From contig CAILMF010000055.1 in assembly GCA_903835235.1 (NCBI GenBank), positions 248,001-312,000 of the forward strand: a stretch of DNA of 64,000 bases, read 5' to 3'. The notes under the pieces are model-generated. The model did no database searches. It was not told the DNA's origin and was given only the letters and a program-made list of their open reading frames with translations. Of the stretch, positions 1-64,000 are shown in pieces; position 1 is the first letter of the stretch, and every line of letters starts with the position of its first letter. The DNA is from an uncultured Rhodospirillales bacterium. GTDB taxonomy: Bacteria > Pseudomonadota > Alphaproteobacteria > Acetobacterales > Acetobacteraceae. Both the position numbers and the translations under genes were made by a program.

Positions 1-814
1 GGAAATCCGCGCCCTCGGCCGCCACCAGCACCGCCGGGGCTGCGCCGGGGGCCATGGCCGTGCGCAGGCTGGCCTGGTCGGTCACCACCGCCAGCCCCTG
101 GGTCTGCACCACCTCGGCCAGCCGGGCGAAGGCGGCCTCGGCATGGCGCGCCAGCTCGCCCGGCTCGGGGTCCCGCACCGCCTGAATGCGGGTGCCGTTG
201 ACCACCTGGGTCACCGGCGTATCCGCCACCATGGCCAGCGCGATCAGGCGCATGCCGCCTTCCTGCATCGGCGCCGCCACCGGGGTGAAGGGCCGGGCGC
301 CGGTGCGGCTGATGATGACCCGCCCGGCATGGCTGTGCAGGTCCATCGGCGTGGCGGCGGCCACCAGCCGGCGGGCCTGGTCCAGCGCCCCCTCGGCCAG
401 CGGCGGTGGCGCGGCGCAGCCGGCGGTGGCGGCCACGCAGGCCAGCGGCAGGCCGGACAGCGCGGCGCGCCGGCTCAGCCCCGGGCGCCTGGCCCAGGGA
501 CCAGGCGGGCTGACCCGCCCGAGCGGCGTTGCCTCGGCCAATTGCCAGCGCCAGCCGGCGGCGTCATCCGGCGGCAGCGGCGCCCAGCGCCCGGCGATGC
601 GGATGGCGCCGCCGCTGGGCGCCGGCAGCGCGGCTGCCGCCATGACCTCAACGGTATGGGCAGGGTTGGGCGGGCAGCCCAGGCAGCACTCCGGCTGCGG
701 CACCAGCAGGCCATAGCCCGGCGAGGGCGGCGCCTCCAACGGCGCCAACCAGCCTTCCAGCTCCACCCATTGGCCCGGGGCGGCGGTGGGCAGGCTGGCC
801 CAGGAAAGGCGCAT
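1..814 (-). CDS. Peptidase M19 (membrane dipeptidase-like) protein, 3' end outside window
   Basis: This open frame starts at ATG 814 on the minus strand and runs off the left edge with no stop. About 110 N-terminal residues contain a C-C-x-x-C-P-P stretch. A twin-arginine and lipobox-like segment (SRRAALSGLPLACVAATAGC) follows. The remainder resembles metal-dependent dipeptidases: MDLHSHAG near the start of the domain (first metal ligands), EGGMRL, and AAEGADF (the conserved Glu region) at the window edge. M19 enzymes hydrolyse dipeptides at a binuclear zinc site; the signal segment implies export. The N-terminal extension is odd: it may be a separate small domain, or the true start may lie near the internal signal sequence. 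There is no SD before ATG 814. GC and codon use match the host chromosome. Confidence 0.65.
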   Translation of the reverse strand, partial: MRLSWASLPTAAPGQWVELEGWLAPLEAPPSPGYGLLVPQPECCLGCPPNPAHTVEVMAAAALPAPSGGAIRIAGRWAPLPPDDAAGWRWQLAEATPLGRVSPPGPWARRPGLSRRAALSGLPLACVAATAGCAAPPPLAEGALDQARRLVAAATPMDLHSHAGRVIISRTGARPFTPVAAPMQEGGMRLIALAMVADTPVTQVVNGTRIQAVRDPEPGELARHAEAAFARLAEVVQTQGLAVVTDQASLRTAMAPGAAPAVLVAAEGADF

Positions 815-941
815 GCGAGGAGGTCCGTGGTTGCCGTGAACCCCAGGCTGACCCGCCGCCAGCCGCCACGCAAGATTCGCCCGTTGCCGCGCGGCGCCGG
901 TGCGGCTATCAAGCGCGCCACCCAGCGCCCCGTGCGCGTGT

Positions 942-1016
<75 letters not shown>

Positions 1017-1100
1017 TTCTTTTCAATGCCTTAGAGGCGACTAAGCTAGGCTCTTTCAGCCGCTTAGGCTCTCCATAGGCTCCAAGACTCGGCCGGTAGG

Positions 1101-1128
1101 AAAAAAGAAAGCCCCCTTGCGAGGGCTC
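1101..1128 (-). terminator. Rho-independent terminator
   Basis: On the minus strand AGCCCTC-GCAA-GGGGGCT is followed by TTCTTTTTT. It lies just after the stop of the gene at 1135-1566 and near the left end of the element, so it would stop leftward transcription before the tRNA. Confidence 0.75.
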
Positions 1129-1134
1129 CTTGGT

Positions 1135-1566
1135 TCACTTCGCCTTCCGAGTCCTGCCCGTGAGCGACTTGCTGCGGGCTTCCTGGAGCGTGCGAATCGG
1201 CGCGTCCATCTCCCCTTTCTGCACCGCCGCGATAACGGCATCGTAGAAAGGAACTAGGTCGTCCGCTTTCTCCCCCACGAAGATAGCAAAGTCGTTCTTC
1301 TCGTTGAGGGGAATTGGGAGCTGCCCGTAGCGGAGCGTCGTCCACCACCCATCCATGTTCTGATAGAACCAGGTGGACGTGGAGCGGGTTTTGCCTTCCG
1401 CTTTCGGGATAGGCTTGCCGTCAATGGTCAGTTGGGCATAGCCCTTCTGAACACCGATAGCTTCGAGCACCTTGCCCTTGGCAATGTCGAGCGGGTTGCC
1501 CTTCTTCGTACCAGTGGTCTTGGTGAGTGGAGCGGTCTTGCGACCCTTTAGGAAACTCAGAGCCAT
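1135..1566 (-). CDS. Hypothetical protein, 143 aa
   Basis: I do not recognise this protein. It starts at ATG 1566 behind a strong SD (AAGGAGGACAGC-ATG) and is followed by a terminator, so it is probably a single-gene unit at the left edge of the element. It has a basic N terminus rich in Lys/Thr, a WFYQNMDGWW aromatic stretch near residue 70, and a predicted helix with acidic residues toward the C terminus. No signal peptide or membrane segment is visible. Its place beside the attachment site, outside the virion module, suggests an accessory role; this is inference. Confidence 0.65.
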   Translation of the reverse strand: MALSFLKGRKTAPLTKTTGTKKGNPLDIAKGKVLEAIGVQKGYAQLTIDGKPIPKAEGKTRSTSTWFYQNMDGWWTTLRYGQLPIPLNEKNDFAIFVGEKADDLVPFYDAVIAAVQKGEMDAPIRTLQEARSKSLTGRTRKAK

Positions 1567-1688
1567 GCTGTCCTCCTTGGAGCTAGTCTACCATATCATA
1601 CCACAGGCTACAGGATCACAGTGAGTGAAAAGTAGTGTGTATTGCACTGCGAACCAATCAGCATGTTTCATCATGTGGTATACCGAAT

Positions 1689-1943
1689 CTAGGATTGTAA
1701 GCGGTGGTATGAGAATCCGTATGGATCGCGCTCTTCTGGGCTTTCAGTGAGGAAGCCGCTGCGACGTAGCTCGGATAGCCTTCCATTGCACTCAGATATA
1801 TACATGACGTGCTTGAAGTATCGGGCACTCACATAGTCTCCGTCGCTATCTTTTTTGAGGTACAGCTTTGGGACCTTTGACGCTCCCACCTGGAGACGTT
1901 GCAGCACGTCCAGGATTATTTGCCCCTGCGTTAGTTTTTTCAT
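1689..1943 (-). CDS. Hypothetical small protein, 84 aa
   Basis: I do not recognise this protein. MKKLTQGQIILDVLQRL looks like the first helices of a small winged-helix-type domain, and the C-terminal half contains RLSELRRSGFLTE, typical of a wing/recognition region. That is a weak pattern only. It overlaps the end of the upstream gene (1846-2109) by about 100 bp in another frame, so the pair is probably translated together. No SD is evident. Confidence 0.45.
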   Translation of the reverse strand: MKKLTQGQIILDVLQRLQVGASKVPKLYLKKDSDGDYVSARYFKHVMYISECNGRLSELRRSGFLTESPEERDPYGFSYHRLQS

Positions 1944-2109
1944 CTTTGATGGCGCTAGCTGCTAAACGGCGATCTGTCGCCCATATCTCAAACACCTGGT
2001 GCAAGCGGATGCGCTTACCAGTGATCTTACTAAGCTCCTTTGCTTCTTTGCGAGCACTCGCACGAACGGACTTTTTAATACGAACGGGGACTAAATCTTT
2101 TCTTTCCAT
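1846..2109 (-). CDS. Small basic DNA-binding-like protein (possible ribbon-helix-helix), 87 aa
   Basis: I prefer ATG 2109 (MERKDLVPVRIKKSVRASARK) over ATG 2127, because the latter lies in the promoter-like TACACTATA. The N terminus has a short beta-like stretch (LVPVRIKKS) followed by helix-rich sequence, as in ribbon-helix-helix regulators. The C terminus is a low-complexity Gly/Pro/Lys tail. The gene diverges from the early operon at 2225 across a 115-bp intergenic region with palindromes, which fits a local regulator. The family assignment is uncertain. Confidence 0.4.
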   Translation of the reverse strand: MERKDLVPVRIKKSVRASARKEAKELSKITGKRIRLHQVFEIWATDRRLAASAIKDEKTNAGANNPGRAATSPGGSVKGPKAVPQKR

Positions 2110-2224
2110 GCGTATAGTGTAGCACATGTACCGCTGCGGTTATCCACAGGTGCAGCGCTAGCCAAGTGCAGCACTTAGGTGTATATTCAATGCAGGTCGA
2201 TAGTTATCAAGACAATAAAAATAT
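2110..2224. promoter_or_regulatory. Divergent promoter/operator region with DnaA box
   Basis: This gap separates the leftward gene at 2109 from the rightward operon at 2225. It holds a perfect TTATCCACA (2140-2148), GGTGCAGCGCTA (2149-2160, related to sites at 5521 and 41446), the 13-bp palindrome AAGTGCAGCACTT (2164-2176), and a possible rightward -10 (TATATT) just after it. These features suggest the early control region of the element. Protein binding is inferred. Confidence 0.5.
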
Positions 2225-2611
2225 ATGGCAAAGAAAAAAGAAATTGTAGTTGCGAATAACAGCGTTAGCGTTGCAACAAAGCTTCACGACGTGGCCAGTG
2301 AGATTAAGCGCCTTGAGGCTATCGAGGCCGAGCTTAGAGATGAGCTTTTGGCATCTATGAAAGCGCAGGGGGTGAAGTTCGTTAAATTAGACGGTGGCGA
2401 GACCTACTCGCGTGCAGAACGCAAAACGCTCACCATCGTCAAAGGGTTCGAGGACAAGGCAATCGCCTGGGCACAGCAGCACAATGCGCTCAAGGTTGAT
2501 ACCACAAAGGCAAAGGAGATATTGCGTCACTCATTTGATCCAGTCCCTCTTGGGTTCAAAGAGACCACAACAGAGTATCTCATTGCAAAACACATGGGCG
2601 ATAAAGAATAA
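2225..2611 (+). CDS. Phage early protein with N-terminal coiled coil, 128 aa
   Basis: This is the first gene of a three-gene rightward operon (2225-3731). Residues about 18-45 (ATKLHDVASEIKRLEAIEAELRDELL region) form a clear coiled coil. The middle has a short beta-rich part (VKFVKLDGGETYSRAERKTLTIV) and the C-terminal half is helical. The layout resembles small phage recombination/replication accessory proteins of the Gp157 or nuclease-inhibitor type, but I cannot assign it. The upstream sequence is A-rich (AATAAAAATAT-ATG) with no SD. Confidence 0.6.
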   Translation: MAKKKEIVVANNSVSVATKLHDVASEIKRLEAIEAELRDELLASMKAQGVKFVKLDGGETYSRAERKTLTIVKGFEDKAIAWAQQHNALKVDTTKAKEILRHSFDPVPLGFKETTTEYLIAKHMGDKE

Positions 2612-2628
2612 CAATAACAAAACTATAT

Positions 2629-3240
2629 ATGTCATTTTTACCACCAGACTACAAAGCTCCAGAGAAGACGGGCGGTCAGTATATGAAGTTTGCGGACGGT
2701 CCAAATAAGTTCCGCATTCTGTCGCAGGCTGTCACCGGATATTCCTACTGGAACGCAGAAAACAAACCTGTGCGATCAAAGCATTATCCATCAACGCTTG
2801 TGAACATCCGCCCCGGCGATAAGGTAAAGCATTTTTGGGCATTCGTGGTGTGGAATTACGCGACAAGCGCGATTGAGGTTCTCGAAGTGACGCAGGCCAG
2901 CATCCGCGATGAGATTGCTAACTTAGAGATGAATGAAGAGTGGGGGGAGGTGTTCAACTACGACATCACGGTCACCAAGATGGGCCAGAAAATGGACACA
3001 AAATACTCAGTGCAGCCTTCACCTCACAAGGCGGTCTCCGAAGCGGCAAAGAAAGCCTATGCCGAGCTAAAGATTGATCTAACTAAGCTATTCACGGGAG
3101 AAAATGTATTTCTGAATGGTGCTGATAGTGAGTATGAAAAGCTTGGCACTAAAACAGACGTTACCGCATATCGTCCATCAGTTGCTAAAGTGAATGCCGC
3201 AGAGGGTGAAGTGGATGAGGGCGTTGAAACCATTGAGTAG
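2629..3240 (+). CDS. Putative phage single-stranded DNA-binding protein, 203 aa
   Basis: The N terminus (FLPPDYKAP, then QYMKFADGPNKFRILSQAVTGYSYW) matches the pattern I associate with phage ssDNA-binding or recombination-associated proteins found beside early genes. The middle contains aromatic residues (HFWAFVVWNY) suited to base stacking, and the C-terminal tail is acidic (EGEVDEGVETIE), as in many SSBs. It would coat ssDNA during replication or recombination of the element. It lies 17 bp after its neighbour and 2 bp before the next gene. The assignment is by pattern memory, not alignment. Confidence 0.5.
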   Translation: MSFLPPDYKAPEKTGGQYMKFADGPNKFRILSQAVTGYSYWNAENKPVRSKHYPSTLVNIRPGDKVKHFWAFVVWNYATSAIEVLEVTQASIRDEIANLEMNEEWGEVFNYDITVTKMGQKMDTKYSVQPSPHKAVSEAAKKAYAELKIDLTKLFTGENVFLNGADSEYEKLGTKTDVTAYRPSVAKVNAAEGEVDEGVETIE

Positions 3241-3242
3241 GT

Positions 3243-3731
3243 ATGGAGTTCCTGTGTCGTATCACACAAGATAGCGGTATGGATTTCGGAGAGAGGAACC
3301 GCGCCATCTTCAAGCGCTACCTCTCTGAAAACCCGGGTCGCCTCCTCAAGATTACCCCAGTGCTCCCTGAGAGTGGGAAGCAAAGGCGCTTCTTGGAGGG
3401 TGCAGTCATACCGCTCGTCACCTACTATCAGGAAGGCATGTCACACACCTCGCACGAAGATTGTGACAAGGTTCGTGAGTGGCTCAAGCTGGAGTTTAAT
3501 GGTGATTTTATTGAGATGCACGGCAAGGTACATCGCATTGGAAAATCTACCAAAGGGCGTGACGCCTTACAGCCTTTCCTAGAGCGCGTTGTTGACTGGC
3601 TCATAGAAAACTACCAACCACCAGCAGAGGCGCTTGATCCGGCCAACTTCAAGCACTGGCATGACACCATCCGCCCCTACGGTGGTGAGGCAAAATACAT
3701 AGACTACTTGCGCTCTATCGGATTGCTTTAG
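3243..3731 (+). CDS. Phage early protein of unknown function, 162 aa
   Basis: This is the last gene of the early operon. The order of conserved-looking blocks (ERNRAIFKRYL, PESGKQRRFLEGAVIPLVTYYQEG, DKVREWLKLEFNG, IGKSTKGRD) reminds me of a gene often found with phage recombination genes, in the position where NinB-type proteins occur. I do not know its biochemical function. It starts 2 bp after the preceding stop and its end overlaps by 4 bp the convergent methyltransferase gene. Confidence 0.5.
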   Translation: MEFLCRITQDSGMDFGERNRAIFKRYLSENPGRLLKITPVLPESGKQRRFLEGAVIPLVTYYQEGMSHTSHEDCDKVREWLKLEFNGDFIEMHGKVHRIGKSTKGRDALQPFLERVVDWLIENYQPPAEALDPANFKHWHDTIRPYGGEAKYIDYLRSIGLL

Positions 3732-5452
3732 ACATCAAGTCCCGCGTGCGTCGCTACATCGGCCTTCTTGAACACATCAGGAAGCTCGGGGAACGGCAGG
3801 CGGGGCTTTTTGCCTTCTAGGATGTCCTGCACGGTCACAAACTGCACCTTCTGGTACTTCGCTCCGGCTATCTCGTGAAAGCCTGCGGCGGTAGCGTCAG
3901 CACGCATCTTTGCCGTGGGCGGATTGAGCGTCACCATCACTCCAAATCCCATAGAGGTCGTCTTCTCACGGTCCACAACCGCGATCAGTGCGCGGATATC
4001 ATCAGCCTTGAGAGCACCACCCTTCACCGAGACGATGGCGTGCTTGGCGACCTTCCCGTCTGGCTTGAACTTGAGCTTGCCGTCTATGCCACCATCCGCA
4101 CCCTTCTTCGGATTGGGAATGCCGTCGATGGCAGACACCGCCCACACCTCGAACGCCTTTTTGTCCTGTGCAGCCAGGTCCTTTGCGCCGGTCATAGAGG
4201 TAGGGAGGCCGTCTACCTGGTAGTCCTTGCCAAACTTCAGATGAGGGAACGCACCCTCAATCCTGCGCCTGCGGATGAGCTGTATGGCGAATGGCGAGAT
4301 ATCAATCCCGATCCATTGACGTTCCAAAATCTCTGATGCTTCGATGGTGGTGCCGCACCCACAGAAGGGGTCCATAACCACATCACCCTTGTTCGAGGAT
4401 GCAGAGATGATCCGCTTGAGAAGCCCCACAGGCTTCTGCGTTGGGTAGCCTAGCCGCTCCTGGTCACGAGTGCCGAGCCAGCGTACATCATCATCAATCC
4501 CCGTCTTAGAGCCGAAGACTGTGCCCTCAGTGTAGGGCTGGTATGCCCATATGTCCCCGATTGCCGGGCCTTGTCCTGGCCGCACTGCCATCTCGTACAT
4601 AGGCCATGCGGCATCTGGGTCGATGGTGATGAAGCCCTCGTCGTAGAGGAGGTCGAGCTTTTGGTGTTGGTCCAGTCCCTCAGGATCAATGCCAACCTCT
4701 GCCCAAATCTCTCCAGGGATAGCCCAGTGCCTACCCTTGGCGGTTGGGTCGATACCCTTCCACGGCTTCCCCGAAAGGCCACCGCGCGTGCCTGAGCCGG
4801 TGAGGACGTTGCCGTAGTAGTCGGTGCGCCACCCACCCTTGCCGTCAGGCTTAAAGTGCTCCTTCACATGGCCATTCATGTAGGATTGGCGCGGCTTGTT
4901 CCAGGTGAACACGTCAGATTTCGTATAGAACAGAATCACATCATGGAGCGGCGACCACCGCTTAGACTTGTTGTGCGCTCCGGTACGCCGCCAAATAATC
5001 TCACTGCGGAACATCGTCGGGCCAAATATACTGTCGAGCACCATCTTCAAATAATGGGATGCTTTTGGATCGCAGTGGAGATAGAGGGAGCCGGTCGGCT
5101 TTAGTGATCTGTGGATCAAATCAAGCCGGAATGCCATGTGTACCAAGTACGCCATCATGGGCGTCTTACCGAACGCGGCCATGAGTGCATTGATAAGATC
5201 AATCAGGCGCGCATTATCAATGTTTTGTATCTCATGATATACCTCTGCGGCAGGGATATCCCAAATCCAGGTATCTTTGAACGCATGAAGTTGCGCCTCA
5301 TCAGGGCTTAGCCCATTTTCTTTGAAGAGTAGATTGTAGTCAGCCGCAGAGTTAAAGGGTGGGTCAAGATAGACAAGATCAATACTATCTGGCTTCACAT
5401 GCTTCGGGATTACTTCACAGTTGTCGCCATAGTACAGCTTCCGGATCGTCAT
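3728..5452 (-). CDS. DNA methyltransferase (beta class) with C-terminal nuclease-like domain
   Basis: This 574-residue protein has motif IV DPPF at residues 30-33 and the SAM-binding motif DPFCGCGTT at about 361-369. This order is typical of beta-class N6-adenine/N4-cytosine methylases with the target-recognition region between. After residue 430 a Mrr/PD-(D/E)xK-like domain follows, with GADGGIDG (about 451-458) and IVSVKGG (about 474-480). Ser replaces the usual Glu/Gln before V-K, which is common in this fused family. ATG 5452 (MTIRKLYYGDN) is chosen over ATG 5491 because GGGGGAAG precedes it. It may protect the element from host restriction or act as a one-protein restriction-modification factor. 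No separate endonuclease gene is nearby. Confidence 0.88.
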   Translation of the reverse strand: MTIRKLYYGDNCEVIPKHVKPDSIDLVYLDPPFNSAADYNLLFKENGLSPDEAQLHAFKDTWIWDIPAAEVYHEIQNIDNARLIDLINALMAAFGKTPMMAYLVHMAFRLDLIHRSLKPTGSLYLHCDPKASHYLKMVLDSIFGPTMFRSEIIWRRTGAHNKSKRWSPLHDVILFYTKSDVFTWNKPRQSYMNGHVKEHFKPDGKGGWRTDYYGNVLTGSGTRGGLSGKPWKGIDPTAKGRHWAIPGEIWAEVGIDPEGLDQHQKLDLLYDEGFITIDPDAAWPMYEMAVRPGQGPAIGDIWAYQPYTEGTVFGSKTGIDDDVRWLGTRDQERLGYPTQKPVGLLKRIISASSNKGDVVMDPFCGCGTTIEASEILERQWIGIDISPFAIQLIRRRRIEGAFPHLKFGKDYQVDGLPTSMTGAKDLAAQDKKAFEVWAVSAIDGIPNPKKGADGGIDGKLKFKPDGKVAKHAIVSVKGGALKADDIRALIAVVDREKTTSMGFGVMVTLNPPTAKMRADATAAGFHEIAGAKYQKVQFVTVQDILEGKKPRLPFPELPDVFKKADVATHAGLDV

Positions 5453-5503
5453 GCACTTCCCCCACCGTCCGCTCTGTACGAACCGACACACCCTAAGGCG
5501 TAG

Positions 5504-5535
5504 AGTGTATCCGTTGCGGGAGGTGCTGCAACCTC
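5504..5535 (-). promoter_or_regulatory. Promoter and palindromic operator of the methyltransferase gene
   Basis: Reading the minus strand, TTGCAG (5531-5526) and TACACT (5509-5504) are separated by 16 nt, a plausible sigma-70 promoter for the gene starting at 5452. The -35 lies inside the near-palindrome GAGGTTGCAGCACCTC (5520-5535), suggesting repressor control. A related sequence (GGTGCAGCAACCTC) occurs at 41446-41459. The rest of the gap up to 5712 holds tandem ACTACCTACC-type repeats and no gene that I can see. Confidence 0.5.
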
Positions 5536-5712
5536 AATTTACCTAGCGAAAACAGGCTACAGAAACTTTGGTTTGAAATCTCTGATGCTTCCTGTTTGTC
5601 TTTTTTCTTCTAAAGAAAGAGCCTTATTACTACCTACCTTACTACCTACCTGTGTTGACGAAATCGGTGTAGATTCGTTAACGAGATTGTAGGTGCCTGT
5701 AGGTGTGTGTCG

Positions 5713-5898
5713 CTAGAGCTTGCGGATGAAGGCGGTCTGGTCATAGTGCTCTCGCCAAAGCGCGCGCGCCGATTTTTTCGCTAGCTTATTATCAGGATTC
5801 ACCTTCTTGGCTCTACTCTTTCGGGTTCTATTGGGCTTCTTCTTCCGTTGAGGCTTATCGACCAGAACTCCGTTGACTACATCCGGTAGTAAGCTCAT
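5713..5898 (-). CDS. Small highly basic protein, 61 aa
   Basis: I do not recognise this protein. The central third is Lys/Arg-rich (RKKKPNRTRKSRAKK), suggesting nucleic-acid binding. The C terminus (ALWREHYDQTAFIRKL) is a likely helix. It has no SD and starts at ATG 5898. It lies upstream of, and in the same direction as, the methyltransferase gene, separated by 260 bp containing that gene's own promoter. Confidence 0.45.
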   Translation of the reverse strand: MSLLPDVVNGVLVDKPQRKKKPNRTRKSRAKKVNPDNKLAKKSARALWREHYDQTAFIRKL

Positions 5899-6263
5899 GG
5901 CTCTGTGGTGTTAGTAAATTCGATAGATTGCTAAGTTGCGCCCCCTACCCCCAAGCCTTGAATTAAAAGGCGAAGTTGGCAGAAAGACGTAGCTCATTCG
6001 ATGAGTTGCTGGCCTGTTGTGCGGCATGGCCTAGCCTACGCTGGAACGGGTTTATTATAGTCCTCCCGTTATACCCCCAGGACTGAAACGTAAAATCCGC
6101 ACCACAGATGTAGTGCGGCGCGGATTCTACCCACGATACTCTACATCAGTATCACGAACATTTCTAGTATATCCAACTCTTAAGAGCGTGCAAGCGCATG
6201 AACTGTGGATAACTCAGGCAAGGTATACTCCACATAGAGCAATGACGCTCTTTGGAGGAGAAC
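5899..6263. promoter_or_regulatory. Intergenic region with stem-loop, DnaA-like box and promoter for the 6264 gene
   Basis: No coding frame is convincing here. A hairpin-forming stretch lies at about 6091-6125 (AATCCGC...GCGGATT with inner GCAC/GTGC). TGTGGATAA (6204-6212) is a reverse DnaA box and is followed by TATACT (about 6225-6230), a likely -10 for the rightward gene at 6264. The same TTATCCACA motif occurs at 2140 and 36078, each time near a promoter. Confidence 0.4.
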
Positions 6264-6485
6264 ATGAGTGACTCGCTTCGAGTTGATTCTGTACCTCGTG
6301 TGCGTATCGATAGCACTGGGGAGCCTCGTCGCGTGAGGTTCAATAGCGTCCCGGTGTGTACGCATTGCGATCATGAGATACACGGGCCGCCGTACACCTA
6401 CCTGCACTCCGGCATCGTTATCGGCTTCTGCTCTTCGGCGCACTTCATGATGTGGCGCAAGGAGAACCCCCATGAACGCGCATAG
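6264..6485 (+). CDS. Small zinc-finger-like protein, 73 aa
   Basis: The start at ATG 6264 follows a strong SD (TTGGAGGAGAAC-ATG). CTHCDHEIHG and FCSSAHFMMW give a C-x2-C...C-x3-H pattern like MYM/TRASH-type zinc ribbons, about 30 residues apart. It is one of at least six small Cys-rich proteins in this element. The target is unknown. A tiny overlapping ORF and a terminator follow directly. Confidence 0.55.
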   Translation: MSDSLRVDSVPRVRIDSTGEPRRVRFNSVPVCTHCDHEIHGPPYTYLHSGIVIGFCSSAHFMMWRKENPHERA

Positions 6486-6540
6486 GGGCCGGAGGCTGTG
6501 GCGTCTCCTACTACGGCGCTGGTACTACAACTGGCGCTGA
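6472..6540 (+). CDS. Possible tiny Arg/Trp-rich peptide, 22 aa
   Basis: ATG 6472 overlaps the end of the preceding gene in another frame and is preceded by AAGGAG 9-10 nt upstream. It encodes a 22-residue peptide of Arg, Leu, Trp and Tyr (RRLWRLLLRRWYYNWR), with the stop a few bases before a terminator hairpin. It could be a membrane-active or leader-like peptide, or chance coding. The evidence is only the SD and coupling. Confidence 0.25.
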   Translation: MNAHRGRRLWRLLLRRWYYNWR

Positions 6541-6545
6541 ACCTC

Positions 6546-6573
6546 GCTCCCTCGAAAGGGGGAGCTTCTTTTT
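6546..6573 (+). terminator. Rho-independent terminator (rightward)
   Basis: GCTCCCT-CGAA-AGGGGGAGC followed by TTCTTTTT, directly after the rightward genes at 6264-6540. It faces the next terminator, which ends the opposite-strand late operon. Confidence 0.8.
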
Positions 6574-6577
6574 AAAC

Positions 6578-6600
6578 GAAAAACCCCCTGTGTGGGGGAT
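6578..6600 (-). terminator. Rho-independent terminator of the late operon (leftward)
   Basis: On the minus strand ATCCCCC-ACACA-GGGGGTTTTTCG forms a short GC stem with a T run, about 40 bp after the last late gene (6640-6912). With the adjacent rightward hairpin it forms a convergent terminator pair. Confidence 0.8.
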
Positions 6601-6639
6601 TTATCGTATTTGTATCTTAGACGCGTCCTAGAGGCCGTT

Positions 6640-6912
6640 TTAGGCGTTCTGGACGGTGTTTTGAGTGCGGACAGTGGCAGCGTAGGTGAGAAGATGGAGG
6701 AGTACCCCATAGATCGACCATACCAACCCGCCGAACATACTTAGATCACTGGCGAGCTGGAGGACATTATCAGGGGTGAGCGTGATGTGGAAATATTGTG
6801 CCGCGACGTAGATGATTGCGCTTGAGCTAAAGAGGATCAAGCCCTTGATCTTGTTTGCTACCTGCGTTGCGTCCTGGCTGCTTTGCACAAATGATACCAA
6901 TTGAGTATCCAT
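6640..6912 (-). CDS. Holin-like membrane protein, 90 aa
   Basis: Two hydrophobic segments are visible: about residues 24-41 (GLILFSSSAIIYVAAQYF) and 58-80 (MFGGLVWSIYGVLLHLLTYAA), separated by a short polar loop. The N terminus is polar and helical. The size, topology and position immediately after the lysin gene (2 bp gap) fit a phage holin that permeabilises the inner membrane at lysis. There is no SD (ACTAAT-ATG). Confidence 0.65.
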   Translation of the reverse strand: MDTQLVSFVQSSQDATQVANKIKGLILFSSSAIIYVAAQYFHITLTPDNVLQLASDLSMFGGLVWSIYGVLLHLLTYAATVRTQNTVQNA

Positions 6913-6913
6913 A

Positions 6914-8062
6914 TTAGTTTACTTCGTAGTACTTAACTTCTAAGCCTTTAATGGTTTTGAACGAATGGCTCCACGAGTCCAGGGTGTAGTTTTCAGCCCA
7001 AAGACCGTTAGAGGAGTCATTGGACATGATGCCGTGATATCCCACAACCCCACAGTGGCCGTGATTTGCCCCTACGGTGGACGACATGACGATTGCTCCT
7101 GGTGTTGGGGTGTCTACCTGCGTGAAGTGCTTGGAGAGCCAGGCGTCGAGGCCCTGGGTGCCTGGGAAGCCCTTGAGAGGTAGGTCGGTCACTCCAGCTC
7201 GGGTGAGGATGGTTGAGACGGCTTCTGCACAACCAAGTTCGTCTGGTACGGACGGGTCAAGGGTGAGGTGCTTACCGAGAGAGGCTTTCGCCTGATTATA
7301 GATGCTATTTGGCATAGGGTTTGTAATCGCGCTGGGTATCACTCCAGCATTACGGTTAATAAGATAGGTCCTATATCCCTTATTCGTAAGGAGCGATAGC
7401 ATGGTAAGCCAACGCCACCCCGTCTGAAACGCATACACACCGAACACCTGCGTTGCGTTCCACACCTCCTCTGAAATGTAGGCGTATCCGTAGGCTTCCC
7501 CAAGGTGAGGCTTGAGAACAAGGTATGTCTTGCCCTGAATCTCTTTGACACCCTTAACTGCGATACAGTGAGCTAGGGGTGTTCCATAGGGTGAGGGGAG
7601 AATACCGCCAACTGGGGTATTAAAAGAGGAGTACCAGTTGAGAGGGACAACAAGCCCCATTGCGTTCGATTTGAACCAGTCAACGGTTGCCTTGAAGCTC
7701 GTATCCCTGCGTATCATGTGGCCTTGGATGTAGGGCGCAGCAGCGTCAAAATCTCCCTTGTCGTAGTTCTTCCAGTTCGCTGCGTATGCCTCTGAATATC
7801 GCTCTGAAGGGTTATCTGAGGTGGTAAGTGGCTGCACACCAAAGGCGACTGCTGAGAGCATGGCAATCCACGGGTCGGTAGGTTTATCTCCAGGGTCTAT
7901 GCCCTCGATGAGCATGGTCATAGCGTAGGTAAAGTCTTCCTCAAAGGGGATGCCGTACTTGTCTTTGAGAACGTCACACACTGAAAGTGCTGAACACTCC
8001 AGCTTATTGTTTTCTAGCCGTTGGTTCGGCCAGTATGCGGGTGCGTCAATTATTTTTTCCAT
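6914..8062 (-). CDS. Putative endolysin with two cysteine-peptidase-like domains, 382 aa
   Basis: The N-terminal part has LECSALSVCD (Cys 23) and, about 140 residues later, PLAHCIAVKG with a following Lys/Pro-rich strand, the Cys...His order of papain-like (C1/C39-type) peptidases. The C-terminal part has LGCAEAVSTILTRAGV and, about 50 residues later, ANHGHCGVVGYHG, the Cys...His order of NlpC/P60 or CHAP amidases. The gene sits between a holin-accessory-like gene and a holin-like gene, so it probably cleaves peptidoglycan peptides at lysis. There is no signal peptide. It overlaps its upstream neighbour by 17 bp. Confidence 0.6.
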   Translation of the reverse strand: MEKIIDAPAYWPNQRLENNKLECSALSVCDVLKDKYGIPFEEDFTYAMTMLIEGIDPGDKPTDPWIAMLSAVAFGVQPLTTSDNPSERYSEAYAANWKNYDKGDFDAAAPYIQGHMIRRDTSFKATVDWFKSNAMGLVVPLNWYSSFNTPVGGILPSPYGTPLAHCIAVKGVKEIQGKTYLVLKPHLGEAYGYAYISEEVWNATQVFGVYAFQTGWRWLTMLSLLTNKGYRTYLINRNAGVIPSAITNPMPNSIYNQAKASLGKHLTLDPSVPDELGCAEAVSTILTRAGVTDLPLKGFPGTQGLDAWLSKHFTQVDTPTPGAIVMSSTVGANHGHCGVVGYHGIMSNDSSNGLWAENYTLDSWSHSFKTIKGLEVKYYEVN

Positions 8063-8291
8063 TTAGTTGGTGAAAATGCGAATAAACCCAATCACCTAAT
8101 CCAGTTACCCATGCAATGAGACCTACCCATAGAACGCCGAGAAACCACATAACCCCATATACCATAGAGCGTGAAGATTCGAGTGACTTGATGCGGTCGT
8201 CAAAGCTAGACATATTATCCACCTTTTGCTCTATACGCCCGATAGACTCTTTTATCTCCAGAAAGGCTTGTAATATGGTGTCGTTCTGCAT
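8046..8291 (-). CDS. XhlA-like holin accessory protein, 81 aa
   Basis: Residues 1-40 form a coiled coil (ILQAFLEIKESIGRIEQKVDNM, then DRIKSLESSR), followed by one membrane segment (VYGVMWFLGVLWVGLIAWVTGL) and a short polar tail. This layout is that of haemolysin XhlA/holin-accessory proteins, which work with a holin and lysin. It sits directly upstream of the lysin gene in the leftward late operon. Confidence 0.6.
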   Translation of the reverse strand: MQNDTILQAFLEIKESIGRIEQKVDNMSSFDDRIKSLESSRSMVYGVMWFLGVLWVGLIAWVTGLGDWVYSHFHQLNGKNN

Positions 8292-8294
8292 GGT

Positions 8295-8648
8295 TTATTT
8301 GATATTAACGCCCGCCTCGTCCTGCAATGGTGCTGCGTCCACAGGTGTATCCGTTGGAGCGTCTACAGGCTCCTCTACAGGGGCTACAGGCTCCTCAACG
8401 GATGCTTGTGCTGCCTCTGCTGCCTCTATGACGGCACGCTGTGCGCGGAAATCATCTAGGAGAGCTGTGTTATCAGCGATGCGCTTGTCTGCTGCCTCTC
8501 TAAGCACGGTGTCTGCTGCGATGTCGTTCTCAATATCACGCTCTGTGCGTGCGTTCACCTGACGTATATCTATCACGTCATACACACGTCCGCCGTTTGC
8601 ATCTATGATAGTCTGCTCGTCTCTTTTGTTCTGTGGGATATAAATCAT
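8295..8648 (-). CDS. Hypothetical late protein with acidic Pro-rich tail, 117 aa
   Basis: The first 80 residues are mostly helical (TERDIENDIAADTVLREAADKRIADNTALLDDFRAQRAVIEAAEAAQ). The tail consists of VEEPVAPVEEPVDAPTDTPVDAAP, a degenerate EEPV repeat. It has no known domain. It lies between a LamG fibre protein and the lysis cassette and may be a virion or chaperone-type protein; this is inference. There is no SD (CATCAAT-ATG). Confidence 0.5.
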   Translation of the reverse strand: MIYIPQNKRDEQTIIDANGGRVYDVIDIRQVNARTERDIENDIAADTVLREAADKRIADNTALLDDFRAQRAVIEAAEAAQASVEEPVAPVEEPVDAPTDTPVDAAPLQDEAGVNIK

Positions 8649-8669
8649 ATTGATGTTCTTACTAAATAA

Positions 8670-9446
8670 TTACCACCCGAACCACCCAAGAAGGCCAGAG
8701 CTTTTGTTTAAACAAGTTGGCACATCTGCCGTAAATGGGATTGAACCATTGTTGGTGAGAGTGAAGGCGTTGGCGGTGAGGTCTGCGAGAGTGTTGCTGA
8801 GAGACCATGAGCCAACAAGGTTAGGTTCAGAACCGAGGAATGTGTAGCAGTAGTAGCTTGATATCGTTGCAGCGGACAATTCAGTGTTGAAGACTTCTGC
8901 CTGGGAGAGCTTACCTGCGAAAGTCGTCCAGGTTGCGTGTGCGTCTCCACCTATTTGGAAGGGCTGTGTTGTGAGCGTAGCAGTGCCACCTGTGTTTGCG
9001 GTCTGAGTAGCTCCCTGCTGTGCGCCATCAATGTAGAACTTGGTGTTTCCGTTGACTGAGTTATACGTCATGCAGGTCTGGTGCCATGAACCAGTTGCGA
9101 GGGTGCCTGATACACGGGCGAATGTACCACCTGCGCCAAAGGTGCCTCCCATTTGGAGCGTTGGTGTTCCTGTTAAATCCTCATAGACGAAGTACCACGC
9201 CTTTTGTCCTGAGTTGTCGTACATGTTCATAAGGCCATACTGTGCGCTTGCCGTTGGCTGAGTGGTTACGTTCGTCCATATACACGCTGAGAAGCTAGAG
9301 CCAGAGAAGTTGAGTGTTGAGTTATACGCCCGAGAGAACCACATGGTTGTACCCGAGAGAGAGGCTGACTGCGTAGGAGCCGCAAACACGGGGTTTGCTA
9401 GGAATAAGGTGAGGAAGATAGTAAGTAATGTGAGCAGTTTTTTCAT
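8670..9446 (-). CDS. Secreted-type LamG/concanavalin-like fibre protein, 258 aa
   Basis: The start ATG 9446 (MKKLLTLLTIFLTLFLANPVFA) gives a textbook signal peptide and follows the preceding stop by one base (TAAT-ATG). The mature part is a LamG-like jelly roll: QSASLSGTTMWFSRA, FSACIWTNVTTQ, WYFVYED, WHQTCMTYNSVNGNTKFYIDG, then LVGSWSLSNTLADLTANAFTLTNNGS. Such domains bind glycans. In a phage late operon it should be a tail or head fibre, so the signal peptide is unusual. The final residues GLLGWFGW are aromatic. Confidence 0.65.
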   Translation of the reverse strand: MKKLLTLLTIFLTLFLANPVFAAPTQSASLSGTTMWFSRAYNSTLNFSGSSFSACIWTNVTTQPTASAQYGLMNMYDNSGQKAWYFVYEDLTGTPTLQMGGTFGAGGTFARVSGTLATGSWHQTCMTYNSVNGNTKFYIDGAQQGATQTANTGGTATLTTQPFQIGGDAHATWTTFAGKLSQAEVFNTELSAATISSYYCYTFLGSEPNLVGSWSLSNTLADLTANAFTLTNNGSIPFTADVPTCLNKSSGLLGWFGW

Positions 9447-9447
9447 A

Positions 9448-12210
9448 TTAGTATCCAAGTGATGCGCCTACTCCAAAGATGTTGACGGTAGTGGTTGCGG
9501 TTGATGTGCCCTGTGTGCCGAGGAACGCATACGCATCGCATTTGTTTGCGGTTGTGGTCTGCGTGGGTTGACCATTTGCTCCCCAGTTCACGCCCGAGAA
9601 GGTAAGCGCACCTGCCGTTGCGCCTGGATTGCAGACCATGAGGCGAAGCGTTGCGCCATTCTTTGCGTTTGCAAATGAGATGGTAGTAGCAGAGGTGCCG
9701 AGGTTGTGGAGCTGTTGTGTGCCTGAGTTCCAGTCAATAACCTGGGTTGTGGACGTACCAACTGTTGAGGCCAAGCGGTTTTCCCATGTCTGGAGAGAAC
9801 CACCGTTCGTAACGGTTACGAGAGTTGTGGTGCCTGATGCAGTTGAAGAACCAATCATTAGGAGGTTCTGGTTTGTGTCGCCGTTGTTTGCATGAATAGA
9901 GAGTGTGGCTGATGGTGAGGTTGTTCCTAGACCAGTATTGCCTGAACCAACCACGAGAGCGGCAGGGGCCGTAATGGTCACGTTTGTACCCGCAATAGGT
10001 GCGCGAGGAATATAGACCGTGGTAGCACTCGTGAGAGTCTTACTGGTGGTTGCCGTAAAGGTTGGTGCGCCAAATACACTCCAGGTAAGAGCTGAAGGAG
10101 ACTGACTCATGATAGGGCTTGTGGTTGCTGAGACTTCGAGTGCGCGGTAGTCGTAGGTCTGTGTGAGCGTTGGGTCATTGTAGATACCGCGAGTAATGCC
10201 GTTTGCAGTACCAGTCTGGTTTACGCCAGACATATTGTGAAGTGCAGTGAATATACCTGTTCCACTGCTCACAACATAGTTGTCGGTAATGCGAACCATA
10301 TCTGGGAAGCCAGTAGTGGTAATGCGGTTTGCGGTGTTGTTGCTAAGATAAATAGCAGAACCAGCAAAGTTTCCTGTGAGATTGCCTCCAAGAGTAAGAC
10401 CAGTACCACCGATGGCGGTAACATTTCCAGAGTTACCAACTGTCACACTTGAGTTTGCAGTGAGGATTGAACCCGAAACCGTACCACTAGAGGTGATATT
10501 TCCGCTGTTGGTAACGACACCCGTGTTGCTGACACTAAAGAGCGTGGTGGTTGCACTTGCGGTTGATGAGCCAATAGCAAAAAGGGTTGTGTTAGTGTCT
10601 CCCGCAAACGCATGTACAGATAGTTTTGAGTAAGGCGTTGTTGAGGCGATACCCACGTTGCCAGTTGTACTGTCCACCCACACTCCACTTTTAGCAGCAC
10701 TTGCGCCGTACATAAGGTTTATACCTGAACCAGTGGTTGGTGAGGCTGAAGTAGTGCCTTTTAGGGTAAGGGTCGAAACTGCGTTAGCACCTCCTTGAAG
10801 GATTGAGGCAGCCAATGAAGCTGTGTTGGTGTTTCCGTAGGTGACAGGATTGTTGCGGCTTTCAGTGATGAAGCCGTTAGAGAAGTTCACAGAAATGTTG
10901 TTGAGGGTGTTTATTGCGCCCGTTGAGCTGACGGCAAAGGCACCATTTGCAGCGGTAACAGCACCATCATTTCCTACCGCAAAGAGCGTGGTGGTTGCAG
11001 TCGCAGTTGATGAGCCAATGGCGAAGAGGGTGTTGCTCACATACTGCGCGGTTGATGAAGCGTGGATAGAGAGGAGTGCAGAAGGAGATGATGAGCCAAT
11101 GCCAAAGCCCGTGTTGGCCCAGCGAGTGAGTTCTTGGCCGCCCACGATGGCGTTGATGTTGCCGGCAACACCTGCGCCAAAGCCCGTAGTGGTGTCGCTT
11201 CTGTTAGGAAGAATGTTTGGTGCAGTAACAGAAGTACCTGCAAGATTGAGAATTCCTGGAGCGCCCGCAGTATTGCCCAATAAGCCACTTGAGCTGATGT
11301 TAAAACGGTTAGTTCCAGTTGTAGTGAATACTAGGGTTGAACCGACCAAACCAATACCTGAGTTAGTCGAGCCTTGGAAGGTATAGGTTGGGGTGCCTGA
11401 TGGGAAGGTTGCTGCTGCGACCTGGCCGTTGTTGTCAACCGTAAACAGCGTGGTGGTTGCTGTCGCGGTTGATGAACCTATCGCAAAGAGGATAGCGTTG
11501 AGGTCGGTAGCGTTGGCGTGGACGCTGAGGGGAGCGTAGGGTGTGGTTGATGCAATGCCATGGAAGCCAGCGGGAGAGAGGAAGAGGGTTGAGGTGCCTG
11601 CGGCTGTGTTGGTGCCTGAGAAGTAGGGAAGCTGCCCTGTGGTGCCAGTGAGGGATGCGCCGCCACCAGAGTACTGAGGGATGTTGAGGGTGTTCGCTAT
11701 GAGCGTAGCCGCACCTGATGAACCCGTTGTCGTGAGGGTGATAGGGGCTTGGTAGTCGGTGCCCGCGACTGCTGAACCAACAGCACTGGTGCCATTGCCC
11801 TTGAGGATGCCTGTGAGGGTCGTAGAGGCGGTGCCGCCACTTGCTACCTCAAGCGGTGTGCCGAGGTGGAGGGTGGAGATGGTAGAAGATGCTCCTGAGA
11901 GAAGCCCTTGCACAAAGTTGAGTACGGTTGTGGTGGCGTTGCTTGGGAATGGGTAGCTGAAAGAAGCCCCGCCGCCACCACTTCCACAGGATGAGCCAGA
12001 TGAGGTGATCCAACCATTTGATCCAACAGACAAACACCCTGTCGTGGACGATGCTAAACCAGGGATCATCAAACCGTAACTCGAATTGATGGGCTGCAAA
12101 TATGATCCGCTAGATGTTTTCCATTGATTGAGCTGCTGTATCCCCTGCGTTTGTGCATGAGCGGTAAAAGCAAATACAAATAGGAATAATGCGATTGATA
12201 GTTTTTTCAT
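9448..12210 (-). CDS. Large repetitive Ser/Thr/Ala-rich tail fibre-like protein with signal peptide, 920 aa
   Basis: MKKLSIALFLFVFAFTAHAQ is a signal peptide. The rest is low-complexity beta-rich sequence. Four copies of a block with the order P-[YS]-[AS]-x-LS[VI]HA, IGSST-A-[TS]-[AG]-TTTL, then V-x-N-G, lie at roughly residues 220, 375, 525 and 775. The C-terminal 100 residues (WNSGTQQLHNLGTSATTIS onward) form a different beta domain. It is probably a trimeric fibre. The combination of signal peptide and this repeat style is one I associate with Patescibacteria-type sequences. The stop-start overlap with the upstream gene is ATGA. Confidence 0.6.
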   Translation of the reverse strand: MKKLSIALFLFVFAFTAHAQTQGIQQLNQWKTSSGSYLQPINSSYGLMIPGLASSTTGCLSVGSNGWITSSGSSCGSGGGGASFSYPFPSNATTTVLNFVQGLLSGASSTISTLHLGTPLEVASGGTASTTLTGILKGNGTSAVGSAVAGTDYQAPITLTTTGSSGAATLIANTLNIPQYSGGGASLTGTTGQLPYFSGTNTAAGTSTLFLSPAGFHGIASTTPYAPLSVHANATDLNAILFAIGSSTATATTTLFTVDNNGQVAAATFPSGTPTYTFQGSTNSGIGLVGSTLVFTTTGTNRFNISSSGLLGNTAGAPGILNLAGTSVTAPNILPNRSDTTTGFGAGVAGNINAIVGGQELTRWANTGFGIGSSSPSALLSIHASSTAQYVSNTLFAIGSSTATATTTLFAVGNDGAVTAANGAFAVSSTGAINTLNNISVNFSNGFITESRNNPVTYGNTNTASLAASILQGGANAVSTLTLKGTTSASPTTGSGINLMYGASAAKSGVWVDSTTGNVGIASTTPYSKLSVHAFAGDTNTTLFAIGSSTASATTTLFSVSNTGVVTNSGNITSSGTVSGSILTANSSVTVGNSGNVTAIGGTGLTLGGNLTGNFAGSAIYLSNNTANRITTTGFPDMVRITDNYVVSSGTGIFTALHNMSGVNQTGTANGITRGIYNDPTLTQTYDYRALEVSATTSPIMSQSPSALTWSVFGAPTFTATTSKTLTSATTVYIPRAPIAGTNVTITAPAALVVGSGNTGLGTTSPSATLSIHANNGDTNQNLLMIGSSTASGTTTLVTVTNGGSLQTWENRLASTVGTSTTQVIDWNSGTQQLHNLGTSATTISFANAKNGATLRLMVCNPGATAGALTFSGVNWGANGQPTQTTTANKCDAYAFLGTQGTSTATTTVNIFGVGASLGY

Positions 12211-13085
12211 GATTGCATTAAATGTTGTATGTCTACTGAAGGTTGAGTTTGGGTCGCAGATTTAACTGATCGTTGTACCGGAAAGCTTAACTCTTGGCTG
12301 TTGATAACTTCGGTAATGCGCTTCTCCATCTCCATTACGGAATGGCTGATCTCCTGGCGCAGCATGTCGAGCGTTGCCCCGGTGTCCGTGGCCCGGCGCT
12401 GATCGAGGGCGTGGATCGCTTCAGATAGGGACGCGAATCCTTGTGCCAGGTCGGTAAGGTCCACCTTCTCAGGTTCGGGAAGTGCGTCCAGGGTCGCCTG
12501 GATACGTTTGAGGCGGTCAATGACCGATGAGAGGTCAGTCTCCTTCGGAAGCTTGCGAGATAGGTCGTCCAGGGCAAAGAGAATGTGCTCGGTGTCCAGC
12601 TCCTTCGGGATGCGGTTCACCTCGCGTTGTATGGCTCCGATGGCACCTAGCACCCCATCAAAGGGCTTGAGCTGGGTGCTGAGGCGGGTATCAAGCTCCT
12701 CTGCCACGATGTGACGCAGCTCGCGGTAATCCACCCCACCGCCACCGACAAAAAGCTCTGAGACAGAGTTTTTGACTAAGAAGTACTGCTCTTGCTCTTC
12801 ATAGTCAGTTGACTTCGTGGTGTAACCACTATCGGTGTAGACCGTGGCAACGGCAACGATGTTTCGACCATAGCCTGATGGATCAGATGGTGCTTGTGTT
12901 GTAGTCGTATAGAGACGGGTATTCGTGGTGGAACGAGTAAGAGGCAGTGTGCTGAGCACTGCCCCAGTTCTAATGTCATACACTACCGCTTGCACGTAGT
13001 AGGTCGTGCTATCGGTGTGATTGCGGATGAAATAGAAAATGTCGTACGGGTCAGAAGGAGAAATCTGACTTGGGTGAAGCTGCAT
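12207..13085 (-). CDS. Putative tail/fibre-associated protein with coiled coil, 292 aa
   Basis: The N-terminal 110 residues look like a beta sandwich (DPYDIFYFIRNHTD, YYVQAVVYDIRTGAVL, YGRNIVAVATVYTDSGY). From about residue 125 the protein is a long coiled coil (RELRHIVAEELDTRLS through MEKRITEVINSQEL). This suits a stalk linking a particle-bound head to a fibre. It begins 26 nt after a TAGTGTTACTAC promoter-like site, has no SD, and overlaps the next gene by 4 bp (ATGA). Confidence 0.5.
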   Translation of the reverse strand: MQLHPSQISPSDPYDIFYFIRNHTDSTTYYVQAVVYDIRTGAVLSTLPLTRSTTNTRLYTTTTQAPSDPSGYGRNIVAVATVYTDSGYTTKSTDYEEQEQYFLVKNSVSELFVGGGGVDYRELRHIVAEELDTRLSTQLKPFDGVLGAIGAIQREVNRIPKELDTEHILFALDDLSRKLPKETDLSSVIDRLKRIQATLDALPEPEKVDLTDLAQGFASLSEAIHALDQRRATDTGATLDMLRQEISHSVMEMEKRITEVINSQELSFPVQRSVKSATQTQPSVDIQHLMQS

Positions 13086-13111
13086 AATTGTAGCCTATCA
13101 AGCCACCCTAG

Positions 13112-13123
13112 GTAGTAACACTA
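13112..13123 (-). promoter_or_regulatory. Late promoter-like motif (copy 1)
   Basis: Minus-strand TAGTGTTACTAC ends 26 nt before ATG 13085. It matches four other copies in the late region. TGTTACTAC reads as an extended -10 (TG-N-TACNAC). The TAG is also the stop codon of the upstream gene. Confidence 0.6.
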
Positions 13124-13621
13124 GCTAAGTACGATAAATCTATCGTATGCCTCAAGAGTCACAGTGAATACCTCTTGAGCTGTTGGAGTGTATACACCTC
13201 TTGCCTCTAGGAGTCCGTAGAGTTTGCCTGTTGGCGCAAGAATCGCTTGAAGCTCTGGTCCTGTAGAAGATACAAGTGTTCCTGAACCACTTGCGCCATC
13301 GGAAAACGCCTTATCAACGGCAATGTCTATTGATCCAACATATCCAGAAGACGTAGATGACCAAGCCCCGTTATCTCCGTTGGCTACGGTTGGAAGGGAT
13401 TTATATATATGCAATCTGAAACTTGCGTTAGTAATGCCAGTACCAGTTTTTCCTATGATCGCACGACGGATGAGATAGGTCCCGCCCGGTCCTGCTGGAT
13501 CAATGCTAAACGTCATGGGAGTGACGGCAGAGGCTGTTGTTGTGTCAGCGACAAGATCGCCTGAGGCGTAAGCGGTGGTGTCGTTTGGTCGTGTGAATGA
13601 TACTGATGGTTGTCTAGTCAT
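13121..13621 (-). CDS. Virion structural protein (head decoration or tail-type), 166 aa
   Basis: The order SFTRPNDTTAYASGDLVADTT, then GTYLIRRAIIGKTG, FRLHIYKSLPTVANGDNGAW and the C-terminal FTVTLEAYDRFIVLS follows the layout of small beta-rich structural proteins found near capsid genes in many phages. I cannot name the exact role. It lies between a membrane-anchored late protein and the stalk-like protein, two genes after the major capsid gene. Confidence 0.55.
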   Translation of the reverse strand: MTRQPSVSFTRPNDTTAYASGDLVADTTTASAVTPMTFSIDPAGPGGTYLIRRAIIGKTGTGITNASFRLHIYKSLPTVANGDNGAWSSTSSGYVGSIDIAVDKAFSDGASGSGTLVSSTGPELQAILAPTGKLYGLLEARGVYTPTAQEVFTVTLEAYDRFIVLS

Positions 13622-13652
13622 AAGATTTATTTATTAGCTTCCAAGCTCCTCC

Positions 13653-13672
13653 CTGTGGCCATAAAGCCACAG
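13653..13672. repeat. Inverted repeat between late genes
   Basis: CTGTGGC-CATAAA-GCCACAG is a perfect 7-bp stem in the gap between the genes at 13689 and 13621. No T run follows on the minus strand, so it is more likely an mRNA-processing or stabilising hairpin than a terminator. Confidence 0.45.
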
Positions 13673-13688
13673 AGGCAACTAAGAACGA

Positions 13689-14270
13689 TTATATGCTTTG
13701 GAATACAGCGCTACATGAACCAGTTGGAGAGAACGTACCCGTGCCTCCACTCTGTCCCATAACAACATACGTGGATGGTGATATGACAGAGTTTTGGTTT
13801 CCAGGATGCCAGTCAAGCAATCCCTGAGCACCAGATGCAATTGATCGCGTTGCGATGAGAGATGTCGTCGCAAAAGCGGTAGTTGAAGTTGCTAGTGTCA
13901 ATAGAGATGCTGTTGTGGTTGCACTGGTCACACCAGTGAAGCTTTCCAATGTGCTCGTACTCGTTGGTGATGAAAGTCCACAAGGAGTAGTAGAGGCTTG
14001 GTTCAGTGAGGTGCTGCGCACTACCGTTGTGGTGATTCCATTTTCGGTAATACTTGATGACGTAACGAGATTCCCGCTAGCGTCAAAATAGGCTTGCTGT
14101 GTCGAACCGAAATATAAGATGTTGGAGAACCAGTTTACTGAACCGTCCTGGTGTCCTACTGGAGACACCGCACCTGTTGGGTGGAGCACCAAAGGACGCG
14201 CCAAGATAAATCCTAGTCCCAACAGCGCCAAGGCGATAACGCCGAGAATGATGTTACGTGCTGTGGTCAT
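13689..14270 (-). CDS. Late protein with N-terminal membrane segment and Ser/Thr-rich region, 193 aa
   Basis: The N terminus (MTTARNIILGVIALALLGLGFILARP) is a signal anchor or uncleaved signal. The mature part contains SVNWFSNILYFGSTQQAYFDASGNLV, then the Ser/Thr/Ala lattice TSTSTLESFTGVTSATTTASLLTLATSTTAFATTSL, and ends with two Cys-containing short strands. The lattice style is shared with the fibre at 9448-12210. A membrane-anchored protein directly after the capsid gene is unusual. The function is unknown. Confidence 0.5.
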   Translation of the reverse strand: MTTARNIILGVIALALLGLGFILARPLVLHPTGAVSPVGHQDGSVNWFSNILYFGSTQQAYFDASGNLVTSSSITENGITTTVVRSTSLNQASTTPCGLSSPTSTSTLESFTGVTSATTTASLLTLATSTTAFATTSLIATRSIASGAQGLLDWHPGNQNSVISPSTYVVMGQSGGTGTFSPTGSCSAVFQSI

Positions 14271-14279
14271 AAAGATTTA

Positions 14280-15605
14280 TTAAGCGTGGACGTTAGAGTA
14301 AGTTGTGATACTTGATGAGCTGACATCAAGAGCGAGGTCAATGATTGCGCGAGCCTGATCGATGAAGACTTTGTTGTCGTAGACCGTCCACATGACGTAA
14401 TCGCGGGCAATAGAGTTTGATACAGGGTTCTCGTAAATATCAGGGTCTTTGCGGACTGCAAGAGAGATATTCTTCGCAACCATGAAGATCGAGTGAACTT
14501 GCTGCTTTGCAGTAGTCCAAAGGTTTGCAGCGTTGGTGAGGGTTGATGAGACCGTCACTTTGCCCGCACCCTTAATAATGATACTCGTGCCTGTTGCTGA
14601 GGATGTTGCTGTAAGGCCGTGCAACGCATCACTCTTTTTGATAGTGAAGCCATTTTCACTGATGGTGTTGGATGCACCAAAGCCGTTGTAACCAGCGTTA
14701 GTAGAATCTGCCACAGTGGTAGTTGGTGCGTTTAGGAATGCTGCGAGGTTGGTGTTTGTGAGTGCAACGGTCGAAGCGATCTTTACCTGTCCAGCTGTGG
14801 TGCCCGCGTCAACAGTCGTCTTGAACGTGATGACAACACCCTTAATGGTGATGGTGTCACCGTCAGTTGGATTGACTGAGAGAGCCAAGCGAGCTGAGAA
14901 TGGAAGGTTATTTGATACAAAGGTATTGAAGTTTCCAAACTGGCCTACATAGCCGTTGGTGGTCACTTCATCGCCCTTGTTGGTATTTCGAGCCATAAAG
15001 TAGAGCTGGATGACCGTCCACACCTGTGGAGGGATAACCCATGTCAACATACCTCCGTAATCTTCGTAAGGAAGTTTACCGAAGCGCATGTTGTTCACAT
15101 ACACCACGTTGGTGCCCATGAACTTTTCCATTGCGATCACTGGAAGGTTCGCGATATTAGCGATTGACGCAACAATACCGTCACCTGCGGTGCCGCCGAT
15201 ACTGCCGTTGTCGATCACTGAGCCTGCGCTTGAGTACGCTGCTTTAAGCGTATCTGCGTCAATTTCAGTGTAAATCGCATTTGAGAGCTGCGTACCGTAG
15301 CTCTTGGTGGTATTAAGATCGGTGTGTAGAACCTCGGTAGCTACAATACGTACTGAGGCTTCCTTTTGCTTGCTGATTGTGAATGTCTCATTTGCCTCAG
15401 CATAGTTCTGAGTAGAATACCCACCTGATGAAGATAGGTCGTTGGCAAAGATTGGGTTTGAACGATAACGGCGGTTTACCGTATCACCCATTTTGAGGCC
15501 GGCAGAAAACTGCAAGTCCGCAATAACAGGGTAGATAGGCATTGACCAATTAGACTTTTGAAAGTCTGAGGTCCATACCTGTTTATAGTTAAATGTATTG
15601 GCCAT
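14280..15605 (-). CDS. Major capsid protein (HK97-fold-like) with an insertion domain, 441 aa
   Basis: It lies between a scaffold-like gene and small structural genes, with the usual length. The N-terminal part (FNYKQVWTSDFQKSNWSMPIYPVIADL) and C-terminal part (KNISLAVRKDPDIYENPVSNSIARDYVMWTVYDNKVF) fit the outer arms of an HK97-like capsid protein. Residues about 235-360 (NPTDGDTITIKGVVITFKTT, AGQVKIA, NLAAFLN) form a separate beta-rich insertion, probably on the capsid surface. The upstream sequence is AACTTAAT-ATG with no SD. The assignment rests on synteny and sequence style. Confidence 0.75.
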   Translation of the reverse strand: MANTFNYKQVWTSDFQKSNWSMPIYPVIADLQFSAGLKMGDTVNRRYRSNPIFANDLSSSGGYSTQNYAEANETFTISKQKEASVRIVATEVLHTDLNTTKSYGTQLSNAIYTEIDADTLKAAYSSAGSVIDNGSIGGTAGDGIVASIANIANLPVIAMEKFMGTNVVYVNNMRFGKLPYEDYGGMLTWVIPPQVWTVIQLYFMARNTNKGDEVTTNGYVGQFGNFNTFVSNNLPFSARLALSVNPTDGDTITIKGVVITFKTTVDAGTTAGQVKIASTVALTNTNLAAFLNAPTTTVADSTNAGYNGFGASNTISENGFTIKKSDALHGLTATSSATGTSIIIKGAGKVTVSSTLTNAANLWTTAKQQVHSIFMVAKNISLAVRKDPDIYENPVSNSIARDYVMWTVYDNKVFIDQARAIIDLALDVSSSSITTYSNVHA

Positions 15606-15628
15606 ATTAAGTTAATGTTTTGAATTAT

Positions 15629-16456
15629 TTACTGCGATCTGCGCACTTCGTAGGTAGACTTTGGGCGGAATATAGCTTTTTGCGCTTGCTCTGGTGTGAC
15701 TTTCCCCGAAGAGAAGTCAACCTCTGTTTCATGCGCCTCAGATATATTGTGGTCGCCACTCTCAAAGGAAGGTTTTTTTGGAGATACAAGCTTCGCTAAG
15801 TCCGCCTGCTTCTTCCAAACAATATATTCAACCTCCTTGTCGTGAAACTCTTTCGTGTGTGCCAACTTTACAAGTTCATCCATGACTATCTTTAATTCGG
15901 CATCATCGTGGATGGTGAGGGTAGTTTTGACGTAGGGTGCAGTTTCCCGGATCGCTTTGTCCTCCTCGGTCTGCTTTGTAGCAGCTCGGGAAGCGCGCCA
16001 GTCAGCCAGCTCCTCAGGTGTCATACCTTCTGACTGCGGCAGTTTCGCTAAGATGATCCCTGTCAGCTCTTCCAGGCTCTCAACCGGTACATCGTACTTT
16101 GCGGCATATTCCGCCAAATCTTTTGCTGCTTCGGTTTTCTCCGCTGGGGTTACTGCGTCATCCTTCTTATCGATAAGCGCTTGAAGCTCGGCAGCTTTCG
16201 CCTCTGCGGCATCAGCTCGTGTCTTCTCCGCTTCAGCTAGTGCTTTTGCATCCTGCGCCTCTACCTTCTTCTCCTTGTAATCGTCGTATATAGACCGCTG
16301 TTTTTTGGGTAATGTGTCGGTAGGGGGCGTTTCCTCCTCGGGCTTTTTCTCCTCTGTAGGTGCTGGCTCCGGGGTAACAGATTCCTCTACCTGCTCCCCT
16401 TCCGGTGTGGTTGTTTCTGGCTCTGCACCTTCAGGGTAGTGTTTGTCTTCATCCAT
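15629..16456 (-). CDS. Capsid scaffold-like protein, 275 aa
   Basis: The protein is very acidic and helical. The N-terminal 60 residues are Glu/Pro/Thr-rich (EPETTTPEGEQVEESVTPEPAPTEEKKPEEE), followed by a long coiled coil (EKKVEAQDAKALAEAEKTRADAAEAKAAELQAL), a helical middle, and a basic C terminus (PKSTYEVRRSQ) of the kind that touches capsid protein. It lies immediately upstream of the capsid gene. ATG 16456 (MDEDKHYPEG) and ATG 16465 are both possible; neither has an SD. Confidence 0.75.
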   Translation of the reverse strand: MDEDKHYPEGAEPETTTPEGEQVEESVTPEPAPTEEKKPEEETPPTDTLPKKQRSIYDDYKEKKVEAQDAKALAEAEKTRADAAEAKAAELQALIDKKDDAVTPAEKTEAAKDLAEYAAKYDVPVESLEELTGIILAKLPQSEGMTPEELADWRASRAATKQTEEDKAIRETAPYVKTTLTIHDDAELKIVMDELVKLAHTKEFHDKEVEYIVWKKQADLAKLVSPKKPSFESGDHNISEAHETEVDFSSGKVTPEQAQKAIFRPKSTYEVRRSQ

Positions 16457-16587
16457 ACGTTGCATAAGATAGCCCCTGCCGGGGGATAGGTGTTACCGCG
16501 CCTATACGGTTGCTCTGATAAAGCCGCAGAGCACGGGAAGCGACTAGCGCTTATGAGGTCCACGAGTGTATCGCGGACCTTAAAGAA

Positions 16588-16773
16588 CTATTCGACAACG
16601 AGTATGTTGCGGTTCGATGCCTTGAACTCTTCTGCAAGAGCGGCGAAATCTTCCCCATGCACGTCGAGTGAGAAGGTGCGTTCTACCGGATAACCTAGGT
16701 GGTCGCGGTAGGTGACAACGATAGGTTTAGCTGCTGCGGCTGCCTTAGCGGCATTATCTTCTTGTTTTGCCAT
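16588..16773 (-). CDS. Hypothetical late small protein, 61 aa
   Basis: I do not recognise this protein. ATG 16773 (MAKQEDNAAKAAAAAKPIVVTYRDHLGYPVERTF) is chosen over 16785. An Ala/Lys-rich N-terminal tail precedes a small alpha/beta-looking domain ending in NRNILVVE. It lies between the portal-side gene and the scaffold gene, a position often taken by head-associated small proteins. Confidence 0.45.
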   Translation of the reverse strand: MAKQEDNAAKAAAAAKPIVVTYRDHLGYPVERTFSLDVHGEDFAALAEEFKASNRNILVVE

Positions 16774-16778
16774 ATGTG

Positions 16779-16817
16779 TTAGCAAGGCTTCTTTGGTCCT
16801 TTCTTACCTTTTGCCAT
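16779..16817 (-). CDS. Possible 12-aa basic peptide
   Basis: ATG 16817 opens MAKGKKGPKKPC and stops, 5 nt before the next start. It follows promoter-like copy 2 (16864-16875) by 46 nt. The peptide is Lys/Gly/Pro-rich and ends in Cys. It may be a leader for the gene at 16773 or chance coding. Confidence 0.22.
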   Translation of the reverse strand: MAKGKKGPKKPC

Positions 16818-16863
16818 GTTTTTTTGGTTACTTATATGCCGGTATAGTAATAAAGTGAGCGAT

Positions 16864-16875
16864 GATGTAACACTA
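16864..16875 (-). promoter_or_regulatory. Late promoter-like motif (copy 2)
   Basis: Minus-strand TAGTGTTACATC, whose TAG is the stop of the gene at 16873-17205. The next ATG (16817) lies 46 nt downstream, longer than the 26-27 nt of the other copies. A TTGACG about 20 nt upstream could serve as a -35. This site would drive scaffold and capsid genes. Confidence 0.55.
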
Positions 16876-17205
16876 ATTAGCTAGATCAGCGTCAAGTTGA
16901 CTTTCGATTGCTGCAAGCTCCTGGTCAAAGTCTCTGGCAACGATCCTCAAGAACCAGCTCCGGGCCTCGATGACATTCCACAGCTCGTCTCGTGCCTCGG
17001 GAGAGAGGCTTCGCACAGTGGCAAGCTTCTTTCGGCAGACAAGAATATCGGTGCGGCAGAGGTCAACAAGCTCCTGGGTCTCAGGAAGCATCGCATAATT
17101 TTTGTTGCGAAGAAGAGCCGAGATGCGCTGTTGCTCGGCCTCGATCTTTTCAAAGTCCTCGGGGTAGAGTTCCCGCACCTTAGCTAGTTTCTCTTCTATG
17201 CTCAT
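16873..17205 (-). CDS. Helical protein of unknown function, 110 aa
   Basis: It is almost entirely helical, with coiled-coil stretches (IEEKLAKVRELYPEDFEKIEAEQQRISALL and FDQELAAIESQLDADL). It contains two Cys residues in LCRTDILVCRKK. Its start overlaps the end of the portal gene by 4 bp (ATGA-type), so the two are coupled. It may be a head-assembly accessory protein; this is inference. Confidence 0.5.
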   Translation of the reverse strand: MSIEEKLAKVRELYPEDFEKIEAEQQRISALLRNKNYAMLPETQELVDLCRTDILVCRKKLATVRSLSPEARDELWNVIEARSWFLRIVARDFDQELAAIESQLDADLAN

Positions 17206-19229
17206 GCCATTTGTTGTTGATCCTGGTTGATGATCGAAGCGGGATTAGGTGCGATAGGGGATACGGGTGCGCCACCTGGTGCGGGCTTTACGGGAGATGC
17301 GGAGGCGAGAGCTGCCTCTGCTGCGGCATCAATCTTTGCCTTTCGCATCATGTTCTCGCTCACAATGTCACCATGGGAAATAATGAAGTCCATAAGAGTT
17401 GTGTACTTTTTATGTCCCAACGATGATCGGTTATTGGTTGCGAAATCATGGATTATCTGAAGGAAGAGGGTTGTAGCACCGTAGAATTGATCAGGCTTAG
17501 CGCCATGCTGTACGGCTTGGATCGCTTCGTGTGCGCGAGCCACCTCAATCATGTTTCCATAGTTCTTCGTATCCATAGCAATGTCTATGGTCTGTGGGTC
17601 AATCTCTGCGCCATCCTTGAGAAGCTCGGATACAAGCCACTTTGTATTTACCTGTGGTGCAAGCGCTGGGTTTTGGGCGATGACATTGAGGGTATCAACC
17701 TTCGCCTTCTTCTTGAGCTGGGAGTTTTTCATATCGAGAGCTGATGCGACAACGCGAACATCAACATCGGCGTAGAGGTCCAGGTCGGTGCGGCGAATGA
17801 CGCGATCCCAATCCTCACCCATTGCACCAAGCTTCCTGAGCGCCTTTGAGGCCGGCATGTGGTCCTTGAGGCCCTGGATGAAGAGCTTGCCCACCTCGCC
17901 CATTGCCTCGGTGTATGGAGATGCGCGTAGGAGGAATCGCTTGGATAGAGCCTGCTGCTCGGCCAAGGCCACTGTAGCGCGCTTGGAGACGCCCTGAGCG
18001 CCACCCATAGCCAGGTCAGTCACCCCTACGTCACGTCCAGCAGTGCTTTGCATCCACTCAATGAGGTTTATGGTGCCGGATATCTCTTGCGTCTCGAAGG
18101 TGAAGATACCGTCCCGGATTGACTTACCAGCTGGGACGTGGACTGCAACCAGAGCATCGGGACGGGTCTGCGCTTGGTCGAGTTGTGCCACGTCCTTAAT
18201 CATATCCACGTCATATCCACGGGGACTGAAGTTATGCTTCTCACGGTTCGTCAACTCCTGGTTAAATAGGGTATGTGTTGCGTCTGCTACACCATACATA
18301 TCATCGGCATAGCTCTTAGAGAGTACGTTGCGGTTATCCTCGTGCGTTGCCCATGATATCCATGGATCAATCTCGCCTGAGCATACTTCTGCGAATGGTG
18401 CGAAGCGCAACCACGTTTGATACCAAGGTGAGAACGTGATGTACCACTTCTTACCACCCATGGTGATCCGCATCTCAACAAGCTTGAAAAGTTGCTCGCC
18501 TATGTAGTCGTTCTGCTCGGGTGAAAGGCCCATTGCCTTAAACTTACCAAGGGCTGCTTTGCTAGTGTCATCTGCAAAAGTAGGATCGAAGTCAGTGCTG
18601 GATGCATTCTTCAGTAGCTTATTAACCTGCTCTTTGTTGTATGAACCTAAGCGAAGGTCACTCTCCGTGCGGAGGATGTTTTGGCGTCCATTGTAGAGGT
18701 GGAGGCCGAAGATAGGACCGCCGGTTGGTTGAAAGATGGCGTCTTCAAGCTCATATATATCAAAGTTATTTTGGTACTCAGGGGTGGACACTGCGTAGTT
18801 CATCATGAAGCCACGGCCAGAGAAAAGTGCATTAGAACGGTCCTGGCGGGTCTTCTGAGCAAACTTCGCATTAGGAGCCTGCGACGTGCTCTCCATATCC
18901 CACAGCGTGCCGATCTTTTGAACGGGTATATAGTCTGCTGGCTCTTGGTCGTGAAACTCTAGGGCTAGATCGTCATTGAACGCCGCCATGAGCGTGTCCA
19001 TACCGCCCGAGAATGTAGGAAGAACAACATTGAAAGGTTGACGAAACTTCTTAGGTACCTTTCCGGCGTAAAGATCGCGGTATTTCTGTATCTGGTTGAG
19101 ACGCGGCTGTTTAAAACGATTGACGTTGGCGACAATTTGAATGCAGCGGCGCAACGCTTCCTCCGCCATTTCATTGACGCCCTTATTTACGATGGAAACA
19201 GAGGAGAGGCTTTCCTGCTCGGATGACAT
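17202..19229 (-). CDS. Portal protein-like, 675 aa
   Basis: The length, the position two small genes after the large terminase and before scaffold/capsid, and the sequence layout fit a podovirus-type portal. Visible features are a helical N terminus (QPRLNQIQKYRDLYAGKVPKKF), a central alpha/beta body (FSPWYQTWLRFAPFAEVCSGEIDPWISWATHEDNRN), a helical crown-like region near residues 420-560, and a low-complexity Ala/Pro C terminus. It would form the dodecameric DNA-entry ring. The start lies 26 nt after promoter-like copy 3 and has no SD. I find no single diagnostic motif. Confidence 0.7.
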   Translation of the reverse strand: MSSEQESLSSVSIVNKGVNEMAEEALRRCIQIVANVNRFKQPRLNQIQKYRDLYAGKVPKKFRQPFNVVLPTFSGGMDTLMAAFNDDLALEFHDQEPADYIPVQKIGTLWDMESTSQAPNAKFAQKTRQDRSNALFSGRGFMMNYAVSTPEYQNNFDIYELEDAIFQPTGGPIFGLHLYNGRQNILRTESDLRLGSYNKEQVNKLLKNASSTDFDPTFADDTSKAALGKFKAMGLSPEQNDYIGEQLFKLVEMRITMGGKKWYITFSPWYQTWLRFAPFAEVCSGEIDPWISWATHEDNRNVLSKSYADDMYGVADATHTLFNQELTNREKHNFSPRGYDVDMIKDVAQLDQAQTRPDALVAVHVPAGKSIRDGIFTFETQEISGTINLIEWMQSTAGRDVGVTDLAMGGAQGVSKRATVALAEQQALSKRFLLRASPYTEAMGEVGKLFIQGLKDHMPASKALRKLGAMGEDWDRVIRRTDLDLYADVDVRVVASALDMKNSQLKKKAKVDTLNVIAQNPALAPQVNTKWLVSELLKDGAEIDPQTIDIAMDTKNYGNMIEVARAHEAIQAVQHGAKPDQFYGATTLFLQIIHDFATNNRSSLGHKKYTTLMDFIISHGDIVSENMMRKAKIDAAAEAALASASPVKPAPGGAPVSPIAPNPASIINQDQQQMA

Positions 19230-19241
19230 TATGACATGGTA

Positions 19242-19505
19242 TTAAAATACGTCCCGTTGTAACACTATCCTGATGCGCCTCTCTCTTTGGTAGCACGCCA
19301 TGCACATTTCATTTCTACTCTTTCCTAAAAACTCCATGGGTATGTGGCATGATACGCAAACGCCTATTAAAAGTTCTGGATGGCAGCACGGGCATTGAAC
19401 GGACTGTATAATATTCTGCAAAAATACGGTGTAGTGAGGTCGTCTAAACCCATACAGTTTTCCGCATTCATCGCACCTCTTATGCAATACATCCTTAAAT
19501 CCCAT
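19242..19505 (-). CDS. Small four-Cys-pair zinc-ribbon protein, 87 aa
   Basis: Cys pairs occur at CDECG, CPCC, CVSC and CMAC, enough for two zinc ribbons, and the C terminus is basic (YQRERRIRIVLQRDVF). It lies between terminase and portal with a second tiny zinc ribbon upstream. Promoter-like copy 3 lies inside its last codons. The function is unknown; a role in packaging or late gene control is possible. Confidence 0.55.
   Translation of the reverse strand: MGFKDVLHKRCDECGKLYGFRRPHYTVFLQNIIQSVQCPCCHPELLIGVCVSCHIPMEFLGKSRNEMCMACYQRERRIRIVLQRDVF
19256..19267 (-). promoter_or_regulatory. Late promoter-like motif (copy 3)
   Basis: Minus-strand TAGTGTTACAAC, 26 nt before the portal ATG (19229), inside the 3' end of the preceding coding sequence. 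Confidence 0.62.
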
Positions 19506-19519
19506 GTCGATATTGTACG

Positions 19520-19696
19520 CTAATCAATAGTGGGTTTTTCATACGGCGGTTGTCTGTATGCAACGCTTTTTCGCCAATCATGCCTACACATAGGGCATTG
19601 CGGTAGGATAGACATTTTGTAGGCCCAATCACATTTCTTGCAGTTATTCCATCCTTCTGGGAGGCGTGGGTGTTGGGGGGGTGTTGCGGGTATCAT
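19520..19696 (-). CDS. Tiny zinc-ribbon protein, 58 aa
   Basis: ATG 19696 overlaps the terminase stop (ATGA). The protein contains CKKCDWAYK and CPMCRHDW, a C-x2-C...C-x2-C ribbon of about 20 residues, flanked by a Pro-rich N terminus and a basic C terminus. Translational coupling to terL and the intact Cys pattern support it as real. The function is unknown. Confidence 0.6.
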   Translation of the reverse strand: MIPATPPQHPRLPEGWNNCKKCDWAYKMSILPQCPMCRHDWRKSVAYRQPPYEKPTID

Positions 19697-21381
19697 AGCT
19701 GGGGATTTTCATATTCGCCCTGCTGGTAGATGGTGAGGGTCTCTTGAGGCTTGGCGTACTTTCGCATTGCATAGGCTATTGCACATGCCATGAGTAGATC
19801 GAAGTGACGAGTTGAATGCCCTTGCCTGCTGCTGCCGAGTTCATCGGCATCGCTATAGGTGAAACTTCGCATCTCCTTGAGAATGCGAATATCTTGGATG
19901 ACTAGAAGGCCATCTTCCACTCCGGTCTTGAGGTCGTTGAGTATGGTGTATTTAGTAGCGTGATTCGTCTCCCATCCAAGCTCCCATGTGGTAGGGGGCG
20001 CATCGGATGCACGATCAAGCGGTACCTGCCGATAGATCATCTTCACCGAATAGATCATCTTGAGCGTCGTGAGGCATGATCCACCACTCTCGCTGTTTTT
20101 CTCGGGGCCAATGAGACAGGTGCCGAACATCAAGCCCTGCCGCTTCAGCTCGTGGGCAAACTGGTCGGCCGGAATCTGATTGTTTGCATAGCTGCCCACC
20201 TGGCGCGCGGGATAGGCGGTGAAGTCGATGCACACAGAGGTTGAGTGGTCCCCACCGTTCCCCTTCCCCGTGTCAGCGCCAAGTGCGTAGGCGTGGGATG
20301 GATTAAACTCCTGCCAGACATGGAAGCCAGCGCGGTTCTCTATCGGGTCCTGGCACTGCGCTATGAGGCGGTCGATCACCTGGCGGTCGAAAAAGGCCGA
20401 TCCGGCTGCGGCTGGGTCAAGCAGCATGTCCACCTCGTAGACGCGACGGCCGCCGGCGTTGAGTTCTCGCTTCTTCGCCTCAAGGCTGATCTTTCGCCTA
20501 GTGGGGTCGGTGATGTCCTGGTTCGCTGCGACGGCCTCTACGTCGGTTTTGACGTACTTGTCGGGCCACGAGATTGTCCCGTCCTTGGCGATGACCGGGA
20601 CGAAGCGCACACGGCCTCCTGAGCCCTCTATGGAGCGTTTCAGGTAGCCCATGACGCCATCCTCGATGACGAAGTTGCCGAGGTTGAGGGAGACGCCATG
20701 CCCCGCCATACCGCCCTTCGCCTCGTCTATGAGGGAGATGATCTTCTCGGTGACAGGTGGAGAGATGGCGGTTATGGAGTTCTCAACATCGTCGCGTAGA
20801 ACGAAGTCGGGTCGGTTCTGCTGATAGAGACGGCCACGCATAGGTGTAAGCGCTGTGTGCGCCTCCACACGGATACCGTTAGTGGTAATGAAGTTTGATA
20901 TGCGCTTCTGTTGCGCTTGATCTTTGGTTCTCGGCTGGTTGTAGAGGTGGCCGAAGTCGTCAAGAATCTTGTCATTGGTCTGAAGCTCTGTAACCACGTC
21001 AAAGAGAATGCTCTCCGCATTCGTTTTGTCGTAACTGTCCACGTTGATATACCGACGTTCTCCCCAATGAGATACATCGGTTCCTTGAGCCCGTAGTTCA
21101 TCAATGACAGTCTTGCGGGCAATGAGCCATGCGAGGCCGATCTTAGCGTGAGAGGTTTTGGAACCCTCACGGTAGATGATCCACCCAACGTCCTTCACGC
21201 GGCCATACACCAAATCCTCTAGGTCTTGATCGAAGTCCTCGTGGAAAGGAGCTGCCTTATAGGTAAAATACTTTAGGAAATAGTAATACTTGAATAGCGT
21301 GAACGATTTTCCGCACGCATATACTCGTTCATCGCGGGAGCCGCTGACAAGTAGATCAATTTTTTCCTTTGTTAATTTCAT
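19693..21381 (-). CDS. terL: Terminase large subunit, 562 aa
   Basis: The protein has a packaging ATPase followed by a nuclease. The Walker A-like REGSKTSHAK is at residues 71-80 and Walker B DFVLRDDVE at about 192-200. The RNase H-like nuclease shows Asp 370 (ALGADTGKGNGG), Glu 427 (LIGPEKNSESGG) and Asp 528 (RHFDLLMACAIAYA). It docks on the portal, cuts concatemers and pumps DNA into the head. It follows the small-subunit-like gene by 20 bp and is coupled to the tiny zinc ribbon downstream. There is no SD. Confidence 0.9.
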   Translation of the reverse strand: MKLTKEKIDLLVSGSRDERVYACGKSFTLFKYYYFLKYFTYKAAPFHEDFDQDLEDLVYGRVKDVGWIIYREGSKTSHAKIGLAWLIARKTVIDELRAQGTDVSHWGERRYINVDSYDKTNAESILFDVVTELQTNDKILDDFGHLYNQPRTKDQAQQKRISNFITTNGIRVEAHTALTPMRGRLYQQNRPDFVLRDDVENSITAISPPVTEKIISLIDEAKGGMAGHGVSLNLGNFVIEDGVMGYLKRSIEGSGGRVRFVPVIAKDGTISWPDKYVKTDVEAVAANQDITDPTRRKISLEAKKRELNAGGRRVYEVDMLLDPAAAGSAFFDRQVIDRLIAQCQDPIENRAGFHVWQEFNPSHAYALGADTGKGNGGDHSTSVCIDFTAYPARQVGSYANNQIPADQFAHELKRQGLMFGTCLIGPEKNSESGGSCLTTLKMIYSVKMIYRQVPLDRASDAPPTTWELGWETNHATKYTILNDLKTGVEDGLLVIQDIRILKEMRSFTYSDADELGSSRQGHSTRHFDLLMACAIAYAMRKYAKPQETLTIYQQGEYENPQL

Positions 21382-21401
21382 TCATTGGCATTAACGACGC
21401 A

Positions 21402-21791
21402 CTATTCATCAAGAAGTTGATCTAGTTTATCTCTATCTTCTCTTGAAAGTCCTATGCGATGTGTGGCTTTTCCGCCAAGGAGCTGGTGGGCCTTAGTGAT
21501 AGTGTCTAGTGATTGTCGAAGTTCACCATAATCAGCAGTTAGAATCTTGTTATCCATCCTGGACATGATCTGTAGGCGATGAAGCTCAAGCCAGTCTAGC
21601 GTTTCTTGAAGATGTGGTCTAATGCCGCGCATCAAATCCTGCCACTGATTTACGGTGTTGGGCGCATAGCCTGCATCTTTCAAAACTTGCGTGATCGACT
21701 TCGGACACCCTGAGTGTATGTTCTCTACAAGAAGGGTAATTGCCGTTTTCTGGCGATCATTAAATTCGGTATTCCGTTTAGTTGCTGCCAT
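21402..21791 (-). CDS. terS: Terminase small subunit-like protein, 129 aa
   Basis: A helix-turn-helix-like N-terminal part (FNDRQKTAITLLVENIHSG, SITQVLKDAGYAPNTVNQW) precedes a helical oligomerisation region (LQETLDWLELHRLQIMSRM, ELRQSLDTITKAHQLLGG) and a C-terminal tail that could contact the large subunit. Its position just upstream of terL and its size fit. It would recognise the packaging site. It overlaps the upstream gene by 14 bp. Confidence 0.7.
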   Translation of the reverse strand: MAATKRNTEFNDRQKTAITLLVENIHSGCPKSITQVLKDAGYAPNTVNQWQDLMRGIRPHLQETLDWLELHRLQIMSRMDNKILTADYGELRQSLDTITKAHQLLGGKATHRIGLSREDRDKLDQLLDE

Positions 21792-22206
21792 TTTCTATAT
21801 TTTTAATGAGTCGTTCAACGTATTCAATTTTTAGATCATTGATACTGCGATTCTGAGTTAACTGTGAGGATTCAGCCTGAATCTTAGATAAAAGGCCATC
21901 AATCTCATTGATGCGCTTCTTATTGCTGGTTATGCTCTTGTCTGATTGCTCGGCTAGAAGGTCTGCTCGCTGTCCTCCCATGACATATAGAGCAAGATCA
22001 ATGTTGAAATTAGCGTTCTTTGTGGCCTTGATAAGCTCACGAAGGTCGGCAATCTCGTCTGCTGGTGATACAACGCCATTCTCGTAGACAATGAGAATAA
22101 GATTGTCTCGGAAGTTGATGCCGCCCTGCATAGGCTTAAACTTAGTCAGAAAATCATTGCACTCTGTTTGCTGCTCAGGAACCTTAAATGTTGCAAGTTG
22201 TAGCAT
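21778..22206 (-). CDS. Hypothetical late protein with C-terminal coiled coil, 142 aa
   Basis: I prefer ATG 22206 (MLQLATFKVPEQQTECNDF) over the longer frame from 22260. The first 80 residues are alpha/beta (GGINFRDNLILIVYENGVV, NFNIDLALYVMGG). Residues about 85-140 form a coiled coil (KRINEIDGLLSKIQAESSQLTQN, YVERLIKNIEN). It overlaps terS by 14 bp. The role is unknown. Confidence 0.5.
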   Translation of the reverse strand: MLQLATFKVPEQQTECNDFLTKFKPMQGGINFRDNLILIVYENGVVSPADEIADLRELIKATKNANFNIDLALYVMGGQRADLLAEQSDKSITSNKKRINEIDGLLSKIQAESSQLTQNRSINDLKIEYVERLIKNIENGSN

Positions 22207-22278
22207 TATATTTTTATGAACGTGTAATACAGATATTATGCCACACTTTATTCGCAACACATATTCGTGTGTGGATAG

Positions 22279-24666
22279 CTAGTTCGATTCGTAAGATTGC
22301 AGTGCGCGTTTTACATATAGTTTGCGAGAATTGTTTGCCTCAACAATCTTTCTAGCTATGATTTTTTTATTCCCCCATCCAGTCATACCTTGAGCCTGTA
22401 AGGCGGCAATTCCAGAAGCATCAACGCCGCCTCTTGCTAGGAGAGAGATTTTTTGATTCATATACTGATCCTGTAGGTGGGGACTGTTAAGAAACTCCTT
22501 TGGGGTTACTGTTCGTCCTAGAAAGCGGATAGCATTTTCTTTCAGCTCACCTTCTGTAACCTGATAAGCGCCTAGATCGCGCCCAAGAGTCTTTGAGCCA
22601 GATTTTTTAGAGAATGTGTAGGGGTCAGTTTTAACGCCGCCGGTCTCATTCTTCATGAGCGCCTTTCTTAGTCTGTTTATATTTACGCCGCCTATGACAT
22701 GTTCTTGTGTATTGTCGTCTATCGCGCTGATCGTGGTGCCTCGGTGGCCCGCATACAGTCCAGCTGCGAGTCCGGTAGAGACTGCACCAGCTCCAGTTAT
22801 TGTGCCGATGGTAGCCTTCCCAGAGTTGTTCTTTGAGTTTACAGGAAGGGTGGTATCATTTGATGATGGCGCATGAGGCTTATCGCCTGAGTTAAATATG
22901 CTTTTTATAGGATTCTTATTTGTCGTAGGCTGCATTCTTGGTTGGGTACTCGACTGACCCTCACCAGCTGCGCGTACCGGATGCGGTACGCTTTTTTCCT
23001 GTGAAAATGCTGGACCCATCCGCATTGTTGGGCCTGGGATCGTGCCTGGCTTTCCTGTTGGAAGGGCAAGACGATAGTTTGGCTGTGGCTGTGGGCGTTC
23101 GGTTGGTAGAACTCCACTGGTATCAGACACAATCTCTGGACCCAAGCGTGTTGCCGGCTGTTTGACGCGCAATAGGTTAGGGTCGGTTAGGGTGACATCT
23201 GCTCTTGGTGCCCCCACCTTTGCACCACGGCTTAATAGTGAAGCAATTGATCCTTGTGCCTTGCTCGATGTGATTGCTTTCTTGCCAAGAAGCATAGCGA
23301 TTGAATGAGGATCGGCAGGGATACCACTGGCAACGATCCAGTCGGTAAGTCCTACAATGTTATTCCCCACCTGTGCGCCCTGCTTCTTCGCAATGGCGTC
23401 AATGAGCATTTTCGCAAGCTGAGTCTCTTTGTTTAGATCACGAATGTTCTTAAAGCCAAGATTATCTGCGGTCTGCTGCTGCCAGCTTCGGATTGCGTTG
23501 TCGATGTTGTTTGCACGCTCAATGGGTGCGGATACGCCATCCTTTATGTAGTTAAGTTTGACGGTGCGCTCAAAGAGGCGCTTGGCCGCGTTGATCTCTG
23601 ATTGCGTTAGCCCTTCGCTCTGAGCCTTGCTGAGAAGCGCCTTTGCTGCGTCCAGGTAGGGAGATGGTGCCCCCTCTGCTGAGGTTGCTTCTGCGTGTCC
23701 TACAACGTCCTGTAGAGCTGTCTCCACGGTCTTGTTCTTATAGAGGCCCGGTAGCTTTTCAAGCGCATCATCTACCTGCTGTTTAGAATCACTGAAGCGC
23801 TGGAAGAGCTTGGCTGTCACCTCCTGGGTTGATCCATAGATGCCACGCTCATGGAGGTACTGGCCCGGTGTCGCACCACCTGCCATTCGGCTGAATGATC
23901 GAACATCGGAAGGGTTGATGCGCGCCACCTTGTTCATGAGTGTAATCGCCGTGTTGTCGGCTGCGGTTCCCATGGAGCGAGCTGCATCCTCTGCGGCCTG
24001 GACCGGATGCGTTGCGGCGTTAATCGCACCTGGCACACCTCGAACGGTCTTGCCACCGATGGGCACAGCAACGCCTAGGATGCTTCCTAGAGCGGTTCCT
24101 ACGAGTGTTCCCTCTGCTGTGCGTATACCGGTGTCCATCACGCCTGCGTTGTCCTGAAGGGCGCCGCCTGCTCCCTGTATAGCGCCAGCTATAGCACCTG
24201 CCTTGGCACCAGCTTTCACACCCTGCCAAAGCAAGCCTTTGAAGCCGGCCTTGGCGACATTCACTGCTCCGCCACCTCCTACTGCATTGGATGCAACGTC
24301 GAGTGCAGTGCCAGTTATATCCTTGGCCTTCTGTAGTGCGCTGCCTTCCATACCTACCGGCTTAGCGCTTCCAAGGTAGTCCCCATAGCTAACGGGAGCT
24401 GTTGGATCGTCGGGCATACCAACGGCAACTTTTCCTGCCTTAATGGCATTTGCACCTAGGCGCAGAAAAGGGCTTGCGACACCTCGAACAACGCTTTGAA
24501 CTAGGCCGGGGCCTTTCTGAGTTTGTACTTCTGGTGCCACACGATCCGCATACTGTGGGTATTTTGCGAGCATCTTCTGAGTAAGAGTCGCATTATCCAC
24601 GTTCGCATACGCAGGATACTTCGCCTTGATCTGCTCTGCGAATTGGTCAGGGGTTAGCTGTGACAT
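22279..24666 (-). CDS. Virion ejection/internal protein with C-terminal transglycosylase-like domain, 795 aa
   Basis: The N-terminal 200 residues include repeated short helices (AKYPAYANVDNATLTQKMLAKYPQYADR) and a long Ala/Gly-rich amphipathic region. The middle is helical and the linker is Pro/Gln-rich. The C-terminal 140 residues (LRKALMKNETGGVKTDPYTF, LGRDLGAYQVTEGE) resemble lysozyme/lytic transglycosylase folds, with Glu in KNETGG as candidate catalytic residue. Short-tailed phages eject such proteins to open peptidoglycan during DNA entry. The large size and Ala/Gly segments suit an ejection protein. Confidence 0.6.
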   Translation of the reverse strand: MSQLTPDQFAEQIKAKYPAYANVDNATLTQKMLAKYPQYADRVAPEVQTQKGPGLVQSVVRGVASPFLRLGANAIKAGKVAVGMPDDPTAPVSYGDYLGSAKPVGMEGSALQKAKDITGTALDVASNAVGGGGAVNVAKAGFKGLLWQGVKAGAKAGAIAGAIQGAGGALQDNAGVMDTGIRTAEGTLVGTALGSILGVAVPIGGKTVRGVPGAINAATHPVQAAEDAARSMGTAADNTAITLMNKVARINPSDVRSFSRMAGGATPGQYLHERGIYGSTQEVTAKLFQRFSDSKQQVDDALEKLPGLYKNKTVETALQDVVGHAEATSAEGAPSPYLDAAKALLSKAQSEGLTQSEINAAKRLFERTVKLNYIKDGVSAPIERANNIDNAIRSWQQQTADNLGFKNIRDLNKETQLAKMLIDAIAKKQGAQVGNNIVGLTDWIVASGIPADPHSIAMLLGKKAITSSKAQGSIASLLSRGAKVGAPRADVTLTDPNLLRVKQPATRLGPEIVSDTSGVLPTERPQPQPNYRLALPTGKPGTIPGPTMRMGPAFSQEKSVPHPVRAAGEGQSSTQPRMQPTTNKNPIKSIFNSGDKPHAPSSNDTTLPVNSKNNSGKATIGTITGAGAVSTGLAAGLYAGHRGTTISAIDDNTQEHVIGGVNINRLRKALMKNETGGVKTDPYTFSKKSGSKTLGRDLGAYQVTEGELKENAIRFLGRTVTPKEFLNSPHLQDQYMNQKISLLARGGVDASGIAALQAQGMTGWGNKKIIARKIVEANNSRKLYVKRALQSYESN

Positions 24667-24669
24667 AGG

Positions 24670-26301
24670 TTAGATACCGAGACCGAGAGGATCGGCATCG
24701 GATGATTTTGGCGCTGATAGATCACTCTTGCCGGCAGTTTTTTGCAAGTCTTTGTAGTCAGCAAGATTCTTGGTGATCGACTTGATAAGCTCGTCAATCT
24801 TATAGATGGCTGTATCGGGGGTATCGTTGAGGGTTGCGAGTATTTTCTTGTACTTCTCCTCGTCCTCCTTACGAAGCACACCGCCCTCAAGCGCCTTACC
24901 TACCGTCTGGCGTACTCGGTCAACGTCTGCCTGAAGCTGGCGAGCATCTGAGTATGGATTGAGCGCGGCAAAGCCCATGATAGGACCAAGCTTATCGGTA
25001 TTGCCCTGTATTTTAGCTCTAAGATCATTCAATGAAGTAAGTGCAAAGTCTGTTTGATTGATAGCGGTTATAGCGGTGTCTGAAAGAGGTTTTCCAAACG
25101 CATTAAAGCCAGATCGTGCTAGCTCGGGAGCGATAGCTGCCTTCTGAGTTGGGGTGATCTGGTTGAACAGCTCAGGGTTATCAAATACGCTTTGAGCAAG
25201 GGGGCTAAGGCCACTTGAACTTGTGCCACTGGTAGATGCAGGGTGGGTGCTAGCAACAGTCTTAACCTGTGACATATCACCATTCCAATTATCTGGAATG
25301 GCAATAAGGCTCTCCCCACTCTTGCTGTCTCCGATCTTCTGAAAGGTCGTGTAGTTCGGTGGGATATCCATAGGAAGGTCTAGCGTCTCAAATGACACCT
25401 TGCCCGTTACCGGGTTCTTGTATGCCTGCATGTACTTGTTACCCACACGGGTAGGGCTGCCCACAATCTGATCCTGTGGGCGATTGAGTGCGAAAATAGC
25501 GCGTAGAGCATCCTCTGAGCCTCCTGCGGCATCTAAGGCGTGCTGATATACCTGCGCGTTCTGTGGGTTGTTTTTAAACTGCTCGAAGTCAACAAGGCCA
25601 CCTGAAGCCATTTGCTTGAGGTCTGAGAGTGTCTGTGTAGTAGACTCTTTGCGGCGCGTGATGATGTCGTTCGCACTACGGTACGCATCCTCCTTCTGTG
25701 CGCGCGCTTCGGTCTCTGCATCGGCTGATATCTTTGAATAGATGCCTTGAAGTGCGACCGCGCGCTGTGCGTTTACCGCGTCGATAGCCTTCTGGTTTGC
25801 CGCTGATACCGTGTTGTCCGTACGAACCGCCTCGGTTGAACCAGAGAGGCCAGAGAGCACGGAAATAGAGTTGTTCTTGTTGAGGCGGTCCTGCCCTGCG
25901 GTGCGCTCACTCGCTACCTGGGTATCGTATTGGGCATTGGTGGCGTCAATGAGGGCCTGGGCGTCCTTACGCTTTTGCTCCGCAATCTGAGCGGCCGTCT
26001 GTGGGGCTTGGAAGGTGTCTAGGTAGCTCTGTGCGGGATCAGGCGTGACGGTGCGGCTGATGGGTGCACCGGCTGCCTGGAACTCGTTGATGCCCGTCTG
26101 GGGGTTCGTGACCCATGTGCCAGGCGTACCCGCTGCGTTGGCTCCTGAAGGGGCCTGGGAGGTCAGAGCGGCCCCCGAGTTGGGCGTAGTGATGCCGGGG
26201 CCGGCAGGGGAAGGTACGGGGCTAGGTGTAGAAGCTGGGGCGTCTGGGACGTACTTGAGCGTATAAGAGCCATCTGGTTGTTTCTCGTTTACGGTAGCCA
26301 T
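24670..26301 (-). CDS. Virion-associated helical protein, possible ejection protein, 543 aa
   Basis: The N-terminal 90 residues are Pro/Ser/Ala-rich and unstructured. Residues about 95-240 are strongly coiled coil (AAQIAEQKRKDAQALIDATNAQYDTQVASERTAG, KAIDAVNAQRAVALQGIYSKISADAETEARAQ), followed by mixed regions and a helical C terminus. It is adjacent (3 bp) to the muralytic ejection-like gene and lies between it and a Gly-rich secreted-type protein. It is not recognised. An internal core or tail-tip role is inferred from neighbourhood. Confidence 0.5.
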   Translation of the reverse strand: MATVNEKQPDGSYTLKYVPDAPASTPSPVPSPAGPGITTPNSGAALTSQAPSGANAAGTPGTWVTNPQTGINEFQAAGAPISRTVTPDPAQSYLDTFQAPQTAAQIAEQKRKDAQALIDATNAQYDTQVASERTAGQDRLNKNNSISVLSGLSGSTEAVRTDNTVSAANQKAIDAVNAQRAVALQGIYSKISADAETEARAQKEDAYRSANDIITRRKESTTQTLSDLKQMASGGLVDFEQFKNNPQNAQVYQHALDAAGGSEDALRAIFALNRPQDQIVGSPTRVGNKYMQAYKNPVTGKVSFETLDLPMDIPPNYTTFQKIGDSKSGESLIAIPDNWNGDMSQVKTVASTHPASTSGTSSSGLSPLAQSVFDNPELFNQITPTQKAAIAPELARSGFNAFGKPLSDTAITAINQTDFALTSLNDLRAKIQGNTDKLGPIMGFAALNPYSDARQLQADVDRVRQTVGKALEGGVLRKEDEEKYKKILATLNDTPDTAIYKIDELIKSITKNLADYKDLQKTAGKSDLSAPKSSDADPLGLGI

Positions 26302-26304
26302 GAG

Positions 26305-27927
26305 TTATTTTATTTGAAGAGTGACAACTGCGCCGGATGATCCCGCTGTTCCAGCACCACCACCGCCCGCTGCCGCTGCACCGCCAGCACCACCAGAAGC
26401 CTGTACTGTACCTGAGTTTGTATATGAGGTGAGGTAGCCAAGAGCAACGAGTCCACCACCACCTCCACCTCCACCTCCAGCTTGGTTTGCAGAGTTACCA
26501 GCAGCGCCAGTACCACCATTAGCGGTTATGCTGCCGGCTGCACCAACTGAGATGATATTAGCTATGATCTGAACGACGCCACCACCTCCACCTCCACCGC
26601 CACCTGAGCCGGTATTACCTGAACCACCACCACCGCCGCCACCTCCTGCGCCGCCATTTATGGCAAGGAATTGTGAGGTGCTGGTTGAGTAGGATTGTAG
26701 GAATGAGAAGCTAACCAGGTCGAGGAGGCGAGCTGCTGTTGCTGTTGCTGTCCCGGCCGATCCTGCTGCGCCGCCGGAAGACGATCCTCCTGCGCCGCCA
26801 CTTCCGCCCTTCGCATTGGCAATTGAGGCAGCGGAGACGCCCGCGCCGTTTGATGCACCGCCAGTAGCGCCAGCGGTTGATGTGCCCATTGAGGTGGATG
26901 AAGCAGCTAGGCCACCAATACCACCGGCCACACCAACGCCTGAAGTTCCCTGCTTACCGTTTCCACCATCGTTCTTTATGTTTCCGAGCACTGAAACGGT
27001 GCCCGTAGCAAAGATACGATATCCACCAGTGTAGAGCGTTACACCCTGGTTTACAGTGACATTCTGTGCATATAGGTCCTGAGTAAGCGTGGTTGTGGCA
27101 GAGTAGGTCTGTGGGCCATCTACTCCTGATCCAGTGATCGCATATGTCGCTCCAGCGATGCCGCCGTTGAATGTTGCTGAACCAGTGACGGTGATTGATC
27201 CACCGATAACCGTGTTATCAGTTACCGAAAGACCGCGAACGCTTACAGCGCCGTTGAAGGTCGATGTGGCTGCTGATGATGTTGCCGTTATGAAGCCGAA
27301 TGTTGGGGATGAAGTAGCAATAAGTGCTCCGGTGCCGTTGCCAGAGAGGTAGGTATATGCTGGGACGGATGTGAGGCCCGTGCCGCCAGCGGTTACGCCA
27401 ACTGGAGTGGAGCCAAATGCTGTCTTCTGTACAAAGCCAATGGTTGCAATGGCAGAGGTAGATGCGGTGCTAAAATCCTTGTCGTATGTGTAGTTGATGA
27501 TGTTTGGGATGCGGTCAACACCATTGAGGATGTTGGCAAGTATGTTGATGAGTGGGTAGTCAGTTATCTTGACGTTTGCACCCTTGCGATGTGCTGATTG
27601 AAGCGCCGTAACGCTCGTAGTGCCAGTAACAAAGCTAACGCCACGGGTAAGGCTCGTAACTGAGGTGCCCGAGATAGAGCCGCAGATGTACTCACTATCT
27701 GAACGGCCTTCGTCCACGGTAAAGCAGTGGTAGCCGGTCAACACACCTCCACCACGAAGACTGTTAGCCACCACGGTCATGCTGGTGTCTGTTGAGACAA
27801 TGCGGTCCTGAAGAGAGGTCTCGAAAAGCGCTTCACCGCCGGGTATCGTTGCCGCAGAGGCGGTATATCCAATGAGTAAAATAACCGCGAAAAATGCACC
27901 TATACCAGCGTAGATAAATTTTCTCAT
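26305..27927 (-). CDS. Gly-rich fibre-like protein with signal peptide, 540 aa
   Basis: ATG 27927 (MRKFIYAGIGAFFAVILLIGYTASA) starts a signal peptide; it lies 26 nt after promoter-like copy 4. The domain after it (LSGYHCF-like TGYHCFTVDEGRSDSEYICG, TSLTRGVSFVTGT, AHRKGANVKITDYP) is one I recall from Patescibacteria-associated sequences. A Ser/Thr/Ala lattice follows, then poly-Gly tracts (runs of 8-9 Gly) interleaved with Ser/Ala. It is probably a long fibre or adhesin. No SD is present. Confidence 0.6.
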   Translation of the reverse strand: MRKFIYAGIGAFFAVILLIGYTASAATIPGGEALFETSLQDRIVSTDTSMTVVANSLRGGGVLTGYHCFTVDEGRSDSEYICGSISGTSVTSLTRGVSFVTGTTSVTALQSAHRKGANVKITDYPLINILANILNGVDRIPNIINYTYDKDFSTASTSAIATIGFVQKTAFGSTPVGVTAGGTGLTSVPAYTYLSGNGTGALIATSSPTFGFITATSSAATSTFNGAVSVRGLSVTDNTVIGGSITVTGSATFNGGIAGATYAITGSGVDGPQTYSATTTLTQDLYAQNVTVNQGVTLYTGGYRIFATGTVSVLGNIKNDGGNGKQGTSGVGVAGGIGGLAASSTSMGTSTAGATGGASNGAGVSAASIANAKGGSGGAGGSSSGGAAGSAGTATATAARLLDLVSFSFLQSYSTSTSQFLAINGGAGGGGGGGGSGNTGSGGGGGGGGGVVQIIANIISVGAAGSITANGGTGAAGNSANQAGGGGGGGGGLVALGYLTSYTNSGTVQASGGAGGAAAAGGGGAGTAGSSGAVVTLQIK

Positions 27928-27953
27928 ACGCGAATGATATGAAAAATGACTAT

Positions 27954-27965
27954 GTTGTAACACTA
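27954..27965 (-). promoter_or_regulatory. Late promoter-like motif (copy 4)
   Basis: Minus-strand TAGTGTTACAAC, 26 nt before ATG 27927. The TAG is the stop codon of the gene at 27963-29858. Confidence 0.62.
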
Positions 27966-29858
27966 CACCGTTTTATTCGATAGACTCTTTGTGCCTTTAT
28001 CTCGAATGTCTTTGAATGTGTATGAGTGAATTGCCGCATAGCCAATTTCCTGCGCCTCAAAACGAGTGCTGATATATTGAAACTTGTCTGTATGAATGCC
28101 GAATGTCACATCGAATGGATGAGCGGTTGCCTCTCCGCCACCTCCGATGATCTTAGAGCCAATAGTAACAGAGCCGATAGGCGTGTTTATACCGGTATCT
28201 ACATATGACCCGTCACCCTCAATGGTAAACACATCAACCGCGGTGCCATCGTCAAGAATTATGGACACCTTAACGCTCTGATCTTTCATGATTAGGCCAG
28301 TGACACGCATCTGGTGCACTCGCTTCAGATTCTCGGTGCCGAGATTGAGCTTTCCATCCTGCCAGTAGTTATCAATCACTGAACCGTCTGCGTCGAAACC
28401 TGAGAAGAGCGTATATACATTGTTTGAGATGGAGTCGCCGGCAATGAGTGTGCCATTATACTCGTCAAGGCATGACACATTGTATCCAAGCATATCCCAT
28501 GACTTTGAAAACACATTTCTCACGAACATTGTCGAGTTATAGCTATTTACCGTTCCGTTGGTGTACTCCTGTAGGCAAACAACATCTAAATCGCCAAAGC
28601 GCTTCACTACCGCATAGTCACTACCATAGGTGGACAGGTCCAAACTGTCTGATAGAGAGCTTGGTGTAAGCGTAGTGTTAATGGAGTTTGCCGCTATCTC
28701 AAGCCGGCGCACCTTTGGATCGCTAGGATTGGATACGTCAAGAAGCAGTATGCCGTCTGGCGTCTGTGCTGCTGAGCGTGGGTAGGGGATGCCGATGTTT
28801 CGATAGGGGAGGTTGGTTGTCGCGGTGTCGTCCAGCGTGACCGTGAGTGCCCACGTCTTCAGCTTATGAAAGGCGTAATCCACCCCAAGGAAGGAGAGGA
28901 CGGACATAAACAGCCCACCATCATCCTGGCGGAATATCTTGGCCTTGCCTGCACCTGGTGAGCTGGTATCGAAGTCGAGCGGGCCTGAGCTGGTGGCGTC
29001 CTCGGTGTAGTAGCTACAGGTGATTGCAGCCAGGTTGGCAGGAGCGGTGATGAAGGTGACTGACACAGAACCCGTCGCGTAGTTGATCGTGCCAGTGCCG
29101 CCTAGAGAGCCCACCATGAGGCCATTTCGGTCGTCTACGAAGGTCTCCACCCCATCGGTGACAGAGGGGTACATGCACGTCTTCACGCCACTCACAGCGG
29201 TAAGGATGTGGGTGAAGGTCGTAGTGCTGCCGTTGCCCGTGCCAAACGCCTCGCCTGTGGTCTGTGTGTAGGAAGAGAGCAACGCCTTGTCGATCGCTGA
29301 GAGGTAGAGGCCGGTCTTGTCGTTGTTGCCCGCCGTGGTGCCGTTGCGCTGACCTGCATAAGATCGAGCTGGGCCTATGTGCTGGAAGCCAAAGCGGAAA
29401 GAGCTGACGGACTGACTGACTGCATACGTTGGGTTTGCCACAGGACTTTTGAACGTACCGGAGTTAGGAGAGCCGAAGTACATGAACGTACCGGCGAGGT
29501 TTTGGTACGGCGAGAACCACACATCATCGTTTGCCGCCGCTGATCCTAGAATGTTTGTCCCCACCTCATGCACATCGTCATCGGTAGCGCTGTAGGTCAT
29601 AACCTTCTGACCATGAGAGAAATATGGAATCTCTGTGCCATTGTAGAGCGCCGCCACGCCCATGCCAGATACCTTGCCAGACCCCATTTCCCTAGTTTGG
29701 CCAAGTAGGGCCGTGCCTCTACAAAGCTCAATGTGGTCGCCATATTTTCCAGTTATCCAGTTCTTTGAAGAGGTGGCATATCCCTTCTTTAAAGACTTCA
29801 CATCCTTTACGTAGGTGTTTAGGCCATAAAATGAGGATACGATATAGTCCGGTAACAT
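27963..29858 (-). CDS. Large tail/connector structural protein, 631 aa
   Basis: The protein is beta-rich throughout, with repeated strand pairs (ALLGQTREMGSGKVSGMGVAALYNGTEIPYF, VICLQEYTNGTVNSYNSTMFVRNVFSKSWDMLGY, DGSYVDTGINTPIGSVTIGS), consistent with a propeller or tail-tubular (gp12/gp10-like) protein. Its order after the adaptor gene and its length suit a podovirus nozzle or head-closure protein. No catalytic motif is visible. It lies 4 bp after the adaptor-like gene. The assignment is by context. Confidence 0.5.
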   Translation of the reverse strand: MLPDYIVSSFYGLNTYVKDVKSLKKGYATSSKNWITGKYGDHIELCRGTALLGQTREMGSGKVSGMGVAALYNGTEIPYFSHGQKVMTYSATDDDVHEVGTNILGSAAANDDVWFSPYQNLAGTFMYFGSPNSGTFKSPVANPTYAVSQSVSSFRFGFQHIGPARSYAGQRNGTTAGNNDKTGLYLSAIDKALLSSYTQTTGEAFGTGNGSTTTFTHILTAVSGVKTCMYPSVTDGVETFVDDRNGLMVGSLGGTGTINYATGSVSVTFITAPANLAAITCSYYTEDATSSGPLDFDTSSPGAGKAKIFRQDDGGLFMSVLSFLGVDYAFHKLKTWALTVTLDDTATTNLPYRNIGIPYPRSAAQTPDGILLLDVSNPSDPKVRRLEIAANSINTTLTPSSLSDSLDLSTYGSDYAVVKRFGDLDVVCLQEYTNGTVNSYNSTMFVRNVFSKSWDMLGYNVSCLDEYNGTLIAGDSISNNVYTLFSGFDADGSVIDNYWQDGKLNLGTENLKRVHQMRVTGLIMKDQSVKVSIILDDGTAVDVFTIEGDGSYVDTGINTPIGSVTIGSKIIGGGGEATAHPFDVTFGIHTDKFQYISTRFEAQEIGYAAIHSYTFKDIRDKGTKSLSNKTV

Positions 29859-29862
29859 ATCA

Positions 29863-30558
29863 TCATTCGATATTTATAGCGTTGGAGCGGTAATCGCCTC
29901 GCTCTCCATATGGATCACGAGAAGAAATGACACTAAGTTGCTTTTGGTTATCCCACATTTCAAGTGTCTTGAGTATAGTGGCCGCTGTAGCGCGGTTCTC
30001 TGGGGCCATGCGCTCATTCACCGTATCGAAGTCTATGCCACCTTTGTGGATGGCTACTGCCATGAATGCGAGTAGCGGATGAGCGTATGTAGGGAATGAC
30101 CATACCGAAGAAGAGCTGCTAAGGTCTATGTCTGGAGTGTTTTTAATGTGATTTATATAAAGTGTGCCAGAGAATGAGGGGCGGCCGTTAAGGTACAAAT
30201 CTTGATTGGCGTCGTCATATACACATGTATTGTTTATGTCCTTTAGGTACAAGCGGTCCTCGAATGGGCGAAGATAATATGGCTCAATGCCGTTGTTGCC
30301 ATCAAATAGCTTTATGGGCGCAGAGGTAGATTCATAGAATCGGTTGAAGCGGGTAATAGTAGATAGATCAATTGCTGTTTGCCAAGTTCCACTCGTGTAG
30401 ACCGTCTTGGAGGTGTCGGTAGCGCGGAGAACCATCCACGGTCGAAGCTCCTCAACCATAGACTTTGCCGTATTTAAAAGGGAGGTAAGAAGAGTGGTTC
30501 CAATAGAATCACCCCCGTTTATTTCAGTGCAAAGGTCCTCAAGCTCAGAGCCATTCAT
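29863..30558 (-). CDS. Head-tail adaptor-like protein, 231 aa
   Basis: The helical N terminus (IGTTLLTSLLNTAKSMVEELRPWMVLR), the beta region in the middle, and the C-terminal helix bundle (YAHPLLAFMAVAIHKGGIDFDTVNERMAPENRATAATILKTLEMWDNQKQL) fit the tail-tubular-A/gp6-type adaptor layout. It would sit under the portal ring and bind the next tail protein (27963-29858). The start is 27 nt after promoter-like copy 5 and overlaps the upstream stop by 4 bp. Confidence 0.55.
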   Translation of the reverse strand: MNGSELEDLCTEINGGDSIGTTLLTSLLNTAKSMVEELRPWMVLRATDTSKTVYTSGTWQTAIDLSTITRFNRFYESTSAPIKLFDGNNGIEPYYLRPFEDRLYLKDINNTCVYDDANQDLYLNGRPSFSGTLYINHIKNTPDIDLSSSSSVWSFPTYAHPLLAFMAVAIHKGGIDFDTVNERMAPENRATAATILKTLEMWDNQKQLSVISSRDPYGERGDYRSNAINIE

Positions 30559-30881
30559 TCATCAAAGTGTACAGAATAATATGGCGTTGTAACACCAAGG
30601 CTAATAAGCTTTCGGGCGAATGCTTCGCTGCATTTAAATCGAGAAATGAGGCCATATACCGTCATATCTGAGCAAATCATCTGGCTGAGTTCCTCATCGG
30701 TGTATCCACCTCGCTCGTGTTCTGGCATAGCGGAAATATATTGCATCACTCTGTGTGCGCGTCGAACGTATGGGCTGAGTGAAATGAGATATTGCCGTAC
30801 TAAATCCGGCGGGCAGTAGGCGCAGTTATCATATGCGTACCGTCCACGATCACATAGAGGACAGGTGATAAGCTCCCTCAT
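30555..30881 (-). CDS. Small zinc-ribbon protein, 108 aa
   Basis: The N terminus has CPLCDRGRYAYDNCAYC, a compact C-x2-C...C-x2-C ribbon. The rest is helical (YVRRAHRVMQYISAMPEHERGGYTDEELSQMICSDMTVYGLISRFKCSEAFARKLISLG), with the last part resembling a helix-turn-helix. It could be a DNA-binding late regulator. It is in a chain of overlapping tiny genes (4-bp overlap upstream and downstream). Confidence 0.55.
   Translation of the reverse strand: MRELITCPLCDRGRYAYDNCAYCPPDLVRQYLISLSPYVRRAHRVMQYISAMPEHERGGYTDEELSQMICSDMTVYGLISRFKCSEAFARKLISLGVTTPYYSVHFDE
30586..30597 (-). promoter_or_regulatory. Late promoter-like motif (copy 5)
   Basis: Minus-strand TGGTGTTACAAC, 27 nt before ATG 30558, inside the 3' end of the upstream gene. 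It shares GTGTTACAAC exactly with copies 3 and 4. Confidence 0.58.
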
Positions 30882-31099
30882 ACTGATCTAAATGCGTTTG
30901 AGGCAACCCGGTTATTTACTTGGGCGCTGCAAGAAGCACAATAATTCCCTCTTTGATAATATCGCTGCTCGCTCCAAGGAAGTCTGCTTTTGCATATACC
31001 GCAACGAGGTTTTATTAAATGTCTCCAGTATGCAGGGTTTGTAACTCTGCTTCTGTATGGCTCCTTTATATGAAAATCACTTGGTATTATTTCTATCAT
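30878..31099 (-). CDS. Small zinc-ribbon protein, 73 aa
   Basis: It contains CGICKSRLPW and CASCSAQV, separated by about 20 residues with basic and aromatic content (EQRYYQRGNY). It overlaps its upstream neighbour by 23 bp and its downstream neighbour by 4 bp, which indicates coupled translation. The function is unknown. Confidence 0.55.
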   Translation of the reverse strand: MIEIIPSDFHIKEPYRSRVTNPAYWRHLIKPRCGICKSRLPWSEQRYYQRGNYCASCSAQVNNRVASNAFRSV

Positions 31100-31181
31100 T
31101 GCATAGTTTGCATATCCATCCTGCTTTAGCGGAGTATATTTGATTTACTACCGAGGAACATATTGAGCATGTATATCTCAT
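31077..31181 (-). CDS. Tiny zinc-ribbon peptide, 34 aa
   Basis: ATG 31181 encodes MRYTCSICSSVVNQIYSAKAGWICKLCND and a few more residues: two C-x2-C pairs 16 residues apart, a minimal zinc ribbon. It overlaps the next zinc-ribbon gene by 23 bp. The spacing and Cys pattern match the neighbouring genes, so I consider it real. Confidence 0.5.
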   Translation of the reverse strand: MRYTCSICSSVVNQIYSAKAGWICKLCNDRNNTK

Positions 31182-31214
31182 TGTATTTATTGTCACGATA
31201 TAAATTGTATCATG

Positions 31215-31382
31215 CTATTTATTTTCCATCTGTCCATAGAACCCCGGCCCTGTGGATTTGTCGTAGGGCACGTAGCCGTTAGGTATGAAAAGAGAGACGA
31301 TCATGACAAGGACCAATATCACTACCGCCGCTGTAGTAGCGAGGATAGCTTTTCGTAGGTGTCCGTTAGGGTCTAAATCCAT
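31215..31382 (-). CDS. Small single-pass membrane protein, 55 aa
   Basis: From ATG 31382 (MDLDPNGHLRKAIL) the protein has one strong membrane segment (AILATTAAVVILVLVMIVSLFIPNG) and a short polar tail. It overlaps the end of the upstream HNH-like gene by 17 bp. A GTG at 31415 would add 11 residues. The role is unknown. Confidence 0.45.
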   Translation of the reverse strand: MDLDPNGHLRKAILATTAAVVILVLVMIVSLFIPNGYVPYDKSTGPGFYGQMENK

Positions 31383-31872
31383 GACGCGGGTAAATGAGTT
31401 TCTGAAGCTGTGCACGCAACGCCGCCTCCTCTAGCAGCCAGTCGGTAGCGTACCTGCGGTGTGGCGTGTAGCGGTCTGCCTCTGCCTTATCCCATAGAGC
31501 GATGCGGTCTGGTGGGAGGATGGTGCGGAGTAGCCGGTCGTACTCCTGCTTGTTGGCGTTGGAGCCGACAGACTTCCACCCGTGGATGCCCTTACAGACA
31601 CACACCACCAAGCGGGGGTCTGCATAGGTGGAAGAGTTGGCACGAGTGATGAGGTGATCTGCCTGGAGGATGAGGTGGCCGTCATTCGCATACCCGCTAC
31701 AGATATGGCCTAGGATGTGACGGAAGAAGCACCCGCCATCTCGGGCGATCACATAGTCTCTGAGTAAGGTTTGTATGCGTGCCTTGGTGGCCTCGGGAGA
31801 GTTGTAGTCTAGGAGTTTCTTTGAATGTGCAGAGAGCTTAGTCGAGGTTCGTTTGATCCAACTGCGTTTCAC
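31366..31872 (-). CDS. HNH/NinG-like nuclease-fold protein, 168 aa
   Basis: The start is GTG 31872. After a basic N terminus (KRSWIKRTSTKLSAHSKKL), the core reads LRDYVIARDGGCFF, then C-S-G-Y near a Cys, QADHLITRANSSTYADPRLVVCVCKGIHGWKS, and NKQEYDRLLRTILPPDRIALWDKAEADRY. Asp-His, Asn and His-containing blocks in this order are typical of HNH/NinG (Rap)-type recombination nucleases. It would act on branched or damaged DNA. The family call is by motif pattern. Confidence 0.6.
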   Translation of the reverse strand: MKRSWIKRTSTKLSAHSKKLLDYNSPEATKARIQTLLRDYVIARDGGCFFRHILGHICSGYANDGHLILQADHLITRANSSTYADPRLVVCVCKGIHGWKSVGSNANKQEYDRLLRTILPPDRIALWDKAEADRYTPHRRYATDWLLEEAALRAQLQKLIYPRHGFRP

Positions 31873-31888
31873 ACATACATTATATCAC

Positions 31889-31917
31889 AAAAGAAAGCCC
31901 CACCGTTAGGCAGGGCT
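31889..31917 (-). terminator. Rho-independent terminator
   Basis: Minus-strand AAGCCCTGCC-TAAC-GGTGGGGCTTTCTTTT, 15 bp after the ardC stop. It closes the ArdC operon before the HNH-like gene. Confidence 0.78.
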
Positions 31918-31931
31918 TGAGTTTATGCAGT

Positions 31932-32795
31932 TTATGCAGCTTCTGCCACCTCCTCAACCTCGTAGGCTGCGAGGTAGTTGGCCGCCTGTTGCGCCTTTGA
32001 AGCAGCCGAAAAAATGGCGCGGTTGTCGTTCTTGAGCACCTTGAGCCACCCTTGGATGTACCCCGAGTGCCGCAGCTCTCCCGTGATGCCAAGGTGAGCA
32101 CACAGGAACGCCGCGCCTATTTCCGCCACTAGCTCCTCCCCCGCATACTCCTCCGTGCCGAAGCGACGGCTAAGGTCGCGGTTGAGGCGATGCCCGGCAC
32201 CACTCCAGTGCGTCAGCTCGTGCAGGGTAGTAGCGAGGTAGTTTTCCTCGTCCTTGAATGTGCTGCGCGGTGGCATGGCGATGAAGTCTTGGGAGGGGAG
32301 GTAGTATGCCTTGTCCCCGCCATGCTCGATGTGTGCACCGCTCGCTTTGATGAGCACGTGTGCGTTGGCGTACCTGGTTTCTTGGGGCAGTTCTGGCTCT
32401 GCCTCGAAGGGCACAATGCCGTCACACTGGGCGACGTTGAACACCCAATATACCCGCAGCATGGGGATGTGCTTCTCCTCGTCCGCTTCCACCACCGTCA
32501 CCTTCTTGGCGAAGACAACAGGGGTGGCTTTCTCCCCCTTGCGGATGTGCCCGCCCTTGGCCTGGCACTGCTTGAAAGTGAGCCACTGGGAAGCAGCGTA
32601 TTGCTTCTCCTCCCGCTCAGCCCACAGCAGGAGCACGTTGGCTCCGCTGTAGCTCCGTCCAGTGACGAAGTTGCGGGGCATGATGCCGCCCGTCTTGGTC
32701 GATTTCCAAGGACGTATCCAAATAGGTGGGTTGCCCGCCTCCAGCTCCGCAATGATGCGGTTGGTGACGCTCTCGAAGAGGTCTTTGGTGAGCAT
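31932..32795 (-). CDS. ardC: ArdC-like antirestriction protein, 287 aa
   Basis: The N-terminal ssDNA-binding domain has the usual blocks (NPPIWIRPWKS, RNFVTGRSYSGANVLLLW, QWLTFKQCQAKGGHIRKGEKATPVVF). The C-terminal zincin-like metallopeptidase has HELTH at residues 192-196, HRLNRDL, and EYAGEELVAEIGAAFLC as third-ligand region. ArdC proteins protect incoming ssDNA and are typical of conjugative plasmids. ATG 32795 overlaps the stop of the small zinc-binding gene (TGATG), so the longer frame from 32900 is rejected. It belongs to a two-gene operon behind a large hairpin. Confidence 0.9.
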   Translation of the reverse strand: MLTKDLFESVTNRIIAELEAGNPPIWIRPWKSTKTGGIMPRNFVTGRSYSGANVLLLWAEREEKQYAASQWLTFKQCQAKGGHIRKGEKATPVVFAKKVTVVEADEEKHIPMLRVYWVFNVAQCDGIVPFEAEPELPQETRYANAHVLIKASGAHIEHGGDKAYYLPSQDFIAMPPRSTFKDEENYLATTLHELTHWSGAGHRLNRDLSRRFGTEEYAGEELVAEIGAAFLCAHLGITGELRHSGYIQGWLKVLKNDNRAIFSAASKAQQAANYLAAYEVEEVAEAA

Positions 32796-33022
32796 CACAC
32801 CATCCCCGCAAGCACGAGAGCGGACTTCATGGTGTTGGCGTTGCACTCGGGGCACCAGCCGTGGTCCTGGTCTGGTTCCATCTCCTCGCTGTAGTCGCAC
32901 TCCGGTCGAGTGCAGATCGCGGGAGAGACGCTATCGCCTACACAGGCTTCAAGAAGAGAGGTTATCGAAGAGTACCCCTCAGTCTCTACCAGCCGCTTTA
33001 GCTTCAATTGTTCGATGTGCAT
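32795..33022 (-). CDS. Small Cys-rich protein coupled to ArdC, 75 aa
   Basis: It contains CTRPECDYSEEMEPDQDHGWCPECNANTMKSALVLAGMV, a C-x4-C...C-x2-C zinc-ribbon that I recognise as a recurrent small protein in alphaproteobacterial plasmids and phages. The N terminus is helical (LKRLVETEGYSSITSLLEACVGDS). It is translationally coupled to ardC. Its exact function is not known to me. Its ATG lies 1 nt after the 11-bp stem of an inverted repeat. Confidence 0.65.
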   Translation of the reverse strand: MHIEQLKLKRLVETEGYSSITSLLEACVGDSVSPAICTRPECDYSEEMEPDQDHGWCPECNANTMKSALVLAGMV

Positions 33023-33023
33023 T

Positions 33024-33078
33024 GGTTCGCTCCGCTACCGATACCCGACGATTCGGATGCCGGACTACGGAGCGAACC
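33024..33078. repeat. Long inverted repeat upstream of the ardC operon
   Basis: GGTTCGCTCCG (33024-33034) and CGGAGCGAACC (33068-33078) are perfect 11-bp arms around 33 nt that contain inner complementarity (CCGA/TCGG). The repeat sits directly before ATG 33022, so in the mRNA it would occupy the SD region. It could be a translational switch, an operator or a nicking-site hairpin. Confidence 0.6.
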
Positions 33079-33090
33079 TCTGCCTATATT

Positions 33091-33525
33091 CTACACCCTA
33101 AGCTCGTGCACCTTCGGGCCATGATAGTGAAAAACAGAAGGCGCTTGAGTGACGCTTTCCATGATCTCAGTGCGGATGAGTGCGATCCACTCGTTCACCT
33201 GCGTGGTAGAACCGTACAGCGTGTGAAGGTGGGTAGCGTGAAGTGCAAGTGCACCACGTTCACCTTCTGCGGTCATGGGATTGCCGCCCTTCCAGTGACA
33301 GTACTGATGCCAAGCACGAAAGGCGTAGAGAAACTCAAGATCGGGGAAGAGAGTGCTCCTGGTGTGCCCCGACCACACCATCATGCGCTTGCCGCTAGCT
33401 ATGTGTGCGGTCAGCTCCTCCAGGGTGGCGGGAGCGTCGAGCGAGAGGTCAAACCCTCTGGGGAATAGCCGTGTGGCGATGTGCAGCACGGCGCAGTTGA
33501 GTTCTCGGTTTGATGACACACGCAT
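33091..33525 (-). CDS. Hypothetical protein, 144 aa
   Basis: The start ATG 33525 has a strong SD (AAAGGAGGAAGGCA-ATG), so the longer frame from 33750 is rejected. Features are a helical N terminus, ATLEELTAHIASGKRMMVWSG, then FRAWHQYCHWKGGNPMTAEGERGALALHATHLHTLYG, a His/Trp-rich block seen in small phage/plasmid proteins of alphaproteobacteria as far as I recall. The function is unknown. It is upstream of the ardC operon in the same direction. Confidence 0.6.
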   Translation of the reverse strand: MRVSSNRELNCAVLHIATRLFPRGFDLSLDAPATLEELTAHIASGKRMMVWSGHTRSTLFPDLEFLYAFRAWHQYCHWKGGNPMTAEGERGALALHATHLHTLYGSTTQVNEWIALIRTEIMESVTQAPSVFHYHGPKVHELRV

Positions 33526-33707
33526 TGCCTTCCTCCTTTTCGTGGCAGGATCATTGGCAACCGAGGCTATGGCGCTGTCACCGGACAGTATGTGCGTCAG
33601 TGTGTGTGATGTATTGCTATGTGCAACCAAGAGAGACGATAAAGATATATTTCTTTTATAGACGCCTATGTTGATTGCGGCGATCTTTTCCACAGAAGGA
33701 GATTGCC
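33526..33707. promoter_or_regulatory. Divergent promoter region
   Basis: This gap lies between the SD-led leftward gene at 33525 and the SD-led rightward gene at 33708. It contains CTGTCACCGGACAG (5-bp stem) and AT-rich stretches (GATAAAGATATATTTCTTTTATAG) able to supply a -10 for rightward transcription. No coding frame is convincing. Confidence 0.4.
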
Positions 33708-34088
33708 ATGTACATACGCAAGAAAACTGTCCGCAAGAACGGCAAGACATATACCTATGAGTATATGCAAGAGTCCTACCGCGATGGTGGAAAGGTCAAA
33801 ACCAGGCACCTGGGGCTTTTGAAGCGCATCCTAGCACCTGGTTCTGCCTATGAGGTGGGGAGTGACGAAAGGAATGACTGGATAGCTGCCGTTCATGAGG
33901 AGAAGTGGCGTGCTACTCGGTCAAAAGGTTCACAATCGCGTCCTTCCGCGCCTGTTCCTCAGCCCGTAGACGTGCCAGCTCCTCCCGTTCTCGCTGCCGC
34001 TTTGCCTCCCGCGCCTGGACAAGAGCCACAGCCACAAGAGAACGCTCCTCAGGGGTCGTCTTCGCCCAACGAGCAAGAGGGCCGTTAG
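33708..34088 (+). CDS. Small basic protein with Pro-rich tail, 126 aa
   Basis: ATG 33708 follows a strong SD (GAAGGAGATTGCC-ATG). The first 60 residues (MYIRKKTVRKNGKTYTYEYMQESYRDGGKVKTRHLG) look like the N-terminal arm found in some transposase-like and plasmid proteins. The rest is Pro/Ala/Gln low complexity. The last 175 bp lie antisense to a coding frame on the minus strand (33913-34113), so either the tail is real or the gene is truncated. It is the only rightward gene in this part. Confidence 0.5.
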   Translation: MYIRKKTVRKNGKTYTYEYMQESYRDGGKVKTRHLGLLKRILAPGSAYEVGSDERNDWIAAVHEEKWRATRSKGSQSRPSAPVPQPVDVPAPPVLAAALPPAPGQEPQPQENAPQGSSSPNEQEGR

Positions 34089-34113
34089 CTTTTTTAGAAG
34101 TTCCCGCTTTCAT
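33913..34113 (-). CDS. Small charged helical protein, 66 aa
   Basis: It encodes KAGTSKKANGPLARWAKTTPEERSLVAVALVQAREAKRQ and a charged helix rich in Arg/Glu/Ala (REREELARLRAEEQARKDA). The start lies inside the end of the preceding minus-strand gene (20-bp overlap), consistent with an operon chain. Antisense overlap with the gene at 33708-34088 is unusual. It has no SD. Confidence 0.4.
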   Translation of the reverse strand: MKAGTSKKANGPLARWAKTTPEERSLVAVALVQAREAKRQREREELARLRAEEQARKDAIVNLLTE

Positions 34114-34273
34114 TGGTGGTGGTAGGTATGCTGTTAAGTGTCGTCATGGTCACGCCTACTGGAGCGAGAGGGTAGTGTGGCTCACAGCGCGCTTTCCAGT
34201 AATGCAACTCTACCAGTGATAGTAGTGTAACTAGTGACATGGAGATGATGAAGAGGAAGTCGTGTGTTTTCAT
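34094..34273 (-). CDS. Small membrane protein, 59 aa
   Basis: ATG 34273 overlaps the upstream stop by 4 bp (ATGA). The N terminus (MKTHDFLFIISMSLVTLLSLVELHYW) is one membrane segment, followed by a Thr/Pro-rich tail. It may be a membrane-associated accessory protein of the element. No family is recognised. Confidence 0.45.
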   Translation of the reverse strand: MKTHDFLFIISMSLVTLLSLVELHYWKARCEPHYPLAPVGVTMTTLNSIPTTTNESGNF

Positions 34274-34449
34274 AAATCCAAATCTTTACCGTGTAATGGG
34301 CACTCGTGGCTCTTCCAAAAGGAGCGAGCTTCGTCCTGCTGTGAGCCGTGTGTGGTGGGTACACCTTTGCCGTAGTGGTTCACTGCTATAGGGCAGATGC
34401 AACCTTGCTCTACTGCTTCTGGGCTTCCTGGGTTTGGTGGTGTGTGCAT
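34270..34449 (-). CDS. Small phage-type protein with Cys/His motifs, 59 aa
   Basis: The N-terminal signature TPPNPGSPEAVEQGCICPIAVNHYGKG and the end CPLHG match a tiny protein I know from many phages (NPGSPEAVxQGCxCPxxxNxxGxG). The three Cys and His residues suggest metal binding. Its function is unknown. It overlaps the membrane protein downstream by 4 bp. Confidence 0.6.
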   Translation of the reverse strand: MHTPPNPGSPEAVEQGCICPIAVNHYGKGVPTTHGSQQDEARSFWKSHECPLHGKDLDL

Positions 34450-34461
34450 AGTTACTCTACG

Positions 34462-34662
34462 TTAGCTTTTAATTATTTTGCTCGTGTCTTTATCCCACCA
34501 TAGTTCTTGAACCTTTTTATCGTGTTGTTCTTTCCATATTTCTGCTATTAACTCAATCGCCTCTTCCTTTGATATTTTTTTTGGTTCATGCAAATACCCC
34601 TCAGCTACGGTTGTGTATATTCCATATTTTTCTTTTCCCCATCTCTTTACTAGCCAGCTCAT
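34462..34662 (-). CDS. Hypothetical protein, 66 aa
   Basis: I prefer ATG 34662 (MSWLVKRWGKEKYGIYTTVAEGYLHEP), 4 bp after the upstream stop, to the longer frame from 34725. It is rich in Lys, Trp and Glu, with a C-terminal helix (EAIELIAEIWKEQHDKKVQELWWDKD). The function is unknown. Confidence 0.45.
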   Translation of the reverse strand: MSWLVKRWGKEKYGIYTTVAEGYLHEPKKISKEEAIELIAEIWKEQHDKKVQELWWDKDTSKIIKS

Positions 34663-34666
34663 ATAG

Positions 34667-35023
34667 TTACTCTGTGTGAGAGAGGCGGGTAATGGTTTCA
34701 ACGATAATTTCTCGCACATTTTCATAAGTTACGACCTTTAAGGGTGTCCCATTGTCTTCGCCGTTGTCAGGTAATGATTCAACGTATCTCTTGGATTTTA
34801 TAAGAGACAAAGCGTCATCAATCTCCACACTACATCGCTCCCGCATCTTCTCCTCCCCCAATGCCTCGCGTTCATCGCCGTAGGTGGCGAGGGCTGCAAT
34901 CAGTTTGTCCCCGATTTCCTTTGCCCGGCTACTGTCAAAGACACCTTTCGGGGTTTCGCTCCACGCCATTGACGCTTCGCCTATTGCTGTAAAAACTATC
35001 TCCTCTATGCGTGGGTCGGTCAT
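34667..35023 (-). CDS. Hypothetical protein, 118 aa
   Basis: The start is ATG 35023 (MTDPRIEEIVFTAIGEASMAW); a TTG two codons earlier is possible. The protein is helical and acidic throughout (AKEIGDKLIAALATYGDEREALGEEKMRERCSVEIDDALSLI). No motif is recognised. It precedes the 66-aa gene by 4 bp and follows the repeat protein in the same direction. Confidence 0.5.
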   Translation of the reverse strand: MTDPRIEEIVFTAIGEASMAWSETPKGVFDSSRAKEIGDKLIAALATYGDEREALGEEKMRERCSVEIDDALSLIKSKRYVESLPDNGEDNGTPLKVVTYENVREIIVETITRLSHTE

Positions 35024-35041
35024 ACTCAAAAGAAGTAGCTA

Positions 35042-35587
35042 TTAAAGTTGGTTCTTATACACAAGAGTGGTGCCATCTTCGTTTTCTATTTTCTCTAGTT
35101 TTTCACCTTTTCTAAGAAAGCCGAAATAGAGGCCAAGGGTGAGTTTGAGGTTGCCAAACACCTGCGCGTTGCCAAACACCTGCGCGTTGCCAGACACCCA
35201 CGCGTTGCCAAACACCTGCGCGTTGCCAAACACCCACGCGTTGCCAAACACCTGCGCGTTGCCAAACACCCACGCGTTGCCAAACACCCACGCGTCGCCA
35301 AACACCTGCGCGTTGCCAGACACCTGCGCGTTGCCAGACACCCACGCGTCGCCAGACACCCACGCGTCGCCAGACACCTGCGCGTTGCCAGACACCTGCG
35401 CGTTGCCAGACACCCACGCGTCGCCAGACACCCACGCGTCGCCAGACACATTTAGATTTTTTTCTGCTTCAACCCAACCACCAAGCTCTCCCTTTGTTGC
35501 CCATTTACCGTCCTCCTCTGCTTGTATGCGGAATAGGGTTTTTCCGTGAATGTTTACTTTGGTTTCTGATGTGAGTTTGTATTTCAT
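35042..35587 (-). CDS. Hexapeptide-repeat (beta-helix-like) protein, 181 aa
   Basis: After a 47-residue head (TSETKVNIHGKTLFRIQAEEDGKWATKGELGGWVEAEKNLN) come 17 tandem repeats of the form [SF]G-[DN]-A-[WQ]-V, and then a 35-residue tail. Left-handed beta-helix proteins and polar phage proteins use such repeats. GELGGWVE is a block I associate with proteins carrying this repeat class. The repeats alternate D/N and W/Q in blocks, a sign of recent duplication. The role is unknown; surface or adhesive functions are possible. Confidence 0.65.
   Translation of the reverse strand: MKYKLTSETKVNIHGKTLFRIQAEEDGKWATKGELGGWVEAEKNLNVSGDAWVSGDAWVSGNAQVSGNAQVSGDAWVSGDAWVSGNAQVSGNAQVFGDAWVFGNAWVFGNAQVFGNAWVFGNAQVFGNAWVSGNAQVFGNAQVFGNLKLTLGLYFGFLRKGEKLEKIENEDGTTLVYKNQL
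35156..35447 (-). repeat. Tandem 18-bp repeat array in coding sequence
   Basis: About 16 units of an 18-bp repeat (plus-strand form CACCTGCGCGTTGCCAAA or CACCCACGCGTCGCCAGA) run without spacers through the hexapeptide-repeat gene. The period is exactly 18 nt, so copy-number changes keep the frame. Confidence 0.9.
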
Positions 35588-35589
35588 GT

Positions 35590-35694
35590 TTAGAAGAAGT
35601 AGCTACTGGTAATGCCAAACGTGCACCATGACCATATCGCTGCTGCGGTGAGGAATAGAGCTGCGGGTGCGATGATGAGAAAATAATATTTCAT
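35590..35694 (-). CDS. Tiny membrane peptide, 34 aa
   Basis: ATG 35694 overlaps the upstream stop by 4 bp (ATGA). The peptide (YYFLIIAPAALFLTAAAIWSW plus a Phe/Ser/Tyr-rich end) is one hydrophobic segment. Coupled translation in the chain 35999-35042 supports it. The function is unknown. Confidence 0.42.
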   Translation of the reverse strand: MKYYFLIIAPAALFLTAAAIWSWCTFGITSSYFF

Positions 35695-35879
35695 ACTTTC
35701 ATGCGGTCAGCTTGCTCCTTCAACGCGCGGTCTGCGTAGGCGATAAACTCGTCTGCTGAGAGTTCACCAAGCCAGTGGTCGAATGCGTCTGGCATGTCGT
35801 CGTCTGCGACGAACCGCACGCCATCTATAGACTCAGCGAAATACTCCTGTAGATACTCCTCGAATGTTTTTGGTTTCAT
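35691..35879 (-). CDS. Small acidic protein, 62 aa
   Basis: It encodes FEEYLQEYFAESIDGVRFVADDDMPDAFDHWLGELSADEFIAYADRALKEQADRM. It is strongly acidic with aromatic residues, like DNA-mimic or small phage helix proteins, but no family is recognised. It is coupled by overlap to the tiny membrane peptide downstream. Confidence 0.45.
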   Translation of the reverse strand: MKPKTFEEYLQEYFAESIDGVRFVADDDMPDAFDHWLGELSADEFIAYADRALKEQADRMKV

Positions 35880-35885
35880 TGTGTT

Positions 35886-35999
35886 TTAGTTAAATGCTTC
35901 GTCCTCCCGCATCTGGTCGGACTCCGCGTTGGCCTTGTAATCCCTCTGCGCCTCTAGCTCGTCCAACTCCTCGGATGTGAGTGGTTGGTCGGTATCCAT
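35886..35999 (-). CDS. Tiny acidic protein, 37 aa
   Basis: ATG 35999 gives MDTDQPLTSEELDELEAQRDYKANAESDQMREDEAFN. An in-frame ATG at 36014 would add 5 residues. It is the first ORF after a clear promoter (36044-36071) and heads the leftward chain of small genes. The high Asp/Glu content suggests a helical acidic peptide of unknown role. Confidence 0.4.
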   Translation of the reverse strand: MDTDQPLTSEELDELEAQRDYKANAESDQMREDEAFN

Positions 36000-36043
36000 T
36001 AAAGCGTCATACATATCCTTGTGCGTTTAGCTTGTACTTAGTC

Positions 36044-36071
36044 ACTATATCATGTGTACGGTATCGTGCAA
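36044..36071 (-). promoter_or_regulatory. Sigma-70-type promoter for the small-gene operon
   Basis: On the minus strand, TTGCAC (36071-36066) and TATAGT (36049-36044) are separated by 16 nt. TTATCCACA (36078-36086, a DnaA box) lies just upstream. The transcript would run leftward through 35999-33913. Confidence 0.6.
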
Positions 36072-36087
36072 GTATAGTTATCCACAT

Positions 36088-36119
36088 AAAGAAAGAGCCG
36101 CTACCTTTCGGCAACGGCC
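36088..36119 (-). terminator. Rho-independent terminator after the primase gene
   Basis: Minus-strand GGCCGTTGCC-GAAA-GGTAGCGGCTCTTTCTTT: a stem with two mismatches and a T-rich tail, 7 bp after the primase stop. Confidence 0.7.
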
Positions 36120-36125
36120 CCATAG

Positions 36126-36905
36126 TTAAAAGACTTCAATCTCCTCACAGCCTCTCTCTCGCATGAGGGCTATGATGTTTTCGAGCATGGTGAGGTTGAT
36201 GCGCCCTATGACGGCGATTGCCTCGTTCGTCCCCTCCGGGTGGTCACGCATGAGCGCAACAGGTGAGCGATACACCGTGAGCACGGGGTAGTTGACGTTG
36301 TGGGCGTTGAAGAAAGTTGCCTCCGGGTCAAACCCCTTGGGGAGTGACGGGGGAGCCTGGTCGAGTGCCAGGCCAACAAAGCTCTCAAGCTTGCCCTCCT
36401 GGTCACAGAAGCCAACAGCCAGCCGTCCCCGTAGAACGCCGTCCTTGACGTAGCCAGCCCGGTAGAGGCGCAGCGTGTCCTCAGACAGTCCTAGAGGAGC
36501 TAGAGCCTCGTGTGTGGGGTCTAGCTTAGCTAGGTAGGCTTCGGGGTCAAACCGCTTCACCTCGGGTGCCTTGGACGCATTGCGGGAGTGGCCGCCAACC
36601 TTGAAGTGGGTGGCGATTTCATCCGCTGCTTTCTTGAGGCCGTCCGTCCCCTCGTACCGCTTCACGCGAGCGTAGAGCTGCACGATACCACCACCAGAGT
36701 TGCACTCGTCTGAGTGGCAGAAGTAGAGGCCCTTGTCGGGGGTTATGACGAACTGCCGGGGATGCCTACCATCATGGATAGGACACCGGCCCCTGAACTG
36801 CTTGGGGCCTTTCTCGGGCTGATACTCGGTGAGGATGAGGCCAAGAAGATTAGCAACATCCATGATAGGCACCTCTGCACGCAACTTATCAAAGTCAACG
36901 TACAT
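36126..36905 (-). CDS. CHC2 zinc-finger primase-like protein (truncated form), 259 aa
   Basis: Start ATG 36905 has a strong SD (AAAGGAGGACAAC-ATG). Residues about 36-78 carry the primase zinc finger: FRGRCPIHDGRHPRQFVITPDKGLYFCHSDECNSGGGIVQL. The rest resembles the beginning of a TOPRIM core (ALAPLGLSEDTLRLYRAGYV, GRLAVGFCDQEGKLESFVG). The protein stops well short of a full primase with helicase domain, so it may work as an initiator-primase for the element or be a shortened derivative. It is 31 bp downstream of the replication-relaxation gene. Confidence 0.7.
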   Translation of the reverse strand: MYVDFDKLRAEVPIMDVANLLGLILTEYQPEKGPKQFRGRCPIHDGRHPRQFVITPDKGLYFCHSDECNSGGGIVQLYARVKRYEGTDGLKKAADEIATHFKVGGHSRNASKAPEVKRFDPEAYLAKLDPTHEALAPLGLSEDTLRLYRAGYVKDGVLRGRLAVGFCDQEGKLESFVGLALDQAPPSLPKGFDPEATFFNAHNVNYPVLTVYRSPVALMRDHPEGTNEAIAVIGRINLTMLENIIALMRERGCEEIEVF

Positions 36906-36936
36906 GTTGTCCTCCTTTGGGTACGTCTACCGAAGT

Positions 36937-37881
36937 TTACCACGCCATAGTCATGGGTGGCTTGCCGGGACGTTCAAAGGAAGTGGTGAGGATGTCTAGG
37001 ATTGGCTTAGGGACGGTGTACTCAATGTTTGAGTAGTCGGGGTACGCCTTTGCCATGAAATAGGGAGCACCCTTGCCGTTCGTCACGTCATTCGCCATTT
37101 CCATGATTGAGCGTAGGTGCGACTTTGACGTGGTGACGTTGAGCACCAAGGCAGGCTTGTCCGTATCGAGAAACTCTTTATAGAGTCCTTTTTGTATGAC
37201 TGCCTGATATTGCAGAAACTTTCTAAGGTACGAAGAAAGGTCGAACGTGCCTCGATAGACAGGCTCGCTATCACGGTCAACTTCTAAGAAGAAGTACCGC
37301 GTGAGTCCGTCTTTCTCTATGCCAAAGAGCGCATCTGGTATCAATGGCTTGTTGCACGTCTTGGTGCCGTGGGGAAAGTCGTGAGAGATAGAGCACGGTA
37401 TCTCTAGAAGTTTGCCTTTCAGTATCTCGTAGTCGGGAATAAAACGATATCCAAGGTTTCTGCACGCAATCTCTATGGATGCGGTGAACGCTGCGAGCAT
37501 GGCTTGATGCTCAAAGAGTTGGTTGCGCCCCTGCTTCTTCTTTGGAGTAACGTCTATTGCCTCAAGCGCGGCGCGTGAAGCGTCTGTGAGGTCGTAGATA
37601 CAATCGACGTGGAGGCTAAACTTGGGAGAGTAGCGAGGCTTAACTCGCTCAAGGTATGCGCCTCTGTGGTAGGTGTTGTTCTCGTGATAGAGGTCGCCAA
37701 GCCGCTTATCCGCAGAGGTAACATCATGGGAGAGATGTTTACCCAATTCATAGAGGGTCGTTGAGGAAAGCGGGCCGTGGTAGTTGAGAGATTGGAACCA
37801 TAGATAATCACGCTCGTGGAGCGTCACACGCTTTCCTGTACTGGTGCGGATATACCGCTTGCGTCTCTTGGTTTCCTGCAT
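36937..37881 (-). CDS. Replication-relaxation family protein, 314 aa
   Basis: ATG 37881 (MQETKRRKRYIRTSTGKRVTLHERDYLWF) is taken rather than ATG 37923. The N-terminal winged-helix-like region is followed by the family core: HQAMLAAFTASIEIACRNLGYRFIPDYE, then IPDALFGIEKDGLTRYFFLEVDRDSEPVYR with acidic metal-like residues, and ALVLNVTTSKSHLRSIMEMA. This family is named from plasmid replication/mobilisation proteins and is often found with VirD4-like ATPases. A role in nicking or replication initiation is inferred. A 13-bp motif shared with the integrase promoter lies 72 nt upstream. Confidence 0.75.
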   Translation of the reverse strand: MQETKRRKRYIRTSTGKRVTLHERDYLWFQSLNYHGPLSSTTLYELGKHLSHDVTSADKRLGDLYHENNTYHRGAYLERVKPRYSPKFSLHVDCIYDLTDASRAALEAIDVTPKKKQGRNQLFEHQAMLAAFTASIEIACRNLGYRFIPDYEILKGKLLEIPCSISHDFPHGTKTCNKPLIPDALFGIEKDGLTRYFFLEVDRDSEPVYRGTFDLSSYLRKFLQYQAVIQKGLYKEFLDTDKPALVLNVTTSKSHLRSIMEMANDVTNGKGAPYFMAKAYPDYSNIEYTVPKPILDILTTSFERPGKPPMTMAW

Positions 37882-37952
37882 AGTGGGGTGGGAGCACAGT
37901 TGCGTACTTCGCGCAACGTACACTAAGTGCTACAGGGAGTATTATCGTCTCC

Positions 37953-37965
37953 CCATGTTGCACCA
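37953..37965 (-). promoter_or_regulatory. Shared 13-bp motif and palindrome upstream of the replication-relaxation gene
   Basis: Minus-strand TGGTGCAACATGG is identical to 43353-43365 before the integrase gene. It overlaps the palindrome CACCATGTATGGTG (37961-37974). It is a likely regulator site that could coordinate excision and replication. Confidence 0.5.
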
Positions 37966-37991
37966 TGTATGGTGTTCACATTGTATCACGC

Positions 37992-40148
37992 TTATCTCGG
38001 CTTGGTGTAATAATCATCATCATCTGGTGGAGGCTTGGGCTTCTCTTTCAATGCAGGGGCTACGGGCTTTGGCTCGGGTGGAGAGACAAGCCTGCGGTTC
38101 GTTTCCTTAGCCTCTTGCACCACACTCGGCACAAGCATGGCGCGGTTCTCCAGTGAACCATAGGGGACGGTGTACACACCTGCGCTTGGTGCGTTTCGCA
38201 CATAGGCCGCCCAACTGGTGCTCTCGGGTGTCTTCCTTTGAGAGAGGATGAAATCGTGGGTGCAGCGCATGTCAGAGGACATGGCGCGTGCGTCTCTATC
38301 AGACACACCACCCACAAGCTTCACTGAGGTATTGGCCGCGATAGCGGAATACATTGAGGCGGGGAGTTGGCCTAGATGTTGATGTGCAAGGGTTAAGCCT
38401 ACCTTGTACTTTCGTGCTTGGGACAACAGCACTTCTATGTTGGAGTCGAAGAAGTCGGATGCCTCGTCCACATAGAGGAAATACGGCACACGCTCGTGCT
38501 CGGGGATAACGGCACGCTCAAGAGCTGCTTGGAGGGTTTTGGCGATAAAGAACCGCCCAAGGATGGAAGCGTTACCTTTGAGGAAGTCTTTTGCTGCGTC
38601 TACCAGGATAACTTTACCCTGTGCCATTGCGTCTGCTACGTTTACTGCGTTCTTCTTCGCGGAAAACATGCGCGAAAAAGTGTCGTTTTCAATAACGGTG
38701 TAGAGCCTGCGCTTAATCTGCTGCTTGGTATCGTTGTATCCCGCTGCGCCTTTGGTATTCCATTCTTTCTCAAAGAACGTCCTTGTGGCGAAGTTGAGGG
38801 ACGCTATGACATGCGCGTACTGCTCGGTGTTATCACATAGGTCTATGAGGGTGAGGATGTTTGCCCCTGGGATGTTCACCATGAGGCGTGCAAGGTAGCG
38901 GAACACCACTCCCTGCTTTGAGGTTAGCTCTGCACCTAAGAGGGAGCCAAAGAAATACTCGTACAACTCAATCACGCCGTTGAGGATTTGCTCGCGGTCT
39001 GCTGCGCCGTACCGCTTGATACGTTCTAGGTCTATGTCGAACATATTGAGTTGTGGTGTGTAGTCAATATCTCTTGGGTCTATGAGTATGACTTTCCCAA
39101 GTAGGGCGGGGAGACGAAATAGCTTTGATATCATGTCCCCTTGCGAGTCTATGACAACAAACCCACGGCCACGATTGATGTCCTCAAGCATAAAGTGCTG
39201 CAAGGTCTGCGTCTTGCCCCATCCCGAACCTGCGAGGATGTAGGTATGTTCGAGACGTTTTTCCTCGGGTATGGAAAGTATCATCTCTTCCTCTTTCTGC
39301 TTTTTCAGCACGAGAACCTTTGCGCGTAGCAGGATAGAGAAAGGTGAAGATTTATCTTTGAAATACCAATCCATAACCTGCTCAAGCGAAGCCTTGTGTA
39401 CGGCTTCTGATACCCATACAGGCTTGGGTGCACCAAGGTCGCGCTGTGCTCGCTTTGTGCCGTCAAGGTAGATGCCTCGGGCTTTCACGAACATGCGAGT
39501 TTCGTTGTGCTCAGGCTTCCATATATGGCGAGTGACGTTCGATAGTACGTCTTTCCAGTTGTCTAGGGCTTGGTAGACCGGAACAAGCTCGCCCCTCATA
39601 TCATGGGGCGGGAGGTTCTTGTGTATAAGCGCATAGGCACCAGACAGTGAGGTGACAAAGAGCTTCCAACGAAAAGTACTTATGAGTTGGATTTTAGACT
39701 GTATATAAAGAATTCCGTTATCGAATTTATCTTGTTCGCCTATTTTGAAAGCGCCGTTGATTTCTGCGTGGTAAAAACTATTTTCATCGCCGTCGATACG
39801 TTGCGGCTCGTCTTTGAAGAACTGCGCCGTTTGCTCCCGCGCTGCATCTATAAAGTTACTGGAGAAAGAATTGTCTGATTCCAACTCCCGTATGACTTCA
39901 TCGCAAAACTTCCACTCAGTAATGCCGGAGACGTAGGTAGTTTCTTTGTCCTTTTGTATCCACTTTTCCCACTCTCTACGGCGTGGTATTTCAACAGCTA
40001 GAGCGCGTGCGATTCGGTCTTCCTCAAGTGCCTTTAGAGCTGCTTTCTGGCGACGCTCTTTGAAGTTGAAGAATCCCCAGCCATGCAGCGCATAAGCTGC
40101 GCCAACACAAAGCCACACAAGTGCTGCGAACCAATCCGGGACACCCAT
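37992..40148 (-). CDS. VirD4/HerA-like DNA-translocating ATPase (membrane-anchored), 718 aa
   Basis: ATG 40148 follows the SD GGAGGG. The N-terminal 25 residues form a membrane segment (WFAALVWLCVGAAYALHGWGF). Walker A GSGWGKT is at 307-313, VVIDSQGDM near 331, Walker B FLYVDE at about 557-562, and LAHQHLGQL near 587 is the TraD/HerA sensor-type block. The C terminus is Pro/Lys-rich and ends DDDDYYTKPR. The family couples DNA to type IV secretion or pumps DNA. A T4CP role for a mobilisable element is inferred; no other T4SS genes are visible. Confidence 0.8.
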   Translation of the reverse strand: MGVPDWFAALVWLCVGAAYALHGWGFFNFKERRQKAALKALEEDRIARALAVEIPRRREWEKWIQKDKETTYVSGITEWKFCDEVIRELESDNSFSSNFIDAAREQTAQFFKDEPQRIDGDENSFYHAEINGAFKIGEQDKFDNGILYIQSKIQLISTFRWKLFVTSLSGAYALIHKNLPPHDMRGELVPVYQALDNWKDVLSNVTRHIWKPEHNETRMFVKARGIYLDGTKRAQRDLGAPKPVWVSEAVHKASLEQVMDWYFKDKSSPFSILLRAKVLVLKKQKEEEMILSIPEEKRLEHTYILAGSGWGKTQTLQHFMLEDINRGRGFVVIDSQGDMISKLFRLPALLGKVILIDPRDIDYTPQLNMFDIDLERIKRYGAADREQILNGVIELYEYFFGSLLGAELTSKQGVVFRYLARLMVNIPGANILTLIDLCDNTEQYAHVIASLNFATRTFFEKEWNTKGAAGYNDTKQQIKRRLYTVIENDTFSRMFSAKKNAVNVADAMAQGKVILVDAAKDFLKGNASILGRFFIAKTLQAALERAVIPEHERVPYFLYVDEASDFFDSNIEVLLSQARKYKVGLTLAHQHLGQLPASMYSAIAANTSVKLVGGVSDRDARAMSSDMRCTHDFILSQRKTPESTSWAAYVRNAPSAGVYTVPYGSLENRAMLVPSVVQEAKETNRRLVSPPEPKPVAPALKEKPKPPPDDDDYYTKPR

Positions 40149-40179
40149 GCTGAACCCTCCAAAATCCTAGAGGGTGAAG

Positions 40180-41394
40180 TCAACGTATTTCCGACTCAAT
40201 CTCTGAGCGTGGGCGCGAGTGGCGATACCTGGTGTGCTCAATCACCGCACCAAGCCGTCCTCCAGGGGGGAGGGGAGGGTTGGTGACTAGGAGGCGGGCA
40301 TTGCCCGGCACACCGCCGTCCACGGTCTTTATGCGTGCCCGGAAGTTGGGGAGGTCTTTAAGGTCGCTTTCCGGCACGTCCAGGGTTTCAGAGATGATGC
40401 GTGCATCCTTTGCCCCAATGCGAAAGCTGATGGTGGTGTTGGCTGTGCCGATCACCGCATCCTGTAGCTCCTCAGAGAGCTGCGAGAGGTACTGATGCGC
40501 CATGATGAGAGAGAGGCGGTACTTTCGTGCCTCGGCCAACAGCTCTGCGAACACACCAGAGGTGAAGCGTTGAAACTCGTCCACTATGAGGGTGTAGTCA
40601 GTCAACGTTTCTTCGTCCCGCCCTTCGCGGGAATATGCTGCCTGTGCAAAGCCGGTGGTTAAGAGGCTACCAAGAAGTGAGGATGGTTCGTCTCCAAGCT
40701 TGCCTCGGGAGAGGTTAGCGATAAAGGACACACCATTGTCCATTAGGTTAGCGAGGTCTAATGTCTTTGATTGCCCAAGGACATTTCTCAAGTACGGATT
40801 AGAGACAAACACACCAGACTTGTTAAGGACACTGGCAATGCGTTCTTCCCGTAAACGGTCTGGCATATTGCTAAACTCCCCTGTCCAATAGGCGATAACA
40901 GCAGGATTGGTACAGTGTTTTAGGAGCTGTGTCCGATAGGTTTTGTCCGTTAGAGTGCGGTTGATGTTGAGTAAGGATGGGGTAGGGCTGTCCAATAGCA
41001 AAAGGACAACATTTCTTAGAATGTATAGAAGTGATGGTGTTTGTGGGCCAAGATTCCACACATGGGCGAATGAGGAAAGAATGTTCTCGGCTGCGGTAGG
41101 TCTGTCGTCTTTCGCTATCCCGATGAGGGGATTGTACCCAACAGAGTACGCGAGGTTGGTAGCGTCGAAGTACACCGTATGGGAGGGGTCGCAGTGGTCT
41201 GCCACCGTGCGAGCGGTGGAACCGTGAGGGTCGAAAAGAGCAATTCCGTGTTGTGACACAAGGTTTATTGCCATGTTTTGGAGTAACACACTTTTTCCAG
41301 TACCAGACTTACCAACGCTATAAATGTGTCGTCTGATGGTATCGAGGTCTAACTCGATAATCTCTTGAGTTGTAAAGTCGTGTCCGATTTTCAT
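40180..41394 (-). CDS. HerA/VirD4-like ATPase, 404 aa
   Basis: ATG 41394 (MKIGHDFTTQEII) is preferred to ATG 41592, whose first 66 residues look like translated noncoding sequence. Walker A GKSGTGKS is at 28-35, FDPHGST near 54, Walker B LIVDEF at 269-274, and IMAHQYLSQL near 297. It lacks a membrane segment. It is 31 bp from the next gene, which has the same fold, so the two may form a hetero-oligomeric DNA translocase. The C terminus is Arg-rich (RYRHSRPRSEIESEIR). Confidence 0.8.
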   Translation of the reverse strand: MKIGHDFTTQEIIELDLDTIRRHIYSVGKSGTGKSVLLQNMAINLVSQHGIALFDPHGSTARTVADHCDPSHTVYFDATNLAYSVGYNPLIGIAKDDRPTAAENILSSFAHVWNLGPQTPSLLYILRNVVLLLLDSPTPSLLNINRTLTDKTYRTQLLKHCTNPAVIAYWTGEFSNMPDRLREERIASVLNKSGVFVSNPYLRNVLGQSKTLDLANLMDNGVSFIANLSRGKLGDEPSSLLGSLLTTGFAQAAYSREGRDEETLTDYTLIVDEFQRFTSGVFAELLAEARKYRLSLIMAHQYLSQLSEELQDAVIGTANTTISFRIGAKDARIISETLDVPESDLKDLPNFRARIKTVDGGVPGNARLLVTNPPLPPGGRLGAVIEHTRYRHSRPRSEIESEIR

Positions 41395-41870
41395 GTTGGG
41401 TTGCCACAAACCCGAGAGCAAACGTGTGGTTGCATCGCGCTCGGTGGTGCAGCAACCTCGAAAGGAACTGCCCCCTACATTGTACCGCGTAGTGGAAACT
41501 CTGCCGTGATAACGGCGTAGTGGAAACTCCGACCGCGCTAGCGGAATATCCCCGCACTCAGTCGTCCGCGCGGGAGCGCGTGACCTGAGCACTTTTGGCG
41601 AAGTCCCCTGCTGCTGTGTGTCCTATAGAGATGTCCTTTAGGACTCTCGCCGCTCTGTCCGTTAGGAAAGAGATAGGAAACCAGTAGAAAAGTGGTCAGG
41701 TCACGCGTGTTAACGCGGCGACTGATGTGCGGGCACTGTAGCTATCTCAATGCGTTAGCTTGCATTTTATGGCTATACCCAACTGCTATGCAGCTATGCA
41801 AAGCGTATGGTGGGGCACTGTTGCCCTGTAAGGGGGTAGGGGTGAGGCTTGGACCCCCCACCCCCGCCCC
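41395..41870. other. Repeat-rich non-coding region, possible origin (oriT/oriV)
   Basis: I see no convincing gene in these 476 bp. They hold a 15-bp direct repeat GCGTAGTGGAAACTC (41487-41501 and 41515-41529), the stem GCCGT-GATA-ACGGC (41503-41516), GTCCTA/TAGGAC (41620-41644), tandem GCTATGCA (41785-41800), GGTGCAGCAACCTC (41446-41459) and G/C runs near 41831-41875. This is the usual make-up of a plasmid or transfer origin. It lies between the ATPase pair and the integrase region. Confidence 0.45.
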
Positions 41871-42074
41871 TCACGGGGTCGTCGTTGGGTATCGTTGGTC
41901 GGCTCTTTCGCGTACCCATGCTTCCACTTCCGCATACAGCCACCCACACCTGGCTCGTGGGCCATTCCCTAGGCGAAGCCGTTTGGGAAAGCGTCCCTCG
42001 GCTTCCAGGCGGGCAACGTGTACCCGGCAGTAGGGCACAAGCTTACTCAGCTCCTTCCAGTCGATTATCCGCAT
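41871..42074 (-). CDS. alpA: AlpA-type regulator/excisionase, 67 aa
   Basis: ATG 42074 (MRIIDWKELSKLVPYCRVHVARLEAEGRFPKRLRLG) follows GGGGAG. The protein is a compact MerR/AlpA-type helix-turn-helix: WKELSKLVPYCRVHVARLEAEGRFPKRL is the DNA-binding core and AEVEAWVRERADQR the second helical part. AlpA proteins activate integrase or excision genes, and this one lies 99 bp downstream of int in the same direction. The longer frame from 42131 is rejected for lack of SD. Confidence 0.8.
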   Translation of the reverse strand: MRIIDWKELSKLVPYCRVHVARLEAEGRFPKRLRLGNGPRARCGWLYAEVEAWVRERADQRYPTTTP

Positions 42075-42173
42075 CGCTGTACACTCCCCGGTTAGGGAGC
42101 GTCGCGAAGCTCCGGTGGTAGACAAGTCCACTGGACACCACAGGCTATGCGTGCGGGGGAATCAGAGTCCAAT

Positions 42174-43307
42174 TCATTCTTTTAGAATGGTTAGAAGGTG
42201 TGCCTCGTAGAGTGCCACCGCTTCACGCATTTCTTCTGCGTAGGTATGTTTTTGATATACACCAACAATGCCACCACGAGTGCCACTCACATGGTTGAGG
42301 AGTGCTTCTGTTACCTCTAAGCGAACGCCTAAGCGTTGCATGGTAGTGGCGTAGGTACGTCTAAGATCGTGGAGTGTCCACGGTACAATGTTAGCTTTCT
42401 TGTCGAGCGCGTCTTTGCTCTTCGACCAGCCGTTGAAAGGCTTGTCCGAGTGGGGTGTTGAGAAGAGCAGCCCTTCTTTCTTTTTGCACGGCTGAATCAG
42501 AAGACTCGCAGATAGAGTACCGATAGGGAATGTATGCTCGCGCTTGTTTTTCGTTATCGATGAGGGGAGGCATATCGTACCATCGCATACCCACTCAGCG
42601 CGCAGGGACGCTATCTCAGTGCGGCGTTGTCCTGTTAATAATAGTAGTTTTACGATAGATGCAAAAGGGTCTGGTGTGGATTGCAGGGCGCTCCACAGTG
42701 CTTTCAACTCATCATCTGTGAGTACGCGAGAGCGTGCCGTTGTGGTTGCTGGCTTTCCAATGCCATCCAGCGGAGATTGAGGTATGTACTTGCGTACCTT
42801 GGCGCACCAGTTGAAAAACTGTGCCGCTGCGGTATGTAGGTGATTAAGCTCCGAGGGTCGGTCTATGAGCTTGTCATAAATCTTGTTGATTGCTCCCGTC
42901 TTCACGTCACCAAGTGCCGTACCTTTAAGCTTGGGGAGTAGGTGGCGATTGAGCACACGCTTGGTTTCATACGCAGACTTGGGCCGCGTGTTTGCGTCCA
43001 CATACACCGTGAAAAACTCAGTGAGTGCGTCCTCAAAGGGCACCGTCTTGGGCTTCTCCTGCCCGAGCATCTTCTGAGCCAACAGCTCCCTTGCTCGCTG
43101 CCGTGCCTCGGCCAAAGTCACTACCGGATAGCGGCCTAGTGTTGTCCTGGTACGCCCCTTCCCATGCACAAGGCAGAACGTCTTGATACCGCCCTGGGAC
43201 ACACGCACACCAAAGCCGGGGAGGTTGTCGCACCAGTGCATCACCTGCCCTTCTTCGGGGACTGAAAGATTGCGAATCGTAATGTCCGTCAAGCGCACCT
43301 TCGGCAT
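42174..43307 (-). CDS. int: Tyrosine-type integrase (P4-like), 377 aa
   Basis: The N-terminal arm-binding domain has GQVMHWCDNLPGFGVRVSQGGIKTFCLVH and TTLGRYPVVTLAEARQRARELL (DUF4102-type). The catalytic domain has Arg 228 (LLLTGQRRTEIASL), Lys near 254, His 313 and Arg 316 (LHDLRRTYA), His 339 (LLNHVSG), and Tyr 351 (VYQKH). It cuts and joins DNA at the tRNA-Thr core; the att repeat lies 140 bp upstream. The start has AGGGAG. All catalytic residues are present, so it is probably active. Confidence 0.93.
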   Translation of the reverse strand: MPKVRLTDITIRNLSVPEEGQVMHWCDNLPGFGVRVSQGGIKTFCLVHGKGRTRTTLGRYPVVTLAEARQRARELLAQKMLGQEKPKTVPFEDALTEFFTVYVDANTRPKSAYETKRVLNRHLLPKLKGTALGDVKTGAINKIYDKLIDRPSELNHLHTAAAQFFNWCAKVRKYIPQSPLDGIGKPATTTARSRVLTDDELKALWSALQSTPDPFASIVKLLLLTGQRRTEIASLRAEWVCDGTICLPSSITKNKREHTFPIGTLSASLLIQPCKKKEGLLFSTPHSDKPFNGWSKSKDALDKKANIVPWTLHDLRRTYATTMQRLGVRLEVTEALLNHVSGTRGGIVGVYQKHTYAEEMREAVALYEAHLLTILKE

Positions 43308-43352
43308 TAGGCTCTCCCTAGGCTCTCACATCGGGAGAATAGCAGCGTGCCG

Positions 43353-43365
43353 CCATGTTGCACCA
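43353..43365 (-). promoter_or_regulatory. Shared 13-bp motif in the integrase promoter region
   Basis: Minus-strand TGGTGCAACATGG, identical to 37953-37965 and on the same strand, 46 nt before the int start. The remaining bases to the attachment repeat (43366-43447) are non-coding. Confidence 0.45.
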
Positions 43366-43447
43366 GGTTTAAGAAATGCAGTGAAATCAATACACTACAG
43401 GGCATTTGGTGGCGCGGTGTGGTGCCGTGTATAACGCTTACAACAGT

Positions 43448-43492
43448 TTCGTAATCAGTAGGTCCGGGGTTCAATTCCCCGAGTCGGCACCA
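43448..43492 (+). repeat. Right attachment repeat (att core, displaced tRNA-Thr 3' end)
   Basis: This is identical for 45 bp to 972-1016. The tRNA 5' half is missing here, so this is a remnant and not a gene. Chromosomal high-GC sequence starts directly after it. Confidence 0.93.
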
Positions 43493-43545
43493 CCCTTCCC
43501 CCTGCTCAGGCCAGCCAAGGGCCAGGGGCCCGCCGGCCGTCGCCG

Positions 43546-44514
43546 CTACTCCACCCGGATATTCCCGGCACGGGCGATGGCGCCGAGGTCGGCCCGCTCG
43601 GCCCGGATGAAGGCCAGGGTTTCCGCCGGGCTGGTGCGCCAGGGGGAGGCGCCGAGGCCCTGGATGCGACCGACGATCACCTCCTCATCCAGGGCATGGT
43701 TGATGGCCGCGTTGAGCCGCTGGATGGCCTCGGGCGGCGTCGCCTTCGGCGCCATGAAGGCGTACCAGGCCACGAAGGGGCGCGGGTCCAGCCCCTGCTC
43801 CAGCATGGTCGGCACGCCGGGCAGGCGGTCGGACCTGGTCGGGCCGGTGATCGCCAGGGCGCGCAGCCGGCCGGAAGCGATATGCCCGGCGCTGGCGCCC
43901 AGGCTGTCCACGGTCATGGGGATCTCGCCGGCGATCACGCCCATCAGCGTCTGCGGCGTGCTGCGGTACGGGATCGCCTGCAGGTCCAGCTTGTGGCGGA
44001 ACTTGAAGTCCTCGGCCACCAGGTGCGGGATGCTGCCGGAGGCGGGCAGGCCGTAGCGCCAGGTGCCGGGTTCGGCGCGCACCTTGGCGACCACGTCGTG
44101 CATGCTGCGGAACGGGGTATCCGGGTTGACCACCCAGACCAGCGGGGAGGTCACGGCGACGGCGATGGAGGCCAGGTCCTCCACCGGGTCCAGCGGCATG
44201 TTGGGGTAGATGCTGGTGGCAATGGAAATGGCGCCGACATGGGCGAACATGAAGGTGTAGCCATCGGCCGGGCTGCGCTGGACTTCCTGCATGCCGATGA
44301 TGCCGTTGGCGCCGGGCTTGTTGTCCACCACCACCGGCTGGCCCAGCAACTCCGACAGGCGGGGCGCCAGGATGCGGGCATAGACCTCGTACCCGCCGGC
44401 GGCGCTGGGCACCAGGCAACGCATCGGCCGGTTGGGCCAGGGGCCTGGGCTGGGTTGCGCCAGGGCGGGCGTGGCCGCCAGCAGCCCAAGCGTGGCACGG
44501 CGCGACAGACGCAT
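43546..44514 (-). CDS. Tripartite tricarboxylate transporter (Bug/TctC) substrate-binding protein, 322 aa
   Basis: ATG 44514 follows GGGAGGAA. A twin-arginine signal (RLSRRATLGLLAATPALAQ) is followed by the Bug fold: RCLVPSAAGGYEVYARILAPRLSELLGQPVVVDNKPGANGIIGMQEVQRSPADGYTFM is the classic start, and PLVWVVNPDTPFRSMHDVV and RSDRLPGVPTMLEQGL are later blocks. These periplasmic proteins bind carboxylates; many are orphans without TctAB, as here. The divergent GMC oxidoreductase at 44687 may process the ligand. The window has no TctA/B genes. Confidence 0.88.
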   Translation of the reverse strand: MRLSRRATLGLLAATPALAQPSPGPWPNRPMRCLVPSAAGGYEVYARILAPRLSELLGQPVVVDNKPGANGIIGMQEVQRSPADGYTFMFAHVGAISIATSIYPNMPLDPVEDLASIAVAVTSPLVWVVNPDTPFRSMHDVVAKVRAEPGTWRYGLPASGSIPHLVAEDFKFRHKLDLQAIPYRSTPQTLMGVIAGEIPMTVDSLGASAGHIASGRLRALAITGPTRSDRLPGVPTMLEQGLDPRPFVAWYAFMAPKATPPEAIQRLNAAINHALDEEVIVGRIQGLGASPWRTSPAETLAFIRAERADLGAIARAGNIRVE

Positions 44515-44686
44515 CGGAGTTCCTCCCGCTGGCCCGTCATGCCCGGCCAGGTTGGCCGGTGCGGGCGTGTTGCCGGGACGATATCCACCGTGGCGGCGGC
44601 CAGGCAAGCGCGGCCGGCTGGTGGCTTGCCGGGGGCCGCGCTTGTCGCGACCATGCGCGCCGGCTTCGCCGAAGGGAACAACGTCC

Positions 44687-46333
44687 ATGTCTTCGCCCGA
44701 CCAGGGTGTCTTCGACTTCATCGTGGTGGGGGCCGGCTCCTCCGGCGCCACCATCGCCGCCCGGCTGAGCGAGGATGGCCGCCACAGCGTGCTGCTGCTG
44801 GAAGCGGGGACCGAGGGGTCGGACTACCTGTGGTCGAAGATCCCGGCCGGGGTCTCCAAGCTGATCGACAACCCCGCGGTGAACTGGTGCTTCTCCGCGG
44901 AGCCGGATGCAGGCTCCGGCGGGCGGCGGATAGAGGTGCCGCGCGGCAAGATGCTGGGCGGCACCAGCTCGATCAACGGCATGGTCTTCATGCGCGGCCA
45001 GCCACAGGACTACGACCACTGGGCGCAGCTGGGCAATCGGGGCTGGAGCTGGGACGACGTGCTGCCGGTGTTCCGCCGGATGGAGAGCTTCGACGGCGGC
45101 GACGATGCGTATCATGGCCGCAGCGGGCCGCTGCGCGTTACCACCACGGCGCGGCACCAGGTGCCGCTGCTGGAGAAGATGATCGACGCCGCCGGCACTA
45201 TCGGCCTGCCCTTCAACCCCGACCTGAACGGCGCGACGCAGGAAGGCATCGGCATGTCGCAGGTCACCATTGCCAAGGGCCGCCGGCAGAGCTCCGCCTA
45301 TTGCTACCTGGACCCCGCGCGCGGCCGGCCCAACCTGACCATCGCCGCCGGCGCGCTGGCGCAGACCCTGGTGCTGGAAGGCAAGCGCTGCGTCGGCGTG
45401 CGCTACCGCCAGGGCGGCCAGGTCAGGGAAGCGCGGGCGACGCGCGAGGTCATCGTCAGCAGCGGCTCGATCAACTCGCCCAAGCTGCTGGAGCTTTCCG
45501 GCATTGGCCAGCCGGCGCTGCTGCAGGGCCTGGGCATCACCCCGGTGCATGCGCTGCCCGGCGTGGGCGAGAACCTGCGCGACCACTATTCGCCGCGGGT
45601 GAAGTTCGCGATCACCGGGCGCAACCTGACCTTCAACGACAATGCCCGCGGCTGGCGCCTGGCGCGGGAGGCGGTGAAGTATGCGCTGTGGGGCGAAGGC
45701 TTCCTGGCCCGCACCGCGGTGCCGATCCGGCTGTATTTCCGCACGCGGGAAGGGCTGGAGGCGCCGGATGCCACCATCTCGATCCTGCCCTTCCTGTACG
45801 AGATGGTGAACCACGAGCGCCGCGTCGCCAGGCGGCGCGGGATCACCATGAACATCAACGTGCTGCGGTCGGAGAGCACGGGGTCGATCCACATCAGGTC
45901 GACCGACCCGGCGGAGGCACCGGCGATCCGCTTCAACTTCCTGTCGACCCAGCATGACCGCGACGGGCTGCTGGCGGCGATCCGCAAGGGCCGCGCGCTG
46001 ATGGCGGCATCGCCGCTGAAGGAGGTGACGGGCGAGGAGATCGCCCCCGGCGCCCAGGTGCAGAGCGACGCCGAGCTGCTGGAATGGGTGCGCAACACCG
46101 CCGAGACCACCTACCACCCGGTCGGCACCTGCAAGATGGGCCAGGACCCGATGGCGGTGGTGGACCAGGAGCTGCGGGTGCACGGCATCCAGGGGCTGCG
46201 GGTGGCGGATGCCTCGATCATGCCGACGCTGACCAGCGGCAACACCAACGCGCCCTGCATCATGATCGGCGAGAAATGCGCGGCGATGGTGCTGCAGGCG
46301 GCCGCGGCGACGGGGCAGCGCCAGGCGGCGTGA
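44687..46333 (+). CDS. GMC-family FAD oxidoreductase (choline dehydrogenase-like), 548 aa
   Basis: ATG 44687 (MSSPDQGVFDFIVVGAGSSGATIAARLSE) shows the Rossmann GxGxxG. GGTSSINGMVFMRGQPQDYDHW is the GMC signature 1 region, SSGSINSPKLLELSGIG signature 2, and TYHPVGTCKMG plus GNTNAPCIMIGEK hold the active-site His/Asn and FAD contacts. It oxidises an alcohol using FAD; the substrate is unknown. A binding-protein and ABC operon for branched-chain-type substrates follows 100 bp downstream. The SD is GAAGGGA. Confidence 0.9.
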   Translation: MSSPDQGVFDFIVVGAGSSGATIAARLSEDGRHSVLLLEAGTEGSDYLWSKIPAGVSKLIDNPAVNWCFSAEPDAGSGGRRIEVPRGKMLGGTSSINGMVFMRGQPQDYDHWAQLGNRGWSWDDVLPVFRRMESFDGGDDAYHGRSGPLRVTTTARHQVPLLEKMIDAAGTIGLPFNPDLNGATQEGIGMSQVTIAKGRRQSSAYCYLDPARGRPNLTIAAGALAQTLVLEGKRCVGVRYRQGGQVREARATREVIVSSGSINSPKLLELSGIGQPALLQGLGITPVHALPGVGENLRDHYSPRVKFAITGRNLTFNDNARGWRLAREAVKYALWGEGFLARTAVPIRLYFRTREGLEAPDATISILPFLYEMVNHERRVARRRGITMNINVLRSESTGSIHIRSTDPAEAPAIRFNFLSTQHDRDGLLAAIRKGRALMAASPLKEVTGEEIAPGAQVQSDAELLEWVRNTAETTYHPVGTCKMGQDPMAVVDQELRVHGIQGLRVADASIMPTLTSGNTNAPCIMIGEKCAAMVLQAAAATGQRQAA

Positions 46334-46433
46334 CCCCCTGGCCGGGGGCGCGGCGCGCCGGCGCATCGTTTTGCTTGACGCGCCCCGATGGCCGGGCTTG
46401 GCTTGCTCCCAATAAAATACAGGGAGAACGTCG

Positions 46434-47750
46434 ATGACCGGTGTCACCAGCACCAGGCGTGGATTGATGCAGGCGGGCGCGGGCGTCGCGCTGGCCGCCA
46501 CCGTGCCAGCCACTGCCCGTTCGCAATCCGGCCCCTTGCGCGTCGGCGTCATGACCGACCTGTCCGGCCCCTTCGCCGGCGCCGGCAGCCAGCCGTTGTT
46601 CTGGGGCGCCGAGGTTGCCATTGCCCTGTTCAACGAACGCGGCGGCGTGAATGGCCGCCAGGTGCAGATCGTCTCGGCCGACAGCCAGAGCCGCGCCGAG
46701 GTCGCGATCAACGAGGCCGAGCGCCTGCTGGGCCAGGAACAGCTGGAGGTGGTCACCGGCATCTACTCCTCGGCCCATGCCGTGCCGCTTTCCGGCCGGT
46801 TCGAGCAGGCCAAGAAGATCATGTGGATCACGTCGGCCATCAGCACCGCGGTGCTGAAGGAAAAGAACATGCGCTACGTGTTCCGCCCCACCGTGCATTC
46901 CGACCAGTACGCCGAGGCCTCGGTCAGCTTCATCCATGAACACGCCAAGGCGCGGCTGGGCATGGACCCCGACAAGGTCCGCCTGGCGGTGATCTATGAG
47001 GACGGCCCCTATGGCAGCGGCGTCGCCGGCGGGATCGAGGTGGAGGCCAGGAAGCGCAACATGCCGCTGGTGATGAAGGAGGCCTATTCGGCCACCGCGC
47101 CAGACCTTTCCACCATGGTGACCAAGCTGCGGCGGGAACGCGCCGACATCATCCTGCATGTCGGCTACAACCCCGATATCACGCTGTTCCTGCGCCAGGC
47201 GAAGTCGGGCGGGCTGCGCTTCAAGGCGCTGATCGGCCATGGCGCCGGCTACAGCCAGATCGACAAGCTGGTGGAGACCTTCGGCGCCGACGTGAACCAT
47301 GTGTGCAACGTGGACCCCGCGGGCACCCAGATGCTGGACCAGTCCAAGCTGACGCCGGCCACCGCGGCGCTGGCCAAGGTGTTCGTGGAACGCTACTCGG
47401 CGAAGCATCAGGTGCGGGACCTGCCGACGCATGCCTCCATGGGCTTCAACAATACCTGGCTGTTCCTGGAGAATGTGCTGAAGCCGGCGGTGACCAGGAC
47501 CGGCGGCATGTCGGCCGACGCGCTGCGCGAAGCGGCGCTGCTGGTGGATATTCCCGTGGGCGGCAGCATTCAGGGCTATGGCGTGAAATTCGCTCAACCC
47601 GGCACGCCGATGTCGGGCCAGAACGAACGCAGCAGCCCGGTGGTGATGCAGTTCGAGGGCGCGGTGGCGAAGGTGGTGTGGCCCACTGCCATCGCCGGCG
47701 GACCGCCGGTGCTGCCGCTGCCCGCCGGCCACACCTACGCCGCGCGGTAG
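46434..47750 (+). CDS. Branched-chain amino acid-type ABC transporter substrate-binding protein, 438 aa
   Basis: A twin-arginine signal (STRRGLMQAGAGVALAATVPATA) is followed by the periplasmic-binding type 1 (LivJ/K) fold: LRVGVMTDLSGPFAGAGSQPLFWGAEVAIALFNERGGVNGRQVQIVSADSQSRAEVAINEAERLL. It binds the substrate in the periplasm for the LivFGHM system encoded immediately downstream. The SD is AGGGAGAACGTCG-ATG. Substrate identity is not determined by sequence; its nearness to a GMC enzyme suggests something other than plain leucine. Confidence 0.88.
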   Translation: MTGVTSTRRGLMQAGAGVALAATVPATARSQSGPLRVGVMTDLSGPFAGAGSQPLFWGAEVAIALFNERGGVNGRQVQIVSADSQSRAEVAINEAERLLGQEQLEVVTGIYSSAHAVPLSGRFEQAKKIMWITSAISTAVLKEKNMRYVFRPTVHSDQYAEASVSFIHEHAKARLGMDPDKVRLAVIYEDGPYGSGVAGGIEVEARKRNMPLVMKEAYSATAPDLSTMVTKLRRERADIILHVGYNPDITLFLRQAKSGGLRFKALIGHGAGYSQIDKLVETFGADVNHVCNVDPAGTQMLDQSKLTPATAALAKVFVERYSAKHQVRDLPTHASMGFNNTWLFLENVLKPAVTRTGGMSADALREAALLVDIPVGGSIQGYGVKFAQPGTPMSGQNERSSPVVMQFEGAVAKVVWPTAIAGGPPVLPLPAGHTYAAR

Positions 47751-47751
47751 C

Positions 47752-48498
47752 ATGACCGAGCCATTGCTGGTGGTGGAGGCGCTGACCAAGAGGTTCGGCG
47801 GCTTCACCGCGGTGGACGCCGTCTCCTTCCAGGTGGCGCCCGGCGAGATTCTTGGGCTGCTCGGGCCGAATGGCTCGGGCAAGAGCACGACCTTCAACTG
47901 CATCGCGGGCATGCTGAAGCCGACCAGTGGGTCGGTGAAGCTGGCGGGGCGGGAGATTGCCGGCAGCACGGCGGATGAGAGCTGCCGGCTGGGCATCGGC
48001 CGCACCTTCCAGATTCCGCGGCCGTTCCGCACGCTGTCCCTGCTGGAGAATGCCAAGCTGGCGGCGCATTACGGTGCCGATGGCGCGATCAGCGCGGCCG
48101 AGGCAGAGGAGCGCGCGCGCGATGCGCTGCGCCTGGCGCAGTTGCCCGACAACGCCGATGCGCAGGTGCATGGCCTGGGCGCGGCCGGGCTGAAGAAGCT
48201 GGAGTTGGCCCGCGCGTTGGCGACCCAACCAAAACTGCTGCTGGCGGATGAATCGCTGGGCGGGCTGGACACCGGCGAGATGAAGCAGGCCGCGGACATG
48301 CTGAAGCGCATCCGCGACGAACGCGGCATTACCATTGTCTGGGTGGAGCACATCATGGGCGTGCTGCTGAGCGTGGTGGACCGCGTGGTGGTGCTGGACC
48401 ATGGCGCGGTGATTTTCCAGGGCACGGCGGCGGAAGCGCAGCAGGATGCGCGCGTGGCCGAGGTGTACCTGGGGCCACCCGAGGCGCGCGCCGCATGA
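47752..48498 (+). CDS. livG: Branched-chain-type ABC transporter ATP-binding protein LivG, 248 aa
   Basis: Walker A GPNGSGKST is at about 38-46, and FTAVDAVSFQVAPGEILGLLGPN is the classic start. The region where LSxGQ should occur reads LGAAGLKKLELARALATQPKLLLADESLGGLD: the ABC signature is degenerate (GAAGL) and Walker B ends in DES rather than DEP. ATP hydrolysis by this subunit may be altered, with LivF providing the canonical site. The gene starts 1 bp after the upstream stop and its own stop overlaps an ATG of the tandem-repeat mini-ORF. Confidence 0.88.
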   Translation: MTEPLLVVEALTKRFGGFTAVDAVSFQVAPGEILGLLGPNGSGKSTTFNCIAGMLKPTSGSVKLAGREIAGSTADESCRLGIGRTFQIPRPFRTLSLLENAKLAAHYGADGAISAAEAEERARDALRLAQLPDNADAQVHGLGAAGLKKLELARALATQPKLLLADESLGGLDTGEMKQAADMLKRIRDERGITIVWVEHIMGVLLSVVDRVVVLDHGAVIFQGTAAEAQQDARVAEVYLGPPEARAA

Positions 48499-48587
48499 GC
48501 GCAGGAATGGATGGCGCGCGCCGCATGAGCGCGGAAACGGGTGGCGCGCGGCGCATGAGCGATGAACCCAGGGTGCGCGTGGCATGA
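48495..48587 (+). repeat. Tandem 30-bp duplication with linking mini-ORF between livG and livF
   Basis: Three 30-bp units (starting 48484, 48514, 48544) and a fourth degenerate one share the core GGCGCGCGCCGCATGAGCG. Each contains ATGAGC. The first ATG (48495) overlaps the livG stop and opens a 30-codon ORF (units MSAGMDGARR, MSAETGGARR, MSDEPRVRVA) whose stop overlaps the livF ATG. This looks like duplication of the livF start region. The mini-ORF may relay translation between the genes. Confidence 0.7.
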
Positions 48588-49300
48588 GCGGGTCGCTCGA
48601 ACTTACCGGCATCGAGGCCGGCTATGGCGATTTTCAGGCACTGTTCGGCGTTTCGCTGCGGGTTGACCCGGGCGAGGCGGTGGGCGTCGTCGGGCCGAAT
48701 GGCGCGGGCAAGACCACGCTGCTGCGGGTGATCTCCGGCCTGATCCGGCCGAGCGCGGGGACGCTGCGCTATGACGGCCGCGACCTGGCGACGGTGCCGC
48801 CGCACGACCTGCCGGCGCTGGGCATTGCGCATGTGCCGGAAAACCGCCGACTGTTTCCGCACCTGACGGTGGAGGAGAACCTGAAGGTTGGTGCCTTCCA
48901 CCCGGCGGCGCGGGCGCATTTCGCTGAGCGCTGCGAGCATGTGTACAGACTGTTCCCGAAGATGAAGGACCGCCGCAACCAGCTGGCCGGCACCATGAGC
49001 GGTGGCGAGCAGCAGATGTGCGCGATTGGCCGGGCGCTGATGTCGGGGCCGAAGATACTGCTGCTGGACGAACCCAGCGCGGGCCTGGCGCCCATTGTGG
49101 TGCAGCAGGTGTTCGAGCTGGTGCGGCGCATTCGCCAGGAGGGGCTGACCGTGCTGATCGTGGAGCAGAATGTGGCGCAGGTGCTGCGCGTGGTGGACCG
49201 CGCCTATGTGCTGGAAACCGGGCGCGTGGCGGCCGAAGGCCCCAGCGCGCAACTGGCCGCGGACCCTGCGATACGCCGCAGCTATCTCGGGGGGCACTGA
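48584..49300 (+). CDS. livF: Branched-chain-type ABC transporter ATP-binding protein LivF, 238 aa
   Basis: Walker A GPNGAGKTT is at about 38-46, the signature MSGGEQQMCAIGRAL near 135, Walker B ILLLDEPSAGLAP near 155 and the H-loop region VLIVEQNV. The sequence follows LivF order (GDFQALFGVSLRVDPGEAVGVVG). It powers transport with LivG. The ATG overlaps the mini-ORF stop. Confidence 0.9.
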   Translation: MSGSLELTGIEAGYGDFQALFGVSLRVDPGEAVGVVGPNGAGKTTLLRVISGLIRPSAGTLRYDGRDLATVPPHDLPALGIAHVPENRRLFPHLTVEENLKVGAFHPAARAHFAERCEHVYRLFPKMKDRRNQLAGTMSGGEQQMCAIGRALMSGPKILLLDEPSAGLAPIVVQQVFELVRRIRQEGLTVLIVEQNVAQVLRVVDRAYVLETGRVAAEGPSAQLAADPAIRRSYLGGH

Positions 49301-49306
49301 CCCATC

Positions 49307-50161
49307 ATGGATCCGTTTCTCCTCGAAGCACTGCTGAACGGCGTGCTGCTGGGCGGCGTCTTCGCGCTGCCGGCCTTGGGGCTGAACCTGGTGTTCGGCG
49401 TGGTGGACGTGGTGTGGCTTTGCTACGCCGAACTGGTGATGATCGGCATGTACGCGGTGTGGTTCCTCTACACCCAGGCCGGCTGGCCGCTGCCCCTGGC
49501 CTTCGCGGCCTGCCTACCGGTGGTGGCGGGCCTCGGCCTGGCGCTGCATTGGCTGGTGGTGCGGCCGCTGCTGACGGCGCCGCCGATCAACCAGGTGCTG
49601 GCCACCGGCGGCGTGCTGTTCGTGCTGCAAGGCGCGGCCACGCTGGTGTTCAAGACCGATTTCCGTAGTCTGGGCGTCGATATGCCGCCGATGGAATTGG
49701 GCGACGTTTTCATCAGCGGCACCAAGCTGATCGCGTTCTGCGCCGCCTTGATTGGGGCGGCCTGCCTCTGGGCGTTCCTCAAGTTCACCTATGTCGGCAC
49801 GGCCATCCGCGCCATTGCGCGGGACCGGGAGGTGATGCCGCTGATGGGCGTTGACCCCAGGCGCATCTACCTGATCGCGTCTGGTGTCGGCGGCACGCTG
49901 GCGGGGTTGGCGGCCTGCCTGCTGGTGGTGCAGCTGGATGTCCACCCCTTCGTCGGGCTCAGCTTCGGTCCCATCACCTTCATGATCTGCGTCATGGGCG
50001 GCCTCGGGAACATGCTCGGCGGCTTCATCGCCGCCTTCCTGATGGGGCTGATCATCTCCATCGGCGGGTTCTATGGCAGTACGGAGCTGTCCTACGTCAT
50101 CGCCTTCGGCTTCTTCATCCTGATGATGTTCATCCGGCCGCAGGGGCTGTTCGCACGATGA
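49307..50161 (+). CDS. livH: Branched-chain-type ABC transporter permease LivH, 284 aa
   Basis: It is a multi-pass membrane protein with about eight hydrophobic segments. LivH blocks include LLNGVLLGGVFALPALGLNLVFGVVDVVWLCYAELVM, AIRAIARDREVMPLMGVDPRRIYLIASGVGGTLAGLAACL (coupling region) and FMICVMGGLGNMLGGFIAAFLMGL. It overlaps livM by 4 bp. Confidence 0.9.
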   Translation: MDPFLLEALLNGVLLGGVFALPALGLNLVFGVVDVVWLCYAELVMIGMYAVWFLYTQAGWPLPLAFAACLPVVAGLGLALHWLVVRPLLTAPPINQVLATGGVLFVLQGAATLVFKTDFRSLGVDMPPMELGDVFISGTKLIAFCAALIGAACLWAFLKFTYVGTAIRAIARDREVMPLMGVDPRRIYLIASGVGGTLAGLAACLLVVQLDVHPFVGLSFGPITFMICVMGGLGNMLGGFIAAFLMGLIISIGGFYGSTELSYVIAFGFFILMMFIRPQGLFAR

Positions 50162-51102
50162 GCCGGCCCATCCCCTTCGCCATCGCCCTGGTCGCGCTGG
50201 CTCTCATCCCGCTGTTCGGCCCGCCGGACTACGTGCTGCACCTGCTGATCACCGCGACCCTGACCGCCATTGCCGGCACCGGCTGGGCCATGATGGGGCG
50301 GTTCGGCCTGGTCAGCTTCGGCCATGGCGCCTTCTTCGGCGCCGGCGCCTACACCATGGCGCTGCTGTGGAACCATCTGGGGGTCTCGCCCTGGCTGGGC
50401 ATTCCCGCGGGCATCATCGTCGCGGTCATCGCCGGCGCGATGCTGGGCTTGCCCTGCTTCCGGCTGCGCGTGGTCGGGCACTACTTCGCGCTGGTCACCC
50501 TGGCCGCCGGCGAGATCGTGCGCCTGCTGGTAACGGCAATGCGCGAGGAGACCGGCGGCAGCCTGGGCATGACGCCCAATCGGGTGCCGCTGGACCATGG
50601 CTTCTGGGCCATGCAGTTCAGCAAGGCCGGCTTCTGGTGGCTGGTGCTGGCCTGCTGGGTGCTGGCGCTGGCGGTGTGGTGGCTGCTGGAACGCTCGATG
50701 TCCTCCAAGGCGCTGGCGGCGATTGCCGAGGACGAGGACGCCGCGGCTTCCATCGGCATCCGGGTGACGCGGGAGAAGCTGAAGGTCACCATGCTCTCGG
50801 TGGCGCTGGCGGCGCTGGCCGGGGCGCTGACCGCGCAGTACCGGATGTACCTGAGCCCGGAGAGCATGTCGGGCCTCGGGCTCTCGCTGCATATCGTGTT
50901 CGGCGCCATCGCCGGCGGGATGTATGCGCCGCTGGGGCCGACCATCGGCGCGGTGCTGACCATTGGGCTGGACGAGTCGCTGCGGGTGTTCTTCGGCACC
51001 GAACTCACCGGCGCGGCGCCGTTCTTCTACGGCATCCTGCTGGTGATGTTCATGCTGTTCCTGCCGCGCGGCATCGCCGGGCTGATGGAGCGGAAGGGCT
51101 AA
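50158..51102 (+). CDS. livM: Branched-chain-type ABC transporter permease LivM, 314 aa
   Basis: It has about nine hydrophobic segments. LivM blocks include GRFGLVSFGHGAFFGAGAYTMALLW, LVTLAAGEIVRLLVTAMREETGGSLGM and AEDEDAAASIGIRVTREKLKVTMLSVALAALAGALTAQY. It forms the channel with LivH. The last gene of the operon overlaps by 4 bp a convergent gene on the minus strand. Confidence 0.9.
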   Translation: MSRPIPFAIALVALALIPLFGPPDYVLHLLITATLTAIAGTGWAMMGRFGLVSFGHGAFFGAGAYTMALLWNHLGVSPWLGIPAGIIVAVIAGAMLGLPCFRLRVVGHYFALVTLAAGEIVRLLVTAMREETGGSLGMTPNRVPLDHGFWAMQFSKAGFWWLVLACWVLALAVWWLLERSMSSKALAAIAEDEDAAASIGIRVTREKLKVTMLSVALAALAGALTAQYRMYLSPESMSGLGLSLHIVFGAIAGGMYAPLGPTIGAVLTIGLDESLRVFFGTELTGAAPFFYGILLVMFMLFLPRGIAGLMERKG

Positions 51103-51848
51103 TACAGCAACCGTTCCACCGCCAGGCCACGGCAGTCCATCTCGTAATCCAGGCCCTGGACCGGCGGGCGGCAGTACTGCCAGGTCAGGCCGTGGCGGGC
51201 GGCGCCGCGGCGGGTGATCTCATCGGCCAGGAAGGGGTGCAGGTCGTAGACGGTATAGGCCTGCACGCCCGTGGTCTCCGCCCAGGTGAAGCCCAGCGCG
51301 GCCATGCGCCGCTCCATCTCCCCCAGCACGTAGTCGGCCTTGGCCCGCAACCCCGCCGCGGAGGTATCGCCCAGCGCCACCGTATGGGCGGCGTAGCTCC
51401 CCTTGCCCTCCACGCTCTCGCCACTGCCGGCGACGACGAAGCTGGGCGCGGCCGCAAGGTCCGGCACGGCATAGGTGAAGGCGTGGAAGCTGGGCTCGGC
51501 CGGCGGGGCCAGTTCGGGGCAGACATTGCTGCGGGCCACCGGGTTCTCGCCCAGCGCCAGCAGGCCCCATTCCTGCAACACGGCGGCATAGGCGCGGTTG
51601 AATTGCTCGAACCCGGCTTCGCTGAAGGGCGCGGGGGAGCGGAGTTCGCAGGCGCAGAAGGCGGCGCGCGGGCGGGAGAGTTGGTCGAGGTGGCGGGCGA
51701 TCCGGCGCCAGCCCTCGGCCATCGGCACCGGTTCGGCGAAGCGGGCGCGCTCCAGCCGGAAGCCCGGCAGCGCCGCCACGCCGGCGGAGTATTGGAAGAC
51801 GGCGGGAATGAAGCGGAAGCCGCCGTCCGGATATTCCATCACGCTCAT
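51099..51848 (-). CDS. Conserved protein of unknown function with RidA-like C-terminal part, 249 aa
   Basis: ATG 51848 (MSVMEYPDGGFRFIPAVFQYSAG) with GGCAAGG upstream is preferred to the longer frame from 52031, which would read through a palindrome. The C-terminal half (KADYVLGEMERRMAALGFTWAETTGVQAYTVYDLHPFLADEI) resembles the RidA/YjgF pattern. The N-terminal half (RRIARHLDQLSRPRAAFCACELRSPAPFSEAGFEQFNRAY) is less clear. The position next to the liv operon suggests a related catabolic step. Confidence 0.6.
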   Translation of the reverse strand: MSVMEYPDGGFRFIPAVFQYSAGVAALPGFRLERARFAEPVPMAEGWRRIARHLDQLSRPRAAFCACELRSPAPFSEAGFEQFNRAYAAVLQEWGLLALGENPVARSNVCPELAPPAEPSFHAFTYAVPDLAAAPSFVVAGSGESVEGKGSYAAHTVALGDTSAAGLRAKADYVLGEMERRMAALGFTWAETTGVQAYTVYDLHPFLADEITRRGAARHGLTWQYCRPPVQGLDYEMDCRGLAVERLLY

Positions 51849-51866
51849 TGCCTTGCCCCCGGCTGC

Positions 51867-51906
51867 CTGTAGCACGCTGCGTCCACGCGGACGCAGCGTG
51901 CTACAG
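51867..51906. repeat. Perfect 18-bp inverted repeat
   Basis: CTGTAGCACGCTGCGTCC, loop ACGC, then GGACGCAGCGTGCTACAG. No T run follows on either strand, so it is not a standard terminator. It is 18 bp upstream of the gene starting at 51848. Confidence 0.85.
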
Positions 51907-51918
51907 AAGTCATTCAAT

Positions 51919-51970
51919 CCAGAGCAAGGAATGCGTTCAGATGACTCGATCTGAACGCATGTTGCTCTGG
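51919..51970. repeat. Second long inverted repeat
   Basis: CCAGAGCAA...ATGCGTTCAGAT-GACTCG-ATCTGAACGCAT...TTGCTCTGG: perfect arms of 12 and 9 bp, separated by a 3-nt versus 1-nt bulge. It lies 12 bp from the 18-bp palindrome. The pair may be a REP-like or transposable remnant, or a transcription-blocking cruciform. The remaining gap to 52065 holds nothing coding that I can see. Confidence 0.8.
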
Positions 51971-52065
51971 GCGGCAAGCAAAGCCCAGGCGGGGCCAGGC
52001 GGCAACGCCTGCCTTTCCAAGCCGGCGGCAACGGCTGCGTTGCAGGCGCTGCCGCCGGGCGGGGG

Positions 52066-52317
52066 TTACCAGCTCTGGTGCAGGTTGTTGTTCAGCACGT
52101 CGATCGGGTTGGCGGCGTCGCGCGCCCGGGGCTGGGTGAGGTAGCTGCGCGAGCCGTCCTGGTTGCGCTGCATGCCGCCGACGACGTTGTTGCTGCCGCC
52201 GTAGATCTGGGTCTGGTCGGGGGTGCGGTTGACCAGGACCTGGCCCGGCTCGGCGGCCTGGGCGGCGCCCAGCAGGCTGGTGGCAATAAGGGCGGTGAAT
52301 GCGAAGATGCGGATCAT
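52066..52317 (-). CDS. Small secreted protein, 83 aa
   Basis: A clear signal peptide (MIRIFAFTALIATSLLGAAQA) precedes a short mature part with polar residues (VLVNRTPDQTQIYGGSNNVVGGMQRNQDGSRSYLTQP). No family is recognised; DQTQIYGGSNNVV looks like a small repeat-poor periplasmic protein. GGGAAA lies upstream of the start. It is divergent from the LysR gene. Confidence 0.6.
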   Translation of the reverse strand: MIRIFAFTALIATSLLGAAQAAEPGQVLVNRTPDQTQIYGGSNNVVGGMQRNQDGSRSYLTQPRARDAANPIDVLNNNLHQSW

Positions 52318-52452
52318 GACTGATTTCCCGTGGTGGCGCCTGGAGGTGCAAGGGGCCGATCCCCTTGCCAGTGGCGCCGTTGGCCCGGAAGATGTGCCCG
52401 CCGGGCAGCTATGGCCAACGCAGGCGGTGGATGCCCGTTATCCATGCCATGG

Positions 52453-53388
52453 ATGCAACCCCTGATGCCGCACCGCAGCGACGACAGCAGCCTGCGCCGC
52501 CTGGACCTGAACCTGCTGCCGGTCTTCGTGGCCCTGATGCGCGAGCGCAGCGTGACCCGGGCCGGGCGGGCGGTGTTCCTGTCGCAGCCCGCCACCTCGG
52601 CCGCGCTGGCCAGGTTGCGGGAGACCTTCCGCGACGAGCTGTTCATCCGCAGCGGCCGGTCGCTGGAGCCGACGCCGCGGGCCGAGGCGCTGATGGCGGA
52701 GCTGGGCCCGGCGCTGTTGGCCATTGCCGGCACGCTGTCCGGCGCCACGCCCTTCGACCCCGCCGAGGATGCGCGGACCTTCCGGGTGGGCTGGAGCGAC
52801 GACGTCGCCATTGCCGCCATGCCGCTGCTGGCGCGGCTGCGCAGCACCGCGCCGCATTGCCGCCTGGTGATCCGCAGCGCCAACTTCGCTACCATTCCGG
52901 CCATGCTGGCCTCCGGCGAGATCGGCACCGCGGTCGGCTTCATGAATGACGACCTGCCGGCGACGGCGCGGCAGCGGGTGCTGCGGCGCGGCGGCTTCCG
53001 CGTGCTGCGGGACGCCGCGACGCCGCCGGTGGACCTGGACGCCTATTGCACCAGGCCGCATGTGCTGGTGACCGCGCGCGGCGACCTCACCGGCTTTGCC
53101 GATGCGTCGCTGGAAAAGCTGGGCCGCAGCCGCCAGGTGGTGCTGGGGCTGCCGGATTTCGGGCTGTTGTGGCGGGTGCTGGTGGGGTCCGACCTGCTCT
53201 GCACGGTCTCCGACGCGCTGGCCGACATATTGATGGAGAAGATCAACGAACGCGGCCTGGCGGCGGACCCCTTGCCCTTCCCGTCGCCGGATTCGGTGGT
53301 GCGGATGGCGTGGCGGGCGGCGCTGGACCAGGACCCCGGGGAGATCTGGTTGCGCGGGCAGATCGCCGCGGTGCTGAGCCACGGGTAG
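52453..53388 (+). CDS. LysR-family transcriptional regulator, 311 aa
   Basis: ATG 52453 and ATG 52465 are both possible. RRLDLNLLPVFVALMRERSVTRAGRAVFLSQPATSAALARLRETFRDELFIRSGRSLEPTPRAEAL is the winged helix-turn-helix at residues about 15-80. The effector-binding domain follows (FRVGWSDDVAIAAMPLLARLR, HVLVTARGDLTGFADASLEKLG). Its target may be the neighbouring glycogen or transport genes; no operator is visible. Confidence 0.85.
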   Translation: MQPLMPHRSDDSSLRRLDLNLLPVFVALMRERSVTRAGRAVFLSQPATSAALARLRETFRDELFIRSGRSLEPTPRAEALMAELGPALLAIAGTLSGATPFDPAEDARTFRVGWSDDVAIAAMPLLARLRSTAPHCRLVIRSANFATIPAMLASGEIGTAVGFMNDDLPATARQRVLRRGGFRVLRDAATPPVDLDAYCTRPHVLVTARGDLTGFADASLEKLGRSRQVVLGLPDFGLLWRVLVGSDLLCTVSDALADILMEKINERGLAADPLPFPSPDSVVRMAWRAALDQDPGEIWLRGQIAAVLSHG

Positions 53389-53569
53389 GCCCATTGCCGC
53401 GGCGTTAAGCGCCGTCGTGCCAGCCTGCCATATTGCCTGCCGCAGGGCCTGTTGGCGGCAGGGTGGCGGGTTCCGCTTCTATCGGGAACGGGCTTGTGAT
53501 CTATTGTGCAGTGCAGCGTGAGTGCAATGGCCACGCGGCAGGACGAGAAGGGCGGCGCAGATCGTGGAT

Positions 53570-56011
53570 ATGATGGTGACCCTGAACCTGGATGCCCCGG
53601 CGCTGCGCGATGCGATCCTGCGCAAGCTGACCTTCGATGTGGGCAAGAGCCGCGAGGGCGCGCGCGAGCGCGACTGGTTCATGGCCACCGCGCTGGTGGT
53701 GCGCGACCACATCGTGGAACGCTGGCTGCACGGCACCCGCGCGGCGTATGAGACCGGCAGCAAGCAGGTCTACTACCTCAGCCTGGAATTCCTGATCGGG
53801 CGGCTGCTGCGGGATGGCATCAGCAACCTTGGCCTGGGCAAGACCATGGACGAGGCCTTCGCGCTGCTGGGGCTGGAGTTCGAGCCGGTGCGCGAGGCCG
53901 AGCCGGATGCGGCGCTGGGCAATGGCGGGCTGGGCCGGCTGGCGGCCTGCTTCATGGAAAGCCTGGCCAGCCTTGGCATTCCCGCCTTCGGCTACGGCAT
54001 TCGGTATGAGCACGGGCTGTTCCGCCAGATCATCCGCGACGGCAGCCAGCGGGAATACCCGGAAGACTGGCTGGCCAATGGCAACCCCTGGGAATTCGCC
54101 CGGCCGGAGATTGCCCACAGCATCGGCTTCGGTGGCACGGTGGAAGCGGTGCCGGTTTCCGACCTGCGGGTGCGGCATGTGTGGCAACCGGCCGAAACGC
54201 TGCTGGCGGTGGCCTATGACACGCCGGTGGTGGGCTGGCGCGGCCAGCATGTGAACACGCTGCGACTGTGGAGCGCCCGCGCGGTGGACCCGCTGCGGCT
54301 GGACGCCTTCAACCATGGCGACCATATCGGCGCCCTGGCCGACCGGGTCCGGCAGGAGAGCATCTGCAAGGTGCTTTACCCGTCCGACGAATCGCCGAAC
54401 GGGCAGGAGCTGCGGCTACGGCAGGAATACTTCTTCGCCTCGGCGGCCTTGCAGGACCTCGTGCGGCGGCATCTGCGTGTGTATGGCGACCTGCGCAGCC
54501 TGCCGGAACGCGTGGCGATCCAGCTGAACGACACGCATCCCGCCATTGCCGTGGCGGAACTGATGCGCATCTGCGTCGACCTGCACGACATTCCCTGGGA
54601 CGAGGCCTGGGAGATCACCCAGGGCAGCATCAGCTACACCAACCACACCCTGCTGCCGGAGGCGCTTGAAAGCTGGCCGGTGCCGTTGATGGAACGGCTG
54701 CTGCCGCGGCAGATGCAGATCATCTACCTGATCAACGCCCACCACCTGGACCAGGTACGCGCAGCGCATCCGGAGGATGGGCGGCTGCTCTCCTCGGTCT
54801 CGTTGATCGAGGAGAATCACGGCCGCCGCGTGCGCATGGGGCACCTGGCCTTCGTCGGCTCGCACAAGGTCAACGGCGTCTCGGCGCTGCATACCGAGTT
54901 GCTGAAGCAGACGGTGTTCCGCGACTTCAACGCGCTGGCGCCGGGCCGGGTGGTGAACAAGACCAATGGCGTGACCTTCCGCCGCTGGTTGCAGCAGGCC
55001 AATCCCGGGCTGACCGTGCTGCTGGTGGAGAGCATCGGGCCGAAGGTGCTGGACGACGCCATGCAGTTGGAGAAGCTGCGTCCCTTCGCCAAGGACGCCG
55101 CCTTCCGCGAGCGTTTCACCAAGGTGAAGCTGGCCAACAAGCAGGCCCTGGCGGCGCTGGTGAAGCACCAGCTGGAAATCCGCATCGACCCGAACGCCAT
55201 GTTCGACGTGCAGATCAAGCGCATCCATGAATACAAGCGCCAGTTGCTGAACCTGCTGGAGACGGTGGCGCTGTACGACGCGATCCGCGCCCAGCCGACG
55301 CGGGAATGGGTGCCGCGGGTGAAGATTTTCGCGGGCAAGGCGGCGGCCAGCTATCACCGCGCCAAGCTGATCATCAAGCTGGCGCACGACGTGGCCAAGG
55401 TGGTCAACAGCGACCCCACCGTGCGCAACCTGCTGAAGCTGGTCTTCCTGCCGAACTACAACGTGTCGCTGGCGGAGGTGATCGTGCCGGCGGCCGACCT
55501 CTCGGAGCAGATCAGCACCGCGGGCATGGAGGCATCCGGCACCGGCAACATGAAGCTGGGGCTGAACGGCGCGCTGACCATCGGCACGCTGGATGGCGCC
55601 AATGTGGAGATGCTGGAGCATGTCGGGGCCGAGAACATCCACATCTTCGGCATGACGACGGAGCAGGTGGCGCAGCGCCGCGCCGCCGGGCTGGATGGCG
55701 GCGATGCGGTGGCGCGGTCCTCCCGCCTGGCGGAGGTGCTGGAGGCGATCGAGAGCGGCGTCTTCTCGCCGGATGACCGCACCCGCTACCGCGACCTGGT
55801 GCGCGACCTGCGTGGCAGCGACTGGTTCATGGCCGCCGCCGACTTCGACGCCTACTACGCCGAGCAGCGCCTGGTGGATGCCCGCTGGCGCGACAAGGCG
55901 GCCTGGGGCAAGGCGGCGGTGCTGAACACCGCGAACATGGGCTGGTTCTCGTCGGACCGGACCATTGCCGAATACGCCGAGGACATCTGGAACGTGCCGG
56001 TCAGGCGCTGA
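53570..56011 (+). CDS. glgP: Glycogen phosphorylase, 813 aa
   Basis: GlgP removes terminal glucose from alpha-1,4-glucan as glucose-1-phosphate. ATG 53570 (MMVTLNLDAPALRDAILRKL) is taken; GTG 53522 and GTG 53564 are weaker. Family blocks are VYYLSLEFLIGRLLRDGISNLGL, LGNGGLGRLAACFMESLASLGIPAFGYGIRYEHGLFRQ, RVAIQLNDTHPAIAVAELMRICVD, KTNGVTFRRWL and EASGTGNMKLGLNGALTIGTLDGANVE with the PLP-binding Lys near residue 661. The length is normal (about 815). It is first in the operon, 3 bp from glgB. Confidence 0.95.
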   Translation: MMVTLNLDAPALRDAILRKLTFDVGKSREGARERDWFMATALVVRDHIVERWLHGTRAAYETGSKQVYYLSLEFLIGRLLRDGISNLGLGKTMDEAFALLGLEFEPVREAEPDAALGNGGLGRLAACFMESLASLGIPAFGYGIRYEHGLFRQIIRDGSQREYPEDWLANGNPWEFARPEIAHSIGFGGTVEAVPVSDLRVRHVWQPAETLLAVAYDTPVVGWRGQHVNTLRLWSARAVDPLRLDAFNHGDHIGALADRVRQESICKVLYPSDESPNGQELRLRQEYFFASAALQDLVRRHLRVYGDLRSLPERVAIQLNDTHPAIAVAELMRICVDLHDIPWDEAWEITQGSISYTNHTLLPEALESWPVPLMERLLPRQMQIIYLINAHHLDQVRAAHPEDGRLLSSVSLIEENHGRRVRMGHLAFVGSHKVNGVSALHTELLKQTVFRDFNALAPGRVVNKTNGVTFRRWLQQANPGLTVLLVESIGPKVLDDAMQLEKLRPFAKDAAFRERFTKVKLANKQALAALVKHQLEIRIDPNAMFDVQIKRIHEYKRQLLNLLETVALYDAIRAQPTREWVPRVKIFAGKAAASYHRAKLIIKLAHDVAKVVNSDPTVRNLLKLVFLPNYNVSLAEVIVPAADLSEQISTAGMEASGTGNMKLGLNGALTIGTLDGANVEMLEHVGAENIHIFGMTTEQVAQRRAAGLDGGDAVARSSRLAEVLEAIESGVFSPDDRTRYRDLVRDLRGSDWFMAAADFDAYYAEQRLVDARWRDKAAWGKAAVLNTANMGWFSSDRTIAEYAEDIWNVPVRR

Positions 56012-56014
56012 CCC

Positions 56015-58204
56015 ATGGCTGACTGGCGCGCCGACGCGGAGGCTGTTGCCGCGATACTGGGGGCGCGCCATGGCGACCCCTTCGCCGTGCTGGGGCCGCA
56101 TGAGGTGGCCGGCCGGCGCGTGCTGCGCGCCGTGGTGCCGGGGGCGGAGACGCTGCATGCCGGCACGGTGGAACTGGAACGGCGCGACCCCGCCGGTTTC
56201 TTCGAGGGACTGATCCCGCCCGGCGACTACGCGCTGCACGCCACCCGCGGCGCCGCGGCCTGGACGCTGGAGGACCCGTATCGGTTCGGGCCGACGCTGG
56301 GGCCGCTGGACGACCATCTGCTGGTGGAAGGCACGCATGCGCTGCTGCCGGAGCGGCTGGGCGCGCATCCTTGCGTGCATGAGGGCTGCGCTGGGGTGCG
56401 CTTCGCGGTCTGGGCGCCGAATGCCCGGCGGGTTTCGGTGGTCGGCGCGTTCAACGATTGGGATGGCCGGCGCCATGCCATGCGCAAGCGTGTCGATAGC
56501 GGGCTGTGGGAGTTCTTCCTGCCTGGCCTCGGCCTGGGGGATGCCTACAAGTACGAGATCCTCGGCGCCGATGGCCTGGTGCAACCGCTGAAGGCGGACC
56601 CCTATGGCTTTGCGGCTGAGCTGCGGCCGGCCAATGCCAGCGTGGTCGCGGCGCCCCGGCATGAATGGGGCGACGCGGCCTGGATGGCGGCGCGGGCCGC
56701 CACGCCGGCGCAGGCGCGGCCGATGTCGATCTATGAGGTGCATGCGCCCAGTTGGCGCCGCCACCCGGATGGCCGCTGCTACACCTGGGACGAGCTGGCG
56801 GCCGCGCTGATCCCCTATGTGCTGGACATGGGCTTCACCCATGTCGAGCTGATGCCTGTCATGGAGCATCCGCTGGATGCCAGCTGGGGCTACCAGCCGG
56901 TGGGGCTGCATGCCGTGACCGCCCGCATGGGCGAACCGGCGGGGCTGATGCGGCTGATCGACGCCGCGCACCAGGCCGATATCGGCGTGATCCTGGACTG
57001 GGTGCCCGCGCATTTCCCGCGCGACGCACACGGCTTGGCGCGGTTCGACGGCGCCCCCCTGTATGAGCACCCGGACCCGAAGCGCGGCTACCACGCCACC
57101 TGGCAGACCGCGGTGTTCGACTGGGGCCGGCGGGAGGTCGCGGCCTTCCTGGCGGCGAATGCGCTGTTCTGGCTGCAGCGCTACCACGCCGATGGCCTGC
57201 GGGTGGATGCGGTTTCCGCCATGGTGCAGCTGGACCACGCGCGCGGGCCGGAGGAGTGGACGCCGAACCCGGATGGCAGCACCGAGAACCACGACGCCAT
57301 CGCCTTCCTGCGCCAGGTCAATGCGCTGGTGGCGGCGGAGGCACCTGGCGCGCTGATGGTGGCGGAGGAGGCGACCGACTTCCCCAATGTCACGCGCGAC
57401 CGCGGCGGGCTGGGCTTCGGCTTCAAGTGGAACATGGGGTGGATGAACGACACCCTGGTCTATCTGGAAATGGACCCGCTGTTCCGGAAGTGGCACCACC
57501 GGTTGATGAATTTCGGCCTGATGTATGCCTTCAGCGAGGACTTCATCCTGCCGCTGAGCCATGACGAGGTGGTGCACGGCAAGGGCACGCTGCTGGGGCG
57601 CATCCGCGGGGATGACTGGCAGCGATTCGCTACGCTCAGGGCCTATTACGGCTTCATGTGGGGCCACCCCGGCAAGAAGCTGCTGTTCATGGGCCAGGAA
57701 TTCGCCCCCTGGCGGGAATGGAGCGAGGAAGGCGAGCTGGACTGGTGGCTGCTGGCGCATCCGCCGCACCAGGGCATGCAGCAGCTGGTGCGCGACCTGA
57801 ACCGGTTGCACCGGGAGGTGCCGGCGCTGCACGCGCTGGACAACTCGCCGGAAGGCTTCCGCTGGCTGGACGCGGATGACGCCGAGCGCAGCCTGTTCAG
57901 CTGGTTGCGGCTGGACGGCGCTGATGGCCCGCCGGTGGCGGTGCTGTGCAACTTCACGCCGGTGCCGCGGCACGACGTGCTGGTGGGGCTGCCCTTCGCC
58001 GGCCGCTGGGCCGAGGCGCTGAACACCGATGCCGCCTGCTATGGCGGCGCCAACCTGGGCAATCTGGGCGGCGTCGTTGCCGAAGCGGTGGCGGCGCAGG
58101 GCCAGCCGGCCTCCGCGCGTGTGACGATTCCGCCGCTGGCCACCTTGTATCTGGTGCCGCAGGCCGGGATTGGGCAGGCTGGCCCCGGGGGGACCACAGA
58201 ATGA
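56015..58204 (+). CDS. glgB: 1,4-alpha-glucan branching enzyme, 729 aa
   Basis: It transfers short chains to form alpha-1,6 branches in glycogen. The N-terminal CBM48-type region ([50 protein letters not shown]) precedes the GH13 barrel: [42 protein letters not shown] (nucleophile Asp near 397), [11 protein letters not shown] (acid Glu near 449) and [14 protein letters not shown] (Asp near 514). The C terminus has [17 protein letters not shown]. The length is typical. The start follows glgP by 3 bp and the stop overlaps glgC (ATGA). Confidence 0.95.
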
Positions 58205-59469
58205 AGGCTTCCAGAGAGACCGCGCCGGCACCGCTTGCGCGTACCGCCATGGCCTTCGTGCTGGCGGGCGGGCGTGGCAGCCGGCTGATGGAACTGACTG
58301 ACCGGCGCGCCAAGCCGGCGGTGATGTTCGGCGGCAAGTCGCGCATCATCGACTTCGCGCTGTCCAACGCGATGAACAGCGGCATCCGCCGCATCGCCGT
58401 GGCGACGCAGTACAAGGCGCACAGCCTGATCCGGCACATGCAGCGCGGCTGGAACTTCCTGCGCCCGGAACGCAACGAGAGTTTTGATATTTTGCCCGCC
58501 AGCCAGCGTGTTTCCGAGCACAACTGGTACATGGGCACCGCCGATGCGGTGCACCAGAACATCGACATCATCGAGGACCTGGCGCCCAGGCACATCGTGC
58601 TGCTGGCCGGCGACCACGTGTACAAGATGGACTACGAGAAGATGCTGGCGCAGCACGTCGATGATGGCGCCGACGTGACGGTGTGCTGCATGGCGGTGCC
58701 GCGCGCGGAAGCCACCGGCTTCGGCGTGATGCGGGTGAACAGCGATGGGCTGATTGTCGACTTCGTGGAGAAGCCGGCCGACCCGCCGGCGATTCCGGGG
58801 CGGCCGGAGCTGGCGCTGGCCAGCATGGGCATCTACGTGTTCGAGACGACCTATCTGATCGAGCAGCTGAAGCGCGACGCGGCCGACGCCGCCTCCAGCC
58901 ACGACTTCGGCAAGGACATCATCCCGTACATCGTGGCCAAGGGCCGCGCGGTGGCGCATCGGTTCGAGCGGAGCTGCGTGCGCTCCACCGCCGAGGAAGC
59001 GCCGTACTGGCGCGATGTCGGCACCGTCGATGCGTATTGGGAAGCCAATATCGACCTGACCGACGTGGTGCCGGGGCTGGACCTGTATGACCGCGACTGG
59101 CCGATCTGGTCCTATGCCGAGATCACCCCGCCGGCGAAGTTCGTGCATGACCTGGACGGCCGGCGTGGCGAGGCGATTGCGTCGCTGGTCTCCGGCGGCT
59201 GCATCGTCTCCGGCGCCAAGGCGCGGCGCAGCCTGCTGTTCACCAATGTGCGGCTGAACAGCTTTTCCAGCGTGGAAGGCGCGGTGCTGCTGCCGCAGGT
59301 CACGGTGGGCCGCGCGGCGCGGCTGAAGAACGTGGTGGTGGACCGCGGCGTGCAGATCCCCGCCGGGTTGGTGGTGGGGGAGGACCCGGTGCTGGACGCG
59401 CAGCGCTTCCGCCGCACCGACAAGGGCATCTGCCTGATCACCCAGCCGATGCTGGACAAGCTGGGCTGA
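58201..59469 (+). CDS. glgC: Glucose-1-phosphate adenylyltransferase, 422 aa
   Basis: It makes ADP-glucose from glucose-1-phosphate and ATP, the committed step of glycogen synthesis. It contains [41 protein letters not shown] at residues 20-60, the nucleotide-binding and catalytic region, [13 protein letters not shown], and [21 protein letters not shown]. The C-terminal left-handed beta-helix is [36 protein letters not shown]. Overlaps of 4 bp with glgB and 1 bp with glgA show tight coupling. Confidence 0.95.
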
Positions 59470-60905
59470 TGCGGGTTCTGCAGGTTGCGTCGGAGTGCTT
59501 CCCGCTGGTGAAGACCGGCGGGCTGGCCGATGTGGTCGGCGCGCTGCCGGCGGCGCTGGCGCCCGAGGGTGTGGCGGTGACGACGATGCTGCCGGGCTAT
59601 CCCGCCGTGATGCAGGCGCTGGGCGAGGCGACGGCGGTGCATCCGCTGCCCGGCTTCTTCGGCGGCCAGGCGCGGCTGCTGCGCTGCCACGCGGCGCAAT
59701 TGGACCTGGTGGTGCTGGATGCGCCGCATCTCTACGCGCGGCCGGGTAACCCTTACCTGGCACCTGGTGGGCGCGAGTGGGAGGATAATGGCACGCGCTT
59801 CGCCGCGCTGGCCGCCGCCGGCGCCATGGTGGCGCGCGGCGTGATGGGCCAGGGCTTCGACGCGGTGCATGCGCATGACTGGCAGGCCGGGCTGACCGGC
59901 GCCTATCTGCGTTTCGGGCCGCAGCCGGGCGTGCCGGTGGTGTTCACCATCCACAACCTGGCCTTCCAGGGGCAGTTTCCGTCCTGGCTGTTTCCGCTGC
60001 TGGGCCTGCCGACCGATGCCTTCGCCATGGCCGGGCTGGAATATCATGGCGGCGTCGGGCTGCTGAAGGCGGGGCTGTGGTTCGCCGATCGCATCACCAC
60101 GGTCTCGCCGAGCTATGCGACGGAAATCCGCACGGCCGAGGGCGGCATGGGGCTGGACGGGCTGCTGCGCGGGCGCGGTGGTGATGTCAGCGGCATCCTC
60201 AACGGCATCGATACCGAGGAGTGGGACCCGGCGACGGATGCGCATCTGGCGGCGCGTTTCAGTGCCGATGATGTCGGCCCGCGCGGGCAGAACAAGGCGG
60301 CGCTGCAACGGCGCTTCGGGTTGGAGGAGCGGGCGGATGCGCCACTGTTCGGCTTTGTCGGCCGGCTGGCCTGGCAGAAGGGCGTGGACCTGATTTTGGA
60401 ATCGCTGCCGTGGTTGCTGGGCAGCGGCGCGCAGCTGGTGGTGCTGGGCACCGGCGACGCGGCGCTGGAGGAGCGTTGCCAGGGCGCCGCGGCGGCGAAT
60501 GCTGGGCGCATCGGCACCGTGATCGGCTTCGACGAGGGACTGGCGCGGCTGATCTATGGCGGCGCCGACAGCGTGCTGGTGCCGTCTCGCTTCGAGCCGT
60601 GCGGCCTGGCGCAGTTGTGTGCGCTGCGCTACGGCGCGCCGCCGCTGGTGGCGCGGGTCGGCGGGCTGGCGGATACCGTGATCGACGCGAACGAAGCGGC
60701 GGTGGCTTCCGGCAGCGGCACCGGCGTGCAGTTTGCGCCGGTGCAGGTGGAGATGCTGGGCGCCGCGATCCAGCGCATGGTGGCGCTGTATCGGCAGCCC
60801 GCGCTGTGGGCGCGGTTGCAGGGCAATGCGATGCGGGCGGATGTGTCCTGGCAGCGTTCGGCCGGGCGCTACGCGGCGCTGTTCCGCGAGCTTGCGCGTG
60901 CCTGA
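59469..60905 (+). CDS. glgA: Glycogen synthase, 478 aa
   Basis: It adds glucose from ADP-glucose to growing glucan. The GT5 start [27 protein letters not shown] contains KTGGL at 15-19, the substrate-binding motif. VFTIHNLAFQGQFP, FVGRLAWQKGVDLI and LVPSRFEPCGLAQLCALRYGAPPLVARVGGLADTV are the nucleotide-sugar and catalytic blocks. The start overlaps the glgC stop (TGATG) and the stop overlaps the next start by 8 bp. Confidence 0.95.
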   Translation: MRVLQVASECFPLVKTGGLADVVGALPAALAPEGVAVTTMLPGYPAVMQALGEATAVHPLPGFFGGQARLLRCHAAQLDLVVLDAPHLYARPGNPYLAPGGREWEDNGTRFAALAAAGAMVARGVMGQGFDAVHAHDWQAGLTGAYLRFGPQPGVPVVFTIHNLAFQGQFPSWLFPLLGLPTDAFAMAGLEYHGGVGLLKAGLWFADRITTVSPSYATEIRTAEGGMGLDGLLRGRGGDVSGILNGIDTEEWDPATDAHLAARFSADDVGPRGQNKAALQRRFGLEERADAPLFGFVGRLAWQKGVDLILESLPWLLGSGAQLVVLGTGDAALEERCQGAAAANAGRIGTVIGFDEGLARLIYGGADSVLVPSRFEPCGLAQLCALRYGAPPLVARVGGLADTVIDANEAAVASGSGTGVQFAPVQVEMLGAAIQRMVALYRQPALWARLQGNAMRADVSWQRSAGRYAALFRELARA

Positions 60906-63900
60906 AGGGCTGCCGGAGCCGCTTGGCGTCACGCCCTGGGGCGAGGGCGTGAACGTGGCGGTGGTGGCGCCGGATGCGACGGCGCTGTGGTTCTGCCTGT
61001 TCGATGCGACCGGCACGGTGGAGGTGCAGCGCATTCCGCTGACCGCGCGCAGCGGCGATGTCTGGCACGGGTATGTGCCCGGTGTTGCCGTGGGCGCGCG
61101 CTACGGCCTGCGCGCGGAAGGGCCGCGTGACCAGGTGCATCGCTTCAACCGGCAAAAGCTGCTGCTGGACCCCTGGGCGCGGGCGACGGACCGGCCGTTC
61201 AAGCTGCACGGGGCGTTGTGGGACAATGACGAGGACAGCGCACCGCACATGCCCAAGGGCGTGGTGTGCGAGGTGCTGGCGCAGCCCGCGCCGCCGCCGC
61301 TGGCCGGCCCGCGCGTGGTGTATGAGCTGCATGTGCGCGGCTTCACCATGCTGCACCCGGAGGTGCCGGAGGTGTTGCGCGGCACCTTCGCCGGCCTGGC
61401 GCATCCGGCCGCCGTCGCGCATCTGCAAGCGCTGGGCGTGACACATATAGAAGTGCTGCCCTGTGCGGCCGGCGTGGATGAGCGGCATCTGCCGGCGCTG
61501 GGGCTGACCAATTACTGGAACTACAACCCGGTGGCGCTGCTGGCGCCCTGCCCGAAGCTGGCGCCGGGCGGCATGGCGGAGGTGCGCGCCGCGGTGGATG
61601 CGCTGCGGGCGGCGGGCATCGGCGTGATCGTCGACGTGGTGTTCAACCATACCGGGGAGAGCGACGAGCACGGGCCGACCCTGTCGCTGCGCGGGCTGGC
61701 CAATGCGGTGTTTCATCGCGTGCTGCCGGAGGGGCGCTACGCCAACGACGCCGGCACCGGCAATACCCTGGCGCTGGACCGGCCCTGGCCGCTGCGGCTG
61801 GCGATGGACGCGATGCGGCATTGGGCGGTGCAGGGCGGCGTGGATGGGTTTCGGCTGGATCTGGCGACAACGCTGGGGCGGCGCAACGACGGCTTCGACC
61901 CGCAGGCGCCGCTGCTCTCCGCGATGCGGCAGGACCCGGTGCTGCGCGAACGGATCATCATCGCGGAGCCTTGGGATATCGGGCCGGGCGGCTACCAGCT
62001 GGGGCGGTTTGCGCCGGGCTGGGGGGAGTGGAACGACCGTTTTCGGGATGACGTGCGCCGGTTCTGGCGTGGTGACACGGGGATGCTGGGCGCGCTGGCG
62101 ACCAGGCTGGCGGGCTCGGCCGATGTGTTCGGCGCTGGGCGGCGCGTGGCGGACAGCGTGAACTACATCACCGCGCATGACGGCTTCACCGCGCGCGACC
62201 TGGTGAGCTACGCGCAGCGGCGCAACTGGGCGAATGGTGAGGAAGGCCGCGACGGTAGCGGCGAGAACCACAGCTGGAACAATGGCGCCGAGGGCGAGAG
62301 CGATGACGCCGGCGTAAACGCTCGGCGGGCGGCGGATGTGCGGGCGCTGCTGGCGACGCTGCTGCTGGCGCGCGGCACGCCGATGCTGAGCATGGGCGAC
62401 GAGGCCGGGCGCACCCAGCACGGCAACAACAATGCCTATGCGCAGGACAATGCGCTTTCCTGGTTCGACTGGGCGGGCATGGATGCGGGGCTGCGCGACT
62501 TCACCGCGCGGCTGGTGCGGGCACGGTTGCGGCACCCGGCGCTGCATGGCGCCCGCGCGCTGACGGATGCCGATGTCGCCTGGCTGGCGCTGGATGGCGC
62601 GCCGCTGGCGGATTGGCACAGTGCGCGCAGCCTGGCGATGCGGCTGCGCGGCGATGCGGCGGACGCGTTGGTGGTGGTGCATGGCGCGGGCGAGGTGGCC
62701 GTGCTGCGGCTGCCGGCGGCGCGGGATGGCTGCGGCTGGCAGTTGGTGGCGGACAGCGCCGCGCCGTTGCGCGAAGGCCCGGTGGGCGCGGCTGAACCGC
62801 TGGCGCCGCGCAGCGTGCTGCTGCTGGTGGAACAGCCTCGGCCGGGACAGGCGCCGGCGGTGGAGGATGCGGTGCTGCGCGAGCTGGCCGCGGCGGCCGG
62901 GATTGCGCCGGCCTGGCACGACCTGGCGGGGCGCGAGACCCAGGTGCCGCGCGACAGCTTGCAGGCGCTGCTGCACGCGCTGGCGCTGCCGGCCGCCAGC
63001 CAGGCTCAGGCGCGGGAGAGCCTGGCGCTGCTGGCGCTGCCGCGCGCGTTGCCGGCGCAGCTGACGGTGCCGGAAGGCGAGGGTTTTGCCGTGCCGCTGG
63101 GCGCGCACGGCCGCGCCGAGCTGCTGCTGCGGCGCGAGGATGGCAGCGAGCAGCGCTTCGGCTTCGGTGCCGAGGCGGGCGCGTGGCGCGGCGCGGTCCG
63201 GCATGTCGCCTTGCCGGCGCAGCCCGCGGGCAGTCATGTGCTGGTTCTGGGCGATGCGGTGTGCGCGCTGGCGGTGGTGCCGCGCGGCTGCTTTGCGTCG
63301 CCGGGGCGGCGCTTCGGCATTGCCGCGCAGATCTACGGGCTGCGGCGCGCGGCGGACCAGGGGATCGGCGACTATACCGCCGTCGCGGAACTGGCGCGGG
63401 CCGCGGCCGGGCAGGGCGCGGCGCTGCTCGGGCTCAGCCCGCCGCATGCGCTTTCCCCCTTGGACCGCGAGCGCGCCAGCCCTTACCAGCCCAGCGACCG
63501 GCGCTTCCTGGAGCCGGTGCTGATCGACGTGGCGGCGCTGCCCTTCGCGGTGACGGCGCCCGATTGCGCCGCGCTGCGCCAGCGCGACAGCGTGGACTAC
63601 ACTGCGGTGTGGCAGACCAAGCTGGCGGTGCTGCGGGCGGCCTGGGCGGCGTTCTCGCCGGCGCATCCGTTCTGGGCGGAGTTCCTTGCCTTCCGGGCGG
63701 AACAGGGCGCGGCGCTGGACGGGTTCTGCGCCTTCACCGCCATTGCGGAACAGCGCGGCAGCACCGATGCGCGCGGCTGGCCGGCGGCGCTGCGCCATGG
63801 CGGTGCGGCCGGCGTTGCGACCTTCGCCGCCGAGCATGCGCGCGAGGTCGGCTTCCACGCCTTCCTGCAATGGCTGGCGGACCGGCAGTTGGCGGCGGCG

Positions 63901-64000
63901 GCGCGGGCCGGGGCCGGGCTGTATCGCGACCTGGCGGTGGGCGCTGCGCCGGATGGCGCGGAAGTGTGGGCCGAGCAGGGCAGCCATCTGCCGGGGTTTT
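60898..64000 (+). CDS. glgX-malQ: Fused glycogen debranching enzyme (GlgX) and 4-alpha-glucanotransferase (MalQ), partial
   Basis: One uninterrupted frame starts at GTG 60898 ([25 protein letters not shown]), overlapping glgA by 8 bp, and runs to the window end with no stop (1034 residues here). Residues about 1-640 are GlgX: N-terminal CBM48-type, [41 protein letters not shown] (nucleophile Asp), [10 protein letters not shown] (acid Glu), [16 protein letters not shown], then [15 protein letters not shown]. After about residue 800 MalQ begins: [61 protein letters not shown]. It removes branches and reshuffles maltodextrins. Fusion of the two is unusual compared with separate genes in most bacteria. 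Confidence 0.9.
   Translation, partial: [1034 protein letters not shown]

Follow-up and report, generated by a model that had tools for sequence, protein, structure and literature searches.

A temperate phage genome in a tRNA-Thr gene

The window (the whole stretch of DNA analysed, 64,000 nucleotides) comes from a 399.5-kb contig of a 6.0-Mb genome and contains a 42.5-kb prophage at positions 972-43492. The prophage lies within a host tRNA-Thr gene and is flanked by a 45-bp att repeat, with host sequence on both sides and a tyrosine integrase gene directly inside the distal repeat copy (Table 1). Its G+C content is 52%, as against roughly 65-75% in the surroundings. The att repeat, the tRNA and the host DNA at both sides in a contig of this length make a chimeric assembly unlikely. 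A 16S fragment from this assembly shares 93.9% identity with Roseomonas marmotae and 90.4% with Acetobacter aceti, which places the host in the Acetobacteraceae.

Table 1. Features of the prophage and its integration site (window coordinates)
Feature	Position	Strand	Basis
Host tRNA-Thr(CGT); 3′ part (972-1016) is att repeat copy 1	942-1016	+	ARAGORN
Signal peptide and concanavalin A/laminin G-like lectin domain	8670-9446	-	PF13385 8e-19
Long fibre-like protein rich in S/T/A; signal peptide of cleavable type; motif QG..QL.QW in the mature protein	9448-12210	-	Sequence
Fibre repeat unit 4	9793-9933	-	
Fibre repeat unit 3	10513-10653	-	
Fibre repeat unit 2	10957-11103	-	
Fibre repeat unit 1 (GIASTTPYAPLSVHA...)	11419-11559	-	
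Virion-module protein, conserved; leader in 0 of 25 homologues	12207-13085	-	24 contigs
Membrane-anchored protein adjoining the capsid gene	13689-14270	-	Anchor in 13/13 homologues
Major capsid protein	14280-15605	-	PHROG 283 9.1e-5; 26 contigs
Probable scaffold protein	15629-16465	-	Position and charge; 21 contigs
Probable portal protein	17202-19229	-	Size and gene order; 23 contigs
Terminase large subunit (TerL)	19693-21381	-	PHROG 38 1.8e-21
Virion-module protein following the tail gene; leader in 0 of 21 homologues	24670-26301	-	Homologue comparison
Tail protein with a hydrophobic leader at the N-terminus, then a tail-barrel domain (27415-27852), an S/T linker and a glycine-rich end	26305-27927	-	
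Tail nozzle	27963-29858	-	AlphaFold2 pLDDT 86.7; Foldseek to Pa223, Sf6, P22 and T7 tails
Probable head-tail adaptor	29863-30558	-	Position before nozzle; 25 contigs
Replic_Relax protein (plasmid-type)	36937-37923	-	PF13814 7e-9
Two VirD4/TraG-like coupling-type ATPases (37992-40148, 40180-41592)	37992-41592	-	Conserved in near-complete relatives
Tyrosine integrase	42174-43307	-	PHROG 1 integrase 1.1e-54; relatives in 5 contigs
Att repeat copy 2, prophage end	43448-43492	+	Exact 45-bp repeat

Caudoviricetes markers are present in the large terminase and the major capsid protein; the capsid profile match is weak, and the gene adjoins scaffold- and portal-like genes. The probable portal has neither a profile match nor a match among phage records, though its size and gene order fit a portal, and the probable adaptor has no sequence match in the PDB. 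Because the nozzle, modelled with 25 homologues, matches the short-tail nozzles of Pa223, VP1, Sf6, P22 and T7 (Foldseek, E 1e-12 to 1e-16), the model suggests that the particle is most likely short-tailed. The phage resembles P22, Sf6 and T7 (nozzles gp10, gp8 and gp12) in its TerL, capsid and adaptor-nozzle gene order and in its predicted nozzle fold, whereas its portal, long fibre and tail protein have no sequence match in 50,697 phage records and no sequence similarity to Lederbergvirus (P22) or Autographiviridae (T7). For the nozzle, the sequence match to known phages is restricted to a 79-residue domain shared with the capsids of Maribacter phages. This small domain (nozzle residues 233-311) and the matching segment of the Maribacter phage major capsid protein have 45-47% identity, so that one module is reused in the nozzle and the capsid of unrelated phages. 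Searches of named phages with the fibre, tail protein and portal gave no match, the remainder being weak T4-type TerL matches and single-domain matches, and none of 384 further genomes from the host's class contained a TerL relative. With no whole-protein phage match and no TerL relative in these 384 genomes, an ordinary alphaproteobacterial podovirus is rejected, and the best matches were not confined to such phages. By these comparisons, the phage appears to represent an undescribed and unnamed family of short-tailed viruses with no whole-protein relative among named phages.

A plasmid-type cassette of a CHC2 primase, a Replic_Relax protein and two VirD4/TraG-like ATPases occupies positions 36126-41592, which is unusual for a tailed phage. 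The coupling-type ATPase and Replic_Relax are features of conjugative or mobilisable elements; no type IV secretion channel genes were seen among the scanned proteins, which cover the small ORFs in part. A VirD4/TraG-like ATPase occurs in every near-complete relative and Replic_Relax in several. The ATPase has counterparts of about 47% identity, across half its length, on Sulfitobacter and Methylomagnum plasmids, where Replic_Relax is present on the same plasmid. The cassette is otherwise found on plasmids, whereas in the window it belongs to a phage with a complete virion module. It is characteristic of the family and may reflect a plasmid-like phase. Defence against host restriction is the likely role of two further products, a DNA methyltransferase with an additional, possibly Mrr-like, C-terminal part (3728-5491) and an ArdC-type anti-restriction protein (31932-32900). 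The ORF at 35042-35587 consists almost entirely of short repeats of the VSGNAQV/FGDAWV type, and its other frames are open too.

Hydrophobic leaders in the virion module

The first-pass annotation of this DNA had described four proteins with signal peptides or membrane anchors, and the ORFs are present at the coordinates given there, with hydrophobic leaders on all four: the lectin-like protein, the long fibre, the capsid-neighbouring protein and the tail protein. By a hydropathy rule, used here rather than SignalP, each has Sec-type features (a positive start, a hydrophobic core and an AxA site or anchor), and a plausible AxA cleavage site ends three of the four leaders. Cleavage is expected between MKKLLTLLTIFLTLFLANPVFA and APTQ in the lectin-like protein, between MKKLSIALFLFVFAFTAHA and QTQG in the long fibre and between MRKFIYAGIGAFFAVILLIGYTASA and ATIP in the tail protein, while the capsid neighbour begins with an anchor, MTTARNIILGVIALALLGLGFILARP. 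The best uncharged 13-residue hydropathy is 2.6-3.0 in the four proteins, compared with at most 0.7 in the capsid, portal, TerL, nozzle and the product of 24670-26301. The Ser/Thr/Ala lattices remarked on in the same annotation are likewise real, with S+T+A at 35-41% and charged residues at 4-7% in the four proteins, compared with 20-31% and 15-26%, respectively, in that comparison set.

Wrong start codons are rejected as the source of the leaders. The lectin gene begins with ATG and has a TTG (9458) four codons upstream, and the tail protein gene begins with ATG and has a GTG (27963) twelve codons upstream. These alternative starts only lengthen the proteins, so that no choice among them strips a signal peptide, and homologues start at the same leader. 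Chance hydrophobic N-termini are rejected by counts across the family and by a control on known phages. Leaders are found in 37 of 39 complete homologues in the tail protein and capsid-neighbour slots, versus none of 201 in ten control slots that include the portal, capsid, scaffold, TerL, adaptor and nozzle; the corresponding Fisher p of 1.6e-41 is overstated, as the homologues are related and the counts are not independent events. Unlike the leader-bearing proteins of the window, the virion proteins of T7 and P22 lack leaders (0/23 flagged), and only Rz and the P22 holin score, as expected. A cleavable-type leader also begins the long fibre in all six phages compared (the window, L001, G002, G771, G772 and G784). 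The leader usually gives way to a Q/G-rich start and a motif resembling QL.QW. A lectin in viral contig G780 has a leader of the same type as that of the window. From these predictions, the leaders appear clearly restricted to adhesive slots.

Tailed phages are known to assemble in the cytoplasm, and the same is assumed of their fibres; our literature searches returned no validated exported tail fibre and nothing relevant on tail proteins with signal peptides. Filamentous phages have coat proteins with Sec signals that are assembled at the inner membrane, and this provides a working likeness for the window phage, which is itself not filamentous but a dsDNA tailed phage with a terminase, portal and nozzle. 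In our preferred reading, which we consider to have an even chance of being correct, the prophage is a temperate short-tailed phage from a family not yet described, carried in the tRNA-Thr of an Acetobacteraceae bacterium, and its leader-bearing adhesive parts would be targeted to the inner membrane or beyond it, reaching the particle at the envelope or during lysis. Proteins of the head, portal and nozzle lack a leader, and their synthesis and assembly would take place in the cytoplasm in the usual way. The putative adhesive outer parts, namely the long fibre, the lectin, the tail protein and the capsid neighbour, with their conserved Sec-type leaders or N-terminal membrane helices, would end up in the inner membrane or on its far side, and the exported parts would be added to the particle at the envelope or upon cell lysis. 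We infer both the export of these four proteins and their place in the particle from sequence features, and assembly at the cell envelope is a reasonable extension of them.

The long fibre and the tail protein

The long fibre varies strongly among relatives and contains four copies of a 47-residue unit, GIxSTTPYxxLSVHA..LFAIGSSTAxATTTLFxVxNxGxV. In the host class, this unit occurs in one of 190 genomes, the window's own, and in two of 192 genomes of the phylum of nzgw467, a Patescibacteria bin considered below. In both Patescibacteria genomes, it lies in chromosomal genes amid cellular neighbours of the prfB/ftsE/ftsX/pyrG type, the best copy being GVGTTSPAAKLAVHAFAGETLTNNMLFSVASSTASATTTLFTVYNSGQ. 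A link between TSTATTTLF-style lattices and Patescibacteria, stated in the first-pass annotation, is thus borne out by two chromosomal genes, though such genes are uncommon. Their cellular setting would also fit a different role for the leader-bearing proteins, as surface adhesins or lectins shown by the lysogen or infected cell, that is, late-expressed cargo amid virion genes and not parts of the particle. The leader on the lectin domain and the high variability of the long fibre are consistent with such a role. However, the tail protein is strictly co-conserved with the nozzle, its domain resembles phage tail domains and the glycine-rich ends are typical of phage adhesins, and we consider the cargo explanation quite unlikely.

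The tail protein gene lies directly after that of the nozzle. Its GYHCFTVDEG/ANVKITDYP domain, singled out in the first-pass annotation, is a real, conserved block of 146 aa in 22 viral contigs, and no PHROGs family contains it. The protein model has a mean pLDDT of 71 overall and of about 84-95 across most of residues 41-120. The top structural match of its domain (Z 9.9 over 92 residues, 3.5 A) is a chain of 116 residues in the portal-tail complex of phage GP4, and tail-part domains of JBD30, Mystique, chi and lambda match at Z up to 8.4. Gly_rich_2 is found in 11 of the 22 homologues. On the basis of the model, the product is read as a putative adhesive tail protein attached beside the nozzle.

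This location also suits the main rival to export, in which the N-terminal helices belong to the particle, sit hidden at the nozzle mouth or in the capsid, and enter the host membrane upon adsorption to let DNA through, as has been proposed for membrane-active components of other short tails. The helix precedes a tail-type barrel, and the capsid-neighbour slot has an equally constant anchor. Outside the window clade, most tail protein homologues carry what looks like an uncleaved helix with few positive charges, joined to a proline-rich linker, and not a classical signal peptide. Against buried helices, the leaders of the long fibre and lectin are of the ordinary cleavable type, and the leader of the tail protein ends in an AxA site in both the window and L002. 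We judge this explanation unlikely and prefer export. A mixed case, with an exported long fibre and a particle-borne tail protein helix, is possible.

Relatives of the phage and their hosts

The virion module is found in about 25 contigs with the same gene order. Close relatives among viral contigs are L001, L002/G002 (42.5 kb) and L019, whose TerL, portal and capsid are 64-78% identical to those of the window, and about 20 others share, in unchanged order, the tail protein domain, the nozzle (37-61%), the adaptor, and the capsid and portal (about 35-44%). In nozzle, portal and capsid trees, the window and G002 (with L001 and L019 where present) form one clade, apart from a large clade with contig C28 of nzgw467 and from the group of an Acidobacteriota prophage. 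Viral contig G784 (L068-L070) carries complete tRNA-Arg(TCT) and tRNA-Met genes, and because the tRNA-Arg adjoins the integrase, it is probably part of an att site.

A genome search with a two-sequence alignment of the domain gave no matches, and a 23-row profile run against 84,980 species gave three further genomes; the third match, a 3-kb contig in a Cloacimonadota bin, is too short to trust. In a 103-kb contig of a Vicinamibacterales bacterium (Acidobacteriota), the module occupies 46.9-87.7 kb between 26-bp repeats, one of which ends a tmRNA gene, and this module is a real prophage in Acidobacteriota. In the 1.2-Mb MAG nzgw467, in which no 16S was found, module genes are carried by three contigs (C28, C19 and C20). 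This MAG is assigned to Patescibacteria (Paceibacteria) and has three predicted prophages (PMC12455944), with a reported mean size of 43.7 kb that is like that of the window prophage. Its contig C28 (L045) encodes the TerL, portal, capsid, anchor protein, adaptor, nozzle and tail protein homologue in the order of the window; unlike in the window, the nzgw467 anchors have no classical cleavage site. The Patescibacteria connection put forward for the GYHCFTVDEG/ANVKITDYP domain holds to the extent that the phage family is found in this bin. A second phage type in the Paceibacteria bin, L087 (G389:C20), has long collagen-like tail proteins of the GYTGATGYTG type and a distant nozzle homologue. 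On nzgw467 contigs C34 and C37, ATPases lie amid cellular genes and were rejected as marks of integrated phages.

Relatives with very different hosts, as the first-pass annotation had anticipated, are therefore seen as integrated prophages in Acetobacteraceae and Acidobacteriota, and by co-binning in a Paceibacteria MAG. Because family members occur with Acidobacteriota and Paceibacteria too, the virion design appears to have crossed phyla. Infection of Patescibacteria by the family is inferred from co-binning in nzgw467. No host junction was seen on C28, C19 or C20, a host test with the G784 tRNA-Arg gave equally weak matches in both phyla (77-78% identity), and the domain occurs in only one of 380 genomes of that phylum. 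These observations are consistent with ordinary phages of free-living bacteria whose link to Patescibacteria is an artefact of binning or composition. However, the module recurs on three separate contigs of a small bin, three prophages are reported for nzgw467 by an independent study (PMC12455944), and the fibre unit is present in other Patescibacteria chromosomes, leaving an artefact with a sizeable but less than even chance. We consider the broadest version of our proposal rather unlikely, namely a temperate short-tailed family that spans Alphaproteobacteria, Acidobacteriota and Patescibacteria, with receptor-binding fibres that are obligatorily Sec-exported and attached outside the cytoplasm, a route that would be new for tailed phages.

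The retention of predicted leaders on adhesive tail proteins only, over three phyla, would point either to assembly on the envelope side or to a device by which short tails insert into membranes. The family also makes it possible to test how phages of free-living bacteria are linked to those found with the ultra-small Patescibacteria, whose viruses are poorly known, and Acetobacteraceae would provide a cultivable type of host in which to study it.
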